This document shows positions 1 to 64,000 of a DNA stretch of 64,000 nucleotides, piece after piece. Under the pieces are notes generated by a model. The model had not been told where the DNA came from. It saw only the letters and a list, made by a program, of their open reading frames with translations, and searched no databases. Where the stretch lies: assembly GCF_012027495.1 (NCBI RefSeq), contig NZ_SNUK01000004.1, positions 1 to 64,000 on the forward strand, in the 5' to 3' direction. Numbering within the stretch: position 1 is the first letter of the stretch; each line of letters begins with the position of its first letter. The translations under genes and the position numbers were made by a program. This DNA comes from Thermococcus sp. JdF3. Lineage in GTDB: Archaea; Methanobacteriota_B; Thermococci; Thermococcales; Thermococcaceae.

Positions 1-77
1 GAAGTTAAGCCCGCCAGCGATCCCGGGTGTACTGCCCTCCGAGAGGGGGCGGGAAACCGGGGACGCCGCCGGCCACT
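1..77 (+). rRNA. rrf: 5S ribosomal RNA, 3' part
   Basis: The window opens inside a 5S rRNA. The first bases read GAAGTTAAGCCCGCC, the conserved 5S core, and the segment closes with GGACGCCGCCGGCCAC, the 3' strand of the terminal helix. The 5' part lies outside the window. tRNA-Asp follows within about 10 bases, so the two are probably cotranscribed. The exact 3' end is uncertain by a few bases. Confidence 0.88.
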
Positions 78-85
78 ATCCATAT

Positions 86-163
86 GCCCGGGTGGTGTAG
101 CCAGGCCCATCATACGGGACTGTCACTCCCGTGACTCGGGTTCAAATCCCGACCCGGGCGCCA
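86..163 (+). tRNA. tRNA-Asp (GTC)
   Basis: The acceptor strands GCCCGGG and CCCGGGC pair, followed by G and an encoded CCA. The T-arm GGTTCAAATCC and anticodon GTC in the loop CTGTCAC are visible. It lies directly after 5S rRNA on the same strand. Confidence 0.97.
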
Positions 164-169
164 TTCTAA

Positions 170-194
170 CAAACTTTTGCCCTGCAAAAGTTTG
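170..194. repeat. Perfect hairpin, 11-bp stem
   Basis: CAAACTTTTGC (170-180) and its exact complement GCAAAAGTTTG (184-194) flank the loop CCT. It starts seven bases after tRNA-Asp, so it could act as a processing or termination structure for the 5S-tRNA transcript, or be the end of a repeat element. Confidence 0.7.
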
Positions 195-334
195 ATCAAA
201 AGTTGGTGATTCCTTCCGGTTGGCCAATCGTGTGGATTTTTCTGTTTTAACGGAAAACCCTTATTGACTGGTGAATCCTACAGAGGAATCACAAACTTTG
301 ATGAAACTTTGCGCAGGCAAAGATTTTTGGTTAG

Positions 335-519
335 AGCTTTTCCAAAAGCTTCCTTCGCATGTTGAGGCAAAGCCTCAACACCTCGGGAAGCTTCGCTTCC
401 CAAGGAGCGCTGGCGGAAAGATGGTGTGCTTTTCTAAAAGTGTTCTTTTTAGGTGGGGGTTTCTCATTCACTTGCTCTTTGGTGATGGTTTCAGTCCAAA
501 AAGGCGCCCGAAGGGCGCC
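335..519. repeat. Cluster of four short perfect hairpins
   Basis: Four perfect inverted repeats follow each other: AGCTTTT/AAAAGCT (335-350, loop CC), GTTGAGGC/GCCTCAAC (361-379, loop AAA), GGGAAGC/GCTTCCC (385-401, loop TTC) and GGCGCCC/GGGCGCC (503-519, loop GAA). Stems are 7-8 bp with 2-3 base loops. Such density is unlike other intergenic DNA in the window. Confidence 0.65.
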
Positions 520-665
520 AATAAAGTGAAACTGCCTGAAGGGGGTTTGTTTTGAAAGTTAAACCCGAGTTTAGGGATGCAATTTGCGAGTGCACGATTG
601 ATTCTTGCCCTCTTGATGAGGAAGGCATTCTTTTCGCCAGCCTTTCTTAAAGGCTGTAGGGCAAA

Positions 666-675
666 GCTTATAAAA
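666..675 (+). promoter_or_regulatory. TATA box of tRNA-Lys
   Basis: GCTTATAAAA has the form of a Thermococcales BRE/TATA element. Its centre is about 32 bases before the mature tRNA-Lys, which leaves room for a short 5' leader. Confidence 0.75.
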
Positions 676-702
676 CCTCTCTGCAGTTATCCCATCGGAT
701 GT

Positions 703-780
703 GGGCCGGTAGCTCAGCCTGGTTAGAGCGCGGGGCTTTTAACCCCGTGGCCGCGGGTTCGAATCCCGTCCGGCCCGCCA
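703..780 (+). tRNA. tRNA-Lys (TTT)
   Basis: Acceptor strands GGGCCGG and CCGGCCC pair, followed by G and CCA. The anticodon loop CTTTTAA carries TTT between the stems GGGG and CCCC, and the T-loop is GGTTCGAATCC. The 118 bases after it, up to upp, show nothing recognisable. Confidence 0.97.
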
Positions 781-898
781 GCACAAATTCATTAAATACA
801 TTTCTGCCATCACTTCATTTACGGGGTTCTTCTGTGTTCATTTGATTCATACCTAAAAGAGTGCTGTTATCCAAATTAAGAAAAGGATTAAGAGCGAT

Positions 899-1567
899 TC
901 AAATCTTGATCGGCGCACCAAAGGCCCTGTCTCCGGCATCGCCGAGGCCTGGGAGTATGTAGCCCTTCTCGTTCAGCTCCCTGTCTATCGCCGCCACGAA
1001 TATCTCAACGTCCGGGTGGGCTTCCTTTATCCTGCTTATCCCCTCCGGTGCTGCCAGAACGCCAACTATGACATAGCGCTTGGCATTCCCGTACTTCTTG
1101 ACCTCGTCGAGAACCCTGATGAGGGTTGAGCCGGTCGCTATCATGGGGTCGGCTAGGATAACCGTGTCGTCCGGCTTTACCTGGGGCACCTTAACGTACT
1201 TCATCTCTATCTCAAACTTGGGGGCCTTGCCGCGGGAGGCGGATACGATGCCGACCCTGGAGTGGTCGAGAACCTTGATGAGGCCCTCCATGAGGGGTAT
1301 CGCCGCGCGGAGGACCGTGATTATGATGACGTTGCGCCTGTCCTTTATCAGCGTTCCCTCGGTTTCTTCGAGCGGGGTCTTTATGGGGATCTTCTCGATT
1401 TCCATGGTCTTCGTCAGTTCGTATGCCATGTAGCGGCCGAGCTTAACGAGGCCCTTTCTGAAGGCTATCGGACCTGTCCTTTCATCCCTGAGCTCCGTCA
1501 GTATCTCCATGATGAATGGGCTGTCCTCAAAGGAGTACACACCTTCCCAGCGTTCGTCCCTCTTCAT
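899..1567 (-). CDS. upp: Uracil phosphoribosyltransferase
   Basis: This cytoplasmic enzyme joins uracil to PRPP to make UMP in pyrimidine salvage. The 222-residue length is usual for the family. The PRPP-binding loop appears as [10 protein letters not shown] in the second half, and the C-terminal [13 protein letters not shown] motif contacts uracil in known enzymes. The start is the ATG at 1567; a TATA-like TAATAAA lies about 30 bases upstream on the minus strand (near 1600). It stands as a single gene between tRNA-Lys and the MATE genes. Confidence 0.97.
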
Positions 1568-1636
1568 GCTCTCACCGAAACCCCTTCGGCGGGGGGTTTA
1601 TTAGCCTTCCGTCTGCCAATTCAACCCCATAATGTA

Positions 1637-3070
1637 TCAGTTTTTTGACTGATCCTCGATGATGCGCATCATCCAGGTGCCGCGCAGGAACCAGGCAAGG
1701 GCCACTATCGCCGCTATGAAGTTGCTCATACCCATGCCGAAGAACACACCCTTGCTCGTGAAGTCGAAGAGCTCCGCGAGAGGTATCGTGATTCCCAGGA
1801 CTGTGATGGCCCCTATGTAGCCGAAGGCGTAGCTGAGGGGAATCCTCAGTCCCCAGAGGCGGAATATCCCGAGGGCCATGCTCTTCTTGGTATGGCCTGC
1901 GGAGCTGAAGGTTCTGTTCACGACTATGAAGATGCCGTTGAAGAATGGCACGGAGATCAGGAAGTACTTCAGGACAATCTCGCTCTCCTTAATAACGGCG
2001 GGATCGTTGAGGAAAAACCGGAATATCTCGACGCGGAAGAGTCCGATGACGGCTATGGCAAGGCTGGCTATGGCGAAGTTTATGACCATCGTCCTCTCCG
2101 CTATCTTCTTTGCCCTCCCGTAGTTCTCCGCCCCGACGTTCTGGGCTATCATGGTTCCCATCGCCATGCTTATACCCCTCGATATGCCCGTCAGGAAGTT
2201 CACGAGGCGGGTGGTTATGGTGTAGGCCGCGTAGGTGACGTCGCCGAAGCCGAAGATGATTCTCGTGAGTATCACGAATCCAAAGCTGTTTGCGGACTGG
2301 CCTATACTCGATGGGAGGCCGACTCGGAAGAGCTTTCCGTAAAATTCAAAGTCTGGCTTGAGGCTCTCAACCCTCAGGCTTATCCCAACGCGGTCCGTGA
2401 AGAGGAGGTAGAGTCCAATGGCCGCTCCCACGACGTTGGCTATGACGGTCGCCAGCGCCGCCCCCGCCACGCCGAGCTCCGGAAAGCCCAGCCAGCCGAA
2501 GATGAATAGGGGATCCAGGATTATGTTTATCAGCACGGTGAGGAGCGTTATCTTGACGGGCGTCTTTGTGTCGCCCGCGGCCCTCATGAGGGCACCAAAG
2601 GCCATAAACGCGAATGAGAAGGGGAGGCCCAGGAAAACCACCGTGGCGTAGGTCAGGGAGTAGGGGTACACGTTCTCGCTCACGCGCATAAAGTGGAGGG
2701 CGTAAGGGAGAATCAGGAGGGCCGTCACGGCCGTCGCGACCGAGAAGAACGTCATGAGTGAATAGAGCGCCCCCGCTGAACGGTTAGCTTTCTCGTACTC
2801 CTCCGCCCCGATGTACTGCCCGACGAAGGCGAAGCCCGCCGTTGTGAAACCCATTCCAAGGGCCATCAGCGTTCCTATTATCGGCCATACGGTTCCGGGT
2901 GCTGAGAGTGCCTCCCTTCCGAGTTTTCCCAGCCAGAAGGTGTCCGTTATGTTGTACACGACCTGAACCAGGTTGTTCACTATGAGCGGTCCCGCGAGGA
3001 TTAGGAGGGTTTTCTCTATCGGACCGTTCAGTATCTGGTCCCTCATTCTCTGGATTTTCTCACCCTTCAT
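1637..3070 (-). CDS. MATE family efflux transporter (first of two)
   Basis: A membrane protein of 477 residues with about 12 hydrophobic segments, of the NorM/DinF (MATE) family, which exports drugs or cations in exchange for Na+ or H+. Family features include the early NITDTFWLGKLG segment and the repeated GLPFSF/GLPSSIG turns of the two halves. ATG 3070 is preferred to the upstream GTG 3076, because the TATA box (near 3105) would start the transcript around 3080. It lies 38 bases after a close paralogue with its own promoter, a tandem duplication. Substrate unknown. Confidence 0.9.
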   Translation of the reverse strand: MKGEKIQRMRDQILNGPIEKTLLILAGPLIVNNLVQVVYNITDTFWLGKLGREALSAPGTVWPIIGTLMALGMGFTTAGFAFVGQYIGAEEYEKANRSAGALYSLMTFFSVATAVTALLILPYALHFMRVSENVYPYSLTYATVVFLGLPFSFAFMAFGALMRAAGDTKTPVKITLLTVLINIILDPLFIFGWLGFPELGVAGAALATVIANVVGAAIGLYLLFTDRVGISLRVESLKPDFEFYGKLFRVGLPSSIGQSANSFGFVILTRIIFGFGDVTYAAYTITTRLVNFLTGISRGISMAMGTMIAQNVGAENYGRAKKIAERTMVINFAIASLAIAVIGLFRVEIFRFFLNDPAVIKESEIVLKYFLISVPFFNGIFIVVNRTFSSAGHTKKSMALGIFRLWGLRIPLSYAFGYIGAITVLGITIPLAELFDFTSKGVFFGMGMSNFIAAIVALAWFLRGTWMMRIIEDQSKN

Positions 3071-3083
3071 CTTCACTCAGACC

Positions 3084-3095
3084 GCAATCGAAACG
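3084..3095. promoter_or_regulatory. Motif shared by both MATE promoters (copy 1)
   Basis: GCAATCGAAACG lies between the TATA box and the start codon. The paralogous gene has GCTATCGAAACG (4508-4519) in the same place, 11 of 12 bases identical. It may be a common operator, or only a remnant of the duplication. Confidence 0.4.
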
Positions 3096-3108
3096 GTGAT
3101 ATATAAAG

Positions 3109-4500
3109 CTACCCCTTTTCCTCTATGATGCGGCTCATCCAGCTCCCGGTCAGGAACCAGGCGAGGGCCACTATAGCCCCCAGAACGTTGCTCAGGCCCA
3201 TTCCCAGCCACATTCCGGCGGTGTCCTTAACCAGAAGCCCGAGGCCGTAGCTGAGGGGAAGCCTCAGCCCCCAGAGGCGGAGCATGCTCAGCACCATGCT
3301 CTTCTTGGTGTGTCCCGAGCTCTGGAACACGTTGTTCACCGCCGAGAATATGCCGAAGAAGGGCAGCGATGCGGAGAAGTACTTGACGACCTTTGCGCTC
3401 TCCGCTATTATCGCGGGGTCGTTGATGAAGAAGCTGAATATCTGAACCCTGAAGAGGGCGAAGAGGAGCGTCCCAACGCTCAGGATGGCAAAGTTTATCG
3501 CCATTGTCTTCTCAGCTATGGTTTTGGCCCTCTCGTAGAGCTTCGCCCCAACGGTCTGGCCGACCATCGTACCCATGGCCATGCTTATTCCGTCCGAGAA
3601 GGCGAACATGAAGTTCGTCAGCCTGTTGGTTATGGAGTAGGTCGCGAAGGCCACGTCGGCGTCTCCGAACTGGCCGCCCAGGGTGAAGATTATCCTGGTG
3701 AGGATGACGAAGCCGAGGGCGGTGGTGGACGAGCCTATGCTCGAGGGTATGCCTACGCGGAAGATGCGCTTGTAGAACTCCCAGTCCGGCTTGAGGCCCT
3801 CGACCGTGAGGTGTATTCCCACCTTTCCCTTGAAGAGGAGGTATCCGCCAACGAGCGAGCCGAGGCTGTTGGAGAACATCGTGGCTACGGCAGCACCGAC
3901 GACTCCAAGCTCCGGAAACGGCCCCCAGCCGAATATTAGGAAGGGATCCAGGACCAAATTAAGAAGCACGGTGGCTATGTTTATCTTGACCGGTGTTTTT
4001 GTGTCGCCTATAGCCCTCAGGAGGAAGTTGAAGGCGAAGAGCGTGAAGGCGAAGGGTATTCCAGCGAAGATGACGCGGGTGTAGTTGAGTGCGTAGGGAT
4101 AGACGGTATCGCTCACGTTCATGAACTCGAGGAGATACGGGGCGGAGACGACGCCGAATATCCCAACTCCAATCGCGAAGAGCATCATGAGGGAGTAGAG
4201 TGCTCCCGCCGCGCGGTTGGCCTTATCGTACTCTCTGGCCCCGACGTACTGGCTGACGAAGGCGAAGCCCGCCGTGGCGAACCCCATCCCTATGGCCATG
4301 AAGAACCAGACGAGGGGCCACGCCGTTCCCGGAGCAGCTAACTCCTCCCTCCCGAGCTTTCCGAGCCAGTAGGTGTCAGTGAGGTTGTAGAGAACCTGAA
4401 CGAGCTGGTTTACGATTAGAGGATAGGCTAATACGATGAGGGTTCTGGCTATGGGTCCGCTGATGATCTGCTCTCGCATTGCCTCTACTTCACGCCTCAT
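3109..4500 (-). CDS. MATE family efflux transporter (second of two)
   Basis: A 463-residue paralogue of the next gene downstream, with the same 12-segment MATE layout and matching motifs (NLTDTYWLGKLG, GIPSSIGSS, SSGHTKKS). The start is ATG 4500. The minus-strand TATA box near 4527 predicts transcription starting at about 4502, so the message is nearly leaderless. It differs from its neighbour in the middle and near the C-terminus, so the two may handle different substrates. Confidence 0.9.
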   Translation of the reverse strand: MRREVEAMREQIISGPIARTLIVLAYPLIVNQLVQVLYNLTDTYWLGKLGREELAAPGTAWPLVWFFMAIGMGFATAGFAFVSQYVGAREYDKANRAAGALYSLMMLFAIGVGIFGVVSAPYLLEFMNVSDTVYPYALNYTRVIFAGIPFAFTLFAFNFLLRAIGDTKTPVKINIATVLLNLVLDPFLIFGWGPFPELGVVGAAVATMFSNSLGSLVGGYLLFKGKVGIHLTVEGLKPDWEFYKRIFRVGIPSSIGSSTTALGFVILTRIIFTLGGQFGDADVAFATYSITNRLTNFMFAFSDGISMAMGTMVGQTVGAKLYERAKTIAEKTMAINFAILSVGTLLFALFRVQIFSFFINDPAIIAESAKVVKYFSASLPFFGIFSAVNNVFQSSGHTKKSMVLSMLRLWGLRLPLSYGLGLLVKDTAGMWLGMGLSNVLGAIVALAWFLTGSWMSRIIEEKG

Positions 4501-4559
4501 TGAGATGGCTATCGAAACGTGTGTATAAAAGGCTTATGGTGGATAAAAGAGCCATCTCA
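4501..4559. promoter_or_regulatory. Inverted repeat around a MATE promoter
   Basis: TGAGATGGCT (4501-4510) and its exact complement AGCCATCTCA (4550-4559) bracket the TATA box of the second MATE gene, 39 bases apart. This fits a paired operator for one regulator. The element GCTATCGAAACG (4508-4519) overlaps the start-proximal arm. Confidence 0.4.
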
Positions 4560-4634
4560 GGGAAGAACGGCGATATCAAGTTCAGAAAATGTCTATCAAA
4601 AACGAATAGATAGAAAAGAGGAAGCCAAAAGGCT

Positions 4635-6986
4635 TCACTCGCGGAGGGCCTTCCTGGCGGCCTCAAGCCTGAGCCTGGCCTCTTCCCTGGCGACGGTCTT
4701 CCTGACGAGCTCGACGGCGTCCGGGTTGGCGCTGACGCTGTCGATGCCGAGCCTGACGAGGAGCTTGACCATCCTCGGGTCGCTGCCGGCCTGGCCGCAG
4801 ATGCTGGTCTCGACGCCGTACTTCTTGCAGGTCTTGATGACGTTCTCGATGAGCTTGAGAACGGCCGGGTGCTTCTCGTCGTAGAGCTTGAAGACGCGCT
4901 CGTTGTCCCTGTCGATGGCGAGGGTGTACTGGGTGAGGTCGTTGGTACCGAAGCTGACGAAGTCAAGGCCCTCCTTGATGAGGTCCTCGATGATGAGGGC
5001 GCTGGCCGGGGTCTCGATCATGACGCCCCACTCGACGTCCTTGTGCGGAACGAGGCCGACCTCAAGGGCGATCTCCTTGGCCTTCCTGACCTGCTCGGGG
5101 TGGCTGACGAGCGGGAGCATGACGCCGATGTTGTCGTAGCCCTCGTCGACGAGCCTCTTGATGGCCTTGAACTCGGCCCTGAGGAGCTCCGGCTGGTCGA
5201 GGCCGCGCCTGATTCCTCTCCAGCCGAGCATCGGGTTCCTCTCGTCCGGCTCCTCCTCTCCGCCCGGAAGCTCGCGGAACTCGTTGGTCGGGGCGTCGAG
5301 GGTCCTGTACCAGACGCGCCTCGGGTAGAAGGCCTCGACGACGGTTCTGATGCCCTCGACGAGCTTCTCGACGAGCTCCTCCTCCTTGCCCTCCCTGATG
5401 AACTTGATCGGGTGAGCACCGATGCCGAGGATCATGTGCTCGGCCCTGAGGAGACCGACACCGTCGGCGCCGGTGGCTGCAGCGCGCTCAGCGACCTCCG
5501 GCATGGAGACGTTGACCTTGACCTCGGTGGCGGTGACGAGCGGGGCACCGGCAACGACGACCTGGCCTCCGGCCTTCTCTTCCTCCTCCTTCTTGACGAG
5601 GCTCTTGACTATGCCCTCGTAGACGACACCCCTGGTACCGTCGACGGTGACAAGCATGCCGTCCTTGAGGAGCTTGGTGGCCTCCTTGGTACCGACGACG
5701 GCCGGGATGCCGAGCTCACGGCTGACGATGGCGGCGTGGCAGGTCCTTCCGCCCTCGTCGGTAACGATGGCGCTGGCCCTCTTCATGGCCGGAACCATGT
5801 CCGGGTTGGTCATGGTGGTGACGAGGACGTCGCCCTCCTTGACCTTGTCGATCTCGCTCGCCTCGAATATGACGACAACCTTACCGGCACCAACACCGGG
5901 TGAAGCTCCAAGACCCTTGAGAAGGACGTTCATCTCCTCGGTCATCTCAGCCTCCTCCGTCTTAACCTCATCCTTAAGGGTGGTGATCGGCCTGGACTGG
6001 ACGATGTAAAGCTTGCCGTCGTCCTTGTCGTAGGCCCACTCGATGTCCTGCGGCCAGCCGTAGTGCTCCTCGATCTTGGCACCGATCTTGGCGACCTCGA
6101 TGATCTGCTCCTCTGTGAGAACCTGCTTCTCAACCCACTCGGGGCCGAGGTGGTCGGCGACCTTGACGTAAACGGTGCCCTTGCCGGTCTCCGGGTTGCG
6201 GACGACCATGACCTCCTTCTTGGCGATGTACTTCTCCTTTATCTTCCAGGTGCCCTTCTCGACGATGTACTCGTCCGGGGAAACGCTGCCGCTGACGACG
6301 GCCTCACCGAGGCCCCAGGCGGCGTTGATCATTATCTCGCTCCTGTCGTTGGTGACCGGGTTGGCGGTGAACATGACACCGCTGGTCTCGCTGTTGACCA
6401 TCTTCTGGACGACGGCGCTGAGGTAGACCTTGCTGTGGTCGAAGCCCTGCTTGGCCCTGTAGAAGGTGGCCCTGGCTGTCCAGAGGCTGGCCCAGCACTT
6501 CTTAACCTTGTCTATAACGTCATCAACGCCGTAGACGTCGAGGTAGGTCTCCTGCTGGCCGGCGAAGGAAGCCTCCGGAAGGTCCTCGGCGGTAGCGGAG
6601 CTCCTAACGGCGACGTAAACGGCGTCCTTGTTGTACCTGGCGCTGAGCTTCTTGTAAGCGTCCTCAATCTCCTGAGCGATCTCGGGGAGCATCGGGAGCT
6701 CGATTATCTTCTGCCTGATCTTGGCGGTGTTCTCCTGGAGCTGCTTGCTGTCATCGACGTTGGTCTCGGCGATGACGCCCATAATCCAGTCCTGGAGAAC
6801 GGTACCGTCCTCAAGCTTAACGTTCTCGACGAAGTACTTGTAGGCCTCGGCGGTAACACAGAATCCGGGCGGGACGGGTATTCCCGCGTTGGTCATTTCT
6901 CCGAGGTTGGCACCCTTTCCACCGACGAGGGGAACGTCGGTCTTCCTGAGGTCCTCAAACCATCTTATAAACTTGTATTCGCTCAT
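4635..6986 (-). CDS. ppsA: Phosphoenolpyruvate synthase
   Basis: This enzyme interconverts pyruvate and phosphoenolpyruvate (pyruvate + ATP + water to PEP + AMP + Pi). In Thermococcales it serves gluconeogenesis and possibly the last step of glycolysis. The 783 residues show the N-terminal ATP-grasp/PPDK domain (VGGKGANLGEM near the start), the phosphohistidine domain GGRTCHAAIVSRELG with His417, and the C-terminal PEP-binding barrel ending with the catalytic-cysteine motif SICGQAGSD. A TATA box (TTTAAATA, minus strand, 7035-7042) precedes it. Codons are strongly biased, as expected for an abundant protein. Confidence 0.97.
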   Translation of the reverse strand: MSEYKFIRWFEDLRKTDVPLVGGKGANLGEMTNAGIPVPPGFCVTAEAYKYFVENVKLEDGTVLQDWIMGVIAETNVDDSKQLQENTAKIRQKIIELPMLPEIAQEIEDAYKKLSARYNKDAVYVAVRSSATAEDLPEASFAGQQETYLDVYGVDDVIDKVKKCWASLWTARATFYRAKQGFDHSKVYLSAVVQKMVNSETSGVMFTANPVTNDRSEIMINAAWGLGEAVVSGSVSPDEYIVEKGTWKIKEKYIAKKEVMVVRNPETGKGTVYVKVADHLGPEWVEKQVLTEEQIIEVAKIGAKIEEHYGWPQDIEWAYDKDDGKLYIVQSRPITTLKDEVKTEEAEMTEEMNVLLKGLGASPGVGAGKVVVIFEASEIDKVKEGDVLVTTMTNPDMVPAMKRASAIVTDEGGRTCHAAIVSRELGIPAVVGTKEATKLLKDGMLVTVDGTRGVVYEGIVKSLVKKEEEEKAGGQVVVAGAPLVTATEVKVNVSMPEVAERAAATGADGVGLLRAEHMILGIGAHPIKFIREGKEEELVEKLVEGIRTVVEAFYPRRVWYRTLDAPTNEFRELPGGEEEPDERNPMLGWRGIRRGLDQPELLRAEFKAIKRLVDEGYDNIGVMLPLVSHPEQVRKAKEIALEVGLVPHKDVEWGVMIETPASALIIEDLIKEGLDFVSFGTNDLTQYTLAIDRDNERVFKLYDEKHPAVLKLIENVIKTCKKYGVETSICGQAGSDPRMVKLLVRLGIDSVSANPDAVELVRKTVAREEARLRLEAARKALRE

Positions 6987-7015
6987 GCGAATCCCTCCAC
7001 AATCGTTTACTGCGG

Positions 7016-7021
7016 GTGATA
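7016..7021. promoter_or_regulatory. Half-site of the glycolytic motif at ppsA
   Basis: GTGATA is one perfect half of the Thermococcales glycolytic motif TATCAC-N5-GTGATA. The other half here reads GTTTAC (three of six bases). It lies near the predicted transcription start of ppsA. It may be a weak site of the sugar regulator Tgr/TrmBL1, or chance. Confidence 0.25.
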
Positions 7022-7120
7022 TATCGAAGGTTCATATTTAAAATTAACTATCCAGAGGTGTTCTCCAGCGTACAGGAATGAAAAGGAAAGCTAATGTGTC
7101 CATCAGCGCTTTAAGGTACC

Positions 7121-8530
7121 CTAATCCTTCTTTTTGATGTATATCTTGAACTTTCCGTCGTAGAACTCCAGGGCTAGGTCATAGTTTCCGCTCTCATCGA
7201 TGTTGAGGTGGTCCGTTGGCTCCTTCAGTATAACGGTGTCGTAGTACCCCTGCGAGATTTTGTCGCGGACGCTCTTCCTGTCGAGCAGCATCTCCACGGC
7301 GGCGTGGGGGTAGTAGAAGCCCGCCACCGTGTACATGTCGGGTGAGACGAGGATTCTTTCCCCATCGTAGTTTATCACGGCGTAGCCTATGACCTCCGAC
7401 TGGTATCTCCCGAATTTGTTCCACGTCTCCTTTAATCCCCCCGCCCGGGTGGCTATTGGCACCGTTAGTATCAGCGCCAGGATGAGAACGACAAGGGCCG
7501 TGCGGCCTGCCCCGATTCTCCCTCCCGTCCTCTCGGAGACTGCCGTGATGATGTCCCCGGCCAGCCACACTCCCTCCGCCGCCAGTATCCCAATCGCCGG
7601 TGAGAGGAATGTTATGAAGCGCGTCTCCTTGTGGGTGACCGTCAGTATTCCCATGAGTCCCACGAAGAGCCAGCTTATGAGCAGCCAGCCCTCATCATTC
7701 TTTTTGAGCCTGATGAAGCCCAGGGCTGCGAGTGCCGGGAGCAGAAGGCCAACGTCCTCACGGAGCAGGTGCAGGTAGTCCGAAACCGAAACGGGCCTGT
7801 CGAGCGTCACCACCCTCGATGCCACACTGAACGGTCTGAAGGGACCGCCGTAGTGCAGGTGCCCCATGTAAAGCCAGGGGGCGAGGGTGAAGCCGAGGAG
7901 GATGAAGCCAACCCAGTACTCCCTCTTTTTGACCCATTCCCAGTGGTCTGTGAGCCACAGATACGCTATGAATACTCCGAGTATGGAGAGCCCGGTGTAG
8001 CGGGTCAGGATGGCGAGGCCCGCGGATACGAAGGATAGGTATATCCTATATGGGGCGCCCCGCTTTCTGCCTGTGTAGAACAGATAGACCGCCAGGGTGT
8101 AGAAGAATGTAAATTCGCTGTGCACGAGCTCCCTGGTTGCCATGGTGAACGCCAGGGGGTTGAAGATGTAGAACAGACTCGCGGCGATGCCTTTGAAGGG
8201 GTCCCCGAACATTTCCACCGCGAGCAGGTAGGTCAGCGCTGCGGTTAATGCGAAGAACAGCATCGAAACTGTCCGGGCAACGGTGAGCTGTGAGTACGGC
8301 TCATGGATGGAGCGGTATGGAAGCGAGAGGGTGTAGGGATAGAGCGGCGGCCGGTACATCATGTAGATTCCCTGGTATGTGAAGTCCGTGATGTCCTCCG
8401 CGAGGTTCCTTGCTATGTCTATGTAGAGCGCGCCGTCGTATGTTATTGTGTTTGACTGGGGCATCGTCAGCATGCTGACGCACAGGGCCAGGAGGAATGG
8501 GACTATGAATATCAGTGACTTCTTTTCCAT
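7121..8530 (-). CDS. GT39-like membrane glycosyltransferase
   Basis: A 469-residue membrane protein with an N-terminal signal-like helix and about ten further segments. The first outer loop reads ITYDGALYIDIARN and is followed by RPPLYPY, the layout of dolichyl-phosphate-mannose:protein mannosyltransferases and ArnT-type enzymes, where the acidic residue is catalytic. It probably moves a sugar from a lipid carrier onto a lipid or protein at the outer face of the membrane. It is the last gene of a four-gene operon and overlaps the previous gene by 19 bases. Donor and acceptor cannot be told from sequence. Confidence 0.75.
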   Translation of the reverse strand: MEKKSLIFIVPFLLALCVSMLTMPQSNTITYDGALYIDIARNLAEDITDFTYQGIYMMYRPPLYPYTLSLPYRSIHEPYSQLTVARTVSMLFFALTAALTYLLAVEMFGDPFKGIAASLFYIFNPLAFTMATRELVHSEFTFFYTLAVYLFYTGRKRGAPYRIYLSFVSAGLAILTRYTGLSILGVFIAYLWLTDHWEWVKKREYWVGFILLGFTLAPWLYMGHLHYGGPFRPFSVASRVVTLDRPVSVSDYLHLLREDVGLLLPALAALGFIRLKKNDEGWLLISWLFVGLMGILTVTHKETRFITFLSPAIGILAAEGVWLAGDIITAVSERTGGRIGAGRTALVVLILALILTVPIATRAGGLKETWNKFGRYQSEVIGYAVINYDGERILVSPDMYTVAGFYYPHAAVEMLLDRKSVRDKISQGYYDTVILKEPTDHLNIDESGNYDLALEFYDGKFKIYIKKKD

Positions 8531-9633
8531 ACGTCCACCTCCACAGATAGGTACGCCAGGAAAGCCATGGCTGAGAGGAAGAACGCGTCCACTCCTATGG
8601 GAACCATCAGGGTCATGAGGGTCACCGACAGGACCGCGGTTGGTCTTCTCCTCTCCGCGTCCGCGAGTGCCATCCCCAGGAAGGCCCCCTCAATCAGTCC
8701 AAGGAGCCCGAAATCGTAGGCGGGCTGGCCGAAAAGCGTGTACGTGTACCCGACGTCCCGCCCGAAGAGGGAGCCGACGTAGCCCTTGGGATCGGTTGAG
8801 AACAGTATTCCCCTCTTCCCCCAGGGCATCCCGAGGTGAAAGAGCCTTTCGTAAACCGTGTACGTTACACCGGGTCTGTAGAGAAGGGTCTCAAAGAATC
8901 CCAGGCTCCATCCGGGATACGTCTGAACGGTGGTGTGGTACCTTATCACAAACACCGCGAGGAGGGTTAGGAGCACTACCCCGATTATGATGTAGCGATT
9001 CCTCCCCCTGAGGTCTGCCTTTGGATTTCCCCGCTGCACCATCCGCAGGAAGTAGGCCAATGCCACTGCCAGTCCCACCGTCCGGAAGGTCGAGACCGCC
9101 GCTATCGCCTCCCCCAGGAGGAACATCCTGAAGTCCGGCTTCAGGGACAGCACCACGACCGTGAAGTAACCCGCTGCAAGGTAGAACAGCCTGAAAACGG
9201 AGTACCTTGCCTCCGGTCTGAGGAGGGGCACGGCCCCCGCGGCTATGGGTATCATGAAGAGCACGAGCACGACGGATGTCAGGATGATCCGGAGCTCTCT
9301 GCGGGCGTTCTCGGGGTTATTCTCAACGCTTCGTGCTTCGTAGTATATAATCACCTCCGTGGCCCCGATTATGGCCAGTGCCAGGATGAGGCCCCACCAT
9401 CCGAGGAGGGACAGAACAACAACCATCACCGCCAGGTAAAGCTTGGTCTTGTAACCATCTCCCAGCTTTCCGCTCAGGCGATACGAAACCACGATGACCC
9501 CGATAAACGTCAGTGCGTATGCCAGGGGTGCCGCCCCAGGCCCGGGCAGGAGGTCTGAGTACACGGTTTTTGAAATCAGGGCCGTGATGAGGTAAAGAAT
9601 GGCCGACGCCCAGAAGACGGTGCTGAGCCTCAT
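8512..9633 (-). CDS. Polytopic membrane protein, possible glycan polymerase
   Basis: A 373-residue protein with about ten hydrophobic segments and no clear family that I recognise. The layout, with a long outer loop before the last helices (GKRGILFSTDPKGYVGSLFG), resembles Wzy/O-antigen polymerases. The upstream neighbour has a similar plan, so the two may be distant paralogues. The start is ATG 9633: it overlaps the upstream stop by ATGA, and the open frame before it is only the shadow of that gene. Function is inferred from shape and context. Confidence 0.6.
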   Translation of the reverse strand: MRLSTVFWASAILYLITALISKTVYSDLLPGPGAAPLAYALTFIGVIVVSYRLSGKLGDGYKTKLYLAVMVVVLSLLGWWGLILALAIIGATEVIIYYEARSVENNPENARRELRIILTSVVLVLFMIPIAAGAVPLLRPEARYSVFRLFYLAAGYFTVVVLSLKPDFRMFLLGEAIAAVSTFRTVGLAVALAYFLRMVQRGNPKADLRGRNRYIIIGVVLLTLLAVFVIRYHTTVQTYPGWSLGFFETLLYRPGVTYTVYERLFHLGMPWGKRGILFSTDPKGYVGSLFGRDVGYTYTLFGQPAYDFGLLGLIEGAFLGMALADAERRRPTAVLSVTLMTLMVPIGVDAFFLSAMAFLAYLSVEVDVWKRSH

Positions 9634-10634
9634 GACCCGATCCCACCGGGTTCCCTCTTGGCGCTCCTCCACCCTGTGATGATTATGTATGCCCCGAGGC
9701 CGAAGAGCAGGTACACCGGGAGGTCGAGTATCCCGGTCTCGACGCCGACAATACCGTAGGCCAGGGTTGAATAGTAGAGGGTCATCGTAACCGGATGAAC
9801 TGCCCTTCCAATCATCCCGTAGTAAACGCCGAGCAGAAACCCCTCGATAACGGCAAACACTCCAAAGTCCAGATACATGCCTCCTAGGAGGGTGGGGGTT
9901 ATGGTGACGCCCGTGTGCACGTAGAGGAACTTGGCCACAAGTCCTCTGGGCGAATATCCCCCTGCCAGGTACGATTTTATTCCAGACCACTGGAGGTAGC
10001 CGTGGTAGAGGCCGTTCCACCCTGCCCTCCACACTATTATATCCAGGACTGAAGTCGAACTCTGAATCCGGATCCACAGGCTTCCCAGTGTTTCGCCCCT
10101 GAGGAATGTTATCCCGATTCCAAGAATGGCGAGTGCTGCAACTGCGGCGATGATGTGCTGGAACCTGACCCTACCTGTTTCCTTCATCTTCTCGTAGTAC
10201 GCGGCGCCTAGGGCTATAACGCTGACGAGGACTGGGGTTCTGTAGGCGTAAAGCGCAACCGCAACTGGATACACTAGGGCGTATCTCCTTCCCCTCAGGA
10301 ACAGGTATACGCTGGAGGGCACGCCGAGGAAATAAGTCAATGCAGTGAGTCTGGGGTTGAGGCTGGTCCTCACAGAGGGGTGGAGTAGTGGAACGCTCCG
10401 AAGCATCAGAATCTGCAGCCCTATTATTGCTATCGAGATCCAGAACGCCCATACTATGTACCTCTCATCGATATCCAGTCCCCGGTCGTCCCATCCTATC
10501 TCTGCTCCCTTGTACATCCCGAGAATTATTGAAACTGCAAACGCCACGCCCATTGCCATCGTTTTCGGCTCTGCCAGGCCGAGGGATATGAATCCGATGA
10601 ACAGCAGGGGGATGAGGAGGGGCAGTCCTTTCAT
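9630..10634 (-). CDS. Polytopic membrane protein, possible glycan polymerase
   Basis: A 334-residue protein with about ten hydrophobic segments. It shares with the downstream gene a C-terminal loop of the form GGYSPRGLVAKF..GVTITPTLLGG followed by a helix reading DFGVFAVIEGFLLG (downstream: DFGLLGLIEGAFLG). It overlaps both neighbours by four bases, so translation is probably coupled. The Wzy-like assignment is an inference; no catalytic motif can be named. Confidence 0.6.
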   Translation of the reverse strand: MKGLPLLIPLLFIGFISLGLAEPKTMAMGVAFAVSIILGMYKGAEIGWDDRGLDIDERYIVWAFWISIAIIGLQILMLRSVPLLHPSVRTSLNPRLTALTYFLGVPSSVYLFLRGRRYALVYPVAVALYAYRTPVLVSVIALGAAYYEKMKETGRVRFQHIIAAVAALAILGIGITFLRGETLGSLWIRIQSSTSVLDIIVWRAGWNGLYHGYLQWSGIKSYLAGGYSPRGLVAKFLYVHTGVTITPTLLGGMYLDFGVFAVIEGFLLGVYYGMIGRAVHPVTMTLYYSTLAYGIVGVETGILDLPVYLLFGLGAYIIITGWRSAKREPGGIGS

Positions 10635-11296
10635 CCAGTCCTCACCTCAAGGAGCTTCAGGGGCAGGTTTCTTTCCTCCGAGTTCACGCTGAGTGTCCCG
10701 TAGAGGTACACCCTGTAGTCGCCAAGGGACTCCTTGAGAAACTCTATCGGCACCATGTTGGTACTTATAACCGCTCCGTTGCCGCTCACCTGGTTTATCG
10801 TGACGGAGCCGTATGAGAGGTAGTCGGCCCGGTACTTGAGCATCCCGAGCTGTATTGGGCTTATCTCTCCCTCTATGTAGATTATGCCACTGAACCTCTC
10901 GGAGTAGGCGTCAACGGTTATGTTATCGATTATGCCGTTCAGCTTCCCCAGCCTCGGGGGAAGCTCGTAGACGTAGACCTTTCCGCGGTAGTCCACCTTT
11001 ATGAGTCTGGCCCTGAGGTCTTCCTTCGTGGCACTCGGGCCCCCCACGCTCAGCACTTTTCCGTTGGATATTATGTTTATCGTAGATCCCTGAACGCTCA
11101 GAAGTGTTCCGGTAACGGTCTCTCCCTCAACGGTCTCCACGATTATCGTTACGTTGAATCCTCTGGTCAGGAGTCCAAAGGCATGGTTGGCGGCTTCGTA
11201 TATTTCGCCGCCCTGATAGTGCTGTGTGTAGTGGTTGAGGGCCAATCCGAGAATCGCCACAGTCACAACAGCGGCCAAAACCTTCTCTCTGTCCAT
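10631..11296 (-). CDS. Membrane-anchored protein of unknown function
   Basis: A 221-residue protein with one N-terminal hydrophobic helix (residues about 6-20), then a soluble part rich in beta strands with short repeats such as VEGETVTGTLLSVQGSTINIISNG. It is probably displayed outside the cell. I do not recognise the family. It is the first gene of the four-gene membrane operon, with the promoter at 11343-11352, and may assist surface-glycan assembly. Confidence 0.65.
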   Translation of the reverse strand: MDREKVLAAVVTVAILGLALNHYTQHYQGGEIYEAANHAFGLLTRGFNVTIIVETVEGETVTGTLLSVQGSTINIISNGKVLSVGGPSATKEDLRARLIKVDYRGKVYVYELPPRLGKLNGIIDNITVDAYSERFSGIIYIEGEISPIQLGMLKYRADYLSYGSVTINQVSGNGAVISTNMVPIEFLKESLGDYRVYLYGTLSVNSEERNLPLKLLEVRTG

Positions 11297-11342
11297 ACGT
11301 TCTCACCACGCTATCCGCTAGATTCATGTGCTGCTCTGCCCG

Positions 11343-11352
11343 GTTTTATATG
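11343..11352 (-). promoter_or_regulatory. TATA box of the four-gene membrane operon
   Basis: Read on the minus strand this is CATATAAAAC, a good TATA element. It predicts transcription starting about 20-25 bases before ATG 11296. The 283-base gap to the protease gene holds promoters in both directions and nothing else that I recognise. Confidence 0.6.
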
Positions 11353-11521
11353 TTTTGGTGAATTTCACATCCCTCATTGGTGCGGTATTCTCCAAATCAC
11401 ATGGTATAGTGTTATTTCATGGCGATTGGCGCGATACGATACGGTCTTCGATGTCCATAACTAGCCACCACGGGTATTACATGTGTGACTAAGCCTGTTA
11501 GATCACTCCAAAGAACGAAAT

Positions 11522-11531
11522 CTTTATATCT
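11522..11531 (+). promoter_or_regulatory. TATA box of the protease gene
   Basis: CTTTATATCT is followed after about 40 bases by the ribosome binding site GGAGGTG (11568-11574) and ATG 11580. Confidence 0.65.
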
Positions 11532-11579
11532 ATGCGACCTTTACAGTATGGATGACCATTACAACATGGAGGTGTCAGG

Positions 11580-14500
11580 ATGAATCGGAAGGCCTTGAGT
11601 CTTTTGATTGTTGTAGTGATGCTACTCTCTGCAATTCCAGCGGCGTTATCAGTGCCGGCAGTGGCGGCGACACCGGTGCAGCAGGGCGAGAGTCCCCAGC
11701 AGGTCACGGCAGAGGCCCCCAGCAATTTCATACCCGGGGAGGTACTTCAGAAGGAAATTCAAAAGGTTCTGGAGGGTAGCGGGAAGACGGTGCGCCTTAT
11801 AGTGGCGCCAGACAGGGACCATGAAATTGAGGTTTACAACACCCTCAAGAAACTCGGACGCATCGACCCCATTAGCAAACCTGAGTTCCAGTTCATAGTT
11901 GTTGAAATGCCGGCTTCGAACGTTGAAAAGCTCGCCGAGATACCCGGAATTCTGCACGTCTGGAAGGACGAGATGGTGAAGCTCCAGGAGCCCGTTGCTC
12001 CGGAGGTTGGAATGGGCGATGTCAGGCCCACAATTCAGGATCCCAAGCTCCCTGACATGTTCATGAGCGTCTTCAAGATCCACGCCTATGACACCTGGAT
12101 CAACCACGGTGTTCTCGGTGACAACGTCACCGTGGCCGTTCTTGACACCGGAATTGACGTTGGCCACCCCTTCCTCCAGGTCACCCTTGACGGAAGGCCG
12201 AAGATAATCGACATATACGACGCAAGTGACGAGGGACTTGTTGAGATCTACTACTCCACCAACACCACCTCTGGAGGTTACATAGCCGTCGATAAGAATG
12301 TCACCCTGTTCTGGGGAGCCTACGCCCCTTACTACGGCCATGATGCATATTACACAAACTACACCATGGGGACATACTACGTTGGAAACATCACCGGTGA
12401 CGACTACTACATAGGCCTTCTCCCGGAGAGGTACTTCGACTTTAACAATCTATCTGGAAACGCTCCTCCGGATTATTATGGAGTTTCCCCCTACATATTT
12501 GGAAACCTCAGCGACGTCTATCCGGTCCTCATAGTGAACCAGAGCGGAAACTTCGTCGCGTACATCGACTTCAACCTTGACAACAACTTCACCGATGACC
12601 AGCCTATGGGAGTGTTCGATCTCACCCACGACTACGTCACGGTCAATTCCACCAAGGTGAACATTGCCTTCCAGGGCTTCTATGGCGACTTCGCGTACTT
12701 TATGTGGGACGCCCACGGACACGGAACCCACGTCAGCGGTACCGTTGCCGGGGTTCCCCTGCCCAATGATCCGGTCTTCAATGGTACATTCACTGGACTC
12801 CCCGCGTATGGAGTTGCCCCCAATGCCCAGCTCATGGAGGTCAAGGTTCTTCCGGGTGAGTTCGGATTCGGTGCCACTAGCTGGATAATAAGCGGAATGA
12901 TATACGCTGCCAGTAATGGTGCGGACGTCATAAGCATGTCCCTCGGCGGCGGAGGCGAGATAAACGACGGTATAGAGAGCCCGGAGAACTTCTACGTTAA
13001 CTTACTCACCAACAAGTACGGTGTCACCTTCGCCATAGCCGCAGGAAACGAGGGCCCGACCACCAACACCGTCCACTCTCCGGGTGACAGCGACCTTGCC
13101 ATAACCGTCGGCAACTACGTGGACAACGAGAGGGAATCCTTCTGGTACGGGGTTGATATGGGCATAATCTCCGGTCCGGCTATGAGTTCCAGTAGGGGTC
13201 CGAGGGATGACGGTATGCTCGACCCCGACGTCATGGCTCCAGGTACCGACATATTCTCCAGCCTCCCGATGTGGTACACCGCCCTCTACGGCAACCCGTA
13301 CAGGTACTATGGGATATGGAGCGGTACCTCGATGGCCACCCCGCACGTCAGCGGTGCCGTTGCCCTGATGGTCAGTTACGCCAAGCAGCACAACATCACC
13401 TACAACCCGATCATGCTGAAGCGCGTTCTTGAGCTCAGCGCCAAGCCCGTTAACGGGACCCTCATCGACCAGGGCTTCGGCCTCATACAGGTGGACAAGG
13501 CCATCGAGGAGCTTGAGAATCTCAGCCAGGAGCCGACCACCTACATTTTCGCCGGAACCACCTACACCGGCTTTAAGAACCCGATCGGTGTCCCGACAAT
13601 CCCGATATCACTAGCTTACGTTGACTCCAACGGCTACTTCCAGAACGTGTTCGGCTTCCCGTACCTCTATCGGGGAGTCTACATAAGGAACGAGTACCCG
13701 GGAAGCGTCCCGATATACTTCTACCCGATGGACTACGTTCAGGACTATGGCCTCAACTACACCGCCTCGGAGAAGGTGTACAAGATAAGCACCAACGTTG
13801 ACTGGATAATACCCAATACCACAGAGGTTGTTGCGGGCAACGTTACCTTTGGACGGTTCTCCATCAACATTGACTACTCCAAGCTCCAGAAGAGCGGAAC
13901 CTACGTTGGACTCGTCTACATCGACGACCCCGACACCAGCTACATAGACGGTTACGTGGCTGTCACCGTCGACATTCCGGTGAACCCGAACGGTGAAAGC
14001 CATGCCAAGCTCTCCGACACCGAGAAGCCTGGTGAAGCCAAGCACTACTTTGTCAAGATCCCGCGTGGCACTAGGGAGCTCCGCGTCACCCTCCGCGTTC
14101 CTGCCGACGCAAACGGTACACCAATGGGCAGGACGACCCTCCTCATCGCCAGGCCGCTTGGTGAGGTCGTTGCTTCATACGTTCCGGGCTACTACTACGT
14201 CGGGGCCAACCCCGCGGGAAACGTCTACGAGTACACATGGGTTGTTCCTGACCCTGTTGAGGGGACCTGGGAGATAACGGCCTACTCTAGCATATTCGCC
14301 AAGTACTGGAGCGGCTACGACACCTCTCAGTACGAGATTGAGGTCAGCTTGTCTTCTGTATCTGTCACCCCGGAGATAGTCTACAGGGATGTTAAGGGGC
14401 CAATAAACACTACGGTTCAGGCGACGTTCACCAACGGATATACAACCTTCAACGCAAGTGTCACTGGATATGGTATGGGCAGACTTGATCTTGCCCCAGG

Positions 14501-15887
14501 ACAGATCAGAAATGTCAGCCAGGACGAATGGGATCTCGTGGGAGCATTGTACGTCGATCCAACCACATACTTCATCAGGTTTGGAATTACCCAGCCGGAA
14601 GACCCCACCGCTGACCTCGACCTGTACGTTTACTACTTCCCAACCCTAGAGGACCTCATCAACTTCACCAACTACGTCGAGTATACCGACCAGATAGGGC
14701 CGACCAGTGACGAGGTCTTCGAGCAGTTCATGCCAGAGCCCGGTTACTACCTCGTCAAGGTCTATGGCTGGGACACCGCCGGCTACGATCCGATACACTA
14801 CACCTTCTACTACCAGATGCTCAATGATACGGGCGACGTTTCGGTAGACTCGACACCTTTCGAATTTGCGCAGGGTGCTTCGATGAATGTCAACGCCGAA
14901 GTGTCGCTCCATGACAATGGAACATACCTCGGTGTGATCGGACTAACTAACATCGAGACCAATAACGTCCTTACGTATGTGCCCCTCGTGATGCAGGTGG
15001 GACAGCCGAGTATGACGATGATAGTCAGTGACAACGCCACACTTGGTAAGATGTCAGTACTCCAGATTAAGCTCATTGACCCGGTAACTGGGAAAGCTAT
15101 CCACTCCCCGACAAAGGTTGTCATTAACGGGAGGCCATACTATACTGACAACGGTTACGTAGTAATGTACTTTGTGCCGACGTCAACTGAGGAAACATTC
15201 GATGTCCAGGCTATCAATGAAATGTACATGGACATCGTAACGACCATCAAAGTTAAGGCCGCTGAGCCTTTCACAGAGACAGTTAAGTCCACTAAGGATA
15301 TCTCCTCCAGCATTGTGGAAGGAAACGCCACGATTATTAAAGAGCCTGAGGTAAAGGGTACAACCGTTACCTTAACAGTCAACGGAACCACAAATACTAC
15401 TTCAACGGTAATGGTAGTCCTGCCTAAGGGTGCTGAGGTTACACAGATAAACGTTGAACCAGAGGGACACCTTGTCGACTGGTGGACTGAGGACGGCGAG
15501 AAGGCGACTTACCTCTTCGTGAAGGTTAGATTTGCATCCCCCGTCACTGTATCAGTAAAGTACAGTATGCCTCCTAAGATCTCCATCCCGACCCTCAACT
15601 TCCTCGGCTACCGCTACTACCACATGTACCTCCAGCAGTTCAATGAGCTCTACCAGAAGGCCCTCGAGCTCGGTGTCGATAACGAGACCCTCCAGGAGGC
15701 CCTCAGCTACAATGAAACCGCCGCAGAGTACTACAAGACTGCAGAGGAAATTGCAGGCGGCAATCTGCTGATCAACCTCGGGGACATCAAGCTGCTCCTG
15801 CCGCTGAGACAGGCATATCTCCACGAGATGAAGGCAGTGAAGATACTCCAGAAGGCCGTTGAGGAGATTGAAAACTCCGAGGGCTGA
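11580..15887 (+). CDS. Pyrolysin-like subtilisin (S8) extracellular protease
   Basis: A secreted serine protease of 1435 residues that degrades proteins outside the cell, feeding peptide fermentation. A signal peptide (about 1-29, ending ALSVPAVAA) and a propeptide precede the S8 domain. The catalytic residues are Asp189 (AVLDTGIDVGHP), His381 (HGHGTHVSG) and Ser584 (GTSMATPHVSG), with oxyanion Asn490 (AAGNEGP). The roughly 190-residue gap between Asp and His is an insertion, as in Pyrococcus pyrolysin. Long beta-rich C-terminal domains and a final helical region follow. Bases 15301-15420 are clearly poorer in GC than the catalytic part, hinting at a mosaic tail. It is a single gene with its own promoter. 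Confidence 0.93.
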   Translation: MNRKALSLLIVVVMLLSAIPAALSVPAVAATPVQQGESPQQVTAEAPSNFIPGEVLQKEIQKVLEGSGKTVRLIVAPDRDHEIEVYNTLKKLGRIDPISKPEFQFIVVEMPASNVEKLAEIPGILHVWKDEMVKLQEPVAPEVGMGDVRPTIQDPKLPDMFMSVFKIHAYDTWINHGVLGDNVTVAVLDTGIDVGHPFLQVTLDGRPKIIDIYDASDEGLVEIYYSTNTTSGGYIAVDKNVTLFWGAYAPYYGHDAYYTNYTMGTYYVGNITGDDYYIGLLPERYFDFNNLSGNAPPDYYGVSPYIFGNLSDVYPVLIVNQSGNFVAYIDFNLDNNFTDDQPMGVFDLTHDYVTVNSTKVNIAFQGFYGDFAYFMWDAHGHGTHVSGTVAGVPLPNDPVFNGTFTGLPAYGVAPNAQLMEVKVLPGEFGFGATSWIISGMIYAASNGADVISMSLGGGGEINDGIESPENFYVNLLTNKYGVTFAIAAGNEGPTTNTVHSPGDSDLAITVGNYVDNERESFWYGVDMGIISGPAMSSSRGPRDDGMLDPDVMAPGTDIFSSLPMWYTALYGNPYRYYGIWSGTSMATPHVSGAVALMVSYAKQHNITYNPIMLKRVLELSAKPVNGTLIDQGFGLIQVDKAIEELENLSQEPTTYIFAGTTYTGFKNPIGVPTIPISLAYVDSNGYFQNVFGFPYLYRGVYIRNEYPGSVPIYFYPMDYVQDYGLNYTASEKVYKISTNVDWIIPNTTEVVAGNVTFGRFSINIDYSKLQKSGTYVGLVYIDDPDTSYIDGYVAVTVDIPVNPNGESHAKLSDTEKPGEAKHYFVKIPRGTRELRVTLRVPADANGTPMGRTTLLIARPLGEVVASYVPGYYYVGANPAGNVYEYTWVVPDPVEGTWEITAYSSIFAKYWSGYDTSQYEIEVSLSSVSVTPEIVYRDVKGPINTTVQATFTNGYTTFNASVTGYGMGRLDLAPGQIRNVSQDEWDLVGALYVDPTTYFIRFGITQPEDPTADLDLYVYYFPTLEDLINFTNYVEYTDQIGPTSDEVFEQFMPEPGYYLVKVYGWDTAGYDPIHYTFYYQMLNDTGDVSVDSTPFEFAQGASMNVNAEVSLHDNGTYLGVIGLTNIETNNVLTYVPLVMQVGQPSMTMIVSDNATLGKMSVLQIKLIDPVTGKAIHSPTKVVINGRPYYTDNGYVVMYFVPTSTEETFDVQAINEMYMDIVTTIKVKAAEPFTETVKSTKDISSSIVEGNATIIKEPEVKGTTVTLTVNGTTNTTSTVMVVLPKGAEVTQINVEPEGHLVDWWTEDGEKATYLFVKVRFASPVTVSVKYSMPPKISIPTLNFLGYRYYHMYLQQFNELYQKALELGVDNETLQEALSYNETAAEYYKTAEEIAGGNLLINLGDIKLLLPLRQAYLHEMKAVKILQKAVEEIENSEG

Positions 15888-15972
15888 TGCCCTCAACCTT
15901 CTTCCTTTCTCGATTTTTATCAGCTGCCCAACTCTTTTAAACCTGTCCGCGTTTCTCACTCCGGTGGCGCTC

Positions 15973-16272
15973 ATGATATACGTTAAAATATACCGGGTTC
16001 AGGGGGAGGTTCTCCTCGCGGCCTGCGATGAGGAGCTCCTCGGAAAGACCTTCAGGGAGGGCGACCTCAAGCTTGAAGTTAAGGAGCGGTTTTATAGGGG
16101 AGAACTGGTCGAGGAAGACGCCCTTGGGGCCCTGCTTCACGAAGCCACGATAGCCAATCTTACCGGCGAACGTTGTGTCTCCAAGGCAATAGAGCTTGGC
16201 TACGTTGATGAAGACAGGGTCCTCAGAATTCAGGGTGTTCCACACGCACAGATGGCCCGGCTCTTCCTCTGA
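15973..16272 (+). CDS. DUF424 family protein
   Basis: A 99-residue protein beginning MIYVKIYRVQGEVLLAACDE. It matches the archaeal DUF424 family, whose function is not known to me. ATG 15973 is chosen because GGTGG lies five bases before it and a TATA-like CTTTTAAACC is at about 15933; an open frame extends further upstream without support. NMD3 follows 45 bases downstream, so a link to translation is possible but unproven. Confidence 0.75.
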   Translation: MIYVKIYRVQGEVLLAACDEELLGKTFREGDLKLEVKERFYRGELVEEDALGALLHEATIANLTGERCVSKAIELGYVDEDRVLRIQGVPHAQMARLFL

Positions 16273-16317
16273 GCTACCTTTTTAAACCTCTCCCCGCACC
16301 AACCACCGGTGAGAGAG

Positions 16318-17484
16318 ATGAGCGAGAGGTTCTGCTACCGGTGCGGGATAAGCGAGAGCGAGGGGGGCCCGCTGATAGACGGACTCTGTCAGGTCTGCTT
16401 CAGAAAGGAGAACCCGGTTTTGCTGATTGAGAGGGAAATCAACACGGAACTCTGCCAGAACTGCGGGAGTTACAGGAAGAGGGGCGTCTGGGTTGATCCG
16501 GCGAGCTATGACCTTGAGGAGCTTATATTCGAGGTGGCCGAAAACGCCCTCCTGGAGGCCCTCGAGGATTCTTTCAGCGAGAAAATCGTGGAGTACGAGG
16601 TGGTCTCCCCGGAGGAGCTTGACGAAATTGACGAGCTTCCTGTTGGACGGGCCGCGGTGGCCTTTGAACCCGCTGACTTTCACCTTGAACACTTTCCGGC
16701 GATAGTGACCTACGGGGTCCGTGTAAAGGCCAGGATTCACGAGCTCCAGCGCGAGCTCCACGACGAGACCAGATACGTCACGGTCTATGTCCGCCAGACC
16801 GTCTGTCCGCGCTGTTCCAAGTTCCTCGGCGGCTACTTCGAGGCCATACTCCAGGTCCGTGCCGAGGGCAGGCCGCTGACTGAGGAGGAACGGAAGGCCA
16901 TAGGAAAGCTCGTCGAGGAGAAGGTGGACGAGATAATGCGCAGGGACAGGATGGGCTTCATCCAGGACACCATAGAGAAGGAGGAGGGCATGGACTTCTA
17001 CATGGGCTCGACTTCAAGTGCCAGGAAACTCGCTCAGGCGATAAAGGAGCGTTTTGGGGGGACGATAAGTGAGGCCTACGAGCTGGTCGGCGTTGACAGA
17101 CAGACCAGCAGAGAGGTTCACCGCGCGAGCGTGAGCATCCGGATTCCAAAGTTCCAGAGGGGCGATCTGGTGACGGACAGACGCGGTAACGTTTACACCG
17201 TGGAGAACGTGGACGGGAAGGGTATGACACTCACCAACTTGGTCACCCGTGAGACGGAGCGCCGCGACTGGAAGACCGTGAAGCGAGAGGGCATAGAAGC
17301 GGTGGAGGGCGAAAGAAAGGAAGCCATGGTAACCAGTATAACTCCGACCGAGGTCCAGCTAATGGACATGGAGACGTATGAAACCTATGAACTGGAGAAG
17401 CCGCGCATGGAGCTCAGGGAGGGTGAAGTCTATCGCATGGTGGAGGTCGGGGGCAGGAAGTACTTCCTCGGCAGAAAGGAATGA
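16318..17484 (+). CDS. nmd3: NMD3-related ribosome biogenesis protein
   Basis: An archaeal homologue of eukaryotic NMD3, the large-subunit export adaptor; the archaeal role is presumably in ribosome assembly. The 388 residues begin with CYRC and CQVC, followed by CQNC and, near residue 160, CPRC: two zinc-binding units typical of the family. The C-terminal part is beta-rich. ATG 16318 is chosen over GTG 16309, since GGTGA (16309-16313) is then a correctly spaced ribosome binding site. Confidence 0.9.
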   Translation: MSERFCYRCGISESEGGPLIDGLCQVCFRKENPVLLIEREINTELCQNCGSYRKRGVWVDPASYDLEELIFEVAENALLEALEDSFSEKIVEYEVVSPEELDEIDELPVGRAAVAFEPADFHLEHFPAIVTYGVRVKARIHELQRELHDETRYVTVYVRQTVCPRCSKFLGGYFEAILQVRAEGRPLTEEERKAIGKLVEEKVDEIMRRDRMGFIQDTIEKEEGMDFYMGSTSSARKLAQAIKERFGGTISEAYELVGVDRQTSREVHRASVSIRIPKFQRGDLVTDRRGNVYTVENVDGKGMTLTNLVTRETERRDWKTVKREGIEAVEGERKEAMVTSITPTEVQLMDMETYETYELEKPRMELREGEVYRMVEVGGRKYFLGRKE

Positions 17485-17510
17485 CCCGGTTCTGTCCCGC
17501 CAATCTTTTT

Positions 17511-17527
17511 AACCTTAGGTTTTGAAC
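17511..17527 (+). promoter_or_regulatory. SurR-type site below the TATA box of the CoA-disulfide reductase
   Basis: The sequence is AAC-CTTAG-GTT-TTG-AAC, a complete match (nine of nine fixed bases, on the minus strand) to the extended SurR consensus GTTn3AACn5GTT. It overlaps the 3' end of the TATA element CTTTTTAAC and runs toward the start site. That position should block transcription when reduced SurR is bound and release it when sulfur oxidises SurR. Confidence 0.75.
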
Positions 17528-17544
17528 CTCTTCTGGTGATGCTC

Positions 17545-18870
17545 ATGGGGAAGACGGTGGTTATCATAGGCGGTGGTGCGGCCGGAATGAGTGCTGCCTC
17601 TCGCGTTAAGAGGCTCAAACCCGAGTGGGACGTCAAGGTTTTCGAGGCAACGGAGTGGGTCAGCCACGCCCCCTGCGGCGTGCCCTACGTTGTCGAGGGC
17701 ATCTCGCCGAAGGAGAAGCTCATGCACTACCCGCCGGAGGTCTTCATCAAGAAGAGGGGTATAGACCTCCACATGAGGGCGGAGGTTGTTGAGGTTGACC
17801 AGGGGGCGGTCAGGGTCAGGGAACCCGATGGGGAGCACACCTACGGGTGGGACTATCTCGTCTTCGCCAACGGCGCCTCCCCCCAGGTTCCGGCCATAGA
17901 GGGCTGTGAGCTTGAAGGCGTCTTTACAGCGGACCTTCCGCCCGATGCCGTTGCCATAACCGAGTACATGGAAAAGCACGATGTCAGGAACGTTGTTGTC
18001 ATTGGAACAGGTTACATAGCCCTTGAGATGGCCGAGGCCTTCGTCGCCCAGGGTAAGAACGTCACCCTCATCGGCAGAAGCGAGCGTATCCTCAGGAAGA
18101 CATTTGACAAGGAGATCACCGACATCGTTGAGGAGAAGCTCAAGGGCGCCCTCAACCTCCGCCTTCAGGAACTAACGATGCGCTTTGAGGGCGATGGAAA
18201 AGTCGAGAGGGTTATCACGGACGCCGGTGAGTACCCTGCGGATATGGTGATCGTGGCGACGGGCATAAAGCCCAACACCGAGCTCGCTAGGGAGCTGGGG
18301 GTCAGGATTGGAGAGACCGGGGCCATCTGGACCAACGAGAGGATGGAAACTAGCGTCGAGAACGTCTACGCCGCCGGTGACGTCGCTGAGACGAGGCACC
18401 TGATAACCGGCAGGCGCGTCTGGATACCGCTTGCCCCGCCCGGAAACAAGATGGGATACGTTGCCGGAAGCAATATCGCCGGAAGGGACGTGATCTTCCC
18501 GGGCGTTCTTGGAACGAGCATAACCAAGTTCCTCGACCTGGAAATAGGAAAAACCGGTCTAACCGAAGCGGAGGCTATCAGGGAGGGCTACGACGTCAGG
18601 ACTGCCTTCATAAAAGCCGGCACAAAGCCGCATTATTACCCCGGTTCGAAGCCGATATGGCTCAAGGGGGTCGTTGACAACGAGACCAATAAACTCCTCG
18701 GCGTTCAGGTCGTCGGCGCCGAGATACTGCCCAGGGTCGACACGGCTGCAACGATGCTCACCGCGGGTTTCACCACGAAGGATGCCTTCTTCACGGATCT
18801 AGCCTACGCACCGCCCTTCGCCCCGGTCTGGGACCCGCTCATAGTTCTTGCCAGGGTTCTCAAGTTCTGA
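17545..18870 (+). CDS. CoA-disulfide reductase / NAD(P)H polysulfide oxidoreductase
   Basis: A cytoplasmic flavoenzyme of 441 residues. Relatives in Pyrococcus and Thermococcus reduce CoA disulfide or polysulfide/sulfur with NAD(P)H, or act as NADH oxidase. The FAD site [13 protein letters not shown] is at the N-terminus, the single active-site cysteine is Cys44 in HAPCGVPYV, the NAD site is [15 protein letters not shown], and the second FAD motif reads [12 protein letters not shown] 17545 is preferred to GTG 17536 and ATG 17539 because GGTGA then has normal spacing. The SurR site in its promoter supports a role in sulfur metabolism. Confidence 0.93.
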
Positions 18871-18876
18871 CTCCTC

Positions 18877-20121
18877 TCACTTTTTCAGCAGGGCGATACT
18901 CCCCCCAATCAGGGCAAGCGCGAGACCAAACGCCGCACCAAATCCCGTCGATGATATGAGTGCCCCGCTTATGGCGCTGCCCGTGATGTATCCCGCCGAG
19001 CTGACGACGTTGTAAGTCCCCATTGCACTGCCCTTCTCCTTTTCTCCCGCCCTCTCGCTCACTATGGCGGTCGAGGAGATTCCGATGAAGGCCCAGGAGT
19101 AGCCCGCCAGGATGTAAGAGGCGAAAGCCAGCGGAAGCAGCGCTGGGGAGACCAGCATTCCGAGCACCATCGCAGCGAAGGCCCCGGCGCGGAGGAGCAG
19201 TCCCTTTTTCAGGATTCCTTCCTTTCCGCCTCTCATTGCGGCCCCAACGCGGGTGTAGTTCATCGCCGAGACCGCGGAGTTGGCTATGAGTGCCAGGTAC
19301 ACAACCTCCCTCGTGTAGCCCTCACTCGTGAGGAGCACCGGCATCTGGGGGAAGTAGAGGCCCGCCGCTATCCAGAAGAGCAGGAAGGCTACGTAGAACC
19401 TCCCCAGGCCCTCTGGAAGGCTGAAGTTGGTGTGGAGTATGAAGCTGGGGAAGTAGCGGGCCTTTTCGACGACGTAGTTGCCGAACGCTTTGATAGCCCG
19501 TCTGTTGATGTATATCGGAGCCTCCCGTATCATCCGCTCCCCCATGAAGACAGAGGGCAGGCCCAGGATGGCGAAGGCGAGGAACAGCTGGGGCATGGTC
19601 AGGAACCTCGACAGGCCGAAACCGAGAACCAGCCCAAGGACCCACCCCCAGCCGCTTATCTCGTTGAACTTGCCGATGGCGTGGTCCCAACTGTGCTTCC
19701 TGACGCTCCTCAGCACGAGGGCTATGGGGACCGATAGGGTGGAGGCGAGGAAAAATGCGTATACCGTGTTTACCGCGATGAGCTGAGCCGGGGTCTTCAC
19801 AAAGGCCATCGCCGTGAGGAAGAGCGGAACGCTGGCAAAGCCGAGGAGTATGAACGGTTTCCTCCGCAGTGTCCCGTCGCTCACCCTGCCCCAGAACAGC
19901 GCGCCGAGCATCGAGGCCAGGCTTGCAAGGGCGAAGGTCAATCCAACGGTTGAGGCGTTCCCCCCGAGCTCCAGGAGGTAGAGGCTCACCAGGGCGGAGC
20001 TTCCGCCGGTGGCCACCTTGAACGGCACGAAGGAGTAGAACCACCTGGGCATCTTGGGGATGTAGCGGTAGCGGTTTGCTACCGATGCGTTCCTCACCGC
20101 GATGGCAACTCTCTGACTCAT
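18877..20121 (-). CDS. MFS transporter
   Basis: A 414-residue membrane protein with about 12 hydrophobic segments in two six-helix halves. The loop after helix two reads GRVSDGTLRRKP, the major facilitator signature. The start is ATG 20121, preceded by AAGGTGG and, near 20160, the TATA-like TTTTTAAACC; the longer open frame upstream covers the promoter itself. Substrate unknown; a drug or sugar exporter is possible. Confidence 0.88.
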   Translation of the reverse strand: MSQRVAIAVRNASVANRYRYIPKMPRWFYSFVPFKVATGGSSALVSLYLLELGGNASTVGLTFALASLASMLGALFWGRVSDGTLRRKPFILLGFASVPLFLTAMAFVKTPAQLIAVNTVYAFFLASTLSVPIALVLRSVRKHSWDHAIGKFNEISGWGWVLGLVLGFGLSRFLTMPQLFLAFAILGLPSVFMGERMIREAPIYINRRAIKAFGNYVVEKARYFPSFILHTNFSLPEGLGRFYVAFLLFWIAAGLYFPQMPVLLTSEGYTREVVYLALIANSAVSAMNYTRVGAAMRGGKEGILKKGLLLRAGAFAAMVLGMLVSPALLPLAFASYILAGYSWAFIGISSTAIVSERAGEKEKGSAMGTYNVVSSAGYITGSAISGALISSTGFGAAFGLALALIGGSIALLKK

Positions 20122-20244
20122 TTTTCCCACCTTGAGGCCTCCGGGAGGCCGGTTTGGTTTAAAAAGATTCGTGACGCGGAGGATACTGTAATGTTCAGAA
20201 TGGTTCATTCGGTGGGCCCGGAATAAAGAAGGAAGAAGAAACCC

Positions 20245-20985
20245 TCATATTTCGAGGACGTATTTCAGGCTCTCGTCGGAGAAACCCTTGAAGCAGCCGA
20301 GCTTCAGCTGGAGTATCGCCCTTTCAATGTTCACGACCTTCATCGAGGCCAGGTGGGTCACCCCGGTGCCCTGGAGGAACTCCGGGAGAACCTGTCCTGT
20401 GGGGCCTGTCAGGAGGAAAATTCTGGCATTCTTTGCCCTGTCAAGCAGCATGTCGAGGGTTCCGTTGATCATGCAGGAGGCGCTCGCAAGCACCGCGTCC
20501 ATCTCCGGCAGCAGCCAGTACTCCAGGGAATCGCTCAGCGTTCCCCTGTCCCAGAGCTTCGGGTTTCTCTCGAAGACGTAGAGCTCCAAGCTCCTCTCCC
20601 GCAGGGCCCTGACTATCGGCGGCATGTTTCCGATGACCGCTACCTTTTCGATGTCACCGTCGAGCAGTTCCACGGCGTCAATCCACTTTGCACTGCTGAG
20701 GTCGATGTAGTACTGCGAAACCGCGTTTATCGCCGCCAGACCGAGGGACCTCTCGATGACGTTGAGGCTGTCGGCCTTTTCAATGAACGCCTCCAGAGCA
20801 GGCTCCTCGATGGAGTTGTCGAATCTCTGTATCTCCTCTGGCAGGGTCATGGCAACCCCCAGTGCTTTCCCCCTCTCCCCTTCAACCAGCACGTAGGTGT
20901 AGGGGAGGCCAAAGGAGAAGTCCAAGACTCTGAGGTCCTCATCGATGAGCCTCAGGGCCTTTTCCTTGAACTCAGTCAGCAGCAT
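20245..20985 (-). CDS. DUF364-type Rossmann-like protein
   Basis: A soluble protein of 246 residues in two parts: an N-terminal alpha/beta domain (DUF4213-like) and a C-terminal Rossmann-like domain with VAVIGNMPPIVRALRE and LLTGPTGQVLPEFL. This matches the DUF364 family, which has been proposed to bind heavy metals or metal chelates. There are few cysteines. It stands alone between two promoters. The biochemical role is unknown. Confidence 0.75.
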   Translation of the reverse strand: MLLTEFKEKALRLIDEDLRVLDFSFGLPYTYVLVEGERGKALGVAMTLPEEIQRFDNSIEEPALEAFIEKADSLNVIERSLGLAAINAVSQYYIDLSSAKWIDAVELLDGDIEKVAVIGNMPPIVRALRERSLELYVFERNPKLWDRGTLSDSLEYWLLPEMDAVLASASCMINGTLDMLLDRAKNARIFLLTGPTGQVLPEFLQGTGVTHLASMKVVNIERAILQLKLGCFKGFSDESLKYVLEI

Positions 20986-21098
20986 ACGAACACCCCGCTT
21001 CCAACATTTAGCGCCCCCTGTTTTGACTTCACATCTTCTGATTTTGAACCTTCCGCCCGGGTCTCCGTCAATCCCCGGTGGGCAAACCTTATACGCTT

Positions 21099-21112
21099 TT
21101 AGGTTAACCTAA
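21099..21112. promoter_or_regulatory. Perfect 14-bp palindrome at a radical SAM promoter
   Basis: The perfect palindrome TTAGGTTAACCTAA lies between the TATA element (AACCTTATAC, 21086-21095) and the expected start of transcription. A related inverted repeat with the same outer bases, TTAGG-N4-CCTAA, sits at 36091-36104. This is a candidate repressor site. Confidence 0.45.
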
Positions 21113-21125
21113 TTCCGGTGGTGAC

Positions 21126-22076
21126 ATGATAGCCTTCGGTCCGGTTCCATCGAGAAGGCTCGGCAAGAGCCTCGGCGTGAACAACATACCCGACAAAGTC
21201 TGCAGTTACGCCTGCGTCTACTGCCAGATAGGCAGAACCCTGAGGATGGAGGTGGAAAGGAGGGCGTTCTACGAGCCGGAACTGATCTTTGAGGAGGTTT
21301 CGAGGAAGGTCGAGAAGGCCGAAGCGGCCGGGGAAGAGCTGGACTACATCACCTTCGTTCCCGACGGGGAGCCGACGCTCGACTTAAACCTGTCCAGAGA
21401 GGTGGAAATGCTGAAGAGCCTTGGGATACCACTGGCGATACTCACGAACTCATCGCTGATATGGCGCGAGGACGTGGGGGAGGAGCTTTTTGAGTTCGAC
21501 TTCGTCTCCATGAAGCTCGACGCGGTGAGCGAACCCCTCTGGCGGAGGGTGGACAGGCCCCACAAGAGCCTGATGCTTGAGAAAATCCTCGACGGCATGC
21601 TGGAATTCAGGAACGACTTCGATGGAACCATCGTCACCGAGACGATGCTAATAAACATCGACTACGGCAGCGAGCTCGAAAGAATAGCGGACTTTCTGGC
21701 GGAGCTCAAGCCGGACAGGGCGTACATAGGAATCCCAACGAGGCCTCCGGCCGAGCACTGGGTCGAACCGGCGGACGAGGAGACGATACACATCGCATAC
21801 CAGCTGTTCAGCGAGCGCCTTGGGGAAGAGCGTGTCGAGTACCTCATAGGCTACGAGGGGAACGCCTTCGCCTCAACCGGGAACGTCGAGGAAGACCTGC
21901 TGAGCATAACCGCCGTGCACCCGATGAGGGAAGAAGCCGTGAGGGAGCTCCTGAGAAAAGCCGGGGCCGGCTGGGACGTGGTGGAGGGGCTCCTCAGGAA
22001 TGGAAAGCTGATCGAACTCGAATATGGGGGAAGGCGCTTCTACATGCGCGCCCTTCCGAGCAGGAGAAAACCTTAA
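21126..22076 (+). CDS. Radical SAM protein (COG0731-like)
   Basis: A 316-residue radical SAM protein. The iron-sulfur cluster motif CSYACVYC lies near residue 26, after the family opening FGPVPSRRLGKSLGVNN. Further barrel motifs include YITFVPDGEPTLD, which binds SAM. The last 80 residues look like a small helical domain. Relatives are annotated as wyosine-type or uncharacterised Fe-S oxidoreductases, so the substrate is open. It is followed by an ion channel gene 32 bases later. Confidence 0.85.
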   Translation: MIAFGPVPSRRLGKSLGVNNIPDKVCSYACVYCQIGRTLRMEVERRAFYEPELIFEEVSRKVEKAEAAGEELDYITFVPDGEPTLDLNLSREVEMLKSLGIPLAILTNSSLIWREDVGEELFEFDFVSMKLDAVSEPLWRRVDRPHKSLMLEKILDGMLEFRNDFDGTIVTETMLINIDYGSELERIADFLAELKPDRAYIGIPTRPPAEHWVEPADEETIHIAYQLFSERLGEERVEYLIGYEGNAFASTGNVEEDLLSITAVHPMREEAVRELLRKAGAGWDVVEGLLRNGKLIELEYGGRRFYMRALPSRRKP

Positions 22077-22108
22077 TTATTCGGGAAACTAGTTTACCGG
22101 GGAGGGCC

Positions 22109-23554
22109 ATGTGCGAGTACACCTACGAGAACGGGCAGAGGTGCAGGTTGAAGCCCATCGAGGGCTCCACCTACTGCCCCCTCCACATCCCCTACGACGA
22201 GGGCGAGAATCTTTTGGGGGATGAAATAAAAAGGGTGAAGGAGGAGACCTTTCTCAAAAGGCTCAGGATGGGCCAGACCTATTTTGAGGGTGTTTACCTC
22301 TACGACGTCAAAATAAGCGATTTCAAAGCCGGGAAACCGATAGTGTTTAAAAACTCCCACATCAGGACGATACTCTTCGACGGCGTTAACGTGCCGGGTG
22401 TAACCTTCTACAACTCCACGGTGGGCAGGCTGGTCGTCTTTGAGAGCGAGCTTGGAACGTTCACCGTTCACGGTTCCCACGTTTTCGGCCTGAACCTGCT
22501 GCGGGTCAGGTTCTCGAACTCGGTTTACATCAGGAATTCGAGCGTTCGCTACGTTATGATAAACTCGACCGAGTACATCGGCGGTGGAGAGGGGGATGAA
22601 AGGGAGTACGGGGAGCGCAGAACCGCGACCGGGAGGATAGAGCTGAGCGACCTGAGTGAAGTCCGCAGGATTGGAATAAATGTCCGCTACCCCCTCCTCA
22701 GGCGCATCCTCGAGGAACACGGCATAAAGCCATCCGAATCGCGCGAGAGGGCCGTTAAGGCCACCGCCCTCGTTCTCCGGGACATCGGCTTCGACCAGTC
22801 GGCGCGCTTCAAGAGGCAGGTCAGGCTGAGCGTGCGGCGGTTCCACGGCAACCTCGTGCTCGAGAACCTCAACGTCTTTGGCCACGCCGAAATCCTGGGA
22901 AGCTGGCTCAGGAATCCCGAGTTCGTGCACACGAGGGTCATGGGCAACCTGATATTCCGGAAAGTATCTTTCCACGGCGACTTCGCCTGGAACTCCACGG
23001 TTCTACCCGACATCCCGGTGGAACTCAACGTCGAGGGCTTCGTTGAAGTCGAGGACTGTAAGTTCAACAGCCACCGCGCGGCCGAGGTTCTCTACCGCCT
23101 CGCCAGGATAAGCTGGGAGCGGAACGGGGACTTTGAGAGGGCCGACCGCTACTACTACCTGGAGATGGTGGCCAAGAGGAACTCCCGGCTGGGTGGCAGG
23201 AGGAGGGGGATTAAAAGGCTCTTCATGAGGATGGAATCCGCCTTCGAGTGGCTCTTCGCGGATTTGACCTGCAAGTACGGCACCGACTGGAAGAGGCCGA
23301 TACTCATATGGCTCGGCGCCGTCAACGTCTTCTTCCCCCTGCTGTTCTTCCTGACCCGGAGCGTTGAGGGCATCTCCGGAAGCATGGGCTTCCTCGACTA
23401 CGAATACTTCAGCGTTGTTACCGCGACGACCCTTGGGTACGGCGACTACCACCCGATAGGTGTGGGGAGGGTTATAGCCTCGGTCGAAGCCCTGTTTGGC
23501 ATGTTCATGTGGGCGGTCTTCCTGACGGTCTTTGCAAGGAAGTACATGAGGTGA
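22109..23554 (+). CDS. Chimeric K+ channel with zinc-finger-like and pentapeptide-like N-terminus
   Basis: A 481-residue protein in three parts. Residues 1-25 hold C2, C12, C22 and H25, a compact zinc-binding pattern. Residues about 60-320 form a beta-rich region with rows such as SHIRTILFDGVNVPGVTFYNS, resembling pentapeptide repeats. The C-terminus has two membrane helices around the K+ selectivity filter TLGYGD (Gly443-Asp446). The N-terminal half should be cytoplasmic and may gate the pore. ATG 22109 follows GGAGGG. The next gene starts four bases after its stop. Confidence 0.8.
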   Translation: MCEYTYENGQRCRLKPIEGSTYCPLHIPYDEGENLLGDEIKRVKEETFLKRLRMGQTYFEGVYLYDVKISDFKAGKPIVFKNSHIRTILFDGVNVPGVTFYNSTVGRLVVFESELGTFTVHGSHVFGLNLLRVRFSNSVYIRNSSVRYVMINSTEYIGGGEGDEREYGERRTATGRIELSDLSEVRRIGINVRYPLLRRILEEHGIKPSESRERAVKATALVLRDIGFDQSARFKRQVRLSVRRFHGNLVLENLNVFGHAEILGSWLRNPEFVHTRVMGNLIFRKVSFHGDFAWNSTVLPDIPVELNVEGFVEVEDCKFNSHRAAEVLYRLARISWERNGDFERADRYYYLEMVAKRNSRLGGRRRGIKRLFMRMESAFEWLFADLTCKYGTDWKRPILIWLGAVNVFFPLLFFLTRSVEGISGSMGFLDYEYFSVVTATTLGYGDYHPIGVGRVIASVEALFGMFMWAVFLTVFARKYMR

Positions 23555-23558
23555 TACC

Positions 23559-24695
23559 ATGCGCGTTGGACTGATAATCAATCCCATAGCTGGAATGGGC
23601 GGGAAGGTGGCATTGAAGGGCACCGACGGCGTTGTCGAGGAGGCCATCAGGCGCGGGGCACGGCCCATCGCGGCCGACGTTGCGAGGCTCTTTCTCCACG
23701 AGCTGAGCAACTACGCCGAGGCCAGGGACATTGAGTTCCTGATCGGTCCCGGCCCCCTCGGAGAGGACCTTCTGGCGGAGTTCGATTTTCCCTACGAGGT
23801 GATAAGGCACAGGGAGGTAGGCTACCGCGAAGTGCTCGGCGTCAGGATTCCGGATACGGATAGCGACGACACGAAGGAGCTCGTGAAGAGAATGTTAGGA
23901 CGGGTTGAGCTGATAGTCTTCGCCGGCGGCGACGGAACCGCGAGGGACATCGTGGAGACAATAGACGAGAAGACGCCCCTCCTCGGCATTCCAACCGGCG
24001 TCAAGATGTACTCAGGGGTTTTTGCGTATTCACCTGAGGATGCCGCGAGGCTCCTGGTGGAGTTCCTCAGAGGGAACGCCAACCTGGGGGAGAGGGACGT
24101 GAGGGACATAGACGAGGATGCCTACAGGCACGATGAGGTTAAGGCGAGAACCTACGGAAGGGCCCTCGTTCCGGTGGTTGAGACCCTGATCCAGGGCAGT
24201 AAGGAGAGGATTCCTGTCGATGAGGAGGACGAACTTGATGCGATAGCGGAGGCAGTGGTGGAGGAAATCCTCGAGAACGATGGAATATACTTCCTCGGTT
24301 CCGGCTCAACAATAAAAAGAATAAAAGACAGGCTCGGCATCGATGGAACGCTCCTTGGGGTCGATGTTGTGGAGGTCAGAAACGGGAGGACCAGACTCCT
24401 CGTAAGGGATGCAGCCGAGAAGGATCTTCTACAGTTTGCTGGAGATAGCCCGAGGGTCATGGTCACCGTAATAGGCGGTCTTGGGTTCATATTCGGCAGG
24501 GGAAATCAGCAGTTCTCGGCCGAGGTTCTGCGGGGGATTCCCAAGGAGAACATAATAGTTGTGGCAACGCCTTCCAAGCTCAGGAACGGCTCGCTCAGGG
24601 TTTACACCGGCGACAGGGAGGTTGATGACAAGCTGCGCGGCTACATCCGCGTCCGCGTCAGCCCCTGGATGGAGCGGATGGTGAAGGTCGTTTAG
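23559..24695 (+). CDS. ATP-NAD kinase-like protein (COG3199)
   Basis: A 378-residue protein of the NAD kinase/diacylglycerol kinase superfamily. It opens with GLIINPIAGMGGKVALKG and carries the nucleotide-binding motif FAGGDGTARDI, followed by GIPTGVKMYS. Family members lack a settled function; phosphorylation of NAD or another small molecule is plausible. It lies four bases after the channel gene, so the two are probably one operon. Confidence 0.83.
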   Translation: MRVGLIINPIAGMGGKVALKGTDGVVEEAIRRGARPIAADVARLFLHELSNYAEARDIEFLIGPGPLGEDLLAEFDFPYEVIRHREVGYREVLGVRIPDTDSDDTKELVKRMLGRVELIVFAGGDGTARDIVETIDEKTPLLGIPTGVKMYSGVFAYSPEDAARLLVEFLRGNANLGERDVRDIDEDAYRHDEVKARTYGRALVPVVETLIQGSKERIPVDEEDELDAIAEAVVEEILENDGIYFLGSGSTIKRIKDRLGIDGTLLGVDVVEVRNGRTRLLVRDAAEKDLLQFAGDSPRVMVTVIGGLGFIFGRGNQQFSAEVLRGIPKENIIVVATPSKLRNGSLRVYTGDREVDDKLRGYIRVRVSPWMERMVKVV

Positions 24696-24752
24696 GCAGG
24701 CGAACCAGAAGCCGTTTATAGAACCTCTTCCTATTTTCCATCGGTGAATCCC

Positions 24753-25652
24753 ATGAAGTACAGCCGTATAGCGGTCAGGCTCTTTGAGCGGGAAGGGGAG
24801 GACGTTTTCTACGACCCCGTTTACCACGGCAGGACGCTGAAGGTCTTTGGAATGGACGAGTGGCCGGGGAAGGCCCTGAAGTACTTCGCGGACAGGTACC
24901 GCGAGATTGACTACGGGGTCGTTATCTTCGACACGGAGGGAGACTTCCCGGAGGAGGGGTTTGACACTATCATCGGGGTGAGGGACGGCCAGGGAACGGG
25001 TCTCGACCCGCTCGCCCTGGCATCGAAAGGACTGCTCGACGGATACACCGCGGCAACGATAGTCCAGACCGTTTACGGGCTCGACAGGAGCCTGACAGAG
25101 AGACTTTACGCGGATTTCCTCGCCGGAAAGGTGAAAAGCGTACCCGATGCCCTGAAGTCCGGCGGGAAATACGCCGGGGTTATAGGGGAGAGCTACACAC
25201 ATTTGGATGAGGCATTCTATTCCGGAAAACCACCTGAGTTCGGAAAGAACATTCTGGTTGACCTGGGGGAGACCTACAGCATAACGCTAGCGGGCATAGC
25301 CTTCCTCGTGGTGAGCGCGGTGGTCAGACACAGGAGGAACACGATGATAGGCGTCAACGACGCGGCGGTTCTGGCTTATACCACCGCGGGGGGCGCCGCG
25401 ATACCGCTGATAACCCGCCCAATGAGGGCGAGGGTGACCGTTCTGGCAACCCAGTACGCGATAGACTCGATAATGAACCTTGCCGGCCCGAGCCTTGTTC
25501 TCTACCACGATCCGGACATTCAGAGCGTAATCTACGAGACGAACGGCGTTCCACTGGGTCCGATGAGGAAGCACGTCCACAAGGGGGATGGGGCGTTTAT
25601 CTACCGCACCCCCGAAACGATAAACGTTGAGTGGGGCGAGATGCCCCTTTAA
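24753..25652 (+). CDS. Degenerate HerA/VirB4-like ATPase domain protein
   Basis: A 299-residue protein without a recognised family name. Its order of motifs recalls HerA/VirB4 ATPases: FDTEGDF (like a Walker-B-side strand), GLDPLAL, GVNDAAVL and VTVLATQYAIDSI. The position of Walker A has GMDEWPGKA, which is one residue too long and has Ala in place of Ser/Thr. It may bind but not hydrolyse nucleotide, or be a structural relic. ATG 24753 follows GGTGA. A TATA-like TTTATAG lies near 24715. It converges on sufS with a four-base overlap. Confidence 0.55.
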   Translation: MKYSRIAVRLFEREGEDVFYDPVYHGRTLKVFGMDEWPGKALKYFADRYREIDYGVVIFDTEGDFPEEGFDTIIGVRDGQGTGLDPLALASKGLLDGYTAATIVQTVYGLDRSLTERLYADFLAGKVKSVPDALKSGGKYAGVIGESYTHLDEAFYSGKPPEFGKNILVDLGETYSITLAGIAFLVVSAVVRHRRNTMIGVNDAAVLAYTTAGGAAIPLITRPMRARVTVLATQYAIDSIMNLAGPSLVLYHDPDIQSVIYETNGVPLGPMRKHVHKGDGAFIYRTPETINVEWGEMPL

Positions 25653-26848
25653 CTCCTTAAACTTTTTACCAGCCCCTCCATGACGCCGAGGAAGGTCTCG
25701 ACCTCCTCAAGGCTGTTGTAGACGTGGAACGAGGCCCTGACCGTGCCGTTTATCCCGAGCTTCTTCATGACTGGTAAGGCGCAGTGGTGGCCGCTCCTTA
25801 CCATTATGTTGTTCTCATCAAGTATCGCCGCCACGTCGTGGGGGTGAAGGCCCGGAACGTTGAAGCTCACAACTCCGGCGTGCTTCTTTAGGTTCCTCGG
25901 CCCGTACCACGGCACTTCCAGCTCGTCGAGCCCCTCTGTTATCCTCTTGACGAGCTTGTGCTCCTGTCTCTCGATTTTGTCGAGGCCTATCCTCTCGATG
26001 TACCTTATTCCAGCGGCGAGACCTATCGCACCGCCTATGTTCGGAGTTCCGGCTTCAAAGCGCTCGGGCGGTTCGGTGAGCTTGTATCCCTCCAGTCCAA
26101 CGTCCTCTATCGTTCCTCCACCTATCAGCGGCGGTTCGAAGATATCGAAGAACTCCTCGTTGATGTAGAGAACGCCTATTCCAGTCGGTCCCATCGGCCC
26201 TTTGTGGCCCGAAAGCCCGAGGAAGTCGGCGTTCATCTTTCTGACATCGACCTCCATGTGGCCGGCGCTCTGGGCCGCGTCGACAACAAATATCGCCCCC
26301 TCCTCCTTCGCCATCTTTCCGAGCTCCTCGACCTCGTGGATGACACCGAGGGCGTTGGAGACGTGTTGCACAGCCACCAGCTTAGCTCCCCTAATCTTCC
26401 TCTCCGCATCGGCCAAATCGAGGTTGCCCTCGTCGTCGCCGTCTATATACTCAAGCTTAAGGCCAAGCTTCTTAGCTAACCTCTGCCAGGGGAGCAGATC
26501 GGAGTGGTGCTCGTAGGGTGTCGTTACTATCTTCTCACCCGGCCTGAATATGTGCTCCAGACCGAGGGCAACGAGGTTAAGGCTCTCGCTCGTGTTCTTG
26601 GTGAAGACCACCTCCTCAAACCTGGCGTTTATAAACTCGGCGACGACCTTCCTGCTCTCCTCGTACTTATGGGTCGCCATCTGCGAGAGCCTGTGAACCC
26701 CGCGGTGGACGTTGGCGCGGTATCTGAGGTAATACTCGTCCATCGCCTCTATCACGGGCTTCGGCGTCAGCGAGGTTGCCGTGTTGTCGAAGTAGATAAC
26801 TTCGTTCGTAAGGGGTATGTCCTTTCTCACATCTTCCGGAATCCTCAT
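25649..26848 (-). CDS. sufS: SufS-type cysteine desulfurase / class V aminotransferase
   Basis: A 399-residue PLP enzyme that releases sulfur from cysteine for Fe-S cluster or thiolation pathways. The PLP lysine is Lys216 in LSGHKGPMG, the cofactor Asp is in VVDAAQSAGH, and the persulfide cysteine is Cys356 in RSGHHCALP, as in SufS/CsdB. It overlaps the upstream TBP-like gene by ATGA, indicating coupled translation. The physiological sulfur acceptor is not evident. Confidence 0.88.
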   Translation of the reverse strand: MRIPEDVRKDIPLTNEVIYFDNTATSLTPKPVIEAMDEYYLRYRANVHRGVHRLSQMATHKYEESRKVVAEFINARFEEVVFTKNTSESLNLVALGLEHIFRPGEKIVTTPYEHHSDLLPWQRLAKKLGLKLEYIDGDDEGNLDLADAERKIRGAKLVAVQHVSNALGVIHEVEELGKMAKEEGAIFVVDAAQSAGHMEVDVRKMNADFLGLSGHKGPMGPTGIGVLYINEEFFDIFEPPLIGGGTIEDVGLEGYKLTEPPERFEAGTPNIGGAIGLAAGIRYIERIGLDKIERQEHKLVKRITEGLDELEVPWYGPRNLKKHAGVVSFNVPGLHPHDVAAILDENNIMVRSGHHCALPVMKKLGINGTVRASFHVYNSLEEVETFLGVMEGLVKSLRS

Positions 26849-27138
26849 GAAACCACCTCCAGAACTCCAGCGCAGTCGTAGATTATTCGAGCGAGCTCCT
26901 CACCCTTCCTTGAGTCCTCAAGGAGCTTGATTATTATCTTGCCGCTCGGATAGACGCTCGTCTCGTAGCCCTCCATTTCGAGAATGAGCATCATCCCCGG
27001 CAGGAGCTTCTTCACGGTGTACCCCTTCTCCTTCAGGCACTGGGCGGTTCTCGTGAGGTCGAGCTTCACCTTTCTGTCCCACGAGTAGCCGCTTATGACG
27101 ACCCCCTTCATCGTTACGCAGGGCTTTGCGATTATCAT
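26845..27138 (-). CDS. Small protein resembling one half of TATA-binding protein
   Basis: A 97-residue protein. Residues about 58-90 read YETSVYPSGKIIIKLLEDS and on to EELARIIYD, close in pattern to the strand-strand-helix of a TBP repeat. A TBP has two such repeats; here there is only one. ATG 27138 follows GGTGG. It is the first gene of a pair with sufS (ATGA overlap), with a TATA element near 27170 and a weak SurR-like site upstream. DNA binding, or a role as a desulfurase partner, are both only possibilities. Confidence 0.6.
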   Translation of the reverse strand: MIIAKPCVTMKGVVISGYSWDRKVKLDLTRTAQCLKEKGYTVKKLLPGMMLILEMEGYETSVYPSGKIIIKLLEDSRKGEELARIIYDCAGVLEVVS

Positions 27139-27180
27139 CTCCCCCACCGGTTGAAATTGGAAAAAGAGCCTTATACGGCT

Positions 27181-27197
27181 TTCCCAAACCGAAGGTT
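27181..27197 (+). promoter_or_regulatory. Weak SurR-like site before the TBP-like/sufS pair
   Basis: The sequence TTC-CCA-AAC-CGAAG-GTT keeps AACn5GTT but lacks the first GTT, seven of nine fixed bases. It lies just upstream of the TATA element on the minus strand, the activating position seen at the hyp promoters. Weak evidence. Confidence 0.3.
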
Positions 27198-27227
27198 AAG
27201 GACAAAAGTGAGAATCGGGGAAAGGGC

Positions 27228-28244
27228 TCAGCAGACCCTCGGAACTGGGTCTCCGGCAGGTGGCTCAAGGAAGCGCTTTCCGCCTATGCCGGTCTCAACC
27301 AGAACCCTACCCCTGTAGTCCCCTATGACTTCGCCGATTATCGCCGCGTTCCTTCCCCGCTTCGTGCTCCTCATGGCTTTCAGGGCTTCCTCAGCGTATT
27401 CCCTTGCAACGGCCATGACGACCTTGCCCTCGTTCGCCACGTCGAAGGGGTTTATGCCCAGCATATCGCTTGCCGCCCTGACCTCCGGCCTGACCGGTAC
27501 GTCGGATTCCCTTATGAGGATTCCCACGTTGGCCTTCTTGGCCATCTCGTTGAGGGCGTTGCTCAAGCCGCCCCTGGTGGGGTCCTTCATCGCATGGATG
27601 TTCTCCCAGCCGATGGTCTCTGCAACCGCCTCGACGACCTCCCATATCGGCGCAACGTCGCTTTCAAGCTCGGTCTCGAAAGCTATGCCCTCGCGGTGGC
27701 TCATCAGGGCTATGCCGTGGTCTCCAGCGGTCCCGCTGATAAGAACGGCATCGCCCACCTTCGCTCCGGCGTCGCTTATCGGCCTCTCTGCGATTCCTAT
27801 CCCGGCTGTCACGACGAAGATGCCGATGTCCTCTTCGACGACCTTTGTGTCGCCGGTGACGATTGGAACGGGGACTTCCCGTGCAGTTTCATCCATCGAG
27901 CGAAGGATTCTCCTCAGATCTTCGCCGTCGAAGCCCTCTCCGATTATCATGGAGTTGGCCAGGGCCAGTGGCCTCGCCCCCATCACCGCGAGGTCGTTCA
28001 CGGTTCCGCTAACCGCCAATCTGCCAATGTCCCCTCCGGGGAAAAACAGCGGCTTGACCGTGTGGCCGTCTATTGTAAACACGAGGTGCTTATCGCCAAA
28101 GGGTATCGTTGCCCCGTCGTCGAGTGCGTCCAGCCCTATTCCCCCGGCCGATTTCAGGCTCAGCGTCTTCAGAATAACGTCCCTCAAAAGCTCCTCCATT
28201 ATTTCTCCGCCGGCTCCGTGTTCGAGCTTTATCTTTTCACCCAT
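27228..28244 (-). CDS. hypE: Hydrogenase maturation protein HypE
   Basis: HypE dehydrates the carbamoyl group passed on by HypF to form the cyanide ligand of the [NiFe] centre. The 338 residues begin IKLEHGAGGEIMEELL and end in PRVC, whose C-terminal cysteine carries the thiocarbamate/thiocyanate. The PurM-like core has GDTKVVEED and DPTRGGLSNALNEMA. ATG 28244 is chosen since GGAGGG then has good spacing, whereas TTG 28250 directly abuts it. It directly follows a broken HEPN gene, apart from the other hyp promoters. Confidence 0.95.
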   Translation of the reverse strand: MGEKIKLEHGAGGEIMEELLRDVILKTLSLKSAGGIGLDALDDGATIPFGDKHLVFTIDGHTVKPLFFPGGDIGRLAVSGTVNDLAVMGARPLALANSMIIGEGFDGEDLRRILRSMDETAREVPVPIVTGDTKVVEEDIGIFVVTAGIGIAERPISDAGAKVGDAVLISGTAGDHGIALMSHREGIAFETELESDVAPIWEVVEAVAETIGWENIHAMKDPTRGGLSNALNEMAKKANVGILIRESDVPVRPEVRAASDMLGINPFDVANEGKVVMAVAREYAEEALKAMRSTKRGRNAAIIGEVIGDYRGRVLVETGIGGKRFLEPPAGDPVPRVC

Positions 28245-28246
28245 CT

Positions 28247-28369
28247 TCAACCCTCCAAAAGGCCTTTATCCCTCAGGTATGAGTGGGTGAAGTCGAAAAA
28301 TTCCTCAGCACGCCTTATCTGGGAGAGAGCGTCCTCCTCGCTGAAAAGGATTTTGGAGTAAGTGCTCAT
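28247..28369 (-). pseudogene. Truncated HEPN-domain gene
   Basis: A 40-codon frame starts at ATG 28369, overlapping the nucleotidyltransferase stop by ATGA. It reads FSEEDALSQIRRAEEFFDF, the first helix of a HEPN protein, then stops at 28247. Intact HEPN partners of MNT nucleotidyltransferases have about 110-140 residues and an RX4-6H motif, both missing here. The rest appears deleted, with hypE starting two bases after the stop. It could still be expressed as a short peptide. Confidence 0.6.
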
Positions 28370-28692
28370 ACCTTTGTGCCCTCCCTCTGAACCGAGATTA
28401 TGAGGGGATCTTCGGCCATGCCCGGCCCCTCCACGTAGGGTATCAGGGATATCACTATCCCCCTGTCGATGGCATACTCGTCCCTCGCCTTGGTGATCTC
28501 CTCAAGCTCCTCCTCGCTTGGCCACCTTTTCAGGAGCAGCAGAACGTCCACGTCGCTACCTTCGGTAGCATCGCCGCGGGCGTAGGAGCCGAAGAGGATG
28601 ACATCCACCAGGTTGTCTCCGAGTATTGCCTCAAGCCTCGCCCTGACCTCCCGCAGGATTTCCATGAGCTCTTTCCTCTCAATCGGGGACAT
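28366..28692 (-). CDS. Minimal nucleotidyltransferase (MNT, MntA-type antitoxin)
   Basis: A 108-residue protein with the polymerase-beta-type motif GSYARGDATEGSDVDVLLLL, holding the two metal-binding aspartates. MNT proteins usually form toxin-antitoxin pairs with HEPN RNases and inactivate them by AMPylation. The expected partner follows by ATGA overlap but is cut to 40 residues, so this is an orphan antitoxin or a decaying system. Confidence 0.88.
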   Translation of the reverse strand: MSPIERKELMEILREVRARLEAILGDNLVDVILFGSYARGDATEGSDVDVLLLLKRWPSEEELEEITKARDEYAIDRGIVISLIPYVEGPGMAEDPLIISVQREGTKV

Positions 28693-28739
28693 CCGTCACA
28701 CCCGTTTACATAGTCGCTTCCCTTGGTTAAATCATTTCC

Positions 28740-31058
28740 TCACAGCATCAGGTCCTCCCTTGAGAGGTAGCCCTCCAGGTAGAGGCCACCGAGGAAGGCC
28801 TGACCGACGTTTAGTCCGTTGTCGCCGCGCGGAACCTCATGGGTTGTGTGGAAGTTCAGTCCTGCGGCCTCGACGATCTTTCTGGCGGTCTTGACTATAA
28901 GCTCGTTGAATGCGACGCCGCCGCTTATTCCAACGTTTTTAACTCCAAACTCCCTCGCCCTTTCTATGGCAGTTTCGGCGAAGGCCCTCCCGAGGGCAAG
29001 GTGGGCCGAGTAGGCTATGTCCGCCGGACTGGCGGTGTCCATGACATCAAGTGCCCGGGCGAAGAGCTCCTCCACCCTTATCAGCTCGCCGTCAACCGGA
29101 ACCTCGAACTTCAGGTCGTTCTTCCCGCGCATCGCGAAGCTCTCCAGCTTCATCGCAGGTTCGCCCTCGTAGTGCCTCCTGTATGCAACGTTGAGGAGAA
29201 CCGAGAGGGCATCGAGAACCCTGCCTGTTGATGATGCGTAGCTCGTGTTGACATCCTTCGCCAGCTGGGTCAGAACCACGTTGAACTCCACCCTCCCGTA
29301 GCGGAGGCTCTCGATGGCCTTCGGACAGCATCTCTCGATTATCCCCTCAAGCTCTTCGACACCGTAGACTTTGCTCAGGATGCCCATCAATGCCCTCAGA
29401 GGGTAGTAGCTGGCCAGATCTCCGCCCGGGAGCGGGTAATAGTCTATATGGGCCAGCCTTTCGACGTCCTCGTAGCTCAGGTATATCACCTCGCCGCCCC
29501 AGGTGTGGCCGTCGGTTCCGTAGCCGACCCCATCAACGGCTATGCCTATTATCTCGTCCAGCTTCCGCTCGGCCATGACGCTCGCTATGTGTGCGTAGTG
29601 GTGCTGCACCTGGAGGAACTCCACGTTTAGCTCGTTGGCCATCTCCATGGCGAGCTTTGTGGTGTTGTAGCCCGGATGCAGGTCTGCGACGATGAGGTCG
29701 AACTCATTGACGCGGAGAATCCTCTTGAAGTGCTCTATGGCTTCCTCCATGAACTCAAGAACCTCGACCTTGGAGGTGTTCCCGATGTACTGACTGGGAT
29801 AAACCCTTCCGTTTTTGACGACGCCAAAGGCGTTGAGAAGCTCCGCCCCGACGGTCAGGCCGCGGTAGCTGAAGGGTATCTCTATAGGCAACGGCACGAA
29901 GCCGCGGGAGCGCCTTATCACCGCCCTCCTTCCGTTGACGAACCTGATGACGCTGTCGTCGGCCCTGTTGAGTATCCTCCTGTTGTGGAGGAGGAAGTAG
30001 TCCGCAACATCCTTCAGCTCCTCAAAGGCCCTCTCGTTGTCCTTGACCATCGGCATTCCGGGATAGTTGGCCGAGGTCATAACGTAGACCTTTGCCCTGC
30101 TCCAGTGGAAGAGTATGTAATGCGTTCCCGCGTAGGGGAGCATGACGCCAATCGTGTGGAGGCCCGGTGCGAGGTTCTCCGGCAGGGGGAAGGGCTCCTT
30201 CTTACGGAGGGTTATTATCGGCCTCCTGTAGGAGGTCAGCTCCTCCAGCTCCTCCGGTGAGAGGAATGCGAACTCCTCAACGGTCTCGACGTCCCTCGCC
30301 ATTATCGCGAATGGCTTCTGCGGCCTGTGGGTTCTCCTCCTGAGTTCAGCCACGACCTCCTCGTTGCTCGCGTCGCAGGCGAGGTGTATTCCGCCGATAC
30401 CCTTGATGGCCACTATGTACCCCTTGTCTATGAGCTCGGCCGCCTTTTTCAGCGGATCGCCGATGATTTCCTCTCCATCGTTCGTGTAGAGCCTGTAGCT
30501 CGGCCCGCAGACCGGACAGCAGACCGGTTCCGCATGGTAGCGCCTGTTGAGCGGGTCTTTGTACTCGCTCTCGCAGAAGTCGCACATCGGGAACTCTCTC
30601 ATCGTGGTGTTGATTCTATCGTAGGGCAGATCCTCGATTATAGTGAACCTGGGCCCGCAGTTGGTGCAGACGATGAAGGGGTACATGTAGCGCTTGTCAG
30701 TCGGGTTGAATAGCTCCCGCAGGCAGTCGTCACAGATTGCTATGTCCGGAGGGATTATCGAGTCCCCGCCTTCCCCGCCCTGGGAGCTCTTCTCGATGTA
30801 GAACCTGTCGAAGCCCTGGGGAGGGAGTTCCTTCTTCTTTATCCTGTCTATCCGTGCAAGTGGAGGAAGCTTCTCCCGGAGGTCTCGCAGAAAAGCCGCT
30901 ATATCCTTCTCCCTGCCCTCGACGACTATCTCAACTCCCGCATCGCCGAGGTTCTTAACGTAACCGCGTAGGTTGTGCTCGTGGGCTATCCTGTAGACGA
31001 AGGGCCTGAATCCAACGGCCTGAACGATGCCCTGAACGTGAAGCCGGTAAGCTTTCAT
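28740..31058 (-). CDS. hypF: Carbamoyltransferase HypF
   Basis: HypF makes carbamoyl-adenylate from carbamoyl phosphate and ATP and passes the carbamoyl group to HypE for the CN ligands of [NiFe] hydrogenase. The 772 residues contain in order an acylphosphatase domain (VQGIVQAVGFRPFVYRIA), two zinc fingers (CDDC..CTNC and CDFC..CPVC), a YrdC-like domain, and a Kae1-like C-terminal domain with HHYAHIASVMAE. ATG 31058 follows GGTGAG with five bases between; GTG 31067 lies inside that site. It is transcribed alone, from a promoter with a SurR site. Confidence 0.95.
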   Translation of the reverse strand: MKAYRLHVQGIVQAVGFRPFVYRIAHEHNLRGYVKNLGDAGVEIVVEGREKDIAAFLRDLREKLPPLARIDRIKKKELPPQGFDRFYIEKSSQGGEGGDSIIPPDIAICDDCLRELFNPTDKRYMYPFIVCTNCGPRFTIIEDLPYDRINTTMREFPMCDFCESEYKDPLNRRYHAEPVCCPVCGPSYRLYTNDGEEIIGDPLKKAAELIDKGYIVAIKGIGGIHLACDASNEEVVAELRRRTHRPQKPFAIMARDVETVEEFAFLSPEELEELTSYRRPIITLRKKEPFPLPENLAPGLHTIGVMLPYAGTHYILFHWSRAKVYVMTSANYPGMPMVKDNERAFEELKDVADYFLLHNRRILNRADDSVIRFVNGRRAVIRRSRGFVPLPIEIPFSYRGLTVGAELLNAFGVVKNGRVYPSQYIGNTSKVEVLEFMEEAIEHFKRILRVNEFDLIVADLHPGYNTTKLAMEMANELNVEFLQVQHHYAHIASVMAERKLDEIIGIAVDGVGYGTDGHTWGGEVIYLSYEDVERLAHIDYYPLPGGDLASYYPLRALMGILSKVYGVEELEGIIERCCPKAIESLRYGRVEFNVVLTQLAKDVNTSYASSTGRVLDALSVLLNVAYRRHYEGEPAMKLESFAMRGKNDLKFEVPVDGELIRVEELFARALDVMDTASPADIAYSAHLALGRAFAETAIERAREFGVKNVGISGGVAFNELIVKTARKIVEAAGLNFHTTHEVPRGDNGLNVGQAFLGGLYLEGYLSREDLML

Positions 31059-31107
31059 TCCTCTCACCGGTTTCTTCTTGGTAATCCGGGCCTTTATAGG
31101 TTTCTAA

Positions 31108-31124
31108 AACCAAAAGTTAAAAAC
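31108..31124 (-). promoter_or_regulatory. SurR-type site before hypF
   Basis: On the minus strand this reads GTT-TTT-AAC-TTTTG-GTT, a complete match to GTTn3AACn5GTT. The TATA element (ACCTATAAAG) follows directly, so the site is in the activating position. A second, slightly imperfect site (GTT-TTC-AAC-CTTTG-GTG, plus strand) lies at 31134-31150 across the hypD stop codon. Confidence 0.75.
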
Positions 31125-31150
31125 CGGGGAGGAGTTTTCAACCTTTGGTG

Positions 31151-32263
31151 TCAGAACAAAGCTCCGTATTTGTAGAAGATGCTGCAGGTTCCTTCGTAAG
31201 AGACCATGCACGGCCCTATCGGACTCCTGGGCGTGCATGTCTTCCCGAAGTGTGGACACTGCGGTGGCAGGGCAAGTCCGCGCAGTATTGCGCCGCAGAT
31301 GCAGCCCTTTTCGAGGTCCGGGAGCTCGGGAACCTCCGGGTCGTAGTACGTCCTTATCTCCAGCTCCCTCCACTCCTTCCTGAGTTCGAGGCCGCTCTTG
31401 GGTATGGTTCCAAGGGCGCGCCACCTGGCGTCCCTGACCTCGAAGAACATCTCCATGAGCTTCTGAGCAACAACGTTGCCCTCGTACTTTACGACCCTGG
31501 TGTACTCGTTGAGTATCTTGGCCTCACCGTTCTTGACCATCCTAACGAGGAGCAGTATGCCCATCAGCATGTCCACGGGCTCGAAGCCGGCTATGACCTG
31601 CGGTATGCCGTAGTCCCTTGTTATGTACTCCCAGCCTTTGACGCCTATTATGGTCGAAACGTGGCCGGGATCGATAAGTCCGTGGAAGCGCGTTCCGGCC
31701 TTCACGAGGGCCTCAACGGCAGGGGGAGTCAGACGGTGAACGGAGTAAATCTTGAAGTTTTCAATTCCTTCCTCGACGACGGCGTTCAGCATTCCTGCCG
31801 CCGGGGCGGTTGTGGTTTCGAAGCCGGGGCTGAAGTGGACGACGGTTCTGTCGGGGTTCTCTCTGGCTATCCTGTAGGTGTCGTAGATTGAGTAGACCAC
31901 CCTCACGTCGTAGCCCTCGCTCCTCAAGTCTGCAAAGCTCCCGAGCGGGGTGGGTATCTTGTACATGTCCCCGAAGGTGGTCAGGATTATTCTGTCCCCC
32001 TCGGCGTAGGCCTCTTTCATAATCTCGCGCATCTTGACGATGTCCTCGACCGGCGTTATGCAGACGGGACAGCCCGGCCCGCTGACTATCTTAATGTTAT
32101 CCGGTAAAAGTGAGCGTATCCCGGAGCGGGTTACCGTATCTTCGTGCGTCCCGCAGACGTGCATGAAGCGGAGCTCATCGAGGCCCTTTGCCTCCTCCCG
32201 TATCTTCCTCACGACCTTCTGGGCCAGTTCCCTGTCCTTGAAGGCGTTCAGGACATCGGTCAT
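31151..32263 (-). CDS. hypD: Hydrogenase maturation protein HypD
   Basis: HypD is the Fe-S scaffold on which, with HypC, iron receives its CN and CO ligands. The 370 residues show the conserved cysteine motifs MHVCGTHED and GPGCPVCITP, and the C-terminal cluster-binding cysteines in KGCICGAIL, QCPHFGKTC, GPCMVSYEGTC. ATG 32263 follows GGAGGGGTGA; the longer open frame has no such signal. It starts two bases after the hypC stop. Confidence 0.96.
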   Translation of the reverse strand: MTDVLNAFKDRELAQKVVRKIREEAKGLDELRFMHVCGTHEDTVTRSGIRSLLPDNIKIVSGPGCPVCITPVEDIVKMREIMKEAYAEGDRIILTTFGDMYKIPTPLGSFADLRSEGYDVRVVYSIYDTYRIARENPDRTVVHFSPGFETTTAPAAGMLNAVVEEGIENFKIYSVHRLTPPAVEALVKAGTRFHGLIDPGHVSTIIGVKGWEYITRDYGIPQVIAGFEPVDMLMGILLLVRMVKNGEAKILNEYTRVVKYEGNVVAQKLMEMFFEVRDARWRALGTIPKSGLELRKEWRELEIRTYYDPEVPELPDLEKGCICGAILRGLALPPQCPHFGKTCTPRSPIGPCMVSYEGTCSIFYKYGALF

Positions 32264-32265
32264 CT

Positions 32266-32490
32266 TCACCCCTCCAGTGCTCTCTCGACCTCTGCCCACG
32301 CCTCGAGTATCTCCAGCGCTCTCTCCTCATCCAGCCTTTCTATTGCGAAGCCTGTGTGGACGATTACGTAATCCCCGATTCCGACCTCTGGGAGCAGGTC
32401 GAGGCGTACTTCCCTTCTCACGCCCCCAAAGTCAACAACGGCGGTTTTCCCGTGAATCTCAACTACCTTTCCTGGAACTGCCAGGCACAT
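32266..32490 (-). CDS. hypC: Hydrogenase maturation chaperone HypC
   Basis: HypC carries the Fe(CN)2CO unit with HypD to the hydrogenase large subunit. The 74 residues start MCLAVPGKVVEI, with the essential Cys2, and end with a long helix. It is the first gene of a hypCD operon. Its promoter, which holds a SurR site, also faces the divergent MobA-like gene. Confidence 0.96.
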   Translation of the reverse strand: MCLAVPGKVVEIHGKTAVVDFGGVRREVRLDLLPEVGIGDYVIVHTGFAIERLDEERALEILEAWAEVERALEG

Positions 32491-32539
32491 TTTCTCTCAC
32501 CTGTGATTAGTTCTCGCGGGCCTTTTTAGGGATTTTTTA

Positions 32540-32556
32540 AACCTCTGGTTTTCAAC
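32540..32556 (-). promoter_or_regulatory. SurR-type site between hypCD and the MobA-like gene
   Basis: On the minus strand it reads GTT-GAA-AAC-CAGAG-GTT, a complete extended SurR match, followed directly by the TATA element GGTTTAAAAAA of hypC. On the other side, the MobA-like gene has a TATA-like CCCTAAAAG at about 32563 and seems leaderless, so one site could serve both. Confidence 0.75.
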
Positions 32557-32591
32557 CGTCAACCCTAAAAGTCCGAAATCCAACGGATATC

Positions 32592-33188
32592 ATGCTCGGT
32601 GCGGTTCTTGCCGGTGGCAGGAGCAGGCGCTTCGGGGACGATAAGCTCCTCTTCAGGATAGACGGGAGGCCGCTCATCCTGCACGCCATCGAGAGACTTG
32701 AGTCTGCATCGCTGATACGGGAGGTCGTTATAGTTGCATCTGCCGACAACGCGGGGAAGCTGGGGCACCTCGGCTATGGTGTCGTGGTCGATGAGCTCTC
32801 TGTCGGACCCATCGGGGGAGTCTATACGGCGTTGGGCCTCGGCGATGCCTTCGTCGTTGCTGGCGACATGCCGCTAATCGTCCCGGAATTCGTTGATTAC
32901 ATAATTCGTGAATTCGGGAAAAATGGAAAAGCAGTCTGCGTTCCGCGCTGGGACAACGGTTACCTGGAGCCACTCCATGCGGCCTATTCTGAAGAATTTA
33001 GGGGTTTTCTTGGGGAGAAGATAAAGTCCCGGGATTACGCCCTCAACCGGGCAATAAGGGAGTCGAACCCCTGCTATGTCTCCATAGAGGCCCTTCCAGA
33101 GGAATGGCGGGGGAGCTTCTTCAACGTGAACACGCGGGAGGACTTGAGAAGGGTCAGAGACCTTCGGGGGCGTAGATTGGAACGTTGA
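32592..33188 (+). CDS. mobA: MobA-like nucleotidyltransferase
   Basis: A 198-residue protein of the MobA family, which attaches GMP to molybdopterin to make the tungsten/molybdenum guanine-dinucleotide cofactor. It opens with the nucleotide motif [20 protein letters not shown], then has VVAGDMPLI. Related NTP transferases act on sugars or on CTP, so the substrate is not certain. It diverges from hypC across a promoter with a SurR site. Confidence 0.8.
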
Positions 33189-33220
33189 GTGAGATGCACA
33201 GTAGGAGCTTTCTTGTGGTG

Positions 33221-33331
33221 CTATCCCTTTTGAAAAATGAAAACGGTCAACCTCTTCTCCACGAGTTTCGCAAGGCCCTTTGCAAACTCCACATCGGCTC
33301 CTTCAGGGATCCTAATGGCCACAGTCGGCAT
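33221..33331 (-). CDS. 36-residue hypothetical protein after hycI
   Basis: This short frame begins at ATG 33331 after GTGAGGAGAG and reads MPTVAIRIPEGADVEFAKG, ending after LTVFIFQKG. It lies 34 bases after hycI on the same strand. The strand-turn-helix start is like small antitoxin or ribbon-helix-helix proteins, but no family can be named and no toxin is beside it. It fills a gap otherwise free of genes. Confidence 0.45.
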   Translation of the reverse strand: MPTVAIRIPEGADVEFAKGLAKLVEKRLTVFIFQKG

Positions 33332-33365
33332 CTCTCCTCACGCTTCTCTACTCCGGTGTCATGGT

Positions 33366-33842
33366 TTAATACCCTTTTCCCAGAATCTCCATCAGCAGTT
33401 CCACGAGTTCCTCCGCCCGCTCCAGTATTAGTGCACTCGGCTCCTGGAAAAGGCCCAGAACCGCCGGCTGGCAGCCGATGAGGACGAACTCCGCGTTGAG
33501 GCGCGTCTTCAGGTAGCCCACAAGAACCCTGAGCGGCAGGCTGTGGGTCGAGACCGCCTCTCCGAGAGTCCCCTCCGGGTCGGCGATTATGACCTCTCCG
33601 TGCTCCCCGCCGAAGTCAACCGCATCCACGAAGACCACCAGATCCGGCTCGAATTTTGTTATCTTTCCAGTGTAGCTCTCCGGAACCTCACCGCAGTTGA
33701 GAATGAGAACGTTCGGATTATTCACCAGTTCCTTCAGCTTCTCGGCAACGATGACGCCGAAGGCATCGTCCCCCCTAACCTCGTTTCCTATTCCGCAGAC
33801 GACGACCCGTTTGGCCCTCCTGAGGAGTTTGGGGAATTCCAT
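33366..33842 (-). CDS. hycI: Hydrogenase maturation protease (HycI/HyaD family)
   Basis: This nickel-dependent endopeptidase removes the C-terminal tail of a [NiFe]-hydrogenase large subunit after nickel insertion. The 158 residues carry the metal ligands in GIGNEVRGDDAFG (Glu), FVDAVDFG (Asp) and STHSLPL (His), and the loop IGCQP of the HycI type. It follows hypB by 47 bases and is probably cotranscribed with hypAB. Confidence 0.92.
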   Translation of the reverse strand: MEFPKLLRRAKRVVVCGIGNEVRGDDAFGVIVAEKLKELVNNPNVLILNCGEVPESYTGKITKFEPDLVVFVDAVDFGGEHGEVIIADPEGTLGEAVSTHSLPLRVLVGYLKTRLNAEFVLIGCQPAVLGLFQEPSALILERAEELVELLMEILGKGY

Positions 33843-33889
33843 AGTTTCACCTTTAACGGGCTTTGGGATGGAGAAAAGAAAAACCTTCG

Positions 33890-34621
33890 CTAAATCCTCT
33901 CCGCGACCTCCCGTATCCTCTCCGCGAAGGCCGTCCTCAGGAGCTCATCGGGCTTCCCTATCTTGTCTTCCAGGTCCCTGTACAGCGGTATACCGGTTAG
34001 GTAGGGCACGTCAAACCTCTTTGCCAGCTCCTCTATGTCCTTCTCCTCGTCCAGTTTGAGGTTCTCGACGATTCCGAGGATTTTGTATTCCCTTTCCCTC
34101 AGAACCTCGATGAGCTTTCTGACGACGTTGATGGCCAGCTTTGACGGTGTTGCCACCACGATGAATTCACCCTTCTTGAGGAAGCGCATGACGTCGAGGA
34201 ACTGGTCTCCAAGGCCGGGCGGCATGTCTATGATGAGGTAGTCCAGCTCGTCCCAGCGGGTTATTGTGAGGAGTTCTATGAGGGCGTCGCTGACCTCCAT
34301 ACCCCTCATGGGCGTCGGCTTGTCCTCGGAGTAGTAGACGATGCTCATGAACTTTATCCCGTGAACCGCCGGCGGGATTACTCCGTACTCCTCCTCCGGG
34401 AACTCCTCTGGCTCGAAGCCGAGGATAACGTGGTCGCTCGCGCCGTGGAAGTCGAGGTCCAGCAGGCCGACCTTATAGCCCTTCTCTGCCAGGACGAGGG
34501 CCAGCGTAGTCGAAACCAGCGACTTTCCAACGCCGCCCTTTCCACTGACGACGGGAATGATGCGCTTCACCTTCTCAAGCCTGCCCTCTATGCCCTTGAC
34601 GCGCGGGTCTATGCTTATCAT
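33890..34621 (-). CDS. hypB: HypB-type Mrp/MinD family ATPase
   Basis: The Thermococcales HypB is not the usual GTPase but an Mrp/MinD-like ATPase that helps HypA acquire nickel, as shown for Thermococcus kodakarensis. The 243 residues have the deviant Walker A loop SGKGGVGKSLVST, switch motif LLDLDFHGASDH, and IIDMPPGLGD. Its start overlaps the hypA stop by ATGA, which supports joint action. Confidence 0.93.
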   Translation of the reverse strand: MISIDPRVKGIEGRLEKVKRIIPVVSGKGGVGKSLVSTTLALVLAEKGYKVGLLDLDFHGASDHVILGFEPEEFPEEEYGVIPPAVHGIKFMSIVYYSEDKPTPMRGMEVSDALIELLTITRWDELDYLIIDMPPGLGDQFLDVMRFLKKGEFIVVATPSKLAINVVRKLIEVLREREYKILGIVENLKLDEEKDIEELAKRFDVPYLTGIPLYRDLEDKIGKPDELLRTAFAERIREVAERI

Positions 34622-35037
34622 GCCTCTCCCTCCTTCTCAATCTTTATGCCGCTTATGTAAACCCCCCTGCCCTGCACAACCTCGAAGTCCCTGCTGCCGC
34701 ACTTCGGACAGGCGAGGAAGGCATGAACGACCTCCGGGATGAAGTGGATGTCCTCCTTTATGCGCTCGTCAAAGCTTCCCTTGACCTCTTTAAGCTTCCA
34801 TTCGTGACCGCAGTCACGGCACTTGAAAACCGCCTCCTCCTCTACGAACTCTATCTCCGCCCCCTCTCCTATGGTGCCCTTGAAGAGCTCCCTCATCGCG
34901 AACTCAACTATCTCTGCGTTGACGTCCTGGAGTTCGCCGAGAACTACCTGAACGGCCATGAGCTTAGACGCGCCTTCTTTTTGTGCGTAGTCGAGGGCGG
35001 TTCTAACTATACCATCAGCGAGTGCCCACTCATGCAT
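34618..35037 (-). CDS. hypA: Nickel metallochaperone HypA
   Basis: HypA delivers nickel to the hydrogenase large subunit. It starts MHEWALADGIV, where His2 is a nickel ligand, and has the zinc-binding pairs CRDC and CPKC, separated by a longer insert than in bacterial HypA (139 residues in all, the size of the T. kodakarensis protein). ATG 35037 follows GGAGGG; the longer open frame runs through the promoter. It is the first gene of hypAB-hycI. Confidence 0.95.
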   Translation of the reverse strand: MHEWALADGIVRTALDYAQKEGASKLMAVQVVLGELQDVNAEIVEFAMRELFKGTIGEGAEIEFVEEEAVFKCRDCGHEWKLKEVKGSFDERIKEDIHFIPEVVHAFLACPKCGSRDFEVVQGRGVYISGIKIEKEGEA

Positions 35038-35086
35038 CTCGATCCCTCCGTTTAAATCTTGATCCCCCACGCTTAAAAATGGACGG

Positions 35087-35103
35087 GTTTCAAACCTTGG
35101 GTT
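35087..35103 (+). promoter_or_regulatory. SurR-type site before hypA
   Basis: GTT-TCA-AAC-CTTGG-GTT is a complete match to GTTn3AACn5GTT. It lies a few bases upstream of the hypA TATA element (minus strand ATTTTTAAG, about 35071-35080), and overlaps the stop codon of the upstream membrane protein gene. Confidence 0.75.
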
Positions 35104-36022
35104 CACTGCCAGTCATTTTCTTCATCCTCCACGCCAGAAGGGCGAAGGTGGCCACGCCGAGGAACGCTTCACCCATCACACCGTTGAGCTCAAGGATTAT
35201 GTCGTAGGGCACGAACCAGAAGGCCAGAAAGCCAAGGGCGAGGGCGTAGCGGCCCCTTTCGTCCAGATGGGCGGGTATGGAGTAGAAGTGGAGGGTTAGA
35301 AGCAGTCCCAAGAGGGCGGGTACAATCGGGGACACGGAAGAGTGGGGAAAGGCCGTGAAGGTGAAGAACAGCGTGAAGGACACCAGGAAGCCGTAGACGA
35401 AGGGATGCCCCCTCGGAAGGCCGCGCTTGAAGATGGCTTCCCTCCTCACCCTCCTCGCAAGGAACAGCAGAAGCGCCGTAAGGACGATGGTGAGGGAATA
35501 CTGGAGTGCCGGTGGACGGTAAGGGACGAGGAAGGTGAAGAAAACCACCCCGGACACCAGAAACGAGACGGACGCAATGATAAGCCCCCTCCTTCCCAGG
35601 AGTCTTTCCCCCGAGAACTCGGGGTAGAGGGCATCAACAACCATTATCGGCATGGCTATGCTCATCAGGGAGTGGAATATTGTCAGCCACACCGCCCAGA
35701 CGGTGTTAACTCCCCATACACGCCCGTAAACGCTGAAGACATCCAGGTCCGGCCAGTCGGGGTTGAACCACGACTTTATCACGAGACCCTCCTCCACGAT
35801 GCCGTAGATAAATCCGAGGAGCATGAGCCGGAGGTAGCCCCTTCCCCAGCGCACCCAGACCTCTCTGACGAGGAGAACCCCTGCACCGTAGTATGCCCAC
35901 AGGAACGGGAACGAGAGGGGTTCTGTGAGAACCTCGAGCGGTGGAGTCGAGCCGCTCAGCACCTCGGCGAAGAAAGGTGAGATGAGCGAGAGGATTAAAG
36001 CGACCTTGGTTTTGGGGTTCAT
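35090..36022 (-). CDS. Polytopic membrane protein of unknown function
   Basis: A 310-residue protein with about nine hydrophobic segments. The segment YGIVEEGLVIKSWFNP has the Glu-Glu pair seen in CPBP-type membrane proteases, but the further motifs are not clear. ATG 36022 is chosen because the TATA-like TGTTAAAACC (minus strand, about 36037-36046) would start transcription close to it. Its last codons contain the SurR site of hypA. Confidence 0.65.
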   Translation of the reverse strand: MNPKTKVALILSLISPFFAEVLSGSTPPLEVLTEPLSFPFLWAYYGAGVLLVREVWVRWGRGYLRLMLLGFIYGIVEEGLVIKSWFNPDWPDLDVFSVYGRVWGVNTVWAVWLTIFHSLMSIAMPIMVVDALYPEFSGERLLGRRGLIIASVSFLVSGVVFFTFLVPYRPPALQYSLTIVLTALLLFLARRVRREAIFKRGLPRGHPFVYGFLVSFTLFFTFTAFPHSSVSPIVPALLGLLLTLHFYSIPAHLDERGRYALALGFLAFWFVPYDIILELNGVMGEAFLGVATFALLAWRMKKMTGSEPKV

Positions 36023-36088
36023 GTTTGGCCCTCTTCCCGGTTTTAACATCCATCAGATAGAAGGGCTTTTAAATTGAACTACCCACGG

Positions 36089-36106
36089 TTTTAGGGTGAC
36101 CTAAAA
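36089..36106. promoter_or_regulatory. Inverted repeat at the TauE start codon
   Basis: TTTTAGG (36089-36095) and its complement CCTAAAA (36100-36106) are separated by GTGA. The last base is the first base of the start codon. The TATA element CTTTTAAATTG is about 20 bases upstream, so the repeat covers the transcription start. It shares TTAGG-N4-CCTAA with the palindrome at 21099-21112. Confidence 0.45.
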
Positions 36107-36843
36107 TGAACTATCCGGAGCTTGCGCTGATTGCCTTCGTTCTCAGCATCATCTTCTCGATAGGGGGAGTTGGCTCGGCGATAGCGATAGTCCCGGTGAT
36201 GGGCTGGCTGGGAGTTCCACTCATGACTGCAAAGCCGGCTGGCTTGTTCATAAACACCCTCTCGATGCTCTCCGCAACGGTCAAGAACATCAAGGCCGGA
36301 AAGCTCGATCACCGCTTTGGCCTTCCCATCCTGGTCTCGGCGACCCTAATGGCCCCACTCGGGGCTTACTCCGGGAAGTTCATCCCCCACCGGGGGGTTC
36401 TCGTTATCTTCGTGGCCTTCCTCCTTTACTCCGGAACCATGATGTTATTCTTCAGACCGAGGGCGAGGGGAGGCGGAAACCGCATAGCCGAGGGTTCCAT
36501 CATCGGCGGAATAGCGGGCTTTTTAGGTGGTCTTCTTGGAGTTGGTGGTGGGGGGATAATAAGTCCGGCCCTGATACTCCTGGGCTACGAGCCGAAGAAA
36601 GTGGCGGCGACGACGGCCCTGGTGGTTTTCTTCTCGTCGCTGAGCGGGTTCCTCACCTACTGGCGGATGGGGGCTCTGAACTGGGAACTGCTCCTCTGGG
36701 TGTCGATTCCGGCCATAGCGGGTGGCTGGCTCGGGACCCACCTGATGCACTTCAGGATGAGCTCGGAGCAGGTGAAAAAGGTGATAGGGGTCATAATGTA
36801 CGTCATAGCCCTTAAGACGCTCCTCGTTGCGCTGGGCCTTTGA
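36106..36843 (+). CDS. TauE/SafE family sulfite/anion exporter
   Basis: A 245-residue membrane protein with about eight segments in two halves. The glycine-rich turns GGVGSAIAIVPVMGW and GGLLGVGGGGIISP are the family's signature repeats. Members move sulfite, sulfoacetate or other organic sulfur anions. It has its own TATA box and an inverted repeat over the start. Its 3' end overlaps the convergent TDT gene by 32 bases. Confidence 0.87.
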   Translation: MNYPELALIAFVLSIIFSIGGVGSAIAIVPVMGWLGVPLMTAKPAGLFINTLSMLSATVKNIKAGKLDHRFGLPILVSATLMAPLGAYSGKFIPHRGVLVIFVAFLLYSGTMMLFFRPRARGGGNRIAEGSIIGGIAGFLGGLLGVGGGGIISPALILLGYEPKKVAATTALVVFFSSLSGFLTYWRMGALNWELLLWVSIPAIAGGWLGTHLMHFRMSSEQVKKVIGVIMYVIALKTLLVALGL

Positions 36844-37834
36844 GGAGAAAGTTCTTCAGCGTTAGGGCGCCTGTAACAAGCCACATCGCCAGAAGAAGCC
36901 AGTAGAGGGCAAAGCCGAAGTTGACGATAGCGTTTATCCCAAAGGTCGTTCCCACGTTGAAGGTGGCACTGACGTAGGCACCGAGGGGGAATATGAAGGC
37001 CCACCAGGCGAGGCTGTACGGTAAATTGAGCTTTCTGATGTAGTGGAGCGTTAAGATTACTGCCATCACGAACCACCAGACGCCAAAGCCCCAGAAGAGC
37101 AGGCCGAAGGCCAGGAAAGGCTCCTTGACGGTTATGAAGTCACTCGCCTTAACCAGGGCGTAGAGCGTGCTCGTTCCCGCGCCGATAGGACCCAGGTTTA
37201 TCCATATTGACGGGGCTATCCCGCAGGGCATCGGCTCGTGGCGGATGAAGCGGAGCATCACCAGCGCGAACAGGGCCAGGTATAGGAAGAAGCCGGAACC
37301 CCACGCGAAGAAGTTGATGAAGGCCATGATTTCCCTCGCCGTTCCGCTCGCCAGCGTCATCAGCTTGGCGCCGCTTATGGGAATGACTATCAGCCCCACC
37401 GGCGGAATGAACCACGCCGGTGTTATGGCCTTGGTGTCAATTCCCTCGCAGGTGAAGAATAGGTAGGGGATGAGGAAGGCGAAGAAGACCGTGAGTGGAA
37501 CACCGGCCAGCCAGAATGCCCACGCGATGGTGGTGTTTTCGAATATCATCAGGTAGTCCGCTGAAAGGATCAGCATGGCTATCGCGATGGTGCCGTAGAA
37601 GTTCCCGAGAACCGGGTGGTGAAGGTCCCTGAGGGCGTCTTCCCTGTATTTCAACCATCTCAGAATCCAGGGGGCCAGCAGGGCGAAGAACAAAACCGTA
37701 TTGAGGTAAATCAGGAACTCTGCGAAGCTTCCCAGGAGCGGCAGTTTCTCGGAGTAGGCATTGCTTACGAGGGCCAGGGCGCCGGTTCCCATAACGCTCG
37801 CGAACCAGCTCGGCGCGAAGTCTTTGATTCCCAT
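36812..37834 (-). CDS. TDT/SLAC1-family transporter
   Basis: A 340-residue protein with ten hydrophobic segments, beginning FAPSWFASVMGTGALAL, the opening of tellurite-resistance/dicarboxylate (TDT) transporters. The family includes the sulfite pump Ssu1, malate permease and the SLAC1 anion channel. Lying opposite a TauE/SafE gene makes an anion such as sulfite a reasonable guess. An inverted repeat covers its promoter. Confidence 0.85.
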   Translation of the reverse strand: MGIKDFAPSWFASVMGTGALALVSNAYSEKLPLLGSFAEFLIYLNTVLFFALLAPWILRWLKYREDALRDLHHPVLGNFYGTIAIAMLILSADYLMIFENTTIAWAFWLAGVPLTVFFAFLIPYLFFTCEGIDTKAITPAWFIPPVGLIVIPISGAKLMTLASGTAREIMAFINFFAWGSGFFLYLALFALVMLRFIRHEPMPCGIAPSIWINLGPIGAGTSTLYALVKASDFITVKEPFLAFGLLFWGFGVWWFVMAVILTLHYIRKLNLPYSLAWWAFIFPLGAYVSATFNVGTTFGINAIVNFGFALYWLLLAMWLVTGALTLKNFLLKGPAQRGAS

Positions 37835-37846
37835 GAGACCACCAAA

Positions 37847-37870
37847 TTAAATGAAAAAAATTTCATTTAA
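37847..37870. promoter_or_regulatory. Inverted repeat in the TDT transporter promoter
   Basis: TTAAATGAAA (37847-37856) and its exact complement (37861-37870) flank AAAA. The repeat starts 12 bases upstream of the start codon, and its distal arm forms part of the TATA box (TTTTTAAATG on the minus strand). Binding there would exclude TBP, so it is a good repressor candidate. Confidence 0.5.
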
Positions 37871-37878
37871 AAACCTTT

Positions 37879-38250
37879 TCACTGGTGCTTCGTCGCCTCT
37901 ATCCTCTCCCTCCAGTGGGGATCGACCTCAAGAACCTGGTGTATGAAGGCCTCAACGACGTCTTTAACCCTTCCATGGGCGCCGGTGACGACGGCTATCC
38001 CGAGGCTCTCGAAGTACGCCATGGCCTTCCTGCCCATCCCGTAGGCGAGAACCACATCACCGTCGTGCTCCTTGATGAAATTCGGAAGGTCGCCCGGCCC
38101 GTGCTCTTCGAAGGGAACCTCGACGACTTCGGCGCCCTTGATGGTGCCATCGTCAACCTCAACGAACGCGAAATATTTCGCCCGGCCGAAGTGTTCGCAG
38201 ACCTCGCTTTCCAGCCCTCTCTCATCCTTCAGGGGAACCGCGATTCTCAT
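37879..38250 (-). CDS. NifX/NifB-family FeMo-cofactor-type protein
   Basis: A 123-residue protein of the dinitrogenase iron-molybdenum cofactor family. It starts MRIAVPLKDERGLESEVCEHFGRAKYF, the usual opening, including the conserved HFGRA loop. No nif genes are near; such orphan members may carry metal-sulfur clusters. The promoter has a perfect palindrome. Confidence 0.85.
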   Translation of the reverse strand: MRIAVPLKDERGLESEVCEHFGRAKYFAFVEVDDGTIKGAEVVEVPFEEHGPGDLPNFIKEHDGDVVLAYGMGRKAMAYFESLGIAVVTGAHGRVKDVVEAFIHQVLEVDPHWRERIEATKHQ

Positions 38251-38291
38251 GGGATCACCACTATTATGAAAAACCCTTCACATATAAAGAT

Positions 38292-38305
38292 TGTGCATAT
38301 GCACA
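38292..38305. promoter_or_regulatory. Perfect 14-bp palindrome before the NifX-like gene
   Basis: TGTGCATATGCACA is a perfect palindrome directly upstream of the minus-strand TATA element TTTATATG (38281-38288). The position suits an activator or a TATA-blocking regulator. Confidence 0.45.
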
Positions 38306-38332
38306 CTGATCTGGGAGAAGATAAAAGGGGAA

Positions 38333-39292
38333 TCAGAGCTCCGCCTCGCCGAGGAACTCCAGAAGGTCGAGCAGGCGCTGGTCCTTGACCTTTTCCAGGG
38401 CTTTGCTCGCCTCTTCTCCCTCTATTTTGCCGTCCTTGTAGAGGGCTATGGCCTTCACGGCCTCGAAGAAGTCCGCCAGCTCCGGGAGCGCCCTGGCGAA
38501 CATGTCCATGTGAAGGTAAACCGTCTCGAAATCGTCTTCGAGCATCAGCTGCCAGAGGATATCCATCAGTGAGCCGAAGGCCACGTCCTCATAGTCCGAG
38601 CCCCTGGCGTTGACGAGGGCGTAGAGACACTCCTGCAAAGCGGCCTCGTAGTTCTCGTCCTCCTCGAATATTTCCTCGAAGCTCAGGTGTATCTCCACGA
38701 GAAGGTCTTTTTTGTCCTCCGCCAGCGGGAGCAGTCCTGCAAGCATGGCCTTTGCCTCGTAGGTCTCACCCGCCTCGAATACCACGTAGGCCCTGTGTAT
38801 GTCTATTCTGAGAATCTCCTCCTCTTTTCCGAGTTCTTTGTAGATGTCCTTTGCTTTTTCCATTAGCTCGATTGCCTTTTCGTACTCCTGAAGCTCCTCG
38901 TGGATGAGGGCCATGCTGTAATACACCTTTGCCACGTTCTCTTTGTTGCCCCTTGCGGTTTCCTCTTCCAGGAGGGAGCGGTGGAGGTCGAAGCTCTTCT
39001 CAAGCTCCCCGATGAGGTAGTACAGATCCGCCAGCTCGAACTTAATCTCAAAGGTGTCTTCCTCTTCGACCAGCTTCTCAAACTCGCTCAGCTTGTCAAT
39101 CCCCAGAAGCTCGCTGAAGTAGTAAACGGTGAGCTTGTAAAGTTCAAAGTCTCTACACTCCAGGGCGAGCTTTTCGGCCTTCTCGAGAACCTCTTTAAGC
39201 TCCTCGTCGCCCAGCTCGTCAACCCTGTGGTACAGAAGGTCTGCGACCTTTTTGCAGTCCTTTTCCTCGATTGCCTTCAGAATCTCCTCCAT
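38333..39292 (-). CDS. TPR-repeat protein
   Basis: A 319-residue acidic, helical protein with several tetratricopeptide-like repeats, for example VAKVYYSMALIHEELQEYEK. It probably acts as a protein-protein adaptor in the cytoplasm. No catalytic domain is attached, and the partner cannot be told. It stands alone and diverges from rnz. Confidence 0.8.
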   Translation of the reverse strand: MEEILKAIEEKDCKKVADLLYHRVDELGDEELKEVLEKAEKLALECRDFELYKLTVYYFSELLGIDKLSEFEKLVEEEDTFEIKFELADLYYLIGELEKSFDLHRSLLEEETARGNKENVAKVYYSMALIHEELQEYEKAIELMEKAKDIYKELGKEEEILRIDIHRAYVVFEAGETYEAKAMLAGLLPLAEDKKDLLVEIHLSFEEIFEEDENYEAALQECLYALVNARGSDYEDVAFGSLMDILWQLMLEDDFETVYLHMDMFARALPELADFFEAVKAIALYKDGKIEGEEASKALEKVKDQRLLDLLEFLGEAEL

Positions 39293-39374
39293 CTCAGAAC
39301 ACCTCAGAATAATTAGCCGTCCGGAAGTATTTAACGTTTGGCATGCTTAGGTTTTTAATCTCAGCGTGGAAACT

Positions 39375-40325
39375 ATGAACATGCTTGAAGTGATTTTCCT
39401 CGGCACGGGCGGCATAATGCCCACCAGGGAGAGAAACGTTCCGGCCATAGCGCTCCGCTACAGGGGCGAGGTTATACTCTTCGACGTCGGAGAGGGCACG
39501 ATGAGGCAGATGAACACCGCTAAACTCAGCCCGATGAAGGTGGAGAAGATCTTCATCACCCACTTCCACGGCGACCACTACCTTGGCCTGGCCGCCTTGA
39601 TACAGACGATGAACCTCTGGGACAGGGAAAAACCCCTCCACATTTACGGCCCCAAGTACACCTTTGAGTTCGTCCAGCACTTTCTCCAGAGCGGCTTCTT
39701 CAGGCCGGGTTTCGATATACACGTCCACGAGCTTGGCGAGACGAGGCTGAAGTTCGGGGACTACGAAATCTGGAGCTTCAAGGTCGAGCACGGGATTCCG
39801 GCTCTGGGCTACGTCTTTAAGGAGAAGGACAGGCGGGGGAGGTTTCTGCCCGAGAAGCTCGCCCAATACGGCCTGAGCGAGGGGCCGGTACTCGGGAAGC
39901 TCGAGCGGGAGGGTCAAATCGAGTGGAACGGCCGGATAATCCGCCTCGAGGACGTCACCGGGCCAAGGAGAAAGGGCCTCAAGGTCGTCTACACCGGCGA
40001 CACCGAGCCCGCGGAAAGGGTCAGGCTCTTCGCGGAGAGGGCAGACCTGCTCATCCACGAGGCAACCTATCTGAATCCCGCCCACAGGGGCGATAGCTAT
40101 CACTCGACGGTTGAGGAGGCCTGCGAGACGGCCAGGAGGGCCAAGGTTAAGCTCCTTGCCCTCTTCCACAGGGCCTTCCGATACACCTACGACGAATACC
40201 TGAGCGAGGCCTCGCGAATATGCCGCGAGTTCGGGGTTGACTTCGTGGTTCCGCGGGACTTCGACCTTTTGATGTTTAAATCGGGCAAATTCAGCGTGAG
40301 AAACCTTCTGGAGGAGAGAGGATGA
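39375..40325 (+). CDS. rnz: Ribonuclease Z
   Basis: This metallo-beta-lactamase endonuclease trims the 3' ends of tRNA precursors. The metal motif THFHGDH holds His63, His65, Asp67 and His68 (counted from ATG 39375). Further motifs are LGTGG at the start, YTGDTEP, and a late conserved His in LLALFHRAFRYT. The start could instead be ATG 39381. It overlaps the TraB gene by ATGA. Confidence 0.94.
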   Translation: MNMLEVIFLGTGGIMPTRERNVPAIALRYRGEVILFDVGEGTMRQMNTAKLSPMKVEKIFITHFHGDHYLGLAALIQTMNLWDREKPLHIYGPKYTFEFVQHFLQSGFFRPGFDIHVHELGETRLKFGDYEIWSFKVEHGIPALGYVFKEKDRRGRFLPEKLAQYGLSEGPVLGKLEREGQIEWNGRIIRLEDVTGPRRKGLKVVYTGDTEPAERVRLFAERADLLIHEATYLNPAHRGDSYHSTVEEACETARRAKVKLLALFHRAFRYTYDEYLSEASRICREFGVDFVVPRDFDLLMFKSGKFSVRNLLEERG

Positions 40326-41023
40326 GCTATCTTCGCTACGTCAAGCTCATAGGCACGATGCACGTTTCGCCGAAGAGCAGGGAAGAGGTGATCAGAACGA
40401 TACTCGGTGAGAGGCCCCATGCCGTTGCGATAGAACTCGACAGGGCGCGCTTCCTGGCCATGAATGAGAACAGACGCATGACCCTCGAGGAAGCCCTCCG
40501 CTTCGGCAGGAAGGGGCTGATAAATTACGCACTCGCGAAGGTCGAGGAGAGGCTCGGGGAGGAGTTCGGGATGGCACCCGGGGAGGAAATGAAAGCCGCT
40601 ATAAACGCCGCCCAGAGGTTGGGTGTTCCGCTCTACCTCATAGACGAGGACATAAACGTCATACTCTCCAAGATAGCCGCCGCCCCGGGGAGGGAGAAGC
40701 TTCTCATGGCCCTGGAAGCCCTGGGAATATTCCTGCCCGTTAGGCTCGGCGAGCCCTCCGACCCAATGGCGGAGTACAGGGTCATGATGGTGCAGTTCAA
40801 GCGCCGCTATCCCTACCTCTACCGCGTTCTGGTCGAGGAGAGGAACGAGGTCATGGCGAGGAACCTGATCTCGATAGTGGAGAACCTAAAGCTACGGGGG
40901 GTCAAGAGGCCGAGGGTCATAGCGGTCGTTGGCCTCGGCCACAAGCCGGGGATAGAGCACCTCCTCGACAGGGCCAGGGAGCAAAGGTTTCTCTCGCCAT
41001 ACTGGGCCGCAGGGGCGATGTGA
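40322..41023 (+). CDS. TraB/PrgY-family protein
   Basis: A 233-residue protein of the TraB/TIKI family, a proposed metalloprotease fold. Conserved motifs are the opening LIGTMHVSPKS (GxxH), VAIELDRARF, VEERNEVMARN and VVGLGHKPG near the end. Bacterial members degrade or bind peptide pheromones; the archaeal role is not known. The start overlaps the rnz stop by four bases, so expression is coupled. Confidence 0.88.
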   Translation: MSYLRYVKLIGTMHVSPKSREEVIRTILGERPHAVAIELDRARFLAMNENRRMTLEEALRFGRKGLINYALAKVEERLGEEFGMAPGEEMKAAINAAQRLGVPLYLIDEDINVILSKIAAAPGREKLLMALEALGIFLPVRLGEPSDPMAEYRVMMVQFKRRYPYLYRVLVEERNEVMARNLISIVENLKLRGVKRPRVIAVVGLGHKPGIEHLLDRAREQRFLSPYWAAGAM

Positions 41024-41038
41024 TAACCCTCAGAGGAG

Positions 41039-41053
41039 AGTCCCCCGGGGACT
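41039..41053. terminator. Possible terminator hairpin after the TraB gene
   Basis: AGTCCCC and GGGGACT form an inverted repeat around one base, 16 bases after the stop codon. T-rich runs follow from 41060 to 41085, where archaeal termination usually occurs. The next TATA box overlaps the end of that run. Confidence 0.3.
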
Positions 41054-41119
41054 TCGATTGGTTCGTTTCTTTCGTTACTTTTATATTTAGAACCGCCCCA
41101 GCATTCTTGGGGATTCGCC

Positions 41120-41299
41120 ATGAAGGACAGACTCGAAAAGATGCTCAACGTCAAGATTCTTGAAATCGAGGAGCTTGAGGACAGGATAGTCGTTTACGTT
41201 CCGGAGGATCAGGTGAGGATAGCGGTGGGGAGCGGCGGTGCCGCCGTTAAAGCCGCCGAGCTTGTAATCGGCAAGAAGATTGAAGTAAAGGGCAAGTGA
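41120..41299 (+). CDS. Stand-alone mini KH-domain protein
   Basis: A 59-residue protein starting MKDRLEKMLNVKILEIEEL. The second half reads VVYVPEDQVRIAVGSGGAAV, then AELVIGKKIEVKG, the strand-loop-helix of a NusA-type KH domain with GSGG as the GxxG loop. It should bind RNA. A strong TATA element (CTTTTATATTTAG, about 41079-41091) precedes it, so it appears to be a real gene despite its size. The M50 protease gene follows 21 bases later. Confidence 0.7.
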   Translation: MKDRLEKMLNVKILEIEELEDRIVVYVPEDQVRIAVGSGGAAVKAAELVIGKKIEVKGK

Positions 41300-41320
41300 G
41301 CCTCCCCGTGGGGCGTTTCG

Positions 41321-41929
41321 ATGGGCTATGAACCGTGGAAGGACGTTCACAGGGGCAGCATGGGAAGGAGGGAGATCGAGGATTTGCTGATTTCTTTTCT
41401 AGTCCTCGCTCTGCTGTTTTCCAACTTTGACCCCTACGCGATTCCCTACTCCCTCATCGCCGTTCTAACAGCCTTCATCTTCCACGAGCTCGCCCACAGG
41501 CAGGTGGCGCGGCACTACGGCTACAGGGCGTATTACAAACGCTGGGACACTGGCATACTCATGGCGCTCCTCGTGGGCATAGCGACGCGCCTTCTCACCG
41601 GAACGACCTGGATATTCGCCGCCCTCGGTGCCGTTCAGGTTCACGCTCCCTACGCGGTGGATTCCAGGGAGGCCTTTGGAAAGATATCCCTCGCGGGCCC
41701 GCTTACCAACATAGCCGTCGGCGCTGCCGCACTGGTGGCCCTGAGAGCAGCGGTTCCGTTCACTCCCCTCTGGTGGGTCATCAAGACGACGGCAACGGTC
41801 AATCTGTGGCTGGCGTTCTTCAACCTGCTCCCGTTCCCGCCGCTGGATGGCTCCAAGGTCGTCCGCTGGAACGCCGGCTACTGGGCGGTCTCCATCGGCG
41901 TCGCCTACCTCCTCTTCAGACTGCTGTAA
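41321..41929 (+). CDS. M50 family (site-2-type) membrane metalloprotease
   Basis: A 202-residue protein with about six membrane segments. The zinc motif HELAH supplies His55, Glu56 and His59, and LPFPPLDGSK supplies the third ligand, Asp176. Such proteases cut substrates within the membrane in signalling or protein quality control. It probably shares the promoter of the KH gene. Its stop codon lies within the glycolytic motif upstream of pgi. Confidence 0.88.
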   Translation: MGYEPWKDVHRGSMGRREIEDLLISFLVLALLFSNFDPYAIPYSLIAVLTAFIFHELAHRQVARHYGYRAYYKRWDTGILMALLVGIATRLLTGTTWIFAALGAVQVHAPYAVDSREAFGKISLAGPLTNIAVGAAALVALRAAVPFTPLWWVIKTTATVNLWLAFFNLLPFPPLDGSKVVRWNAGYWAVSIGVAYLLFRLL

Positions 41930-41943
41930 CACTTTCGGTGATA
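41927..41943 (+). promoter_or_regulatory. Thermococcales glycolytic motif upstream of pgi
   Basis: TAACAC-TTTCG-GTGATA matches the consensus TATCAC-N5-GTGATA at 11 of 12 bases. It lies upstream of the pgi TATA element (GGTTAAATA, 41955-41963), the place from which Tgr/TrmBL1 activates in T. kodakarensis. A separate half-site TATCAC occurs at 41980-41985, near the transcription start. Confidence 0.6.
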
Positions 41944-41995
41944 CAGAAGGGAAAGGTTAAATAGCCCCACCTTCACTTCTATCACGGTGGTTCCA

Positions 41996-42565
41996 ATGGA
42001 GTACAAGAATCCGCTGGGTGTTGATATTGACCTCGAAACCGGCGTCATTCCCGGGGCCAAAAAGCTCGTCAGAAGGCTCAGCGACCTGAAGGGATACTTC
42101 GTCGATGAAAAAGCTTACGCAGAGCTTCTCAAGGAGAACCCGGTTGTCTACGAGGTTTACGCGATTGAGCAGGAGGAGAAGGACGGCGACCTCAACTTCG
42201 CAACCACCGTCCTCTACCCGGGTAAGGTCGGAAGGGAGTTCTTCTTCACCAAGGGCCACTATCACTCCAAGGCAGACAGGGCGGAGATATACTACGGCAT
42301 CAAGGGAAGAGGCGGAATGCTCCTCCAGACGCCCGAAGGAAAGGCCGAATGGATAGAGATGGGGCCCGGAACGGTTGTCTACGTTCCCCCCTACTGGGCG
42401 CACAGGACCGTTAACACGGGCGACGAGCCGTTCATCTTCCTGGCGATATATCCCGCCGACGCAGGCCACGACTACGGCAGCATAGCCGAGAAGGGCTTCT
42501 CCAAACTCGTGGTCGAGGAGAACGGTGAGGTCAGGGTCGTTGACAGCCCGAAGTGGAAGGAGTGA
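41996..42565 (+). CDS. pgi: Cupin-type phosphoglucose isomerase
   Basis: This enzyme interconverts glucose 6-phosphate and fructose 6-phosphate in the modified glycolysis of Thermococcales. The 189 residues equal the Pyrococcus enzyme. The cupin metal ligands appear in KGHYHSKADRAEIYYG, with a later His in WAHRTVN. ATG 41996 follows GGTGG; the upstream GTG 41987 lies inside that site. glkA, the preceding enzyme of the pathway, follows. Confidence 0.96.
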   Translation: MEYKNPLGVDIDLETGVIPGAKKLVRRLSDLKGYFVDEKAYAELLKENPVVYEVYAIEQEEKDGDLNFATTVLYPGKVGREFFFTKGHYHSKADRAEIYYGIKGRGGMLLQTPEGKAEWIEMGPGTVVYVPPYWAHRTVNTGDEPFIFLAIYPADAGHDYGSIAEKGFSKLVVEENGEVRVVDSPKWKE

Positions 42566-42573
42566 ACCTTTGA

Positions 42574-43998
<1,425 letters not shown>

Positions 43999-44067
43999 AT
44001 TTCATTTCTACGCCAAAGTTAAAAACAGATGGGCCCAAGTATTGTCCAGAAATCAGGGGTGGTTACC

Positions 44068-45471
44068 ATGAAGACGCTTATTCTTGCGGGGGGCAAGGGA
44101 ACGCGCCTCTGGCCGCTGAGCAGGGAGCTGATGCCGAAGCAGTTCGTTCGGTTCCTGGACGATCGTTCCCTTTTCCAGAGGACCGTGGAGAGGGTGCTCA
44201 ATCTGGGGTTCTCGAAGTCGGATGAAATATTTGTCGTGACCAACAAGGCGTACAGGTTCAGGGTTCTCGACGACATCAGGGAGCTTGGCCTGGAGCTTCC
44301 GGAGGAGAATATCCTGCTCGAACCGGAGGGAAAGAACACCCTGCCGGCCATCTACTGGGGCATAAAGCAGGTTGAGGAAACGTTTGGGGACTCAATCGTC
44401 GCCGTTCTCCCGAGCGACCACCTGATAGAAGCCAACGAAGCCTATGAAAGGGCTTTCAGGAACGCGGAGAGGCTCGCCCGGGGGCATCTGGTTACCTTCG
44501 GGGTAAAGCCGACCCGGCCCCACACTGGCTACGGTTACATAAAGCCGGGCGGGGCCCTGCGGGAGGGTGACGAGCTCCTCGGCTACCGCGTCGATGAGTT
44601 CAAGGAGAAGCCGGACTTCGAAACTGCCAAGCGCTACGTTGAGAACGGCTACTACTGGAACAGCGGCATGTTCATGTTTGATACCGAAGTCTTCATTGAG
44701 GAGATCCATCGACACGCCCCCGACGTGTACGAGGCCTTTGAGAACGCCGAAAGTGTGGATGAAGCCTACCGCGCCGCCCCTGACATCAGCATAGACTACG
44801 GAATCATGGAGAAGACGGACAAGGCCGCGGTGGTGCCCCTTAACGTCTACTGGAACGACCTGGGCAGCTTCGACGCCATCTATGAGGTTATGGGGAAGGA
44901 CGAGAGCGGAAACGCCGTAAAGATTGGCAGCAGGAAGTCGGAGTACATTCCCCTGAACTCCCGGAACAACCTCGTGATGACGGAACGCCTGACTGCGACG
45001 GTCGGTGTTGAGGACCTTATAATAATAGACACGGACGACGCCCTTCTCATCGCGCACCGTGGGGAGAGCCAGCGCGTCAAGGAGGTTTACAAACTGCTCA
45101 AGGAGCGCGGAGACGAGAGGGTCTTTGTCCACAGGACCGCCTATCGTCCCTGGGGAAGCTACACTGTTTTGGAGGAGAACGAGAGATACAAGATAAAGCG
45201 CCTCACCGTTCTGCCCGGCAAGAAGCTCTCCCTTCAGATGCACTACCACAGGAGCGAGCACTGGGTTGTCGTTAGGGGAACCGCTAAGGTCACCGTTGGG
45301 GACAGGGAAATCCTCCTCCGGCCGGGGGAGAGCACATTCATTCCGGCAGGAGTTAAGCACCGCCTTGAGAATCCGGGGAAGGTCGTTCTTGAGGTCATAG
45401 AGACCCAGATTGGGGAGTACCTCGGTGAGGATGATATAGTTCGCTTTGCGGACGATTTCGGGAGGGATTGA
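44068..45471 (+). CDS. manC: Mannose-1-phosphate guanylyltransferase / mannose-6-phosphate isomerase
   Basis: A two-domain enzyme of 467 residues for GDP-mannose synthesis. The N-terminal nucleotidyltransferase has LAGGKGTRLWPLSRELMPKQ and LPSDHLI. The C-terminal cupin isomerase has RPWGSYTVLEENERYKIKRL and the metal-binding MHYHRSEHW. ATG 44068 follows GGGTGG. It overlaps the next start, and a phosphohexomutase follows, giving a route from fructose 6-phosphate to GDP-mannose for surface glycans. Confidence 0.93.
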   Translation: MKTLILAGGKGTRLWPLSRELMPKQFVRFLDDRSLFQRTVERVLNLGFSKSDEIFVVTNKAYRFRVLDDIRELGLELPEENILLEPEGKNTLPAIYWGIKQVEETFGDSIVAVLPSDHLIEANEAYERAFRNAERLARGHLVTFGVKPTRPHTGYGYIKPGGALREGDELLGYRVDEFKEKPDFETAKRYVENGYYWNSGMFMFDTEVFIEEIHRHAPDVYEAFENAESVDEAYRAAPDISIDYGIMEKTDKAAVVPLNVYWNDLGSFDAIYEVMGKDESGNAVKIGSRKSEYIPLNSRNNLVMTERLTATVGVEDLIIIDTDDALLIAHRGESQRVKEVYKLLKERGDERVFVHRTAYRPWGSYTVLEENERYKIKRLTVLPGKKLSLQMHYHRSEHWVVVRGTAKVTVGDREILLRPGESTFIPAGVKHRLENPGKVVLEVIETQIGEYLGEDDIVRFADDFGRD

Positions 45472-45899
45472 TGATGACTGAAGAATCCGAAAAGAAGGAA
45501 AAGAAGGAGAAGGTCCGGAACTGCGGGGATGAATGGGAGCGGTTCAGCAGCTCCATATCTTCCCTTTCGCTCAGCCTTCTGCCCACGCTGCTCTTCGTGC
45601 TCATAATGTCCTACATAATCGTCGTGGGGCTTCAGAACGCCGATATAACCTTTACAGTTCAGGGCCAGGAGGTCACCATAACCTACCCGCAGATAGACAT
45701 ACCCGTGGACTACTCCGCCATAAAGAACGCAGTGGTTTACCTATTCGCCGCGATACTGATAGGCATACCCGTGCCCCTGCTCTCCGGCAAGTGGAAGCCG
45801 CTGAAGATACTCGTCTCGCTGATTCAGGCTGGGGCGTTCGTCTACGGCCTCTACATCTTCGTGATGATGATAATCAACTTTGCCAGTGCTCTAATGTGA
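45471..45899 (+). CDS. Small membrane protein of unknown function
   Basis: A 142-residue protein with a charged N-terminus (EESEKKEKKEKVR) and about three hydrophobic segments. The segment between the first two is beta-like (ADITFTVQGQEVTITYP). No family recognised. GGAGGG precedes ATG 45471, or ATG 45474 in the same frame. It is wedged between manC and the mutase with tight spacing, so it may help in glycan assembly at the membrane. Confidence 0.65.
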   Translation: MMTEESEKKEKKEKVRNCGDEWERFSSSISSLSLSLLPTLLFVLIMSYIIVVGLQNADITFTVQGQEVTITYPQIDIPVDYSAIKNAVVYLFAAILIGIPVPLLSGKWKPLKILVSLIQAGAFVYGLYIFVMMIINFASALM

Positions 45900-45909
45900 G
45901 GTGATTGCA

Positions 45910-47280
45910 ATGGGAAGGCTCTTTGGGACCTTCGGCGTCAGGGGGATAGCCAACGAAATGATAACGCCAGAGTTCGCCCTCAAGATGGGCATGGCCTTCG
46001 GAACGATGCTCAGGCGCGAGGGCAGAAGGAGGCCCCTCGTAGTGGTCGGAATGGACACCCGCGTTAGCGGGGAGATGCTGAAGGACGCATTGATAAGCGG
46101 CCTCCTCAGCGTCGGCTGCGACGTCATAGACGTTGGAATAGCGCCAACCCCTGCAATACAGTTCGCGACGGCGCACTTCAAAGCCGATGGCGGCGCCGTG
46201 ATAACGGCGAGCCACAATCCACCCGAATACAACGGCATAAAGCTGCTTGAACCCAACGGCATGGGGTTGAAGAAGGAGAGGGAAGCGGTAGTTGAGGATG
46301 TTTTCTTTAAAGACGACTTCGACAGGGCCAGGTGGGACGGGATAGGCGATGTCAGGAAGGAAGACGTCATCAGACCCTACATCGAGGCGATAAAGAGCAG
46401 GGTTGACGTTGAGGCCATCAAAAAGCGGAAGCCCTTCGTTGTCGTTGACACATCCAACGGCGCGGGTAGTTTGACGCTTCCCTATCTGCTCAGGGAGCTC
46501 GGTTGTAAAGTGGTGAGCGTGAACGCCCATCCCGACGGCCACTTCCCCGCGAGAAACCCCGAGCCCAATGAGGAGAACCTGAGGGGCTTTATGCGGATAG
46601 TCAAGGCCCTCGGAGCGGACTTCGGAGTCGCTCAAGATGGCGACGCCGACAGGGCAGTGTTCATAGACGAGAACGGCAGGTTCATACAGGGCGACAGGAC
46701 CTTTGCCCTGGTTGCCGATGCCGTTCTGAGGGAGAACGGCGGTGGACTTCTCGTCACCACCATAGCCACCTCCAACCTGCTCGACGATATAGCGGAGAGG
46801 AACAACGCGGAAGTCATGAGAACCAAGGTCGGCGACCTCATCGTCGCCCGTGCTCTTCTCGAGCACAACGGGACGATAGGGGGAGAGGAAAACGGCGGCG
46901 TTATCTTCCCGGACTTCGTCCTCGGCAGGGACGGGGCGATGACCACAGCCAAGATAGTCGAGATTTTCGCAAAGTCGGGCAAGAAGTTCAGCGAGCTGAT
47001 TGATGAGCTTCCGAAATACTACCAGTTCAAAACGAAGAAGCACGTTGAGGGCGACAGGAAGGCGATAGTGGCCAGGGTGGCGGAGCTCGCTGAAAAGAAG
47101 GGTTACAGGGTGGACACCACCGACGGAACCAAAATTCTCTTTGAAGACGGCTGGGTACTCGTGAGGGCCAGCGGAACGGAGCCGATAATCAGGGTCTTCA
47201 GTGAGGCGAAGAGTGAGGGAAAGGCCGAGGAGTACCTTAAACTTGGGCTGGAGCTTCTGGAGAGGGTAATTGGGGCTTAG
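45910..47280 (+). CDS. Phosphomannomutase / phosphoglucosamine mutase family enzyme
   Basis: An alpha-D-phosphohexomutase of 456 residues. The phosphoserine loop is VITASHNPPEYNGIK, the metal loop DGDADRAVF, the sugar loop GEENGGVIF, and the phosphate loop RASGTEPIIRV. In Thermococcales such enzymes act on mannose and glucose phosphates; the manC context favours phosphomannomutase. ATG 45910 follows GAGGTGATT. It converges on the transporter ATPase gene with a four-base overlap. Confidence 0.88.
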   Translation: MGRLFGTFGVRGIANEMITPEFALKMGMAFGTMLRREGRRRPLVVVGMDTRVSGEMLKDALISGLLSVGCDVIDVGIAPTPAIQFATAHFKADGGAVITASHNPPEYNGIKLLEPNGMGLKKEREAVVEDVFFKDDFDRARWDGIGDVRKEDVIRPYIEAIKSRVDVEAIKKRKPFVVVDTSNGAGSLTLPYLLRELGCKVVSVNAHPDGHFPARNPEPNEENLRGFMRIVKALGADFGVAQDGDADRAVFIDENGRFIQGDRTFALVADAVLRENGGGLLVTTIATSNLLDDIAERNNAEVMRTKVGDLIVARALLEHNGTIGGEENGGVIFPDFVLGRDGAMTTAKIVEIFAKSGKKFSELIDELPKYYQFKTKKHVEGDRKAIVARVAELAEKKGYRVDTTDGTKILFEDGWVLVRASGTEPIIRVFSEAKSEGKAEEYLKLGLELLERVIGA

Positions 47281-48071
47281 CCCCGTTTCCACTCTTCCAG
47301 CAGTTTTCTCCCCTCTTCCGCGCTCCTTGGAACCCGCAGGCCCAGGCTCAGGAAGAGCTCGGCCAGGGGAGGGACATCCAGATTGTGCTCCCTAAGGAGC
47401 TCTGGATTTCCAAGTACCTCTTCGGGAGTCCCGACTGTGATAATCCTTCCGCGATCCATAAGGGCTATCCTGTCGCAGAGCGAGAGGTAATCTGCCTCGT
47501 GGGAAGCAAGGATGACGGTTTTCCCCTCCCCCTTCAGTTCGAGCATGAGCTCCCGCATCAGCCTCTTGCCCCTGAAGTCGAGGTTGGCGAAGGGTTCGTC
47601 GAATACTATTATCTGTGGCTTCATGGCAAGGACGGTGGCTATCGCTATCCTCTTCTTCTCCCCGAAGCTGAGCTCCTTCGTTTCCCGGTTCGCATATTCT
47701 GCCATGCCTACTTTGTCAAGCGCCCACATAACGCGCTCTTCGAGCTCCTTTCCCCTGAGGCCAAGGTTGTAGGGGCCGAATGCAACGTCCTCAAAGACGG
47801 TCGGCGAGAACAGCTGGTCGTTGGGGTCCTGAAAGACTATGCCAACTTTTCTCCTGACCTCTTTCGGGTTCTTCACCGGGTTGACGCCGTCTATGAGCAC
47901 CTTTCCCCTTTTGGGCTTCAGTATGCCGTTGAAGTGCAGCATCAGGGTGCTCTTTCCGGCTCCGTTCGGGCCGAGGAAGCCGAAAAGCTCGCCGTCTTCG
48001 ATAGTAATGTTTATACCAGTGAGTATTTCCCTGCCGCCGTAGGAAAAGTGGACGTTCCTCAGCTCAATCAT
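47277..48071 (-). CDS. cbiO: Ni/Co ECF transporter ATPase (CbiO/NikO)
   Basis: The ATPase of an energy-coupling-factor metal transporter. In 264 residues it has Walker A GPNGAGKSTLM, the signature LSFGEKKRIAIA (SFGE replacing SGGQ, as is common in CbiO), and Walker B IIVFDEPFANLD. It is the last gene of the cbiMNQO operon and overlaps cbiQ by ATGA. Confidence 0.94.
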   Translation of the reverse strand: MIELRNVHFSYGGREILTGINITIEDGELFGFLGPNGAGKSTLMLHFNGILKPKRGKVLIDGVNPVKNPKEVRRKVGIVFQDPNDQLFSPTVFEDVAFGPYNLGLRGKELEERVMWALDKVGMAEYANRETKELSFGEKKRIAIATVLAMKPQIIVFDEPFANLDFRGKRLMRELMLELKGEGKTVILASHEADYLSLCDRIALMDRGRIITVGTPEEVLGNPELLREHNLDVPPLAELFLSLGLRVPRSAEEGRKLLEEWKRG

Positions 48072-48736
48072 ATCAGCAGACCCCCCAGTGCCAGTACCGA
48101 AAGCAGGACCGTGTGAATACTGGGTTTTGGCTCTTCCACCCTTGGAAACTCCCCGAAGCCCCTCGATAGCATGGCCCTGTAAATCCTTCCATTTCGCAGG
48201 TATGTCCGCAGGAATATCTCGCCGATGAGGGAGCCGAGCTTTCTGTAGTATTCCCTCTTTCCGATTCCAAAGGCCCTTGAGTCGAGGGCGCGCTTCATTC
48301 TCGTTGTCTCGTCCACGAAGAGGTCGAGGTAGCGGTAGGTGAACGCCAGTGTGAGGACGAGTATCCGCGGGAATCTTAAGGCTTCCATCTCGGCGAGTAT
48401 CCTTGAGAACCCGACGGAGCTGGTGATAACAACAGCGGTTCCTGCCGAAAGGAAGGCCTTACCGAGGAGCAGGAAAAAGGAATAAACGCCCTCGTGGGTT
48501 ATCGGGCCGAAGGGAGTGTCTACGAGCGTTTCGCCCGGATTGAAAAGTGCAAGAATGAAGAGCAGCCCTTCGAAGCCGAGGAGGAAGCCGAGGTTCTTGA
48601 AAACGCTCTTCTTCGGCCTCATTGTGAGCACAACAACCAGAAACAGAAGCGCAAAGTAGACTAACTCGGTGAGGCTCTTTCTCGTGACCACTCCCATAGC
48701 ATAAAGGAAAATGAAGGGCAGGTACACCTCAGGCAC
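48068..48736 (-). CDS. cbiQ: Ni/Co ECF transporter transmembrane protein (CbiQ/NikQ)
   Basis: The coupling membrane subunit, 222 residues with about five segments. The cytoplasmic coupling helices carry ERTRMKRALDSRAFG-like (here ETTRMKRALDSRAFG) and YRAMLSRGFGEF, matching the two short ARG-type motifs of the family. It overlaps cbiN by eight bases and cbiO by four. Confidence 0.93.
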   Translation of the reverse strand: MPEVYLPFIFLYAMGVVTRKSLTELVYFALLFLVVVLTMRPKKSVFKNLGFLLGFEGLLFILALFNPGETLVDTPFGPITHEGVYSFFLLLGKAFLSAGTAVVITSSVGFSRILAEMEALRFPRILVLTLAFTYRYLDLFVDETTRMKRALDSRAFGIGKREYYRKLGSLIGEIFLRTYLRNGRIYRAMLSRGFGEFPRVEEPKPSIHTVLLSVLALGGLLI

Positions 48737-48977
48737 CCTTCGCGAGCTTTGCTAAACCGTAGCCAACCCCGAAGGTTAGGATGATTCCGAGCAGTCCCAT
48801 GACCACGCTCTGGCCCCAGGTTTCGCCGTAATCGAGGGGAGCGTGGTAAACCGGGTTCTCCTCAAGGCCGACTTTCTCCATAGTGGCTTCGAGTCCATCC
48901 GGATTGCTTGAAGCCAGCGGCAGCACTATCGCCAGCACGACGGCTATAACTACCAGCCCTTTGAAAACCGTTCTCAT
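48729..48977 (-). CDS. cbiN: CbiN/NikN-like small subunit
   Basis: An 82-residue protein with two membrane helices and the PDGLE motif (SSNPDGLEATMEKVG) in the outer loop. Such CbiN/PDGLE proteins assist metal loading of CbiM. It overlaps both neighbours. Confidence 0.9.
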   Translation of the reverse strand: MRTVFKGLVVIAVVLAIVLPLASSNPDGLEATMEKVGLEENPVYHAPLDYGETWGQSVVMGLLGIILTFGVGYGLAKLAKGA

Positions 48978-49588
48978 GCAGGCACCCCCTCCACCGATGG
49001 AAGCTTTGCCCTCACGGCGTAGACTATCAGGACGGTGAGTACCGCTTCACCGATTCCGATTATCGAGTGGTAGCCGGCCATCAGGGTAAGGACTTTGAAG
49101 AACGGAAGGCTGTGGCTCAGGCCTATCTCGACCGATGCGAGGGCAGCTCCAAGAACGACGGAGAGCCAGGCAGCAAAGCCCATGGCAAAGGTTTCGTTGA
49201 GGGACTTGAGCTTGGTATAAATGCCGTAGCCTACGATGGCCCCTATCAGTCCCATGTTGAGGATGTTTGCGCCGATTGCCGTTATTCCTCCGTCCCCGAA
49301 GAGGAGCGTCTGTATGAGCAGAACCGCGGTCATGACTATTACCGCCGCGTAGGGTCCGAGCATTATCGCAACCAGCGTCGCCCCGAGCAGATGACCGCTG
49401 ACGCCCCCTATTATCGGGAAGTTGACCATCTGCGCCGCGAAGATTCCGGCCGCGAAGAGGCCCAGGAGGGGTATCTTCTCCTCCGGGAAGTTCCTGAGCT
49501 TTTTGGCCGCGTAGGCTATCCCGGCTATCGTTATTGCGTAGGTAATCACTATTACCGGTGTACTCAACAGTCCATCCGGGATATGCAA
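48974..49588 (-). CDS. cbiM: Ni/Co ECF transporter substrate-binding membrane protein (CbiM/NikM)
   Basis: CbiM captures the metal with its N-terminal amine and a histidine at the second position. Here the protein must begin (M)HIPDGLL, which requires the TTG codon at 49588. GGAGGTG lies six bases before it, and no ATG or GTG lies between that site and HIPDG. The 204 residues have about seven membrane segments, with INFPIIGGVSGHLLG-like (VNFPIIGGVSGHLLG) in the middle. The SurR site in its promoter suggests nickel for hydrogenases rather than cobalt. Confidence 0.93.
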   Translation of the reverse strand: MHIPDGLLSTPVIVITYAITIAGIAYAAKKLRNFPEEKIPLLGLFAAGIFAAQMVNFPIIGGVSGHLLGATLVAIMLGPYAAVIVMTAVLLIQTLLFGDGGITAIGANILNMGLIGAIVGYGIYTKLKSLNETFAMGFAAWLSVVLGAALASVEIGLSHSLPFFKVLTLMAGYHSIIGIGEAVLTVLIVYAVRAKLPSVEGVPA

Positions 49589-49675
49589 CCTAAACACCTC
49601 CGGTGGTTTTTGTTGTGCTATCAATGGAATAAATAGTAACACGAAATAAAAGCGTTTTTTAAACCGGGTATTACC

Positions 49676-49692
49676 AACCAAAGGTTGAGAAC
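49676..49692 (-). promoter_or_regulatory. SurR-type site before cbiMNQO
   Basis: On the minus strand it reads GTT-CTC-AAC-CTTTG-GTT, a complete extended SurR match. The TATA element GGTTTAAAAAACG follows about 12 bases downstream. It should activate the metal transporter when SurR is reduced. Confidence 0.7.
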
Positions 49693-49734
49693 AGTGATTG
49701 TGCCGCCTCGTTACAGAAAAGAAATGGGATGGGC

Positions 49735-50535
49735 TCAGAGGTAGCCCCTGTCTTCCTCCTCCGGGGCCGGTGGCATCTGCTGCTCCAGCATGGCCCTCTG
49801 CATCTCCTGGACCTTCCTGAGTATCTCCTCAGTCTCCTTGGCGCGCTCTTCGAGGGCGGTCATGTCGAGCTCGATGCCCAGTATCTTCGTCACCGCCAGG
49901 AGGACCGATTTCGCCGCCTTTGCATCGACGATGTACCCGAGACTCTCGCCGAGAAGGCTTACCCCGTACATCGAGCGGAGCTTGCCCATGCCGAGGAGCA
50001 GTCCGGCGGCACCGACTATCGCTCCCCCTTCGTCCTCGCGCCAGATAACCTCGACCTGACAGCCCTCGAGCTTTCTCTGATAGTGCTCAACCAGCTCCTC
50101 GTGGGTTACAGCCGCCAGAACCCTCGGCTCTCCCTGGAGCTCGGGCACCTGGTAGCCGCCCATCGTGATTATCTCGCGAACGCCAAATTCGTTAACGAAG
50201 TCCAGCATCTTTCCGACGACCTCGAAGTGGCCGGGGCTGTCCGTTGGCGGAACCTGCTGGTCGCCGGTGATGATTATGATGTCCCTTCCGTTCTCGTCCG
50301 GGTTCTTCCAGTAGTAGAACTCGTTCTTCATCAGCTCGACGACTGAGTTCTTCTTGATGAGAACCTGGTGCATGAAGTGCGGCGAGTAGAGCTCGGCAAA
50401 CTTGACCGCGTTGAGTTCCTGAATGAGGTGCTCGGCGGCGAGCTTTCCGACCAGCCCTATACCGGGCAGGCCCTCTATGAAAACGGGATCTCTGAGCTGG
50501 GGCCTCTCATAGACGTGAATAACTGACTCCTTCAT
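49735..50535 (-). CDS. PAC2 family proteasome-assembly-like protein
   Basis: A 266-residue protein of the PAC2 family, related to eukaryotic proteasome assembly chaperones. Motifs are FIEGLPGIGLVGKLAAEHLI near the start, ITGDQQVPP, and MGKLRSMYGVSLLGESLGY. The C-terminus is a charged helix followed by PPAPEEEDRGYL. ATG 50535 follows GGAGGG; the open frame upstream runs back into nop10. It is the last gene of the rpl44e cluster. Confidence 0.9.
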   Translation of the reverse strand: MKESVIHVYERPQLRDPVFIEGLPGIGLVGKLAAEHLIQELNAVKFAELYSPHFMHQVLIKKNSVVELMKNEFYYWKNPDENGRDIIIITGDQQVPPTDSPGHFEVVGKMLDFVNEFGVREIITMGGYQVPELQGEPRVLAAVTHEELVEHYQRKLEGCQVEVIWREDEGGAIVGAAGLLLGMGKLRSMYGVSLLGESLGYIVDAKAAKSVLLAVTKILGIELDMTALEERAKETEEILRKVQEMQRAMLEQQMPPAPEEEDRGYL

Positions 50536-50536
50536 A

Positions 50537-50719
50537 TCAATCCCTCCCGACAATGCCCAGCTGCTCGCGCTTCAGCCTCCTTCTGTACTCCCCGTAGGGG
50601 TCCTCCGGTGAGAAGCGCGGCGGATGGGCTACCTTTGTTTTAGCTCCGCAGACCGGACAGATTTCCTTGAGGGTGTAGCGCCCACACTCGGGACACTTCC
50701 TGATCCGGAAGTGCATCAT
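50537..50719 (-). CDS. nop10: Nop10, H/ACA ribonucleoprotein protein
   Basis: A 60-residue zinc protein of the H/ACA pseudouridylation complex with Cbf5, Gar1 and L7Ae. The zinc ribbon is CPECGRYTL..CPVCG, followed by HPPRFSPEDPYGEYRR. ATG 50719 and 50716 are both possible. It overlaps the aIF2alpha stop by ATGA. Confidence 0.96.
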   Translation of the reverse strand: MMHFRIRKCPECGRYTLKEICPVCGAKTKVAHPPRFSPEDPYGEYRRRLKREQLGIVGRD

Positions 50720-51543
50720 GAACCCCTCTTCTTGACCTTCTTAATGCGCTTCTCCTTCCTGATGAGCGTCGCTTCGCCGCCCGCTTCCTTTATGACGCGG
50801 AGTATCTCCTCGGCTATGTTCTCAAGGACCTCCTCCGCCTTGTAGTAGTCAGGGGCGGTGATGTCGATCCTGTACCTCGGAGCGCCCTGGTAGGAGAACT
50901 TGACCTCTATCTCCTTCTCCTCGTTGGCCCTGTCCCTCGCCCTGATGAGGGCCTCCTTGATTATCTCTATACCGTTCGGCTTCGGAACGGTTATCTCAAA
51001 CTCGGCGTCGATGGTGACGGTGGGTATCTCAACGTAGGCCTCAATTACCGGCTTCAGAGCCTCAATCCACTCGTCGCTGATGAGGCCCTGTAGAACCTCC
51101 ATTCCGTTCTGGGCTGCGTCCTCGAAGGCGGCATAAACTTCCCCGTACTCCTCTTCGAGCGGAACCCAGACCTCGCGCCAGGCCGTCTCGAAGTCCTTTC
51201 CTATCTTCTCAGCCGCCATCTTGAGGAGGTTCTCGGCCTTCTGGGCGCGCTTGTACTCCTGGAGCTTGGCCTTCCTCTGCTGCTGGTTGACACGCTTGAG
51301 GCTCAGGTCGATGTGCCCCTTGCTCGGATCCACGCGTATGACCTTGGCCACTATCTTCTGGCCCTCTTTAACGTGATCCCTGATGTTCTTAACCCATGTG
51401 GAGGCGACCTCGCTTATGTGCATGAATCCCTCCTTTCCGGGGTACTCGTCGAGCTTGAGAAATGCACCGTAAGGGTGAATGCTCTTGACGGTGGCGACCA
51501 CAAACTCTCCCTCTTCCGGGTATTCTCTGGCTTTCCTCGGCAT
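50716..51543 (-). CDS. Translation initiation factor aIF2 subunit alpha
   Basis: Part of the heterotrimer that brings initiator tRNA to the ribosome. Its 275 residues have an N-terminal S1 domain (EFVVATVKSIHPYGAFLKLDEY..GFMHISEVA), a helical middle and an alpha/beta end domain. ATG 51543 follows GAGGTGATT, while GTG 51552 is inside that signal. A TATA element (minus strand, about 51594-51602) gives it its own promoter within the ribosomal cluster. Confidence 0.95.
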   Translation of the reverse strand: MPRKAREYPEEGEFVVATVKSIHPYGAFLKLDEYPGKEGFMHISEVASTWVKNIRDHVKEGQKIVAKVIRVDPSKGHIDLSLKRVNQQQRKAKLQEYKRAQKAENLLKMAAEKIGKDFETAWREVWVPLEEEYGEVYAAFEDAAQNGMEVLQGLISDEWIEALKPVIEAYVEIPTVTIDAEFEITVPKPNGIEIIKEALIRARDRANEEKEIEVKFSYQGAPRYRIDITAPDYYKAEEVLENIAEEILRVIKEAGGEATLIRKEKRIKKVKKRGS

Positions 51544-51644
51544 TTCAATCACCTCAAAATTTTCTCTGCCGGGATAAGTTACGAAAAGAGGTATTTAAAG
51601 TTTAGCAGAAGTTTCCAGGCACGGAGGCAAAGGAAAGAAAAAGC

Positions 51645-51842
51645 TCACTCGAGAACCTCGAGTATCTTGGCCTTGATGACGCCCTTTCCGCCGGTCGGCT
51701 CGACGAGGGTCGCGCCGCAGACGAGGCACCTGACGGTGGTGGCCGGGTTGCTGAAGACTATCTGCTCGTTGCCGCAGTCTATGCACTTGACGCGGAGGAA
51801 CCTGCTCCTCGGCATCGGGATAAGGTTCTTCGGGAGCGCCAT
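51645..51842 (-). CDS. rps27e: Ribosomal protein eS27
   Basis: A small-subunit zinc protein of 65 residues. The zinc finger is [16 protein letters not shown], followed by the usual TGGKGVIKA. It lies three bases after rpl44e. Confidence 0.97.
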
Positions 51843-51845
51843 GGG

Positions 51846-52130
51846 TCACACCTCCACCAGCTCGAACTTCTTAACGCGGAAGCCCTGTCCCCTGGTGTGG
51901 GCCTTGCCGCACACGGTGCACCTGAAGCGGAGGTCGAGCTTCTTGACCGGCTTCTCCCTTCCTGCTGGGTTCGGCCTCGGGAAACCGCGGTAACCCTTCA
52001 TGATCCTGCGGAATCTCCTCTGGCCCTGGCTGAGCTCGCTCCTCGGTCTCTTCTTGACCTTCTCGACCTTGTGGATAGTGTGCTTCTTACAGTAGGGGCA
52101 GTAAGTCCTTATCTGCTTCGGATACTTCAT
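51846..52130 (-). CDS. rpl44e: Ribosomal protein eL42 (L44e)
   Basis: A large-subunit protein near the tRNA E site. The 94 residues have [15 protein letters not shown] at the start, the signature [17 protein letters not shown], and a second pair CTVC before [13 protein letters not shown]. It is the first gene of the cluster, behind a leader of nearly 90 bases. Confidence 0.97.
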
Positions 52131-52217
52131 TCTCTCACCTCCACGCAGAGGCCCGGTGGGTTCCTACTCGCCCCAGCCTCGGACACCCCCGAGCCGTGAG
52201 GCATGATAGTGCCTGCA
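52131..52217 (-). other. Structured leader or small RNA before rpl44e
   Basis: A minus-strand TATA element at 52236-52248 predicts transcription from about 52217, leaving a GC-rich leader. It contains the hairpins GGCA/TGCC (52200-52213) and CTCGG/CCGAG (52178-52193). It could be a regulatory leader for ribosomal protein control or a separate small RNA; I recognise no known family. Confidence 0.35.
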
Positions 52218-52316
52218 AACCCCGGTAGCCGCGAGGCTTTAAAAAAGTTTTTGCTTGCGCGAACCACGGGCACCAGGTATAAAGTTGAACGGGGAAAAGA
52301 GCGGGCGGAAATGCCC

Positions 52317-52496
52317 TCACTCGGCGGGTGCATAGTAGCAGCGCTTTGGAGATACTATCTTGCCCTCCTTTTTGAGGACCTTTATGGCCTTGTCCACTTC
52401 CTTCTTGTCGATGCCGGCGAGCTCGGCTATCTCCTTGCTCTTGAGGGGCTTTCCGGCCTCCTTCAGAACCTTGAAAACAACCTCAACCTCTGCCAT
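52317..52496 (-). CDS. Small winged-helix DNA-binding protein
   Basis: A 59-residue protein reading VVFKVLKEAGKPLKSKEIAE, then KEVDKAIKVLKKEGKIVSP, a complete winged helix-turn-helix without other domains. It probably binds DNA as a dimer. ATG 52496 follows GGTGAT; GTG 52505 overlaps that signal. Its target is unknown. Confidence 0.8.
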   Translation of the reverse strand: MAEVEVVFKVLKEAGKPLKSKEIAELAGIDKKEVDKAIKVLKKEGKIVSPKRCYYAPAE

Positions 52497-52557
52497 CTTT
52501 ATCACCCTTTGGGTTTGTCAATAGAACCTAAAACGTTTGAACTTAAAAGCCTATCGG

Positions 52558-53139
52558 TCACGACTGCAGTATGAAGGGAACCACGAACGGCACCATAGCG
52601 GTGAGCACGAAGCCGTGGACGAAGGCTATAAGCGCGACCTCGCTGCCCCCGAACTTCGTCATTAGGGGAAGTGTCGTATCCATCGTGGTTGCACCGCCCA
52701 TGGAGACGGCCAGCTCCTTTGGTATTTTCTTTATCGCCACAGGATACAGGAGAACCGTGAATATTTCCCTCGTGAGGTTTGCCAAAAAGCCGAGCGTTCC
52801 GTAGACTGCCGAATACTGTGCGATCAGTGGTCCTGTGAGGCTGTACCAGCCGCAGCCGGCGGCAACTGCAAGCCCCCACCTGAGTTCTATCCCCAGGAGC
52901 AGGGAAGCGACGAGGCCGCCCAGGAGTGAGCCCAGGAGGGTGCCGAGGGGCAGCTTTATGGCGAGCCTTCCGAGCTTCCTGATCTCCGCGAGCCGGAAGC
53001 TCTGACCAAGGTCTATTCCGATTATCAGTATCAGCAGGTAGAGCATGATTTCATAGAGATTGCCGAACTCCGGGGCGTAGAAGTGCCCTGTGAGTATCCC
53101 TGCAATCAGCGCGACCAGAACGTAGGCCAGAAACCTCAT
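52558..53139 (-). CDS. lysO: LysO-type exporter, C-terminal part
   Basis: A 193-residue membrane protein with about six segments, matching the second part of LysO (DUF340), a lysine exporter in bacteria. Typical motifs are IIGIDLG, GCGWYSLTGPLI and GGATTMDTTLP. The first part is encoded just upstream with an ATGA overlap, so the transporter is made of two chains here. Confidence 0.83.
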   Translation of the reverse strand: MRFLAYVLVALIAGILTGHFYAPEFGNLYEIMLYLLILIIGIDLGQSFRLAEIRKLGRLAIKLPLGTLLGSLLGGLVASLLLGIELRWGLAVAAGCGWYSLTGPLIAQYSAVYGTLGFLANLTREIFTVLLYPVAIKKIPKELAVSMGGATTMDTTLPLMTKFGGSEVALIAFVHGFVLTAMVPFVVPFILQS

Positions 53140-53381
53140 CCCTTTCCCCCCACGAGGAGAGCGATCCCAACGCTGCCCGCTATGGTGAGGGCCGCGAATA
53201 CTGTGGACGAACTAAGGAGCCACAGGGCATCTATCTTCACCTTCCCCGCCTCGACACCCATGAAGAATATTAGGAGCAGCAGTGCGGCGCTCATGGGGGC
53301 ATCAACGTTCACCTTACGCTCTTTCCTGCGGAGAACGTAGCCTATGAGAACGCCCGCGATTAGTGGGATAAAGATGTTCAT
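53136..53381 (-). CDS. lysO: LysO-type exporter, N-terminal part
   Basis: An 81-residue protein with three hydrophobic segments (including AALLLLIFFMGVEAGK), matching the first part of LysO/DUF340. The intact start and ATGA junction suggest a stable split gene rather than a frameshift. A TnpB gene ends 28 bases upstream on the same strand. Confidence 0.8.
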   Translation of the reverse strand: MNIFIPLIAGVLIGYVLRRKERKVNVDAPMSAALLLLIFFMGVEAGKVKIDALWLLSSSTVFAALTIAGSVGIALLVGGKG

Positions 53382-53409
53382 GTAAACCCCTCCTCTGAAG
53401 GTTAGTGAA

Positions 53410-54654
53410 CTACCCTCTCACAGGTGGGGCTTCGTGAGGAGTGAGGCCACCCCAAGGTAACCTCACCCTCACAGGCCGGTTCACACGGCCACTACCGGCT
53501 ATCACCCTGACGGGAGAATCGCCGGCTACCTTCCTCAAAATGTTCAACGCACCGTTCACGTCAGCGTTAATCAGTGTTCCAGTTGAGGACTGGAAAAGTC
53601 CCCTCTTCACCCGCCTCCCAAGGTATTCCTTCTTTTTCCCAATAGGCTCCAGAGCGAGGGCATCAACCCTGCTCGTGTACGCCTCATCAACCTCACTGTA
53701 GTTAATCCCGTAACGCTCGCACTTCGCCTTCAATTTTTGCTTGAAAAGGCCGAACGGAACATACTGGAAATTCTGGTTGTTCCTCTTGCCAAGGTTGGCG
53801 TTCTGCTTTATCCCTTTCAGCTCACCAATTACAATGTTGCCAATCCCGTTCTCAAGGCAGTAGTTCACGATGTAGCTCACCGCCTTGTTCATGAAGTCGT
53901 TAATCACGTTATTTCTTTTCCTCAAAAGCCAAGCCATCTTCTTTCCAAACTTCACGCCCTGCTTATCGTATTGACTCTGGAGGCGGGCCTTCTCCCTGTT
54001 CCACCACCGGTTAAAGCTCTTTAACCCCCGGCCTTCGATGATGAAGGCCGTCCCGGTGGTGGAGACGCAGGTGGCGAAGTTGTTAAGGCCCAAATCAATG
54101 GCGAGGTATTTTGAGTAGTCCAGTTCTTTCTCCTCCGGCTCAACCTCGTAAACGTATTCAATCTCGAACCAGAGGGCGTTGTATCTTGGCACGATGCGGA
54201 CTTCCTTTATCCTGTGGCCTTTAACGTTCTTCGGGAGGGTGAATTCGAGGTGTTTGACCCCGTATTTTTCTGCGAAGTTCCTGCCGAGGGAGAGAATTAT
54301 TCTGTCTCCCTTAACCCTGAAGGACTGGTATGGGAAGATGAGGAGGAAGTGGCCGTTCTTTGGGAGGTATCTCGGCGGCCTGACAGGACGGTTGTAGTTC
54401 CCCTTCTTCCTCTCGTTGAGGACGTGGAAGAAGGAGCGGAAGTTCCTCTCCACGATTTTCATCGTTTGCTGTGCGGCTTGGCTTGGCAGGAGTTTGTAAG
54501 GCTCGCTGTCCTTCACGAGGTGGTAGGCTTTGGCGTATGGCAGAAAAGTGCCGTTCAGCTCGTAATGTTGTTTAACCGTGTAAAGTGTGAGGTTGTAGAG
54601 GCTCTTGGATAGGTGGGTCATCGTTCGGAGAATTTTGTAGGTCTTCTTGTCCAC
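53410..54654 (-). CDS. tnpB: Solo TnpB-type RNA-guided nuclease of an IS200/IS605-like element
   Basis: A 414-residue TnpB/OrfB. The RuvC-like residues are Asp187 (LAIDLGLNNFATC), Glu278 (VIGELKG) and Asp365 (LINADVNGALN). The usual four-cysteine zinc ribbon before the last Asp is absent; the region reads YTSRVDALALEPIGKKK and YLGRRVKRGLFQSS, a known zinc-less variant. No TnpA lies beside it, so it cannot transpose alone. The start is GTG 54654; an open frame continues 23 codons upstream without ATG. A guide RNA would be expected at its 3' end (53382-53480). Confidence 0.9.
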   Translation of the reverse strand: MDKKTYKILRTMTHLSKSLYNLTLYTVKQHYELNGTFLPYAKAYHLVKDSEPYKLLPSQAAQQTMKIVERNFRSFFHVLNERKKGNYNRPVRPPRYLPKNGHFLLIFPYQSFRVKGDRIILSLGRNFAEKYGVKHLEFTLPKNVKGHRIKEVRIVPRYNALWFEIEYVYEVEPEEKELDYSKYLAIDLGLNNFATCVSTTGTAFIIEGRGLKSFNRWWNREKARLQSQYDKQGVKFGKKMAWLLRKRNNVINDFMNKAVSYIVNYCLENGIGNIVIGELKGIKQNANLGKRNNQNFQYVPFGLFKQKLKAKCERYGINYSEVDEAYTSRVDALALEPIGKKKEYLGRRVKRGLFQSSTGTLINADVNGALNILRKVAGDSPVRVIAGSGRVNRPVRVRLPWGGLTPHEAPPVRG

Positions 54655-54942
54655 CTTGAGGTGGTTCTTCTGAGTGAGATACGTGGGAAACCACCTATTA
54701 GTTTCTAATATGCGTTGTCATTTAAAGTCTTCGGGCTTTCATCTCTCCCTCTCGGAAGGAGTCTCCCCGCCCAATTGGATAAACGTATCGAGGGGCTCGG
54801 AGGGTGTTCACGTCATCATCTGTGAGCCGTCAGTTTGCTTGCTAATCGTCATCGCCCGTAACCCGTTACAGTCACGCATTTTTAAACCTATGCGGGCAAA
54901 GGTTTTTTACGGCAACCATTCATCATTCAAATGGTGGTTCAC
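54655..54942. other. Gene-free stretch between tnpB and the aminotransferase
   Basis: About 290 bases with no gene. It should include the left end of the TnpB element. At the aminotransferase side there is a plus-strand TATA-like element (about 54899-54910) and GGTGG before ATG 54943. On the minus strand a TATA element at 54876-54888 faces a C/D-box-like segment (54790-54857) described in the findings. Confidence 0.5.
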
Positions 54943-56142
54943 ATGATTCGCGCATCCGAAAGGGCCATGGGCATCGAATACGCCATAAGGGATGTTGTTC
55001 TCCCGGCGAGGGAGCTTGAAAAGAATGGAATAAAGGTCATCCGCCTCAACATAGGCGATCCGGGCAAATACGACTTCCAGCCGCCCAAACACATGAGGGA
55101 CGCGTACTGCAAGGCCATCCAGGATGGGCACAACTACTACGGACCGAGCGAGGGAATTCCCGAGCTGAGGGAAGCGATAGTGGAGCGCGAGAGGAAGAAG
55201 AACGGTGTTGAGGTAACCCCGGACGACGTCCGCGTTACCGCAGCTGTTACAGAGGCGCTGCAGTTCATATTCGGGGCCCTCCTCAACCCCGGGGACAACA
55301 TCCTCGTTCCGAGTCCAAGCTATCCGCCTTACACTGGCCTCGTCAAGTTCTACGGCGGCATTGCCAACGAGTACCTTACCGTAGAGGAGAACGGCTGGCA
55401 GCCGGATATCGATGATATGAGGAAGAAGATAGACGAGAGGACAAAGGCCATAGCGGTCATCAACCCGAACAACCCAACGGGAGCGCTCTACGAGAAGAAG
55501 ACGATTAGGGAGATACTCGACCTTGCCGGTGAATACGACCTGCCTGTGATAAGCGATGAGATATACGACCTGATGACCTACGAAGGAAAGCACGTCTCCC
55601 CTGGCTCCCTCACGAAGGACGTTCCTGTAATAGTCATGAACGGCATGTCAAAGGTCTACTTCGCCACCGGCTGGCGCCTCGGCTACTTCTACTACGTTGA
55701 CCCCGAGAACAGGCTCGCCGAGGTCAGGGAGGCGATAGACAAGATGGCCAGGATAAGGCTGTGCCCCAACACTCCAGCCCAGTTCGCCGCCATAGCGGGC
55801 CTAACGGGCCCGATGGATTACCTTGAGGAGTACATGGCCAAGCTCAAGGAGAGGAGGGACTACATCTACAAGCGCCTCAGTGAAATTCCAGGTATAAGCA
55901 CCACCAAGCCTCAGGGAGCCTTCTACATCTTCCCGAGGATAGAGGAGCGCTCCAAGTGGAAGAACGACAAGGACTTCGTGCTTGATGCCCTCCACGAGGC
56001 GCACGTGCTCTTTGTCCACGGCTCCGGCTTTGGCTACGCCGGCGAGTGGCACTTCAGGATAGTCTTCCTGCCGCCGGTTGAGATACTCGAAGAGGCAATG
56101 AACAACTTCGAGGCCTTCATGAGAAAGAGGCTTGCGGAGTGA
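54943..56142 (+). CDS. Alanine aminotransferase (class I/II PLP enzyme)
   Basis: A 399-residue PLP enzyme very like the Pyrococcus/Thermococcus alanine aminotransferases, which convert pyruvate to alanine as an electron and nitrogen sink during fermentation. Motifs are NIGDPGKYDFQPP, NPNNPTGALY, SDEIYDLM and the PLP lysine in MSKVYFATGWRLGY. ATG 54943 follows GGTGG; ATG 54931 lies before that signal. Confidence 0.92.
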   Translation: MIRASERAMGIEYAIRDVVLPARELEKNGIKVIRLNIGDPGKYDFQPPKHMRDAYCKAIQDGHNYYGPSEGIPELREAIVERERKKNGVEVTPDDVRVTAAVTEALQFIFGALLNPGDNILVPSPSYPPYTGLVKFYGGIANEYLTVEENGWQPDIDDMRKKIDERTKAIAVINPNNPTGALYEKKTIREILDLAGEYDLPVISDEIYDLMTYEGKHVSPGSLTKDVPVIVMNGMSKVYFATGWRLGYFYYVDPENRLAEVREAIDKMARIRLCPNTPAQFAAIAGLTGPMDYLEEYMAKLKERRDYIYKRLSEIPGISTTKPQGAFYIFPRIEERSKWKNDKDFVLDALHEAHVLFVHGSGFGYAGEWHFRIVFLPPVEILEEAMNNFEAFMRKRLAE

Positions 56143-56175
56143 ATCCTTAACCTCTTCTTTTTCTGTACTGGCTTT

Positions 56176-56260
56176 TCCTTTTTAAGCCCCGCCCTTCACG
56201 GTGGGAAGGAGGCCAGCTCCCGCTCTTAAGGGCGCATTGGGGGAAGAAAATCACCGGTGG
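56176..56260. other. Possible structured RNA between aminotransferase and thiS-like genes
   Basis: A TATA-like CTTTTTAAGCC is followed on the plus strand by two stems: CCTTC/GAAGG and CTCCC/GGGGG, the latter enclosing CGCTC-TTAA-GGGCG. No frame covers it. It might be a small RNA, a terminator for either neighbour, or a repeat end. Confidence 0.3.
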
Positions 56261-56273
56261 TTAAAAATAGGAG

Positions 56274-56477
56274 TCATCCACCCGAAACAACGGGGATGAC
56301 CTCAACGTAGTCCCCGTCCTTCACGTTCTCATCTTCAAGGGCAACGCGGCCGTTCAGCTTGGCTATTGCGCTCTCCGTGTTAAACCCTACCCTGCGGAGA
56401 ACGTCGGCCACTTTCGTTCCCTTCTCCCACTCGACCTCCGTCTCGATTCCCCTTCCCAGAACCCTGACCCTGATCAT
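56274..56477 (-). CDS. ThiS/MoaD-like ubiquitin-fold protein
   Basis: A 67-residue beta-grasp protein ending in VVSGG. The C-terminal Gly-Gly is adenylated and thiocarboxylated in sulfur carriers, or conjugated to proteins in archaeal SAMPs. The core has LNGRVALEDENVKDGDYVEVIP. ATG 56477 follows GGTGGTGG. No E1-like partner is in the window. Confidence 0.88.
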   Translation of the reverse strand: MIRVRVLGRGIETEVEWEKGTKVADVLRRVGFNTESAIAKLNGRVALEDENVKDGDYVEVIPVVSGG

Positions 56478-56536
56478 CTCCACCACCTCTATGAACTCGG
56501 GGGGTGTCTTTTATAAATCCGCCGGAAGCCAAAAAA

Positions 56537-56546
56537 CTTAAAAACC
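56537..56546 (+). promoter_or_regulatory. TATA box of the tRNA-Ser/tRNA-Cys pair
   Basis: CTTAAAAACC lies about 38 bases before mature tRNA-Ser. No other TATA element separates the two tRNAs, which are 21 bases apart, so they are probably cotranscribed. Confidence 0.5.
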
Positions 56547-56578
56547 CTCCCCGGCTCATATAACCTGGGCACGGGAGT

Positions 56579-56664
56579 GCCGCGGTAGCCTAGCCTGGTA
56601 GGGCGCCGGCCTGCTAAGCCGGTGGCCGTTGGCCACAGGGGTTCAAATCCCCTCCGCGGCGCCA
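56579..56664 (+). tRNA. tRNA-Ser (GCT)
   Basis: Acceptor strands GCCGCGG and CCGCGGC pair and an encoded CCA follows. The anticodon loop CTGCTAA shows GCT. The long variable arm (GGCCGTTGGCC) and 86-base length are typical of serine tRNA. Confidence 0.97.
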
Positions 56665-56685
56665 AAATCTTTCTCTGGGTCGAAT

Positions 56686-56760
56686 GCCGGGATAGCCTAG
56701 AGGCGAGGCGGTGGACTGCAGATCCGCTTTACGGGGGTTCAAATCCCCCTCCCGGCTCCA
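56686..56760 (+). tRNA. tRNA-Cys (GCA)
   Basis: Acceptor strands GCCGGGA and TCCCGGC pair, followed by T and CCA. The anticodon loop CTGCAGA shows GCA. Confidence 0.97.
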
Positions 56761-56787
56761 CAGCAAACTTTTGTAGGGACAAGAGTC

Positions 56788-56817
56788 TGATGAAACTTTC
56801 CGCAGGTGAGGTTTTTG
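56788..56817. repeat. tRNA-linked repeat, second copy
   Basis: This segment begins TGATGAAACTTTCCGCAGG and ends GTTTTTGG. A similar segment at 299-330 reads TGATGAAACTTTGCGCAGG and ends GATTTTTGG. Both are preceded by an ACAAACTTTTG-like stretch, and both lie after tRNA genes. It ends just before the nreA TATA box. Confidence 0.55.
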
Positions 56818-56825
56818 GGAACAAA

Positions 56826-56835
56826 CCATAAATAC
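56826..56835 (+). promoter_or_regulatory. TATA box of nreA
   Basis: CCATAAATAC is centred 26 bases before ATG 56857, so the nreA message should be leaderless. This supports that start. Confidence 0.65.
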
Positions 56836-56856
56836 CTCCCCGCTTACCTACCTTCG

Positions 56857-58125
56857 ATGAGCGCCCCGGTCTTCAACTCAAAACTCTGTGCCGTCTGCAA
56901 GGGCAGAAAGCTCCTCTGCGGCAGGCCGACCTGCCCCATCCTTGAAAGGTTTAGGGTAGCCCGGACGGTTGAACGGAGGCTCAACAAACGTCACCTTTTC
57001 GGTTCTTCTCCCCCGAGCATCTTCGTCGGGGAGTACGGTTACCCCAGAGTCCGCATAGGTCCCCTCGTGCCGCCGATTGAGGGCAACACCAGTCACCTTG
57101 ACAGCCCCATGAAGTGGGAGGACAAAACCATACGCGACATCCTCTACTACCGCTCTCTCCTCGTCATGGGGGAGACAAAGGCAGACGTCCACGTGAGGAG
57201 GAGCGGGAGAATACTGGGCGAGGTTCAGGAGCTGGCAATGTCGGTGAAGCCAGTGGACAGCGAGGTTCTCCTCAAGAGGAAGCCCGTTCTCAAAGTCCTC
57301 CCGAGCGAGTTTGCACCTCCGATAGGGCCGAAGGCTGAGCTACTCGACTTTGAACTCACGGAGAACCCGCGGATTCCGAGGAGGACGGACTACGTTGTGA
57401 GCGACGAGCTGAAGGCCGAGCAGGCGATAATGAGGCTCTACAACTGGGGCTTTGACGAGTACTACATCATAAGGCTCCTCTCGGCCGGACTCCTCGGGGT
57501 GGACAAAAAGCTCGTTCCAACGCGGTGGAGCATCACGGCAGTTCAGGACACGATAGGGAAGAACCTGCGGCGCGAGATACTTCACTATCCCGAGATAAAC
57601 GACTACGAGGTGTACTTCTACAGATTCCTCGGCAACCGCTACGCCGTTCTGCTCATGCCCGAGGGCTACGCCTTTGAACTGCTTGAGGTCTGGCTCAAGG
57701 GGTCGCTCTTCGGTGCCTCTGAACCCAGCGTCATTCACGATTACGAGGACTTCCGTGGGAGGAAGGAGTACGTCAAGGAAACTGCCGGAGCGTATCACGC
57801 CGCCCGCTTGAGCGTTCTGGAGGCGCTGAGGGAAAGGAGGAGGCAGGCGAGGGTGGTGGTCTTCCGCGAGGTAACGCCCGAGTACTACGCTCCGGTCGGC
57901 GTGTGGCAGATTCGCCTCGGAGTGAAGAAGGCGATGGGAAATCCCATCGGTCGCTTTGAGACACTAAACGAGGCGCTCGATGCCATAAGAAGGCGCCTTG
58001 AGCACCCGTTTGAGAAGTACCTTGCAAGGAGCTACGTCCTTGGGAGCCTCGCGAGGCAGAAAACCCTGGATGAGTGGCTCGGAAAGAATTTATACCGCCT
58101 CGACCAAGGAAATCAAGGTGGATGA
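56857..58125 (+). CDS. nreA: DNA repair protein NreA
   Basis: Archaeal NreA acts in repair of DNA damage together with PCNA. The 422 residues start with a zinc finger (CAVCKGRKLLCGRPTCP), have the conserved SPPSIFVGEYGYPRVRIGP segment, and end with the PCNA-binding motif QKTLDEWL. The TATA spacing fixes ATG 56857 as start. Its stop codon lies inside the C box of the guide RNA at 58117-58175. Confidence 0.93.
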   Translation: MSAPVFNSKLCAVCKGRKLLCGRPTCPILERFRVARTVERRLNKRHLFGSSPPSIFVGEYGYPRVRIGPLVPPIEGNTSHLDSPMKWEDKTIRDILYYRSLLVMGETKADVHVRRSGRILGEVQELAMSVKPVDSEVLLKRKPVLKVLPSEFAPPIGPKAELLDFELTENPRIPRRTDYVVSDELKAEQAIMRLYNWGFDEYYIIRLLSAGLLGVDKKLVPTRWSITAVQDTIGKNLRREILHYPEINDYEVYFYRFLGNRYAVLLMPEGYAFELLEVWLKGSLFGASEPSVIHDYEDFRGRKEYVKETAGAYHAARLSVLEALRERRRQARVVVFREVTPEYYAPVGVWQIRLGVKKAMGNPIGRFETLNEALDAIRRRLEHPFEKYLARSYVLGSLARQKTLDEWLGKNLYRLDQGNQGG

Positions 58126-58175
58126 TGACCACTCCATCCCACTGAGGCGTGATGACTGCACGTCAGGCTGACACC
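58117..58175 (+). ncRNA. C/D box guide RNA overlapping the nreA stop codon
   Basis: All elements of an archaeal C/D sRNA are present: 5' stem GGTG (58117-58120), C box ATGATGA (58122-58128), a 13-base guide, D' box CTGA (58142-58145), spacer GGC, C' box GTGATGA (58149-58155), a 12-base guide, D box CTGA (58168-58171), and 3' stem CACC pairing with the 5' stem. TTTATAC at 58089-58095 is 25 bases before the start, so it may have its own promoter inside nreA. By the N+5 rule both guides (CCACTCCATCCCA and CTGCACGTCAGG) would direct 2'-O-methylation of an A. Targets are unknown to me. Confidence 0.85.
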
Positions 58176-58191
58176 GGTTGGAGGTGATAAT

Positions 58192-58389
58192 GTGGAGGAG
58201 GTTGATGTTATTAGGGAGCTCATGAGGATTGAGGAAAAGCTTGAGAACATAGAGAAACTCTTGGCGGAGCTGCTTGAGAGGGAGGAGGACTACGCCATCA
58301 TGAAGATTGCGGAGGAATCGCTGAAGGAGTTCCTTGAGAACGAACCTGATCTCTATTCGCAGGAGGACCTTAAGGTGAAGTACGGATGA
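58192..58389 (+). CDS. MazE-like antitoxin (coiled-coil type)
   Basis: A 65-residue acidic protein with a coiled coil (RELMRIEEKLENIEKLLAELLERE) and the end LYSQEDLKVKYG. The start is GTG 58192 after GGAGGTGATA; the nearby ATG 58190 is in another frame with an early stop. Its stop overlaps the toxin start by ATGA. The antitoxin role is inferred from position and size. Confidence 0.75.
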   Translation: MEEVDVIRELMRIEEKLENIEKLLAELLEREEDYAIMKIAEESLKEFLENEPDLYSQEDLKVKYG

Positions 58390-58721
58390 AGGGCAAAGTC
58401 GTCCTCGTACCCTTTCCATTCACGAGTCTTAAGGGCACGAAACTTCGCCCTGCGCTGGTTCTGTTTGAGGGTACAAATGACGTTACACTGGTCTTTATCT
58501 CCTCCAGGATTGAGCGTTACAACCCCAAAACGGATGTCCTCATTGAACAATCTCATCCAGAGTTCCAGCTAACTGGCCTTAAGGTTTCGTCGTTTATCAG
58601 ACTAACAAAAATCGCCACAGTCCAGAAGGACATCCTGCCCGGAGAGCTTGGTGAAATCGGCCCACTAATCAAAAAAGAGATAAACCGGAAGGTATGCTCC
58701 CTCTTGGTGTTTGAGCCATGA
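58386..58721 (+). CDS. mazF: MazF/PemK family toxin
   Basis: A 111-residue mRNA endonuclease of the MazF/PemK family. It opens GKVVLVPFPFTSLKGTKLRPALVL, with the conserved strand and Arg-Pro; later conserved segments are SFIRLTKIATVQKDIL. It sits between its antitoxin and a phosphodiesterase gene, with ATGA overlaps on both sides. Confidence 0.88.
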   Translation: MKGKVVLVPFPFTSLKGTKLRPALVLFEGTNDVTLVFISSRIERYNPKTDVLIEQSHPEFQLTGLKVSSFIRLTKIATVQKDILPGELGEIGPLIKKEINRKVCSLLVFEP

Positions 58722-59836
58722 GAAAGAAGCTGGCTCTCATAAGCATCGATGGTTGCGGGATCTACAACCTGAAGCACATGCCATTCCTGAGCGAGCTTGC
58801 TGAAAGCGGTGAGTTCGCGGTGGTTGACTCCATCTTTCCAACGCTCACGGACTTAGTTCACACCAGCGTGATGACTGGGGTGTGGCCAAAAGACCACGGG
58901 GTCGTCGAGAACGGCTACTACGACCGCCTCTCTGACCGGAAGGTCAACTTCTACGACTACGAGGTGGCGTTTAATCCCCACAGGGTCATTAAGGCCCCGA
59001 CCATCGTTGACCTGCTGCGGCAGAAAGGTGTCAGAACCGCAGCCGTCAGCGGCTATACGATGCCACCGTTCAGCGGGACGGACGTCAGAATTTTCCCGCC
59101 CTTCTTTGCCGGCGACAGGATGTACCGCCAGCACGGTCGCGATTGGAGGAAGGACGTCTGGGTCATGAACTCGGCCATCTACCTGTACGAGGAATGCAGA
59201 CCGGATTTGCTCCTCGTACACTTCGCTTCGATAGACGGTATGGGCCACGACCACGGGCCGCTGAGCGAGGGGGCTCTAAAGGCTGTAGAAACTGTTGATA
59301 CGGCCGTTAGAACCCTATGGGAGCGCCTGAAGGAAGAGTACGCCTTCATAATCTTCGCCGACCACGGACAGGAGGATGTTCACACCTGGGTGAACCTGAG
59401 AACGTACCTCAGGAAGCACGGCATCGAGACGCTACGCGTCTCCTCTGGCGGTGGGGTTCACGTTTATCTCAGAGACCCGAACCAGGCCGAGGAAGCCTTT
59501 GAAGTTCTGAGGAAGACCCCGGGGGTCAAAGAGGTTTTCTTCCGGGACGAGCTACCCCACCTCGACACGCCCCTGAGCGGCGAGCTGATAGTCTCGGCCA
59601 AGCCCGGCTACTGGTTCTGCTCCCACAGAATGTGCAGGGGAGTAAAAGGGGTAAGCCACTGGGTCAAAGGAATGCACGGCTCGATGAACGAGCCAGTTTT
59701 GAGGGTTCCGTTGATCCTCTGGGGGTTTGAGAGGGCTGAGCTTGAAAACGCCTCCCTGATGGACATAGCGCCGACGGTTCTGAGGTTCTTTGGCGTGGAG
59801 AAACCGGGAAATATGGTGGGGAGGAGTTTGATATAA
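58718..59836 (+). CDS. Alkaline-phosphatase superfamily phosphodiesterase / nucleotide pyrophosphatase
   Basis: A 372-residue enzyme of the type I phosphodiesterase group. Metal ligands appear in ISIDGCG (Asp), SIDGMGHDHGP (Asp, His) and IFADHGQEDVH (Asp-His), and the nucleophile is in IFPTLTDLVHTSVMTG (Thr). No signal peptide is seen, so it acts in the cytoplasm on nucleotides or sugar nucleotides. It overlaps mazF by ATGA, an unusual third member of a toxin operon. Confidence 0.87.
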   Translation: MRKKLALISIDGCGIYNLKHMPFLSELAESGEFAVVDSIFPTLTDLVHTSVMTGVWPKDHGVVENGYYDRLSDRKVNFYDYEVAFNPHRVIKAPTIVDLLRQKGVRTAAVSGYTMPPFSGTDVRIFPPFFAGDRMYRQHGRDWRKDVWVMNSAIYLYEECRPDLLLVHFASIDGMGHDHGPLSEGALKAVETVDTAVRTLWERLKEEYAFIIFADHGQEDVHTWVNLRTYLRKHGIETLRVSSGGGVHVYLRDPNQAEEAFEVLRKTPGVKEVFFRDELPHLDTPLSGELIVSAKPGYWFCSHRMCRGVKGVSHWVKGMHGSMNEPVLRVPLILWGFERAELENASLMDIAPTVLRFFGVEKPGNMVGRSLI

Positions 59837-59872
59837 GGTGAGTACACCAGTTGGCTTTCCCCTCTCTTTACT

Positions 59873-60274
59873 TTACAGCCACTCAATCCTAACCCTGCCC
59901 TCAAGGCTCCTGAACTCCTCGTCTCCCGTTAGAAGAACTGCGTCGAGGTCTATTGCAGTGGCAGCCGCAAACGCATCCGCATAACTCAGCTTGTGGAATG
60001 CCTTTATCCTTCCGGCTATTAGGGAAAGACGCTCGTCAACGTTAACGAAGAGGATGGGAAGTCTTTTGAGATTAGCAACGATGAAATCGGCGACATCAAC
60101 GCCCTTTCTGCGCGCTATGGTGTAGTAAATCTCGCCGAGATTTACAACGTTCATGTAAACCTCAGCGTCTCCCTGTTCAGCCTTTTCGAGCAGTTCCCTG
60201 ACCCGTTCTGCTCCATCTTCGTGGAGGAGATATGCAAGAAGGGTGTAGCTATCAAGTACAACCTTCATTTCCAT
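59873..60274 (-). CDS. vapC: VapC-type PIN-domain toxin
   Basis: A 133-residue PIN RNase. The acidic active site is formed by Asp8 (VVLDSYTLLAYL), Glu48 (NLGEIYY) and the Asp pair in LSYADAFAAATA. ATG 60274 has GGAGG seven bases upstream; ATG 60268 is also in frame. It overlaps vapB by 10 bases. Confidence 0.92.
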   Translation of the reverse strand: MEMKVVLDSYTLLAYLLHEDGAERVRELLEKAEQGDAEVYMNVVNLGEIYYTIARRKGVDVADFIVANLKRLPILFVNVDERLSLIAGRIKAFHKLSYADAFAAATAIDLDAVLLTGDEEFRSLEGRVRIEWL

Positions 60275-60507
60275 TTCTTGGCCTCCAGCTCCTCTTCCTC
60301 TGCTCTTATTTCTTTCATGATGTCTTTCAGAGGTTTATCGAACTTCAGTATTCCCATGAGGTCAATGTCTTTTTTCACCGGGACTATCACTATTTCGTCC
60401 CCAAAGTCAAGAACCTCAAGCTCGTCTCCATCTTTGATGCCGAACTTCTCGCGAATGGCCTTGGGTAAGACTATCTGGCCCTTTGAGGAAACTTTTACAG
60501 TGGTCAT
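60265..60507 (-). CDS. vapB: VapB antitoxin, AbrB/SpoVT fold
   Basis: An 80-residue antitoxin. The N-terminal swapped-hairpin DNA-binding domain reads VKVSSKGQIVLPKAIREKFG, and the C-terminal helix (residues about 55-80) would bind the PIN toxin. Such pairs repress their own promoter; a TATA-like element lies near 60548. Confidence 0.92.
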   Translation of the reverse strand: MTTVKVSSKGQIVLPKAIREKFGIKDGDELEVLDFGDEIVIVPVKKDIDLMGILKFDKPLKDIMKEIRAEEEELEAKKWK

Positions 60508-60601
60508 CTTACACTCACCAAAATAGTCTTACTCATCAAGCATAAAAACCTTCCGATAAACGACACGAGAAAACCAGAAAGTAAGAGAAAGCCTCCAGCC
60601 C

Positions 60602-61249
60602 TCAGCGTGAGGACTGGGCAATCCTTTCGATCTCTTCCTTCTTGCTGTAGGCGAAGCTCTTCGGGTCCCTGTTGGCGGCGGCGATTATTTCCTCGGCGAG
60701 TGCCTGGGCGTAGCTGGTCTTGTTGCGGTAGCACTTGGCGCTCGCACCGAGGGCGAGGTTCTTGAGGGCTATGTCGAGCCTCCTGAGCGGTGAAACGTCA
60801 ACGGCCATGTGGTAGCGGATTCCACCGAAGGCGATGGTGGTGGTGTCCTCCCTCGGGGAGGAGTTCTCAAGGGCCCTGACGAGAACCTGTATCGGGTTCT
60901 GCTTGGTTCTGCGCTCGATGATCATGAAGGCCTCCTTGACGACCTCGTAGGCCTTCATCTTCTTGCTCATGAGGGAGCGGCTCTCACGCCTCATGAAGTG
61001 GCCGCCGACCTTGTGGCCGCTGGCGCCGCTGCGCATGACCTTGTTGATGAGCCTCTCGACGATGTGAACGTTGGCCTTGCCGAAGGACTTCTTGGCGTGC
61101 CTTCCGTGGCTGTGCGGAAGGATCCTCGGCTCCAGGTTGATGTAGGGCCTGAGGGACGGGTCGTTCACGACGACGTCCTCAACGCTCCACCTGCCCATGA
61201 CCTTGAGCTCCTTAGGCTGATAGAACCTCTCGGTGATTGCCTTGGCCAT
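60602..61249 (-). CDS. rps7: Ribosomal protein uS7
   Basis: A 215-residue small-subunit protein that nucleates assembly of the head domain. Typical motifs are [24 protein letters not shown] and the end [16 protein letters not shown]. It is the last gene of the rpoA-rpl30e-nusA-rps12-rps7 cluster, five bases after rps12. Confidence 0.97.
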
Positions 61250-61254
61250 TCACT

Positions 61255-61698
61255 TCACCTCCTCGGCTTCTCCTTCCTTCCCTTGACGAGCTCCTTGAGG
61301 GAGACCCTGTTGACCTTGACGACCTTGTACCTGATTCCCGGGATATCACCGACGGAACCACCCTTTGGACCACCGATTCCCTCGATGATGACCTCGTCGT
61401 GCTCGTCGATGTGGTTGATGGCACCGTCACCGGGGGTGAAGGCGGTAACGACCTTACCGTTCTTGATGAGCTGAACCCTGACGGCCTTACGCATGGCCGA
61501 GTTCGGCTGCTTTGCCTCGACGGCTATCTTCTCGAGGACGATGCCCTTGGCCTGCGGGGCACCTCCAAGCGGGTCGCTCTTCTCCTTGAGCCTGAGGACT
61601 CTCCTCTTGTACCTGATGTCGCTCCAGCGGAACTTCTTCCTCTTGAGCTTGAGCTTCCTTCCGGCAAACTCTCCATACGGGGCCTTCTTTCCAGCCAT
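61255..61698 (-). CDS. rps12: Ribosomal protein uS12
   Basis: A 147-residue decoding-centre protein. The conserved loop [15 protein letters not shown] and the segment [17 protein letters not shown] are present. ATG 61698 follows GAGGTGAT. Confidence 0.97.
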
Positions 61699-61708
61699 GA
61701 TCATCACC

Positions 61709-62454
<746 letters not shown>

Positions 62455-62467
62455 ACATCACACCTCC

Positions 62468-63643
62468 CTACTCCCTTTTCGGTCTCAGGGGGAGATTCAT
62501 TGCCAGTTTGACCATTCCGGTTCCGACTGGAACCGGCTGCCCTATCAGCACGTTCTCCACGACACCGTTGAGGGGATCCTCGTCACCCCTCTCAGCGGCC
62601 TCGAAGAGGTGCTGGGTGGTTATCTCGAAGGCGGCCCTGGCAAGCACGCTGGCCTTCTCCCCAACTATACCGTGCCTGCCTATGGGCAGTATGACGCCAT
62701 CGAGCGTCATCATGTCGGCGACGAGCATGATGTGCCTGACGTCAACCTCAAGACCCTGCTCGCGCATCGTGTTCACTATTTCCTCTATGATGGCGTTCCT
62801 TGCCGCCTCAATGCCGAGCACGTCGGCGATCTCCCAGATGTTGTTCGTCCTGGTTCTCGTGGGGTCAACGCCCGGAACCTTCAGCACCTGCTTGAAGTTC
62901 GAGCCCTCGGTGTAGATGACGTACTCGTCGCCTTCCTTTCTTATGATGGTCTTCCCGACGCCCGACAGGCCTTTAAGGCGGTGCTTTTTAACCTTTTCGG
63001 CAAGTCTTCTGAGGTCGGAGAGCTTTCCGACCTTCTTGGGCCTCATAATGAGCGTGTATCCATCAACCTCGAACTCGGCGCTCTTGAAAGAGCCCTCGAG
63101 CTTCCTCTGGACCTTCTCCATGTCCAGACCGGCCTTCTCAAGCCTCTCCAGGTCTATGTCAACGACGAACTCGTAGTTGAGTATGTCGATGCTCATCTCG
63201 CGGGCGAGGTTTTCCAGGGTGGTGCCTTCGATCCTCCTCGCGACCTCGAGGGCCTTCTCCCTGTCGTAGCGGTGCTTCTCGTCGAGGTAAACGGTCATGA
63301 TCGGGGTGGACGGGTTCTTCCTCGCGTCGACAATCTCGATGATTCTCGGCAGACCGAGGGTGACGTTGATCTCCGCGACACCCGCGTAGTGGAAAGTGTT
63401 GAGGGTCATCTGCGTTGAGGGCTCACCTATGGACTGTGCGGCAACGGTCCCTATGGCCTCTCCCGGCTCGACGAGGGCGTTCTGGTACTCGCGGACGGTC
63501 TCCTCGATGATGGCCTCTATCTCCGCCTTCTTGAGCTTGTACTTCTTATTGTACTCGACCAGCTTGTTGTAGAGCTCCTCCCTGAGGTTCTCCGGGAGGT
63601 CCGCCTTGTCCACCAGGCTCTTGATGGTCTTCGCTGCGACCAT
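62468..63643 (-). CDS. rpoA2: RNA polymerase subunit A'' (Rpo1C)
   Basis: The C-terminal part of the split largest subunit, 391 residues. It carries the trigger-loop region PGEAIGTVAAQSIGEPSTQMTLNTFHYAG and the jaw/clamp parts (GVDPTRTRTNNIWEIADVLGIEAARN). ATG 63643 follows GGTGAGTGA and lies one base after the rpoA1 stop codon. Confidence 0.97.
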   Translation of the reverse strand: MVAAKTIKSLVDKADLPENLREELYNKLVEYNKKYKLKKAEIEAIIEETVREYQNALVEPGEAIGTVAAQSIGEPSTQMTLNTFHYAGVAEINVTLGLPRIIEIVDARKNPSTPIMTVYLDEKHRYDREKALEVARRIEGTTLENLAREMSIDILNYEFVVDIDLERLEKAGLDMEKVQRKLEGSFKSAEFEVDGYTLIMRPKKVGKLSDLRRLAEKVKKHRLKGLSGVGKTIIRKEGDEYVIYTEGSNFKQVLKVPGVDPTRTRTNNIWEIADVLGIEAARNAIIEEIVNTMREQGLEVDVRHIMLVADMMTLDGVILPIGRHGIVGEKASVLARAAFEITTQHLFEAAERGDEDPLNGVVENVLIGQPVPVGTGMVKLAMNLPLRPKRE

Positions 63644-63644
63644 T

Positions 63645-64000
63645 TCACTCACCTCCCCTCATCTTGACGAGGGTTCTAAGGATGACCCTGTCAACATCAA
63701 CGGTCCTGCCCTGCCAGCTCTTCATCGGGTCGATGCCGTCCTCACCGTACTTGAACTGGACGATGATTCCGGTCGGGTCTCTGACCGTTCCGTCGTAGTC
63801 CACCTTGAGGTCCTGGAGGGCGTTGATGAGCCTGCGCTGCATGTAACCGCTCTGGGCGGTTCTAACGGCCGTGTCAACCAGTCCCTCACGTCCACCCATT
63901 GCGTGGAAGAAGTACTCCTGCGGGGTAAGGCCGCTCTTGTAGGAGTTGGTGACGAATCCCTTCGCCCTCGCGCCGAGGTCTTCCGGCTTGAAGTGCGTGA
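63645..64000 (-). CDS. rpoA1: RNA polymerase subunit A' (Rpo1N), C-terminal end
   Basis: The last 118 codons of the larger half of the split subunit; the gene continues beyond the window. Visible motifs are [22 protein letters not shown] (bridge-helix neighbourhood) and the end [11 protein letters not shown]. Confidence 0.95.

Follow-up and report, generated by a model that had tools for sequence, protein, structure and literature searches.

SurR-type sites at hydrogenase-maturation, sulfur reductase and nickel/cobalt transporter promoters in a Thermococcales genome

Do the promoters of hydrogenase-maturation genes, a sulfur reductase gene and a nickel/cobalt transporter operon, all within one stretch of archaeal DNA, answer to a single regulator, and can the direction of control be read from the place of its site? 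We asked this of a 64-kb stretch, called the window below, in which an initial annotation had reported five complete matches to the SurR motif GTTn3AACn5GTT. Few redox switches of archaeal energy metabolism have been studied as thoroughly as SurR, whose regulon in P. furiosus (protein PF0095) was reportedly worked out by Lipscomb (2009, 2017) and Yang (2010). The regulator and its motif have been established, as has its role in controlling hydrogenase, hydrogenase maturation and nsr (PMC4463584, citing Lipscomb 2009; PMC10025317; PMC8595942). Also published is a position rule: genes with a site upstream of BRE/TATA are activated, and genes whose site overlaps the TATA box are repressed (PMC10025317, PMC12162507, PMC12401011). 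That SurR controls hyp and nsr is already known.

Five full sites and the promoters that carry them

A pattern scan of the window returned exactly five full matches, at the positions originally reported and nowhere else. Equal numbers in shuffled DNA had been named as an observation that would speak against a SurR reading; dinucleotide shuffles of the window contained 0.21 full matches on average, and at least five occurred in 0 of 100. The short half GTTn3AAC was only mildly enriched in the window (17 versus 10.2 expected). All five full sites occupy promoter positions: by a crude gene call three are intergenic, one overlaps merely a spurious 5' extension of cbiM, and the site at 35087–35103 overlaps the final codons of an ORF (35090–36049) upstream of hypA. 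The nsr, hyp and mobA features are the following:

17505–17512, plus strand: TATA-like box of nsr, invariant in the alignment
17511–17527, minus strand: full SurR site of the nsr promoter, by pattern match
17545–18870, plus strand: nsr (CoA-disulfide / NAD(P)H sulfur reductase), TIGR03385 588 bits, above cut-off; conserved ATG start
27228–28235, minus strand: hypE, TIGR02124 397 bits, above cut-off; downstream of hypF
28740–31058, minus strand: hypF, TIGR00143 871 bits
31092–31099, minus strand: TATA-like box of hypF, by sequence and conservation
31108–31124, minus strand: full SurR site of hypF, by pattern match; 8 bp upstream of the TATA
31134–31150, plus strand: second hypF SurR site, GTTTTCAACCTTTGGTG, one mismatch with the short motif complete; conserved columns
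31151–32263, minus strand: hypD, TIGR00075 435 bits
32266–32490, minus strand: hypC, MCLAVPGKV start in translation
32522–32529, minus strand: TATA-like box of hypCD, by sequence and conservation
32540–32556, minus strand: full SurR site of hypCD
32564–32571, plus strand: probable TATA-like box of mobA, retained by relatives that share the divergent layout
32592–33188, plus strand: mobA, NF001457 227 bits, above cut-off
33366–35037, minus strand: hypA (NF003008), ATPase-type hypB (ParA/NBP35-type ATPase) and hycI (protease, PF01750)
35072–35081, minus strand: TATA-like box of hypA, by sequence and conservation
35087–35103, plus strand: full SurR site of hypAB-hycI

The gene identities given in the initial annotation held for HypF, HypD, HypA, CbiM, CbiQ and the CoA-disulfide reductase by profile, and for HypC by translation. 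The product of the gene that it names hypB is an Mrp/NBP35-type ATPase and not the GTPase. We take an NBP35/Mrp-type ATPase in the hypB position to be the known archaeal HypB type, and presumably the reductase gene at 17545–18870 is of the P. furiosus nsr type. A TATA-like box adjoins each of the five sites, as had been claimed, and the layout proposed for the hypF, hypCD, hypAB and nsr promoters stood, whereas the full site at cbiM lies farther from its TATA box than those of the hyp operons do.

The nsr site covers the last 2 bp of its own TATA box and runs on downstream. The nsr promoter of T. piezophilus likewise has a SurR motif near the start codon, although the short motif alone is given there and the long motif is found here (PMC8595942). 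At the hyp operons the site is upstream of the TATA box, with a gap of 10 bp at hypCD and 5–6 bp at hypA. Most of the other genera have a full match at the second hypF site, which lies 26 bp away from the first, and in one genome (G016) the full match at hypF is the neighbouring site. Transcription from the hypF promoter may extend to hypE, which follows hypF on the same strand. Between the two genes (28250–28740, minus strand) we observed a nucleotidyltransferase gene of the NTP_transf_2 type (28366–28692, 108 aa) adjoined by an ORF of approximately 41 aa, which may be the remnant of its partner; together they are possibly a relic MNT/HEPN toxin-antitoxin pair inside the hyp cluster.

The site at 32540–32556 is also upstream of the divergent mobA promoter, 7 bp from the mobA TATA box. 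We considered whether it might repress mobA as at nsr and dropped this option: the conserved TATA box at 32564–32571 is located beyond the site, which makes co-activation of mobA likelier than repression. No SurR site was present at 18 of 30 mobA loci, so that independent SurR control of mobA is unsupported in general. The genome contains another mobA-like copy (contig C7, 72908–73472), which is apparently broken into two frames, and a full SurR-type site (C7, 73536–73552) lies 64 bp beyond its end.

Conservation of the sites and the sign of control

Full matches number 38 in the whole genome (2.14 Mb) versus 10 for a reversed-pattern control. As proof of enrichment this comparison is good in the window's genus and fails in several other genera, where the reversed pattern is as common as the motif, and orthologous promoters were therefore used instead, scanned over 200 bp upstream in up to 50 genomes of six genera. 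A HypD scan of named genomes yielded few Thermococcales and was left out of the analysis. Full sites were found at hypF in 50/50 genomes, nsr in 46/50, hypC in 28/50, hypA in 26/50 and cbiM in 9/29, and sites with at most one mismatch in 50/50, 48/50, 45/50, 40/50 and 29/29, respectively; the counts are raised by shared ancestry among the genomes, which has less effect on the contrast with flanking columns. Four more cbiM orthologues, all with at most one mismatch and one of them full, bring the totals to 33/33 and 10/33. Shuffled promoter regions give an expectation of 0.05–0.25 full sites and 2–3 with at most one mismatch per set. Conservation is thus strongest at hypF and nsr and weaker at hypA, hypC and cbiM. 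The sites keep a nearly constant distance to the start codon, approximately -66 at surR and at the three hyp operons and approximately -35 at nsr. In the alignments, highly conserved columns cover the site, the BRE/TATA and the ribosome-binding region, with lower conservation in the intervening stretches; this pattern is clearest at hypF and nsr. What we observed directly is that the sites exist, that they are conserved at fixed distances, where they lie relative to the TATA box, and that genes for SurR and NikR are present.

The alignment also refines the motif. We compared 83 distinct full sites taken from the five groups of promoters; they share ancestry and are not independent counts. G occupies base 14 in 71 of them, and base 10 holds C in 55 and T in 18, so that real sites lean towards AACCnnnGGTT. 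This G at base 14 is carried by 24 of the 38 genome matches, and in genome scans the core may help to distinguish true SurR sites from chance matches.

The contig also encodes the regulator itself, at a position outside the window (NF047699, 400 bits versus a cut-off of 250 in a profile search). The protein has a CTEC motif corresponding to the CxxC switch and PF0095 (SurR) as its best PDB match, and 59 of the 61 Thermococcaceae genomes have a member of the SurR family that scores above cut-off. The surR promoter has a full site at -66/-67 in 29/29 genomes, which fits the published autoactivation (PMC12162507). Elsewhere in the genome, full sites adjoin MrpE-type subunit genes (three clusters), a sulfhydrogenase beta subunit gene, surR, a Nfn/sulfide dehydrogenase-type subunit gene and another pyridine nucleotide-disulfide reductase gene. 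These neighbours match known kinds of SurR target and so serve as a positive control. The system resembles the SurR regulon known from PF0095 in its motif, its CxxC regulator, the position rule and target kinds (hydrogenase maturation, nsr and surR itself), and differs in the additional nickel/cobalt transporter with a tandem phased site, in the hypCD site common to divergent mobA and in the AACCnnnGGTT preference.

Can the sign be read from position, gene by gene, as the initial annotation had claimed? The site is upstream of the TATA box, as judged by sequence and conservation, at the hyp operons and the transporter and overlaps it at nsr, so by the published rule hyp should be on and nsr off without sulfur. 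Published work finds mbh, mbs and nsr in agreement with this rule (PMC10025317, PMC12401011), nsr being repressed by SurR (PMC10025317), and HypF and HypE fall on sulfur in T. onnurineus proteomics (PMC4463584). However, transcriptomics of Palaeococcus pacificus with sulfur showed hypF up 10.8-fold and nickel/cobalt transport up (PMC6981617), data that contradict the predicted sign there; mutated and multiple SurR sites have been reported for other promoters (PMC8595942).

The nickel/cobalt transporter promoter

The features of this promoter, all on the minus strand, are the following:

47277–49588, minus strand: operon of cbiM/nikM, cbiN-like, cbiQ and cbiO genes (PF01891; TIGR02454 just under cut-off; ABC_tran)
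49615–49642, minus strand: putative NikR-type operator, GTGTTAC-N14-ATAGCAC, just downstream of the TATA
49645–49652, minus strand: TATA-like box of cbiM, CTTTTATT, supported by conservation
49662–49678, minus strand: second, degenerate SurR site, GTTGGTAATACCCGGTT, 8 of 9 bases, 9 bp from the TATA
49676–49692, minus strand: full SurR site of the transporter operon

Another tract, TTTAAAAAA, was rejected as the cbiM TATA box because it is lost in relatives while CTTTTAT stays. With the TATA at 49645–49652 the full site is 23 bp away, more distant than in the hyp promoters. The full site and the degenerate copy overlap by one GTT, the last triplet of the former and the first of the latter. Beside the TATA box this copy is degenerate in nearly all genomes and a full match in G001, from another genus, and the phase between GTTn3AAn6GTT and the TATA is kept in 28/29 orthologues. 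In four genomes (L424–L427) a diverged CbiM (37–40% identity) replaces the close orthologue, and full SurR sites are present in 4/4 of their promoters, together with ATAACAC-type elements, as if the promoter logic had outlived the replacement of the transporter.

The putative NikR-type operator resembles the consensus GTGTTAC-N13/14-GTAACAC (PMC545781), with 7/7 bases of the left half, 5/7 of the right half and N14 spacing, and a NikR gene is encoded in the genome (PF08753; contig C1, 411895–412125). A NikR-like half-site pair was found with a loose pattern in 22/29 cbiM orthologues; a loose NikR pattern has eight matches in the genome and is not enriched over its control, and of these eight only the match at cbiM has a complete GTGTTAC half. 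The arrangement recalls the delta-proteobacterial nikMNQO nickel regulon (PMC545781) in its GTGTTAC and near-GTAACAC halves, its 14-bp spacing, its place before a nikM/cbiM-type transporter and the presence of NikR; unlike there, the promoter is archaeal, the operator lies just past the TATA box, the right half has 5/7 bases and SurR sites are combined with it. The transporter profiles point to the CbiM type only, with scores below curated cut-offs, and because of the regulatory context we infer specificity for nickel rather than cobalt, so that the operon probably imports nickel.

The degenerate second SurR site and the NikR-type operator suggest dual control of this promoter by sulfur and nickel. 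With SurR activating and nickel-bound NikR repressing, strong uptake would be confined to conditions in which nickel is scarce and hydrogenase is being produced, and nickel supply would likely be switched together with hydrogen production. That nickel import throughout the Thermococcales is gated by these two signals on one promoter (SurR turning it on without sulfur through the tandem phased site, NikR turning it off with nickel) seems to us an evenly balanced proposition; if true, metal supply is wired directly into the hydrogen/sulfur respiratory switch. The promoter offers a compact archaeal two-input system for in vitro work, and adding metal supply to the hydrogenase-maturation switch provides a testable account of how production of nickel enzymes is halted when sulfur appears. 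A link of SurR to nickel uptake or cbiM was not found in the open literature searched, and absent from it were also the second cbiM site with the NikR-type operator, the shared hypCD–mobA site, the second hypF site and the AACCnnnGGTT core. The overall finding is real and mostly expected; its added value is the nickel-transporter promoter.

Alternative readings and further sites in the genome

The explanation that we favor, with a probability of roughly 0.85, is that the five sites are SurR operators through which hyp and the transporter are activated and nsr is repressed, NikR adding repression by nickel. SurR, a sulfur-responsive ArsR-type regulator of Thermococcales, would bind in its reduced form when sulfur is absent. 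Just upstream of BRE/TATA it would activate hypF (probably with hypE), hypCD, hypAB-hycI and the nickel transporter, and at nsr it would occupy the start region together with the last part of the TATA box, causing repression. Sulfur would oxidise the CxxC pair, SurR would leave and the pattern would reverse, while the operator past the transporter TATA would allow NikR to add nickel-dependent repression. The SurR binding, its sign and the NikR step we infer from site position and conservation. The SurR interpretation of the initial annotation is supported by the regulator gene and the conserved sites, but control of hyp and nsr was known beforehand and the cbiM promoter is more complex than it described. 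Besides the Pa. pacificus expression data, the unenriched genome-wide counts in several other genera and the relatedness of the genomes compared, it counts against our explanation that full hypA and hypC sites are absent in some relatives, and that the full cbiM site is not beside the TATA box, the adjacent copy being degenerate.

That the five matches reflect chance or base composition has a negligible probability: the reversed pattern equals the motif in frequency in some other genera, but this reading is ruled out by the window shuffles and by positional conservation in orthologous promoters. It is unlikely, though less remote, that the nickel-transporter promoter is mainly run by NikR, with hyp and nsr under SurR as known and the SurR-like tract weakly bound or belonging to another regulator of the AACCnnnGGTT palindrome. 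The low share of full sites among cbiM orthologues (10/33), the degenerate TATA-side copy, and the presence of both the NikR-type operator and the NikR gene would be expected on such an arrangement; against it stand the 33/33 orthologues with at most one mismatch, where about 2/29 are expected, the phase kept in 28/29 and the full sites of all four diverged CbiM paralogues.

We also hold it improbable that the operators are real while position alone fails to reveal the sign at the hyp operons and the transporter, the outcome being decided in each species by double sites, NikR and other regulators. The rise of hypF and nickel/cobalt transport with sulfur in Pa. pacificus (PMC6981617) speaks for this option, as do the two sites each at hypF and cbiM and the mutated or multiple sites of other promoters (PMC8595942), whereas the fall of HypF and HypE in T. 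onnurineus (PMC4463584) and the agreement of mbh, mbs and nsr with the rule (PMC10025317, PMC12401011) favor SurR operators whose sign follows position.

Further full sites in the genome were observed beside other genes. One (contig C2, 357194–357210) is located between genes for a thioredoxin-like secreted protein (CPHC) and a CcdA-like membrane protein, neither of which had a profile-family match in the searches made, and is a possible thiol-redox target. Another (contig C6, 69818–69834), between amino-acid/proline dehydrogenase-like alpha subunit and sodium:solute symporter genes, is possibly an unlisted SurR target. The 17-base sequence of the cbiM site, GTTCTCAACCTTTGGTT, recurs on the same contig (C6, 44229–44245; 5030–5046 of locus L033), where a phosphopantothenate/pantothenate synthetase gene is close by.

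Follow-up and report, generated by a model that had tools for sequence, protein, structure and literature searches.

The 64-kb stretch of Thermococcus DNA analysed here (the window) carries the gene nreA on the forward strand at positions 56806–58125. Its predicted product, an archaeal Nre DNA-repair protein, matches the Pfam domains Nre_N (E = 2.5e-100) and Nre_C (E = 9.6e-38) and ends with a PCNA-box-like motif, QKTLDEWL, in its C-terminus. Overlapping the last codons of nreA on the same strand is a complete double-guide C/D box sRNA gene (58118–58175), each element of which was located in the window sequence. A short terminal stem, formed by GGTG (58118–58121) and CACC (58172–58175), flanks the C and D boxes; between its strands follow the C box ATGATGA (58122–58128), the D' guide CCACTCCATCCCA (58129–58141), the D' box CTGA (58142–58145), the C' box GTGATGA (58149–58155), the D guide CTGCACGTCAGG (58156–58167), and the D box CTGA (58168–58171). 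The order of the C (RUGAUGA), D' (CUGA), C' and D (CUGA) boxes, with guides in the range of 9–15 nt, is that of archaeal C/D box sRNAs. The stop codon of nreA, TGA at 58123–58125, constitutes bases 2–4 of the C box. A previous sequence-only reading of this locus had described the boxes, the guides, the stem and the position of the stop codon within the C box, and all of these are present as it described them. The perfect four-box pattern occurs a single time in the 64-kb window, and none was found in 200 random sequences of equal length generated with a Markov-1 model. Single-strand folding of the sRNA did not indicate unusual stability (z = -0.39), as is usual for C/D sRNAs.

The region 58118–58173 (forward strand) matches the Rfam family sR7 (RF01310) with 42.9 bits, exceeding the curated gathering threshold of 37. 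The window sRNA has the same four boxes, D guide, D' core and 23S rRNA region as sR7, the Pyrococcus copies of which attain the highest scores. Within the Thermococcaceae, sR7 matches with E-values of 0.001 or better were found in 67 of 94 genomes, only seven of which, all belonging to Pyrococcus, pass the curated threshold under the trimmed scoring of the family search; a few weak extra matches in this search represent other C/D sRNAs. The D guide and the D box are nearly invariant across the family, and a pattern search for both elements also matched 67 genomes, its one-mismatch matches including unrelated places. Neither an sR7 match nor a match to the D guide and D box pattern was obtained in genus g4. 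The Rfam score and the family-wide matches establish the sRNA as conserved, and 58118–58175 is a real small RNA gene that is already catalogued as sR7.

One of the genomes searched (G024), which we take to be that of T. kodakarensis KOD1, has its sR7 match at positions 940148–940200. Its 23S rRNA match at 2025316–2025586 lies inside the 23S coordinates tabulated in PMC9014305, supporting the identification of the genome. The sR7 match falls inside sR29 (Tko-sR29, 940146–940209), a partly circular C/D sRNA with a circular junction at 940146–940209, for which 475,600 small-RNA reads, 36 circular reads and a transcription start site (TSS) at 940134 have been reported (PMC9014305 Table 1). This TSS adjoins the nreA stop codon in the T. 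kodakarensis genome and precedes the mature 5' end by 12 bases. Tko-sR29 resembles the window sRNA in being located downstream of nreA, but the nreA stop precedes the C-box TGA by 16 bases, whereas the stop in the window is inside the C box; moreover, its D' box is CCGA and its C' box ATGAGGA. The terminal stem in the T. kodakarensis group is ACCG/CGGT. With the Rfam match, the distribution of sR7 in the family and the experimental detection of the T. kodakarensis orthologue, the suggestion of the sequence-only reading that the guide RNA is new has to be abandoned; its identification as a C/D box guide RNA, on the other hand, is supported by the four boxes, the sR7 score and the complementarity to 23S rRNA.

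The D guide, via TGCACGTCAG, is capable of forming 10 contiguous Watson-Crick pairs with CTGACGTGCA of the 23S rRNA (contig C6:2464–2473), with the A at C6:2467 lying opposite the guide base that is fifth from the D box. The D' guide, via CTCCATCCC, forms 9 contiguous Watson-Crick pairs with 23S GGGATGGAG (C6:2441–2449), facing the A at C6:2444. In the numbering of this genome's own 23S match, the predicted sites are Am864 and Am841, respectively; they are separated by 23 nt, with the D' site located upstream. In both guides, the complementarity extends over 9 bp or more and includes the nucleotide five bases from the D or D' box, as is characteristic of archaeal C/D sRNAs. The sequence-only reading had named a lack of rRNA or tRNA complementarity over at least nine bases as part of what would refute the guide assignment; the runs of 10 and 9 pairs pass this check, and the prediction that both guides specify a methylated A agrees with the fifth-base positions of A864 and A841. 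Among 3000 permuted guide pairs, a single one reached matches as good with both sites within 50 nt; the D' match taken alone is not significant, a run of nine pairs being reached in 665 of 3000 permutations. By alignment to the E. coli 23S rRNA, the D site falls near position 746, within the region of helix 35, the exact column being uncertain. Helices 35/35a are a known hotspot of archaeal methylation, and double guides usually target nearby sites (PMC7994747). As judged from these complementarities, the most likely role of the sRNA is to guide methylation at two 23S adenosines close to each other. Two other candidate targets of the D' guide were rejected. The sequence GGGGTGGAG of the 16S rRNA ranked top by a simple count of paired bases but has a G-U pair where the modification would occur; when contiguous runs were scored, 23S GGGATGGAG, beside the D target, took its place. 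The best tRNA match, to tRNA-Ser(TGA), consists of eight pairs followed by a mismatch.

The D target is supported by covariation of guide and 23S rRNA at one pair of the D guide: the D guides of the seven Pyrococcus genomes are TGCACATCAG, opposite CTGATGTGCA in the 23S rRNA, whereas those of Thermococcus are TGCACGTCAG, opposite CTGACGTGCA. Pyrococcus sR7 and the window sRNA share the targeted 23S region, with the D' site offset by one nucleotide. According to manual counting, the core of the Pyrococcus D' guide is displaced by one base relative to that of Thermococcus, so that the fifth-base rule predicts modification of the G next to the A. This one-base shift, with a predicted Gm in Pyrococcus and a predicted Am in Thermococcus, provides a simple test of guide-site evolution. 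Genera g2 and g5 carry D' guides of different sequence. That of g5, shared by the only g6 genome, is AGTTCGCTAGGT, and its best match in g5 is 23S GCCTAGCGAACC; here, one guide has been swapped and the other kept. A second conserved C/D sRNA with the guides CCTTCCCCTCAT and GCACACCGGTAGG was noticed as a weak sR7 match in Pyrococcus and g5. With respect to the boxes, the 10 genomes with a D box CCGA all have the C box ATGACGA, and a D' box CCGA likewise accompanies the C' boxes GTGAGGA, GTGACGA or ATGAGGA. These associations may reflect k-turn covariation, since the bases concerned would face each other in a k-turn.

A TATA-like element, TTTATAC (58089–58095, forward strand), is embedded in the nreA codons AAT-TTA-TAC. 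The sequence-only reading had placed it 25 bases before the stem, which is an approximation, because the element begins 29 and ends 22 bases before it; the element itself is present, and its proposed role as a promoter is likely. Among the 53 leucine codons of nreA in the window, TTA is used only once, at this site. The sequence [A/G]AT-(TTA or ATA)-TAC is found in 41 of the 41 genomes comparable at the site, a count that is not corrected for relatedness; with ATA replacing TTA, the TATA-type sequence survives a change from leucine to isoleucine. This conservation supports a candidate promoter inside the end of nreA. The homologous sequence of the T. kodakarensis group reads TTTTAA, and its distance is at odds with the reported TSS.

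Taken together, it is highly probable (about 95%) that the window sRNA is the Thermococcus orthologue of the methylation guide sR7 (Tko-sR29 in T. kodakarensis), which would direct 2'-O-methylation of A864 and A841. By analogy to the other members of the family, the window organism would produce a transcript of approximately 58–65 nt, probably from the TATA box in the last nreA codons and/or by cutting from the nreA mRNA. The RNA would fold into a k-turn (C/D) and a k-loop (C'/D') and assemble with L7Ae, Nop5 and fibrillarin into an RNP, in which the D guide would direct methylation of A864 in domain II of the 23S rRNA, around helix 35, and the D' guide that of A841 in the same region of domain II. 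Both the sRNA, a double methylation guide of a well-known type, and its overlap with the neighbouring gene are ordinary. The locus is of little weight as a new finding. It does illustrate neatly a dual guide for which both 23S targets and guide-target covariation can be given, and the way in which an RNA gene can have its promoter and C box in common with a protein gene in certain lineages but not in others.

The sRNA is located directly downstream of nreA in 55 genomes of four genera. This proximity, and the ability of k-turns at transcript ends to bind L7Ae, would be compatible with a cis-acting k-turn of the nreA 3' end which, instead of or besides a trans-acting guide, binds L7Ae and serves in 3' end formation or mRNA control. 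However, a cis element would not need conserved guides, complementarity to rRNA, or guide-target covariation, and Pyrococcus keeps the sRNA away from nreA, making such a role improbable. The sRNA adjoins nreA in the window, whereas it is away from nreA in the seven Pyrococcus genomes, and no sRNA was found after nreA in those four Pyrococcus genomes in which the region downstream of nreA was read.

In 30 of the 55 nreA-linked copies, the stop codon forms bases 2–4 of the C box; in 24, it is located 11–31 bases upstream with the sRNA kept, and the remaining copy is degenerate. The nreA stop is outside the sRNA in genera g5 and g6. Several genomes harbor damaged copies. Most of the sRNA is lost in G015, where nreA reads on into the remnant, the C box is changed to ATTATGA in G029, the D guide is broken in G033, and the copy of G059 is degraded or lost. 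The nreA product of G015, passing the usual stop, ends with GGDHPADL, which represents a natural loss of C box and stop. The distribution of stop positions and the damaged copies indicate that the overlap is neither required by the sRNA nor stable; it is an arrangement at the level of lineages, and nothing points to a separate function for it. The proposal that protein and RNA constrain each other's evolution at this site is consistent with those copies that have the stop in the C box but overstated in view of the upstream stops and the genomes lacking the sRNA, and any such constraint is lineage-specific. In a six-species survey, as reviewed in PMC7994747, the stop codon of the upstream gene was inside 25% of the archaeal C/D genes, for almost half of these within the C box, and overlaps are described as common. 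The window sRNA resembles these C/D sRNAs at the 3' ends of ORFs (Tripp et al. 2017, as cited in PMC7994747) in having the stop inside the C box, but differs in its putative TATA-like promoter, a feature which the same account gives for only 20% of the surveyed genes.

Changes in the k-turn (C box ATGACGA, D box CCGA) occur almost only in lineages with the stop in the C box. A scenario in which the sRNA, its promoter and the 3' end of nreA form one interlocked unit, with the stop codon steering k-turn evolution and the expression of nreA-mediated repair being coupled to ribosome methylation, is quite improbable. The stop codon at bases 2–4 of the C box in the window and 29 other genomes might also suggest a new, undescribed C/D sRNA that acquired its C box from the nreA stop. 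This is very unlikely, as the sRNA matches Rfam sR7 and has an orthologue known as Tko-sR29; besides, it need not derive from the nreA stop, because the copies of Pyrococcus, g5 and g6 lack the overlap. A decayed or non-functional C/D pseudogene, reminiscent of the degraded or lost copies in G015, G029, G033 and G059 and of genus g4 where none was found, is hardly credible for the window copy with its four perfect boxes, perfect stem and two guides complementary to 23S rRNA.

Between the sRNA and a phosphodiesterase gene, the region 58192–58721 comprises a small ORF (65 amino acids) and, after it, a gene for a PemK/MazF-like toxin (Pfam PF02452). In several relatives which do not have this pair, the phosphodiesterase gene immediately follows the sRNA or nreA, which suggests that a toxin-antitoxin pair was inserted. 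A PIN-domain protein and a MazE/AbrB-type antitoxin partner are encoded on the reverse strand at 59873–60507, and constitute, within 2 kb, another pair resembling a toxin-antitoxin system. Of six g4 genomes searched, at least five contain a second, divergent nreA paralogue of 36–38% identity.
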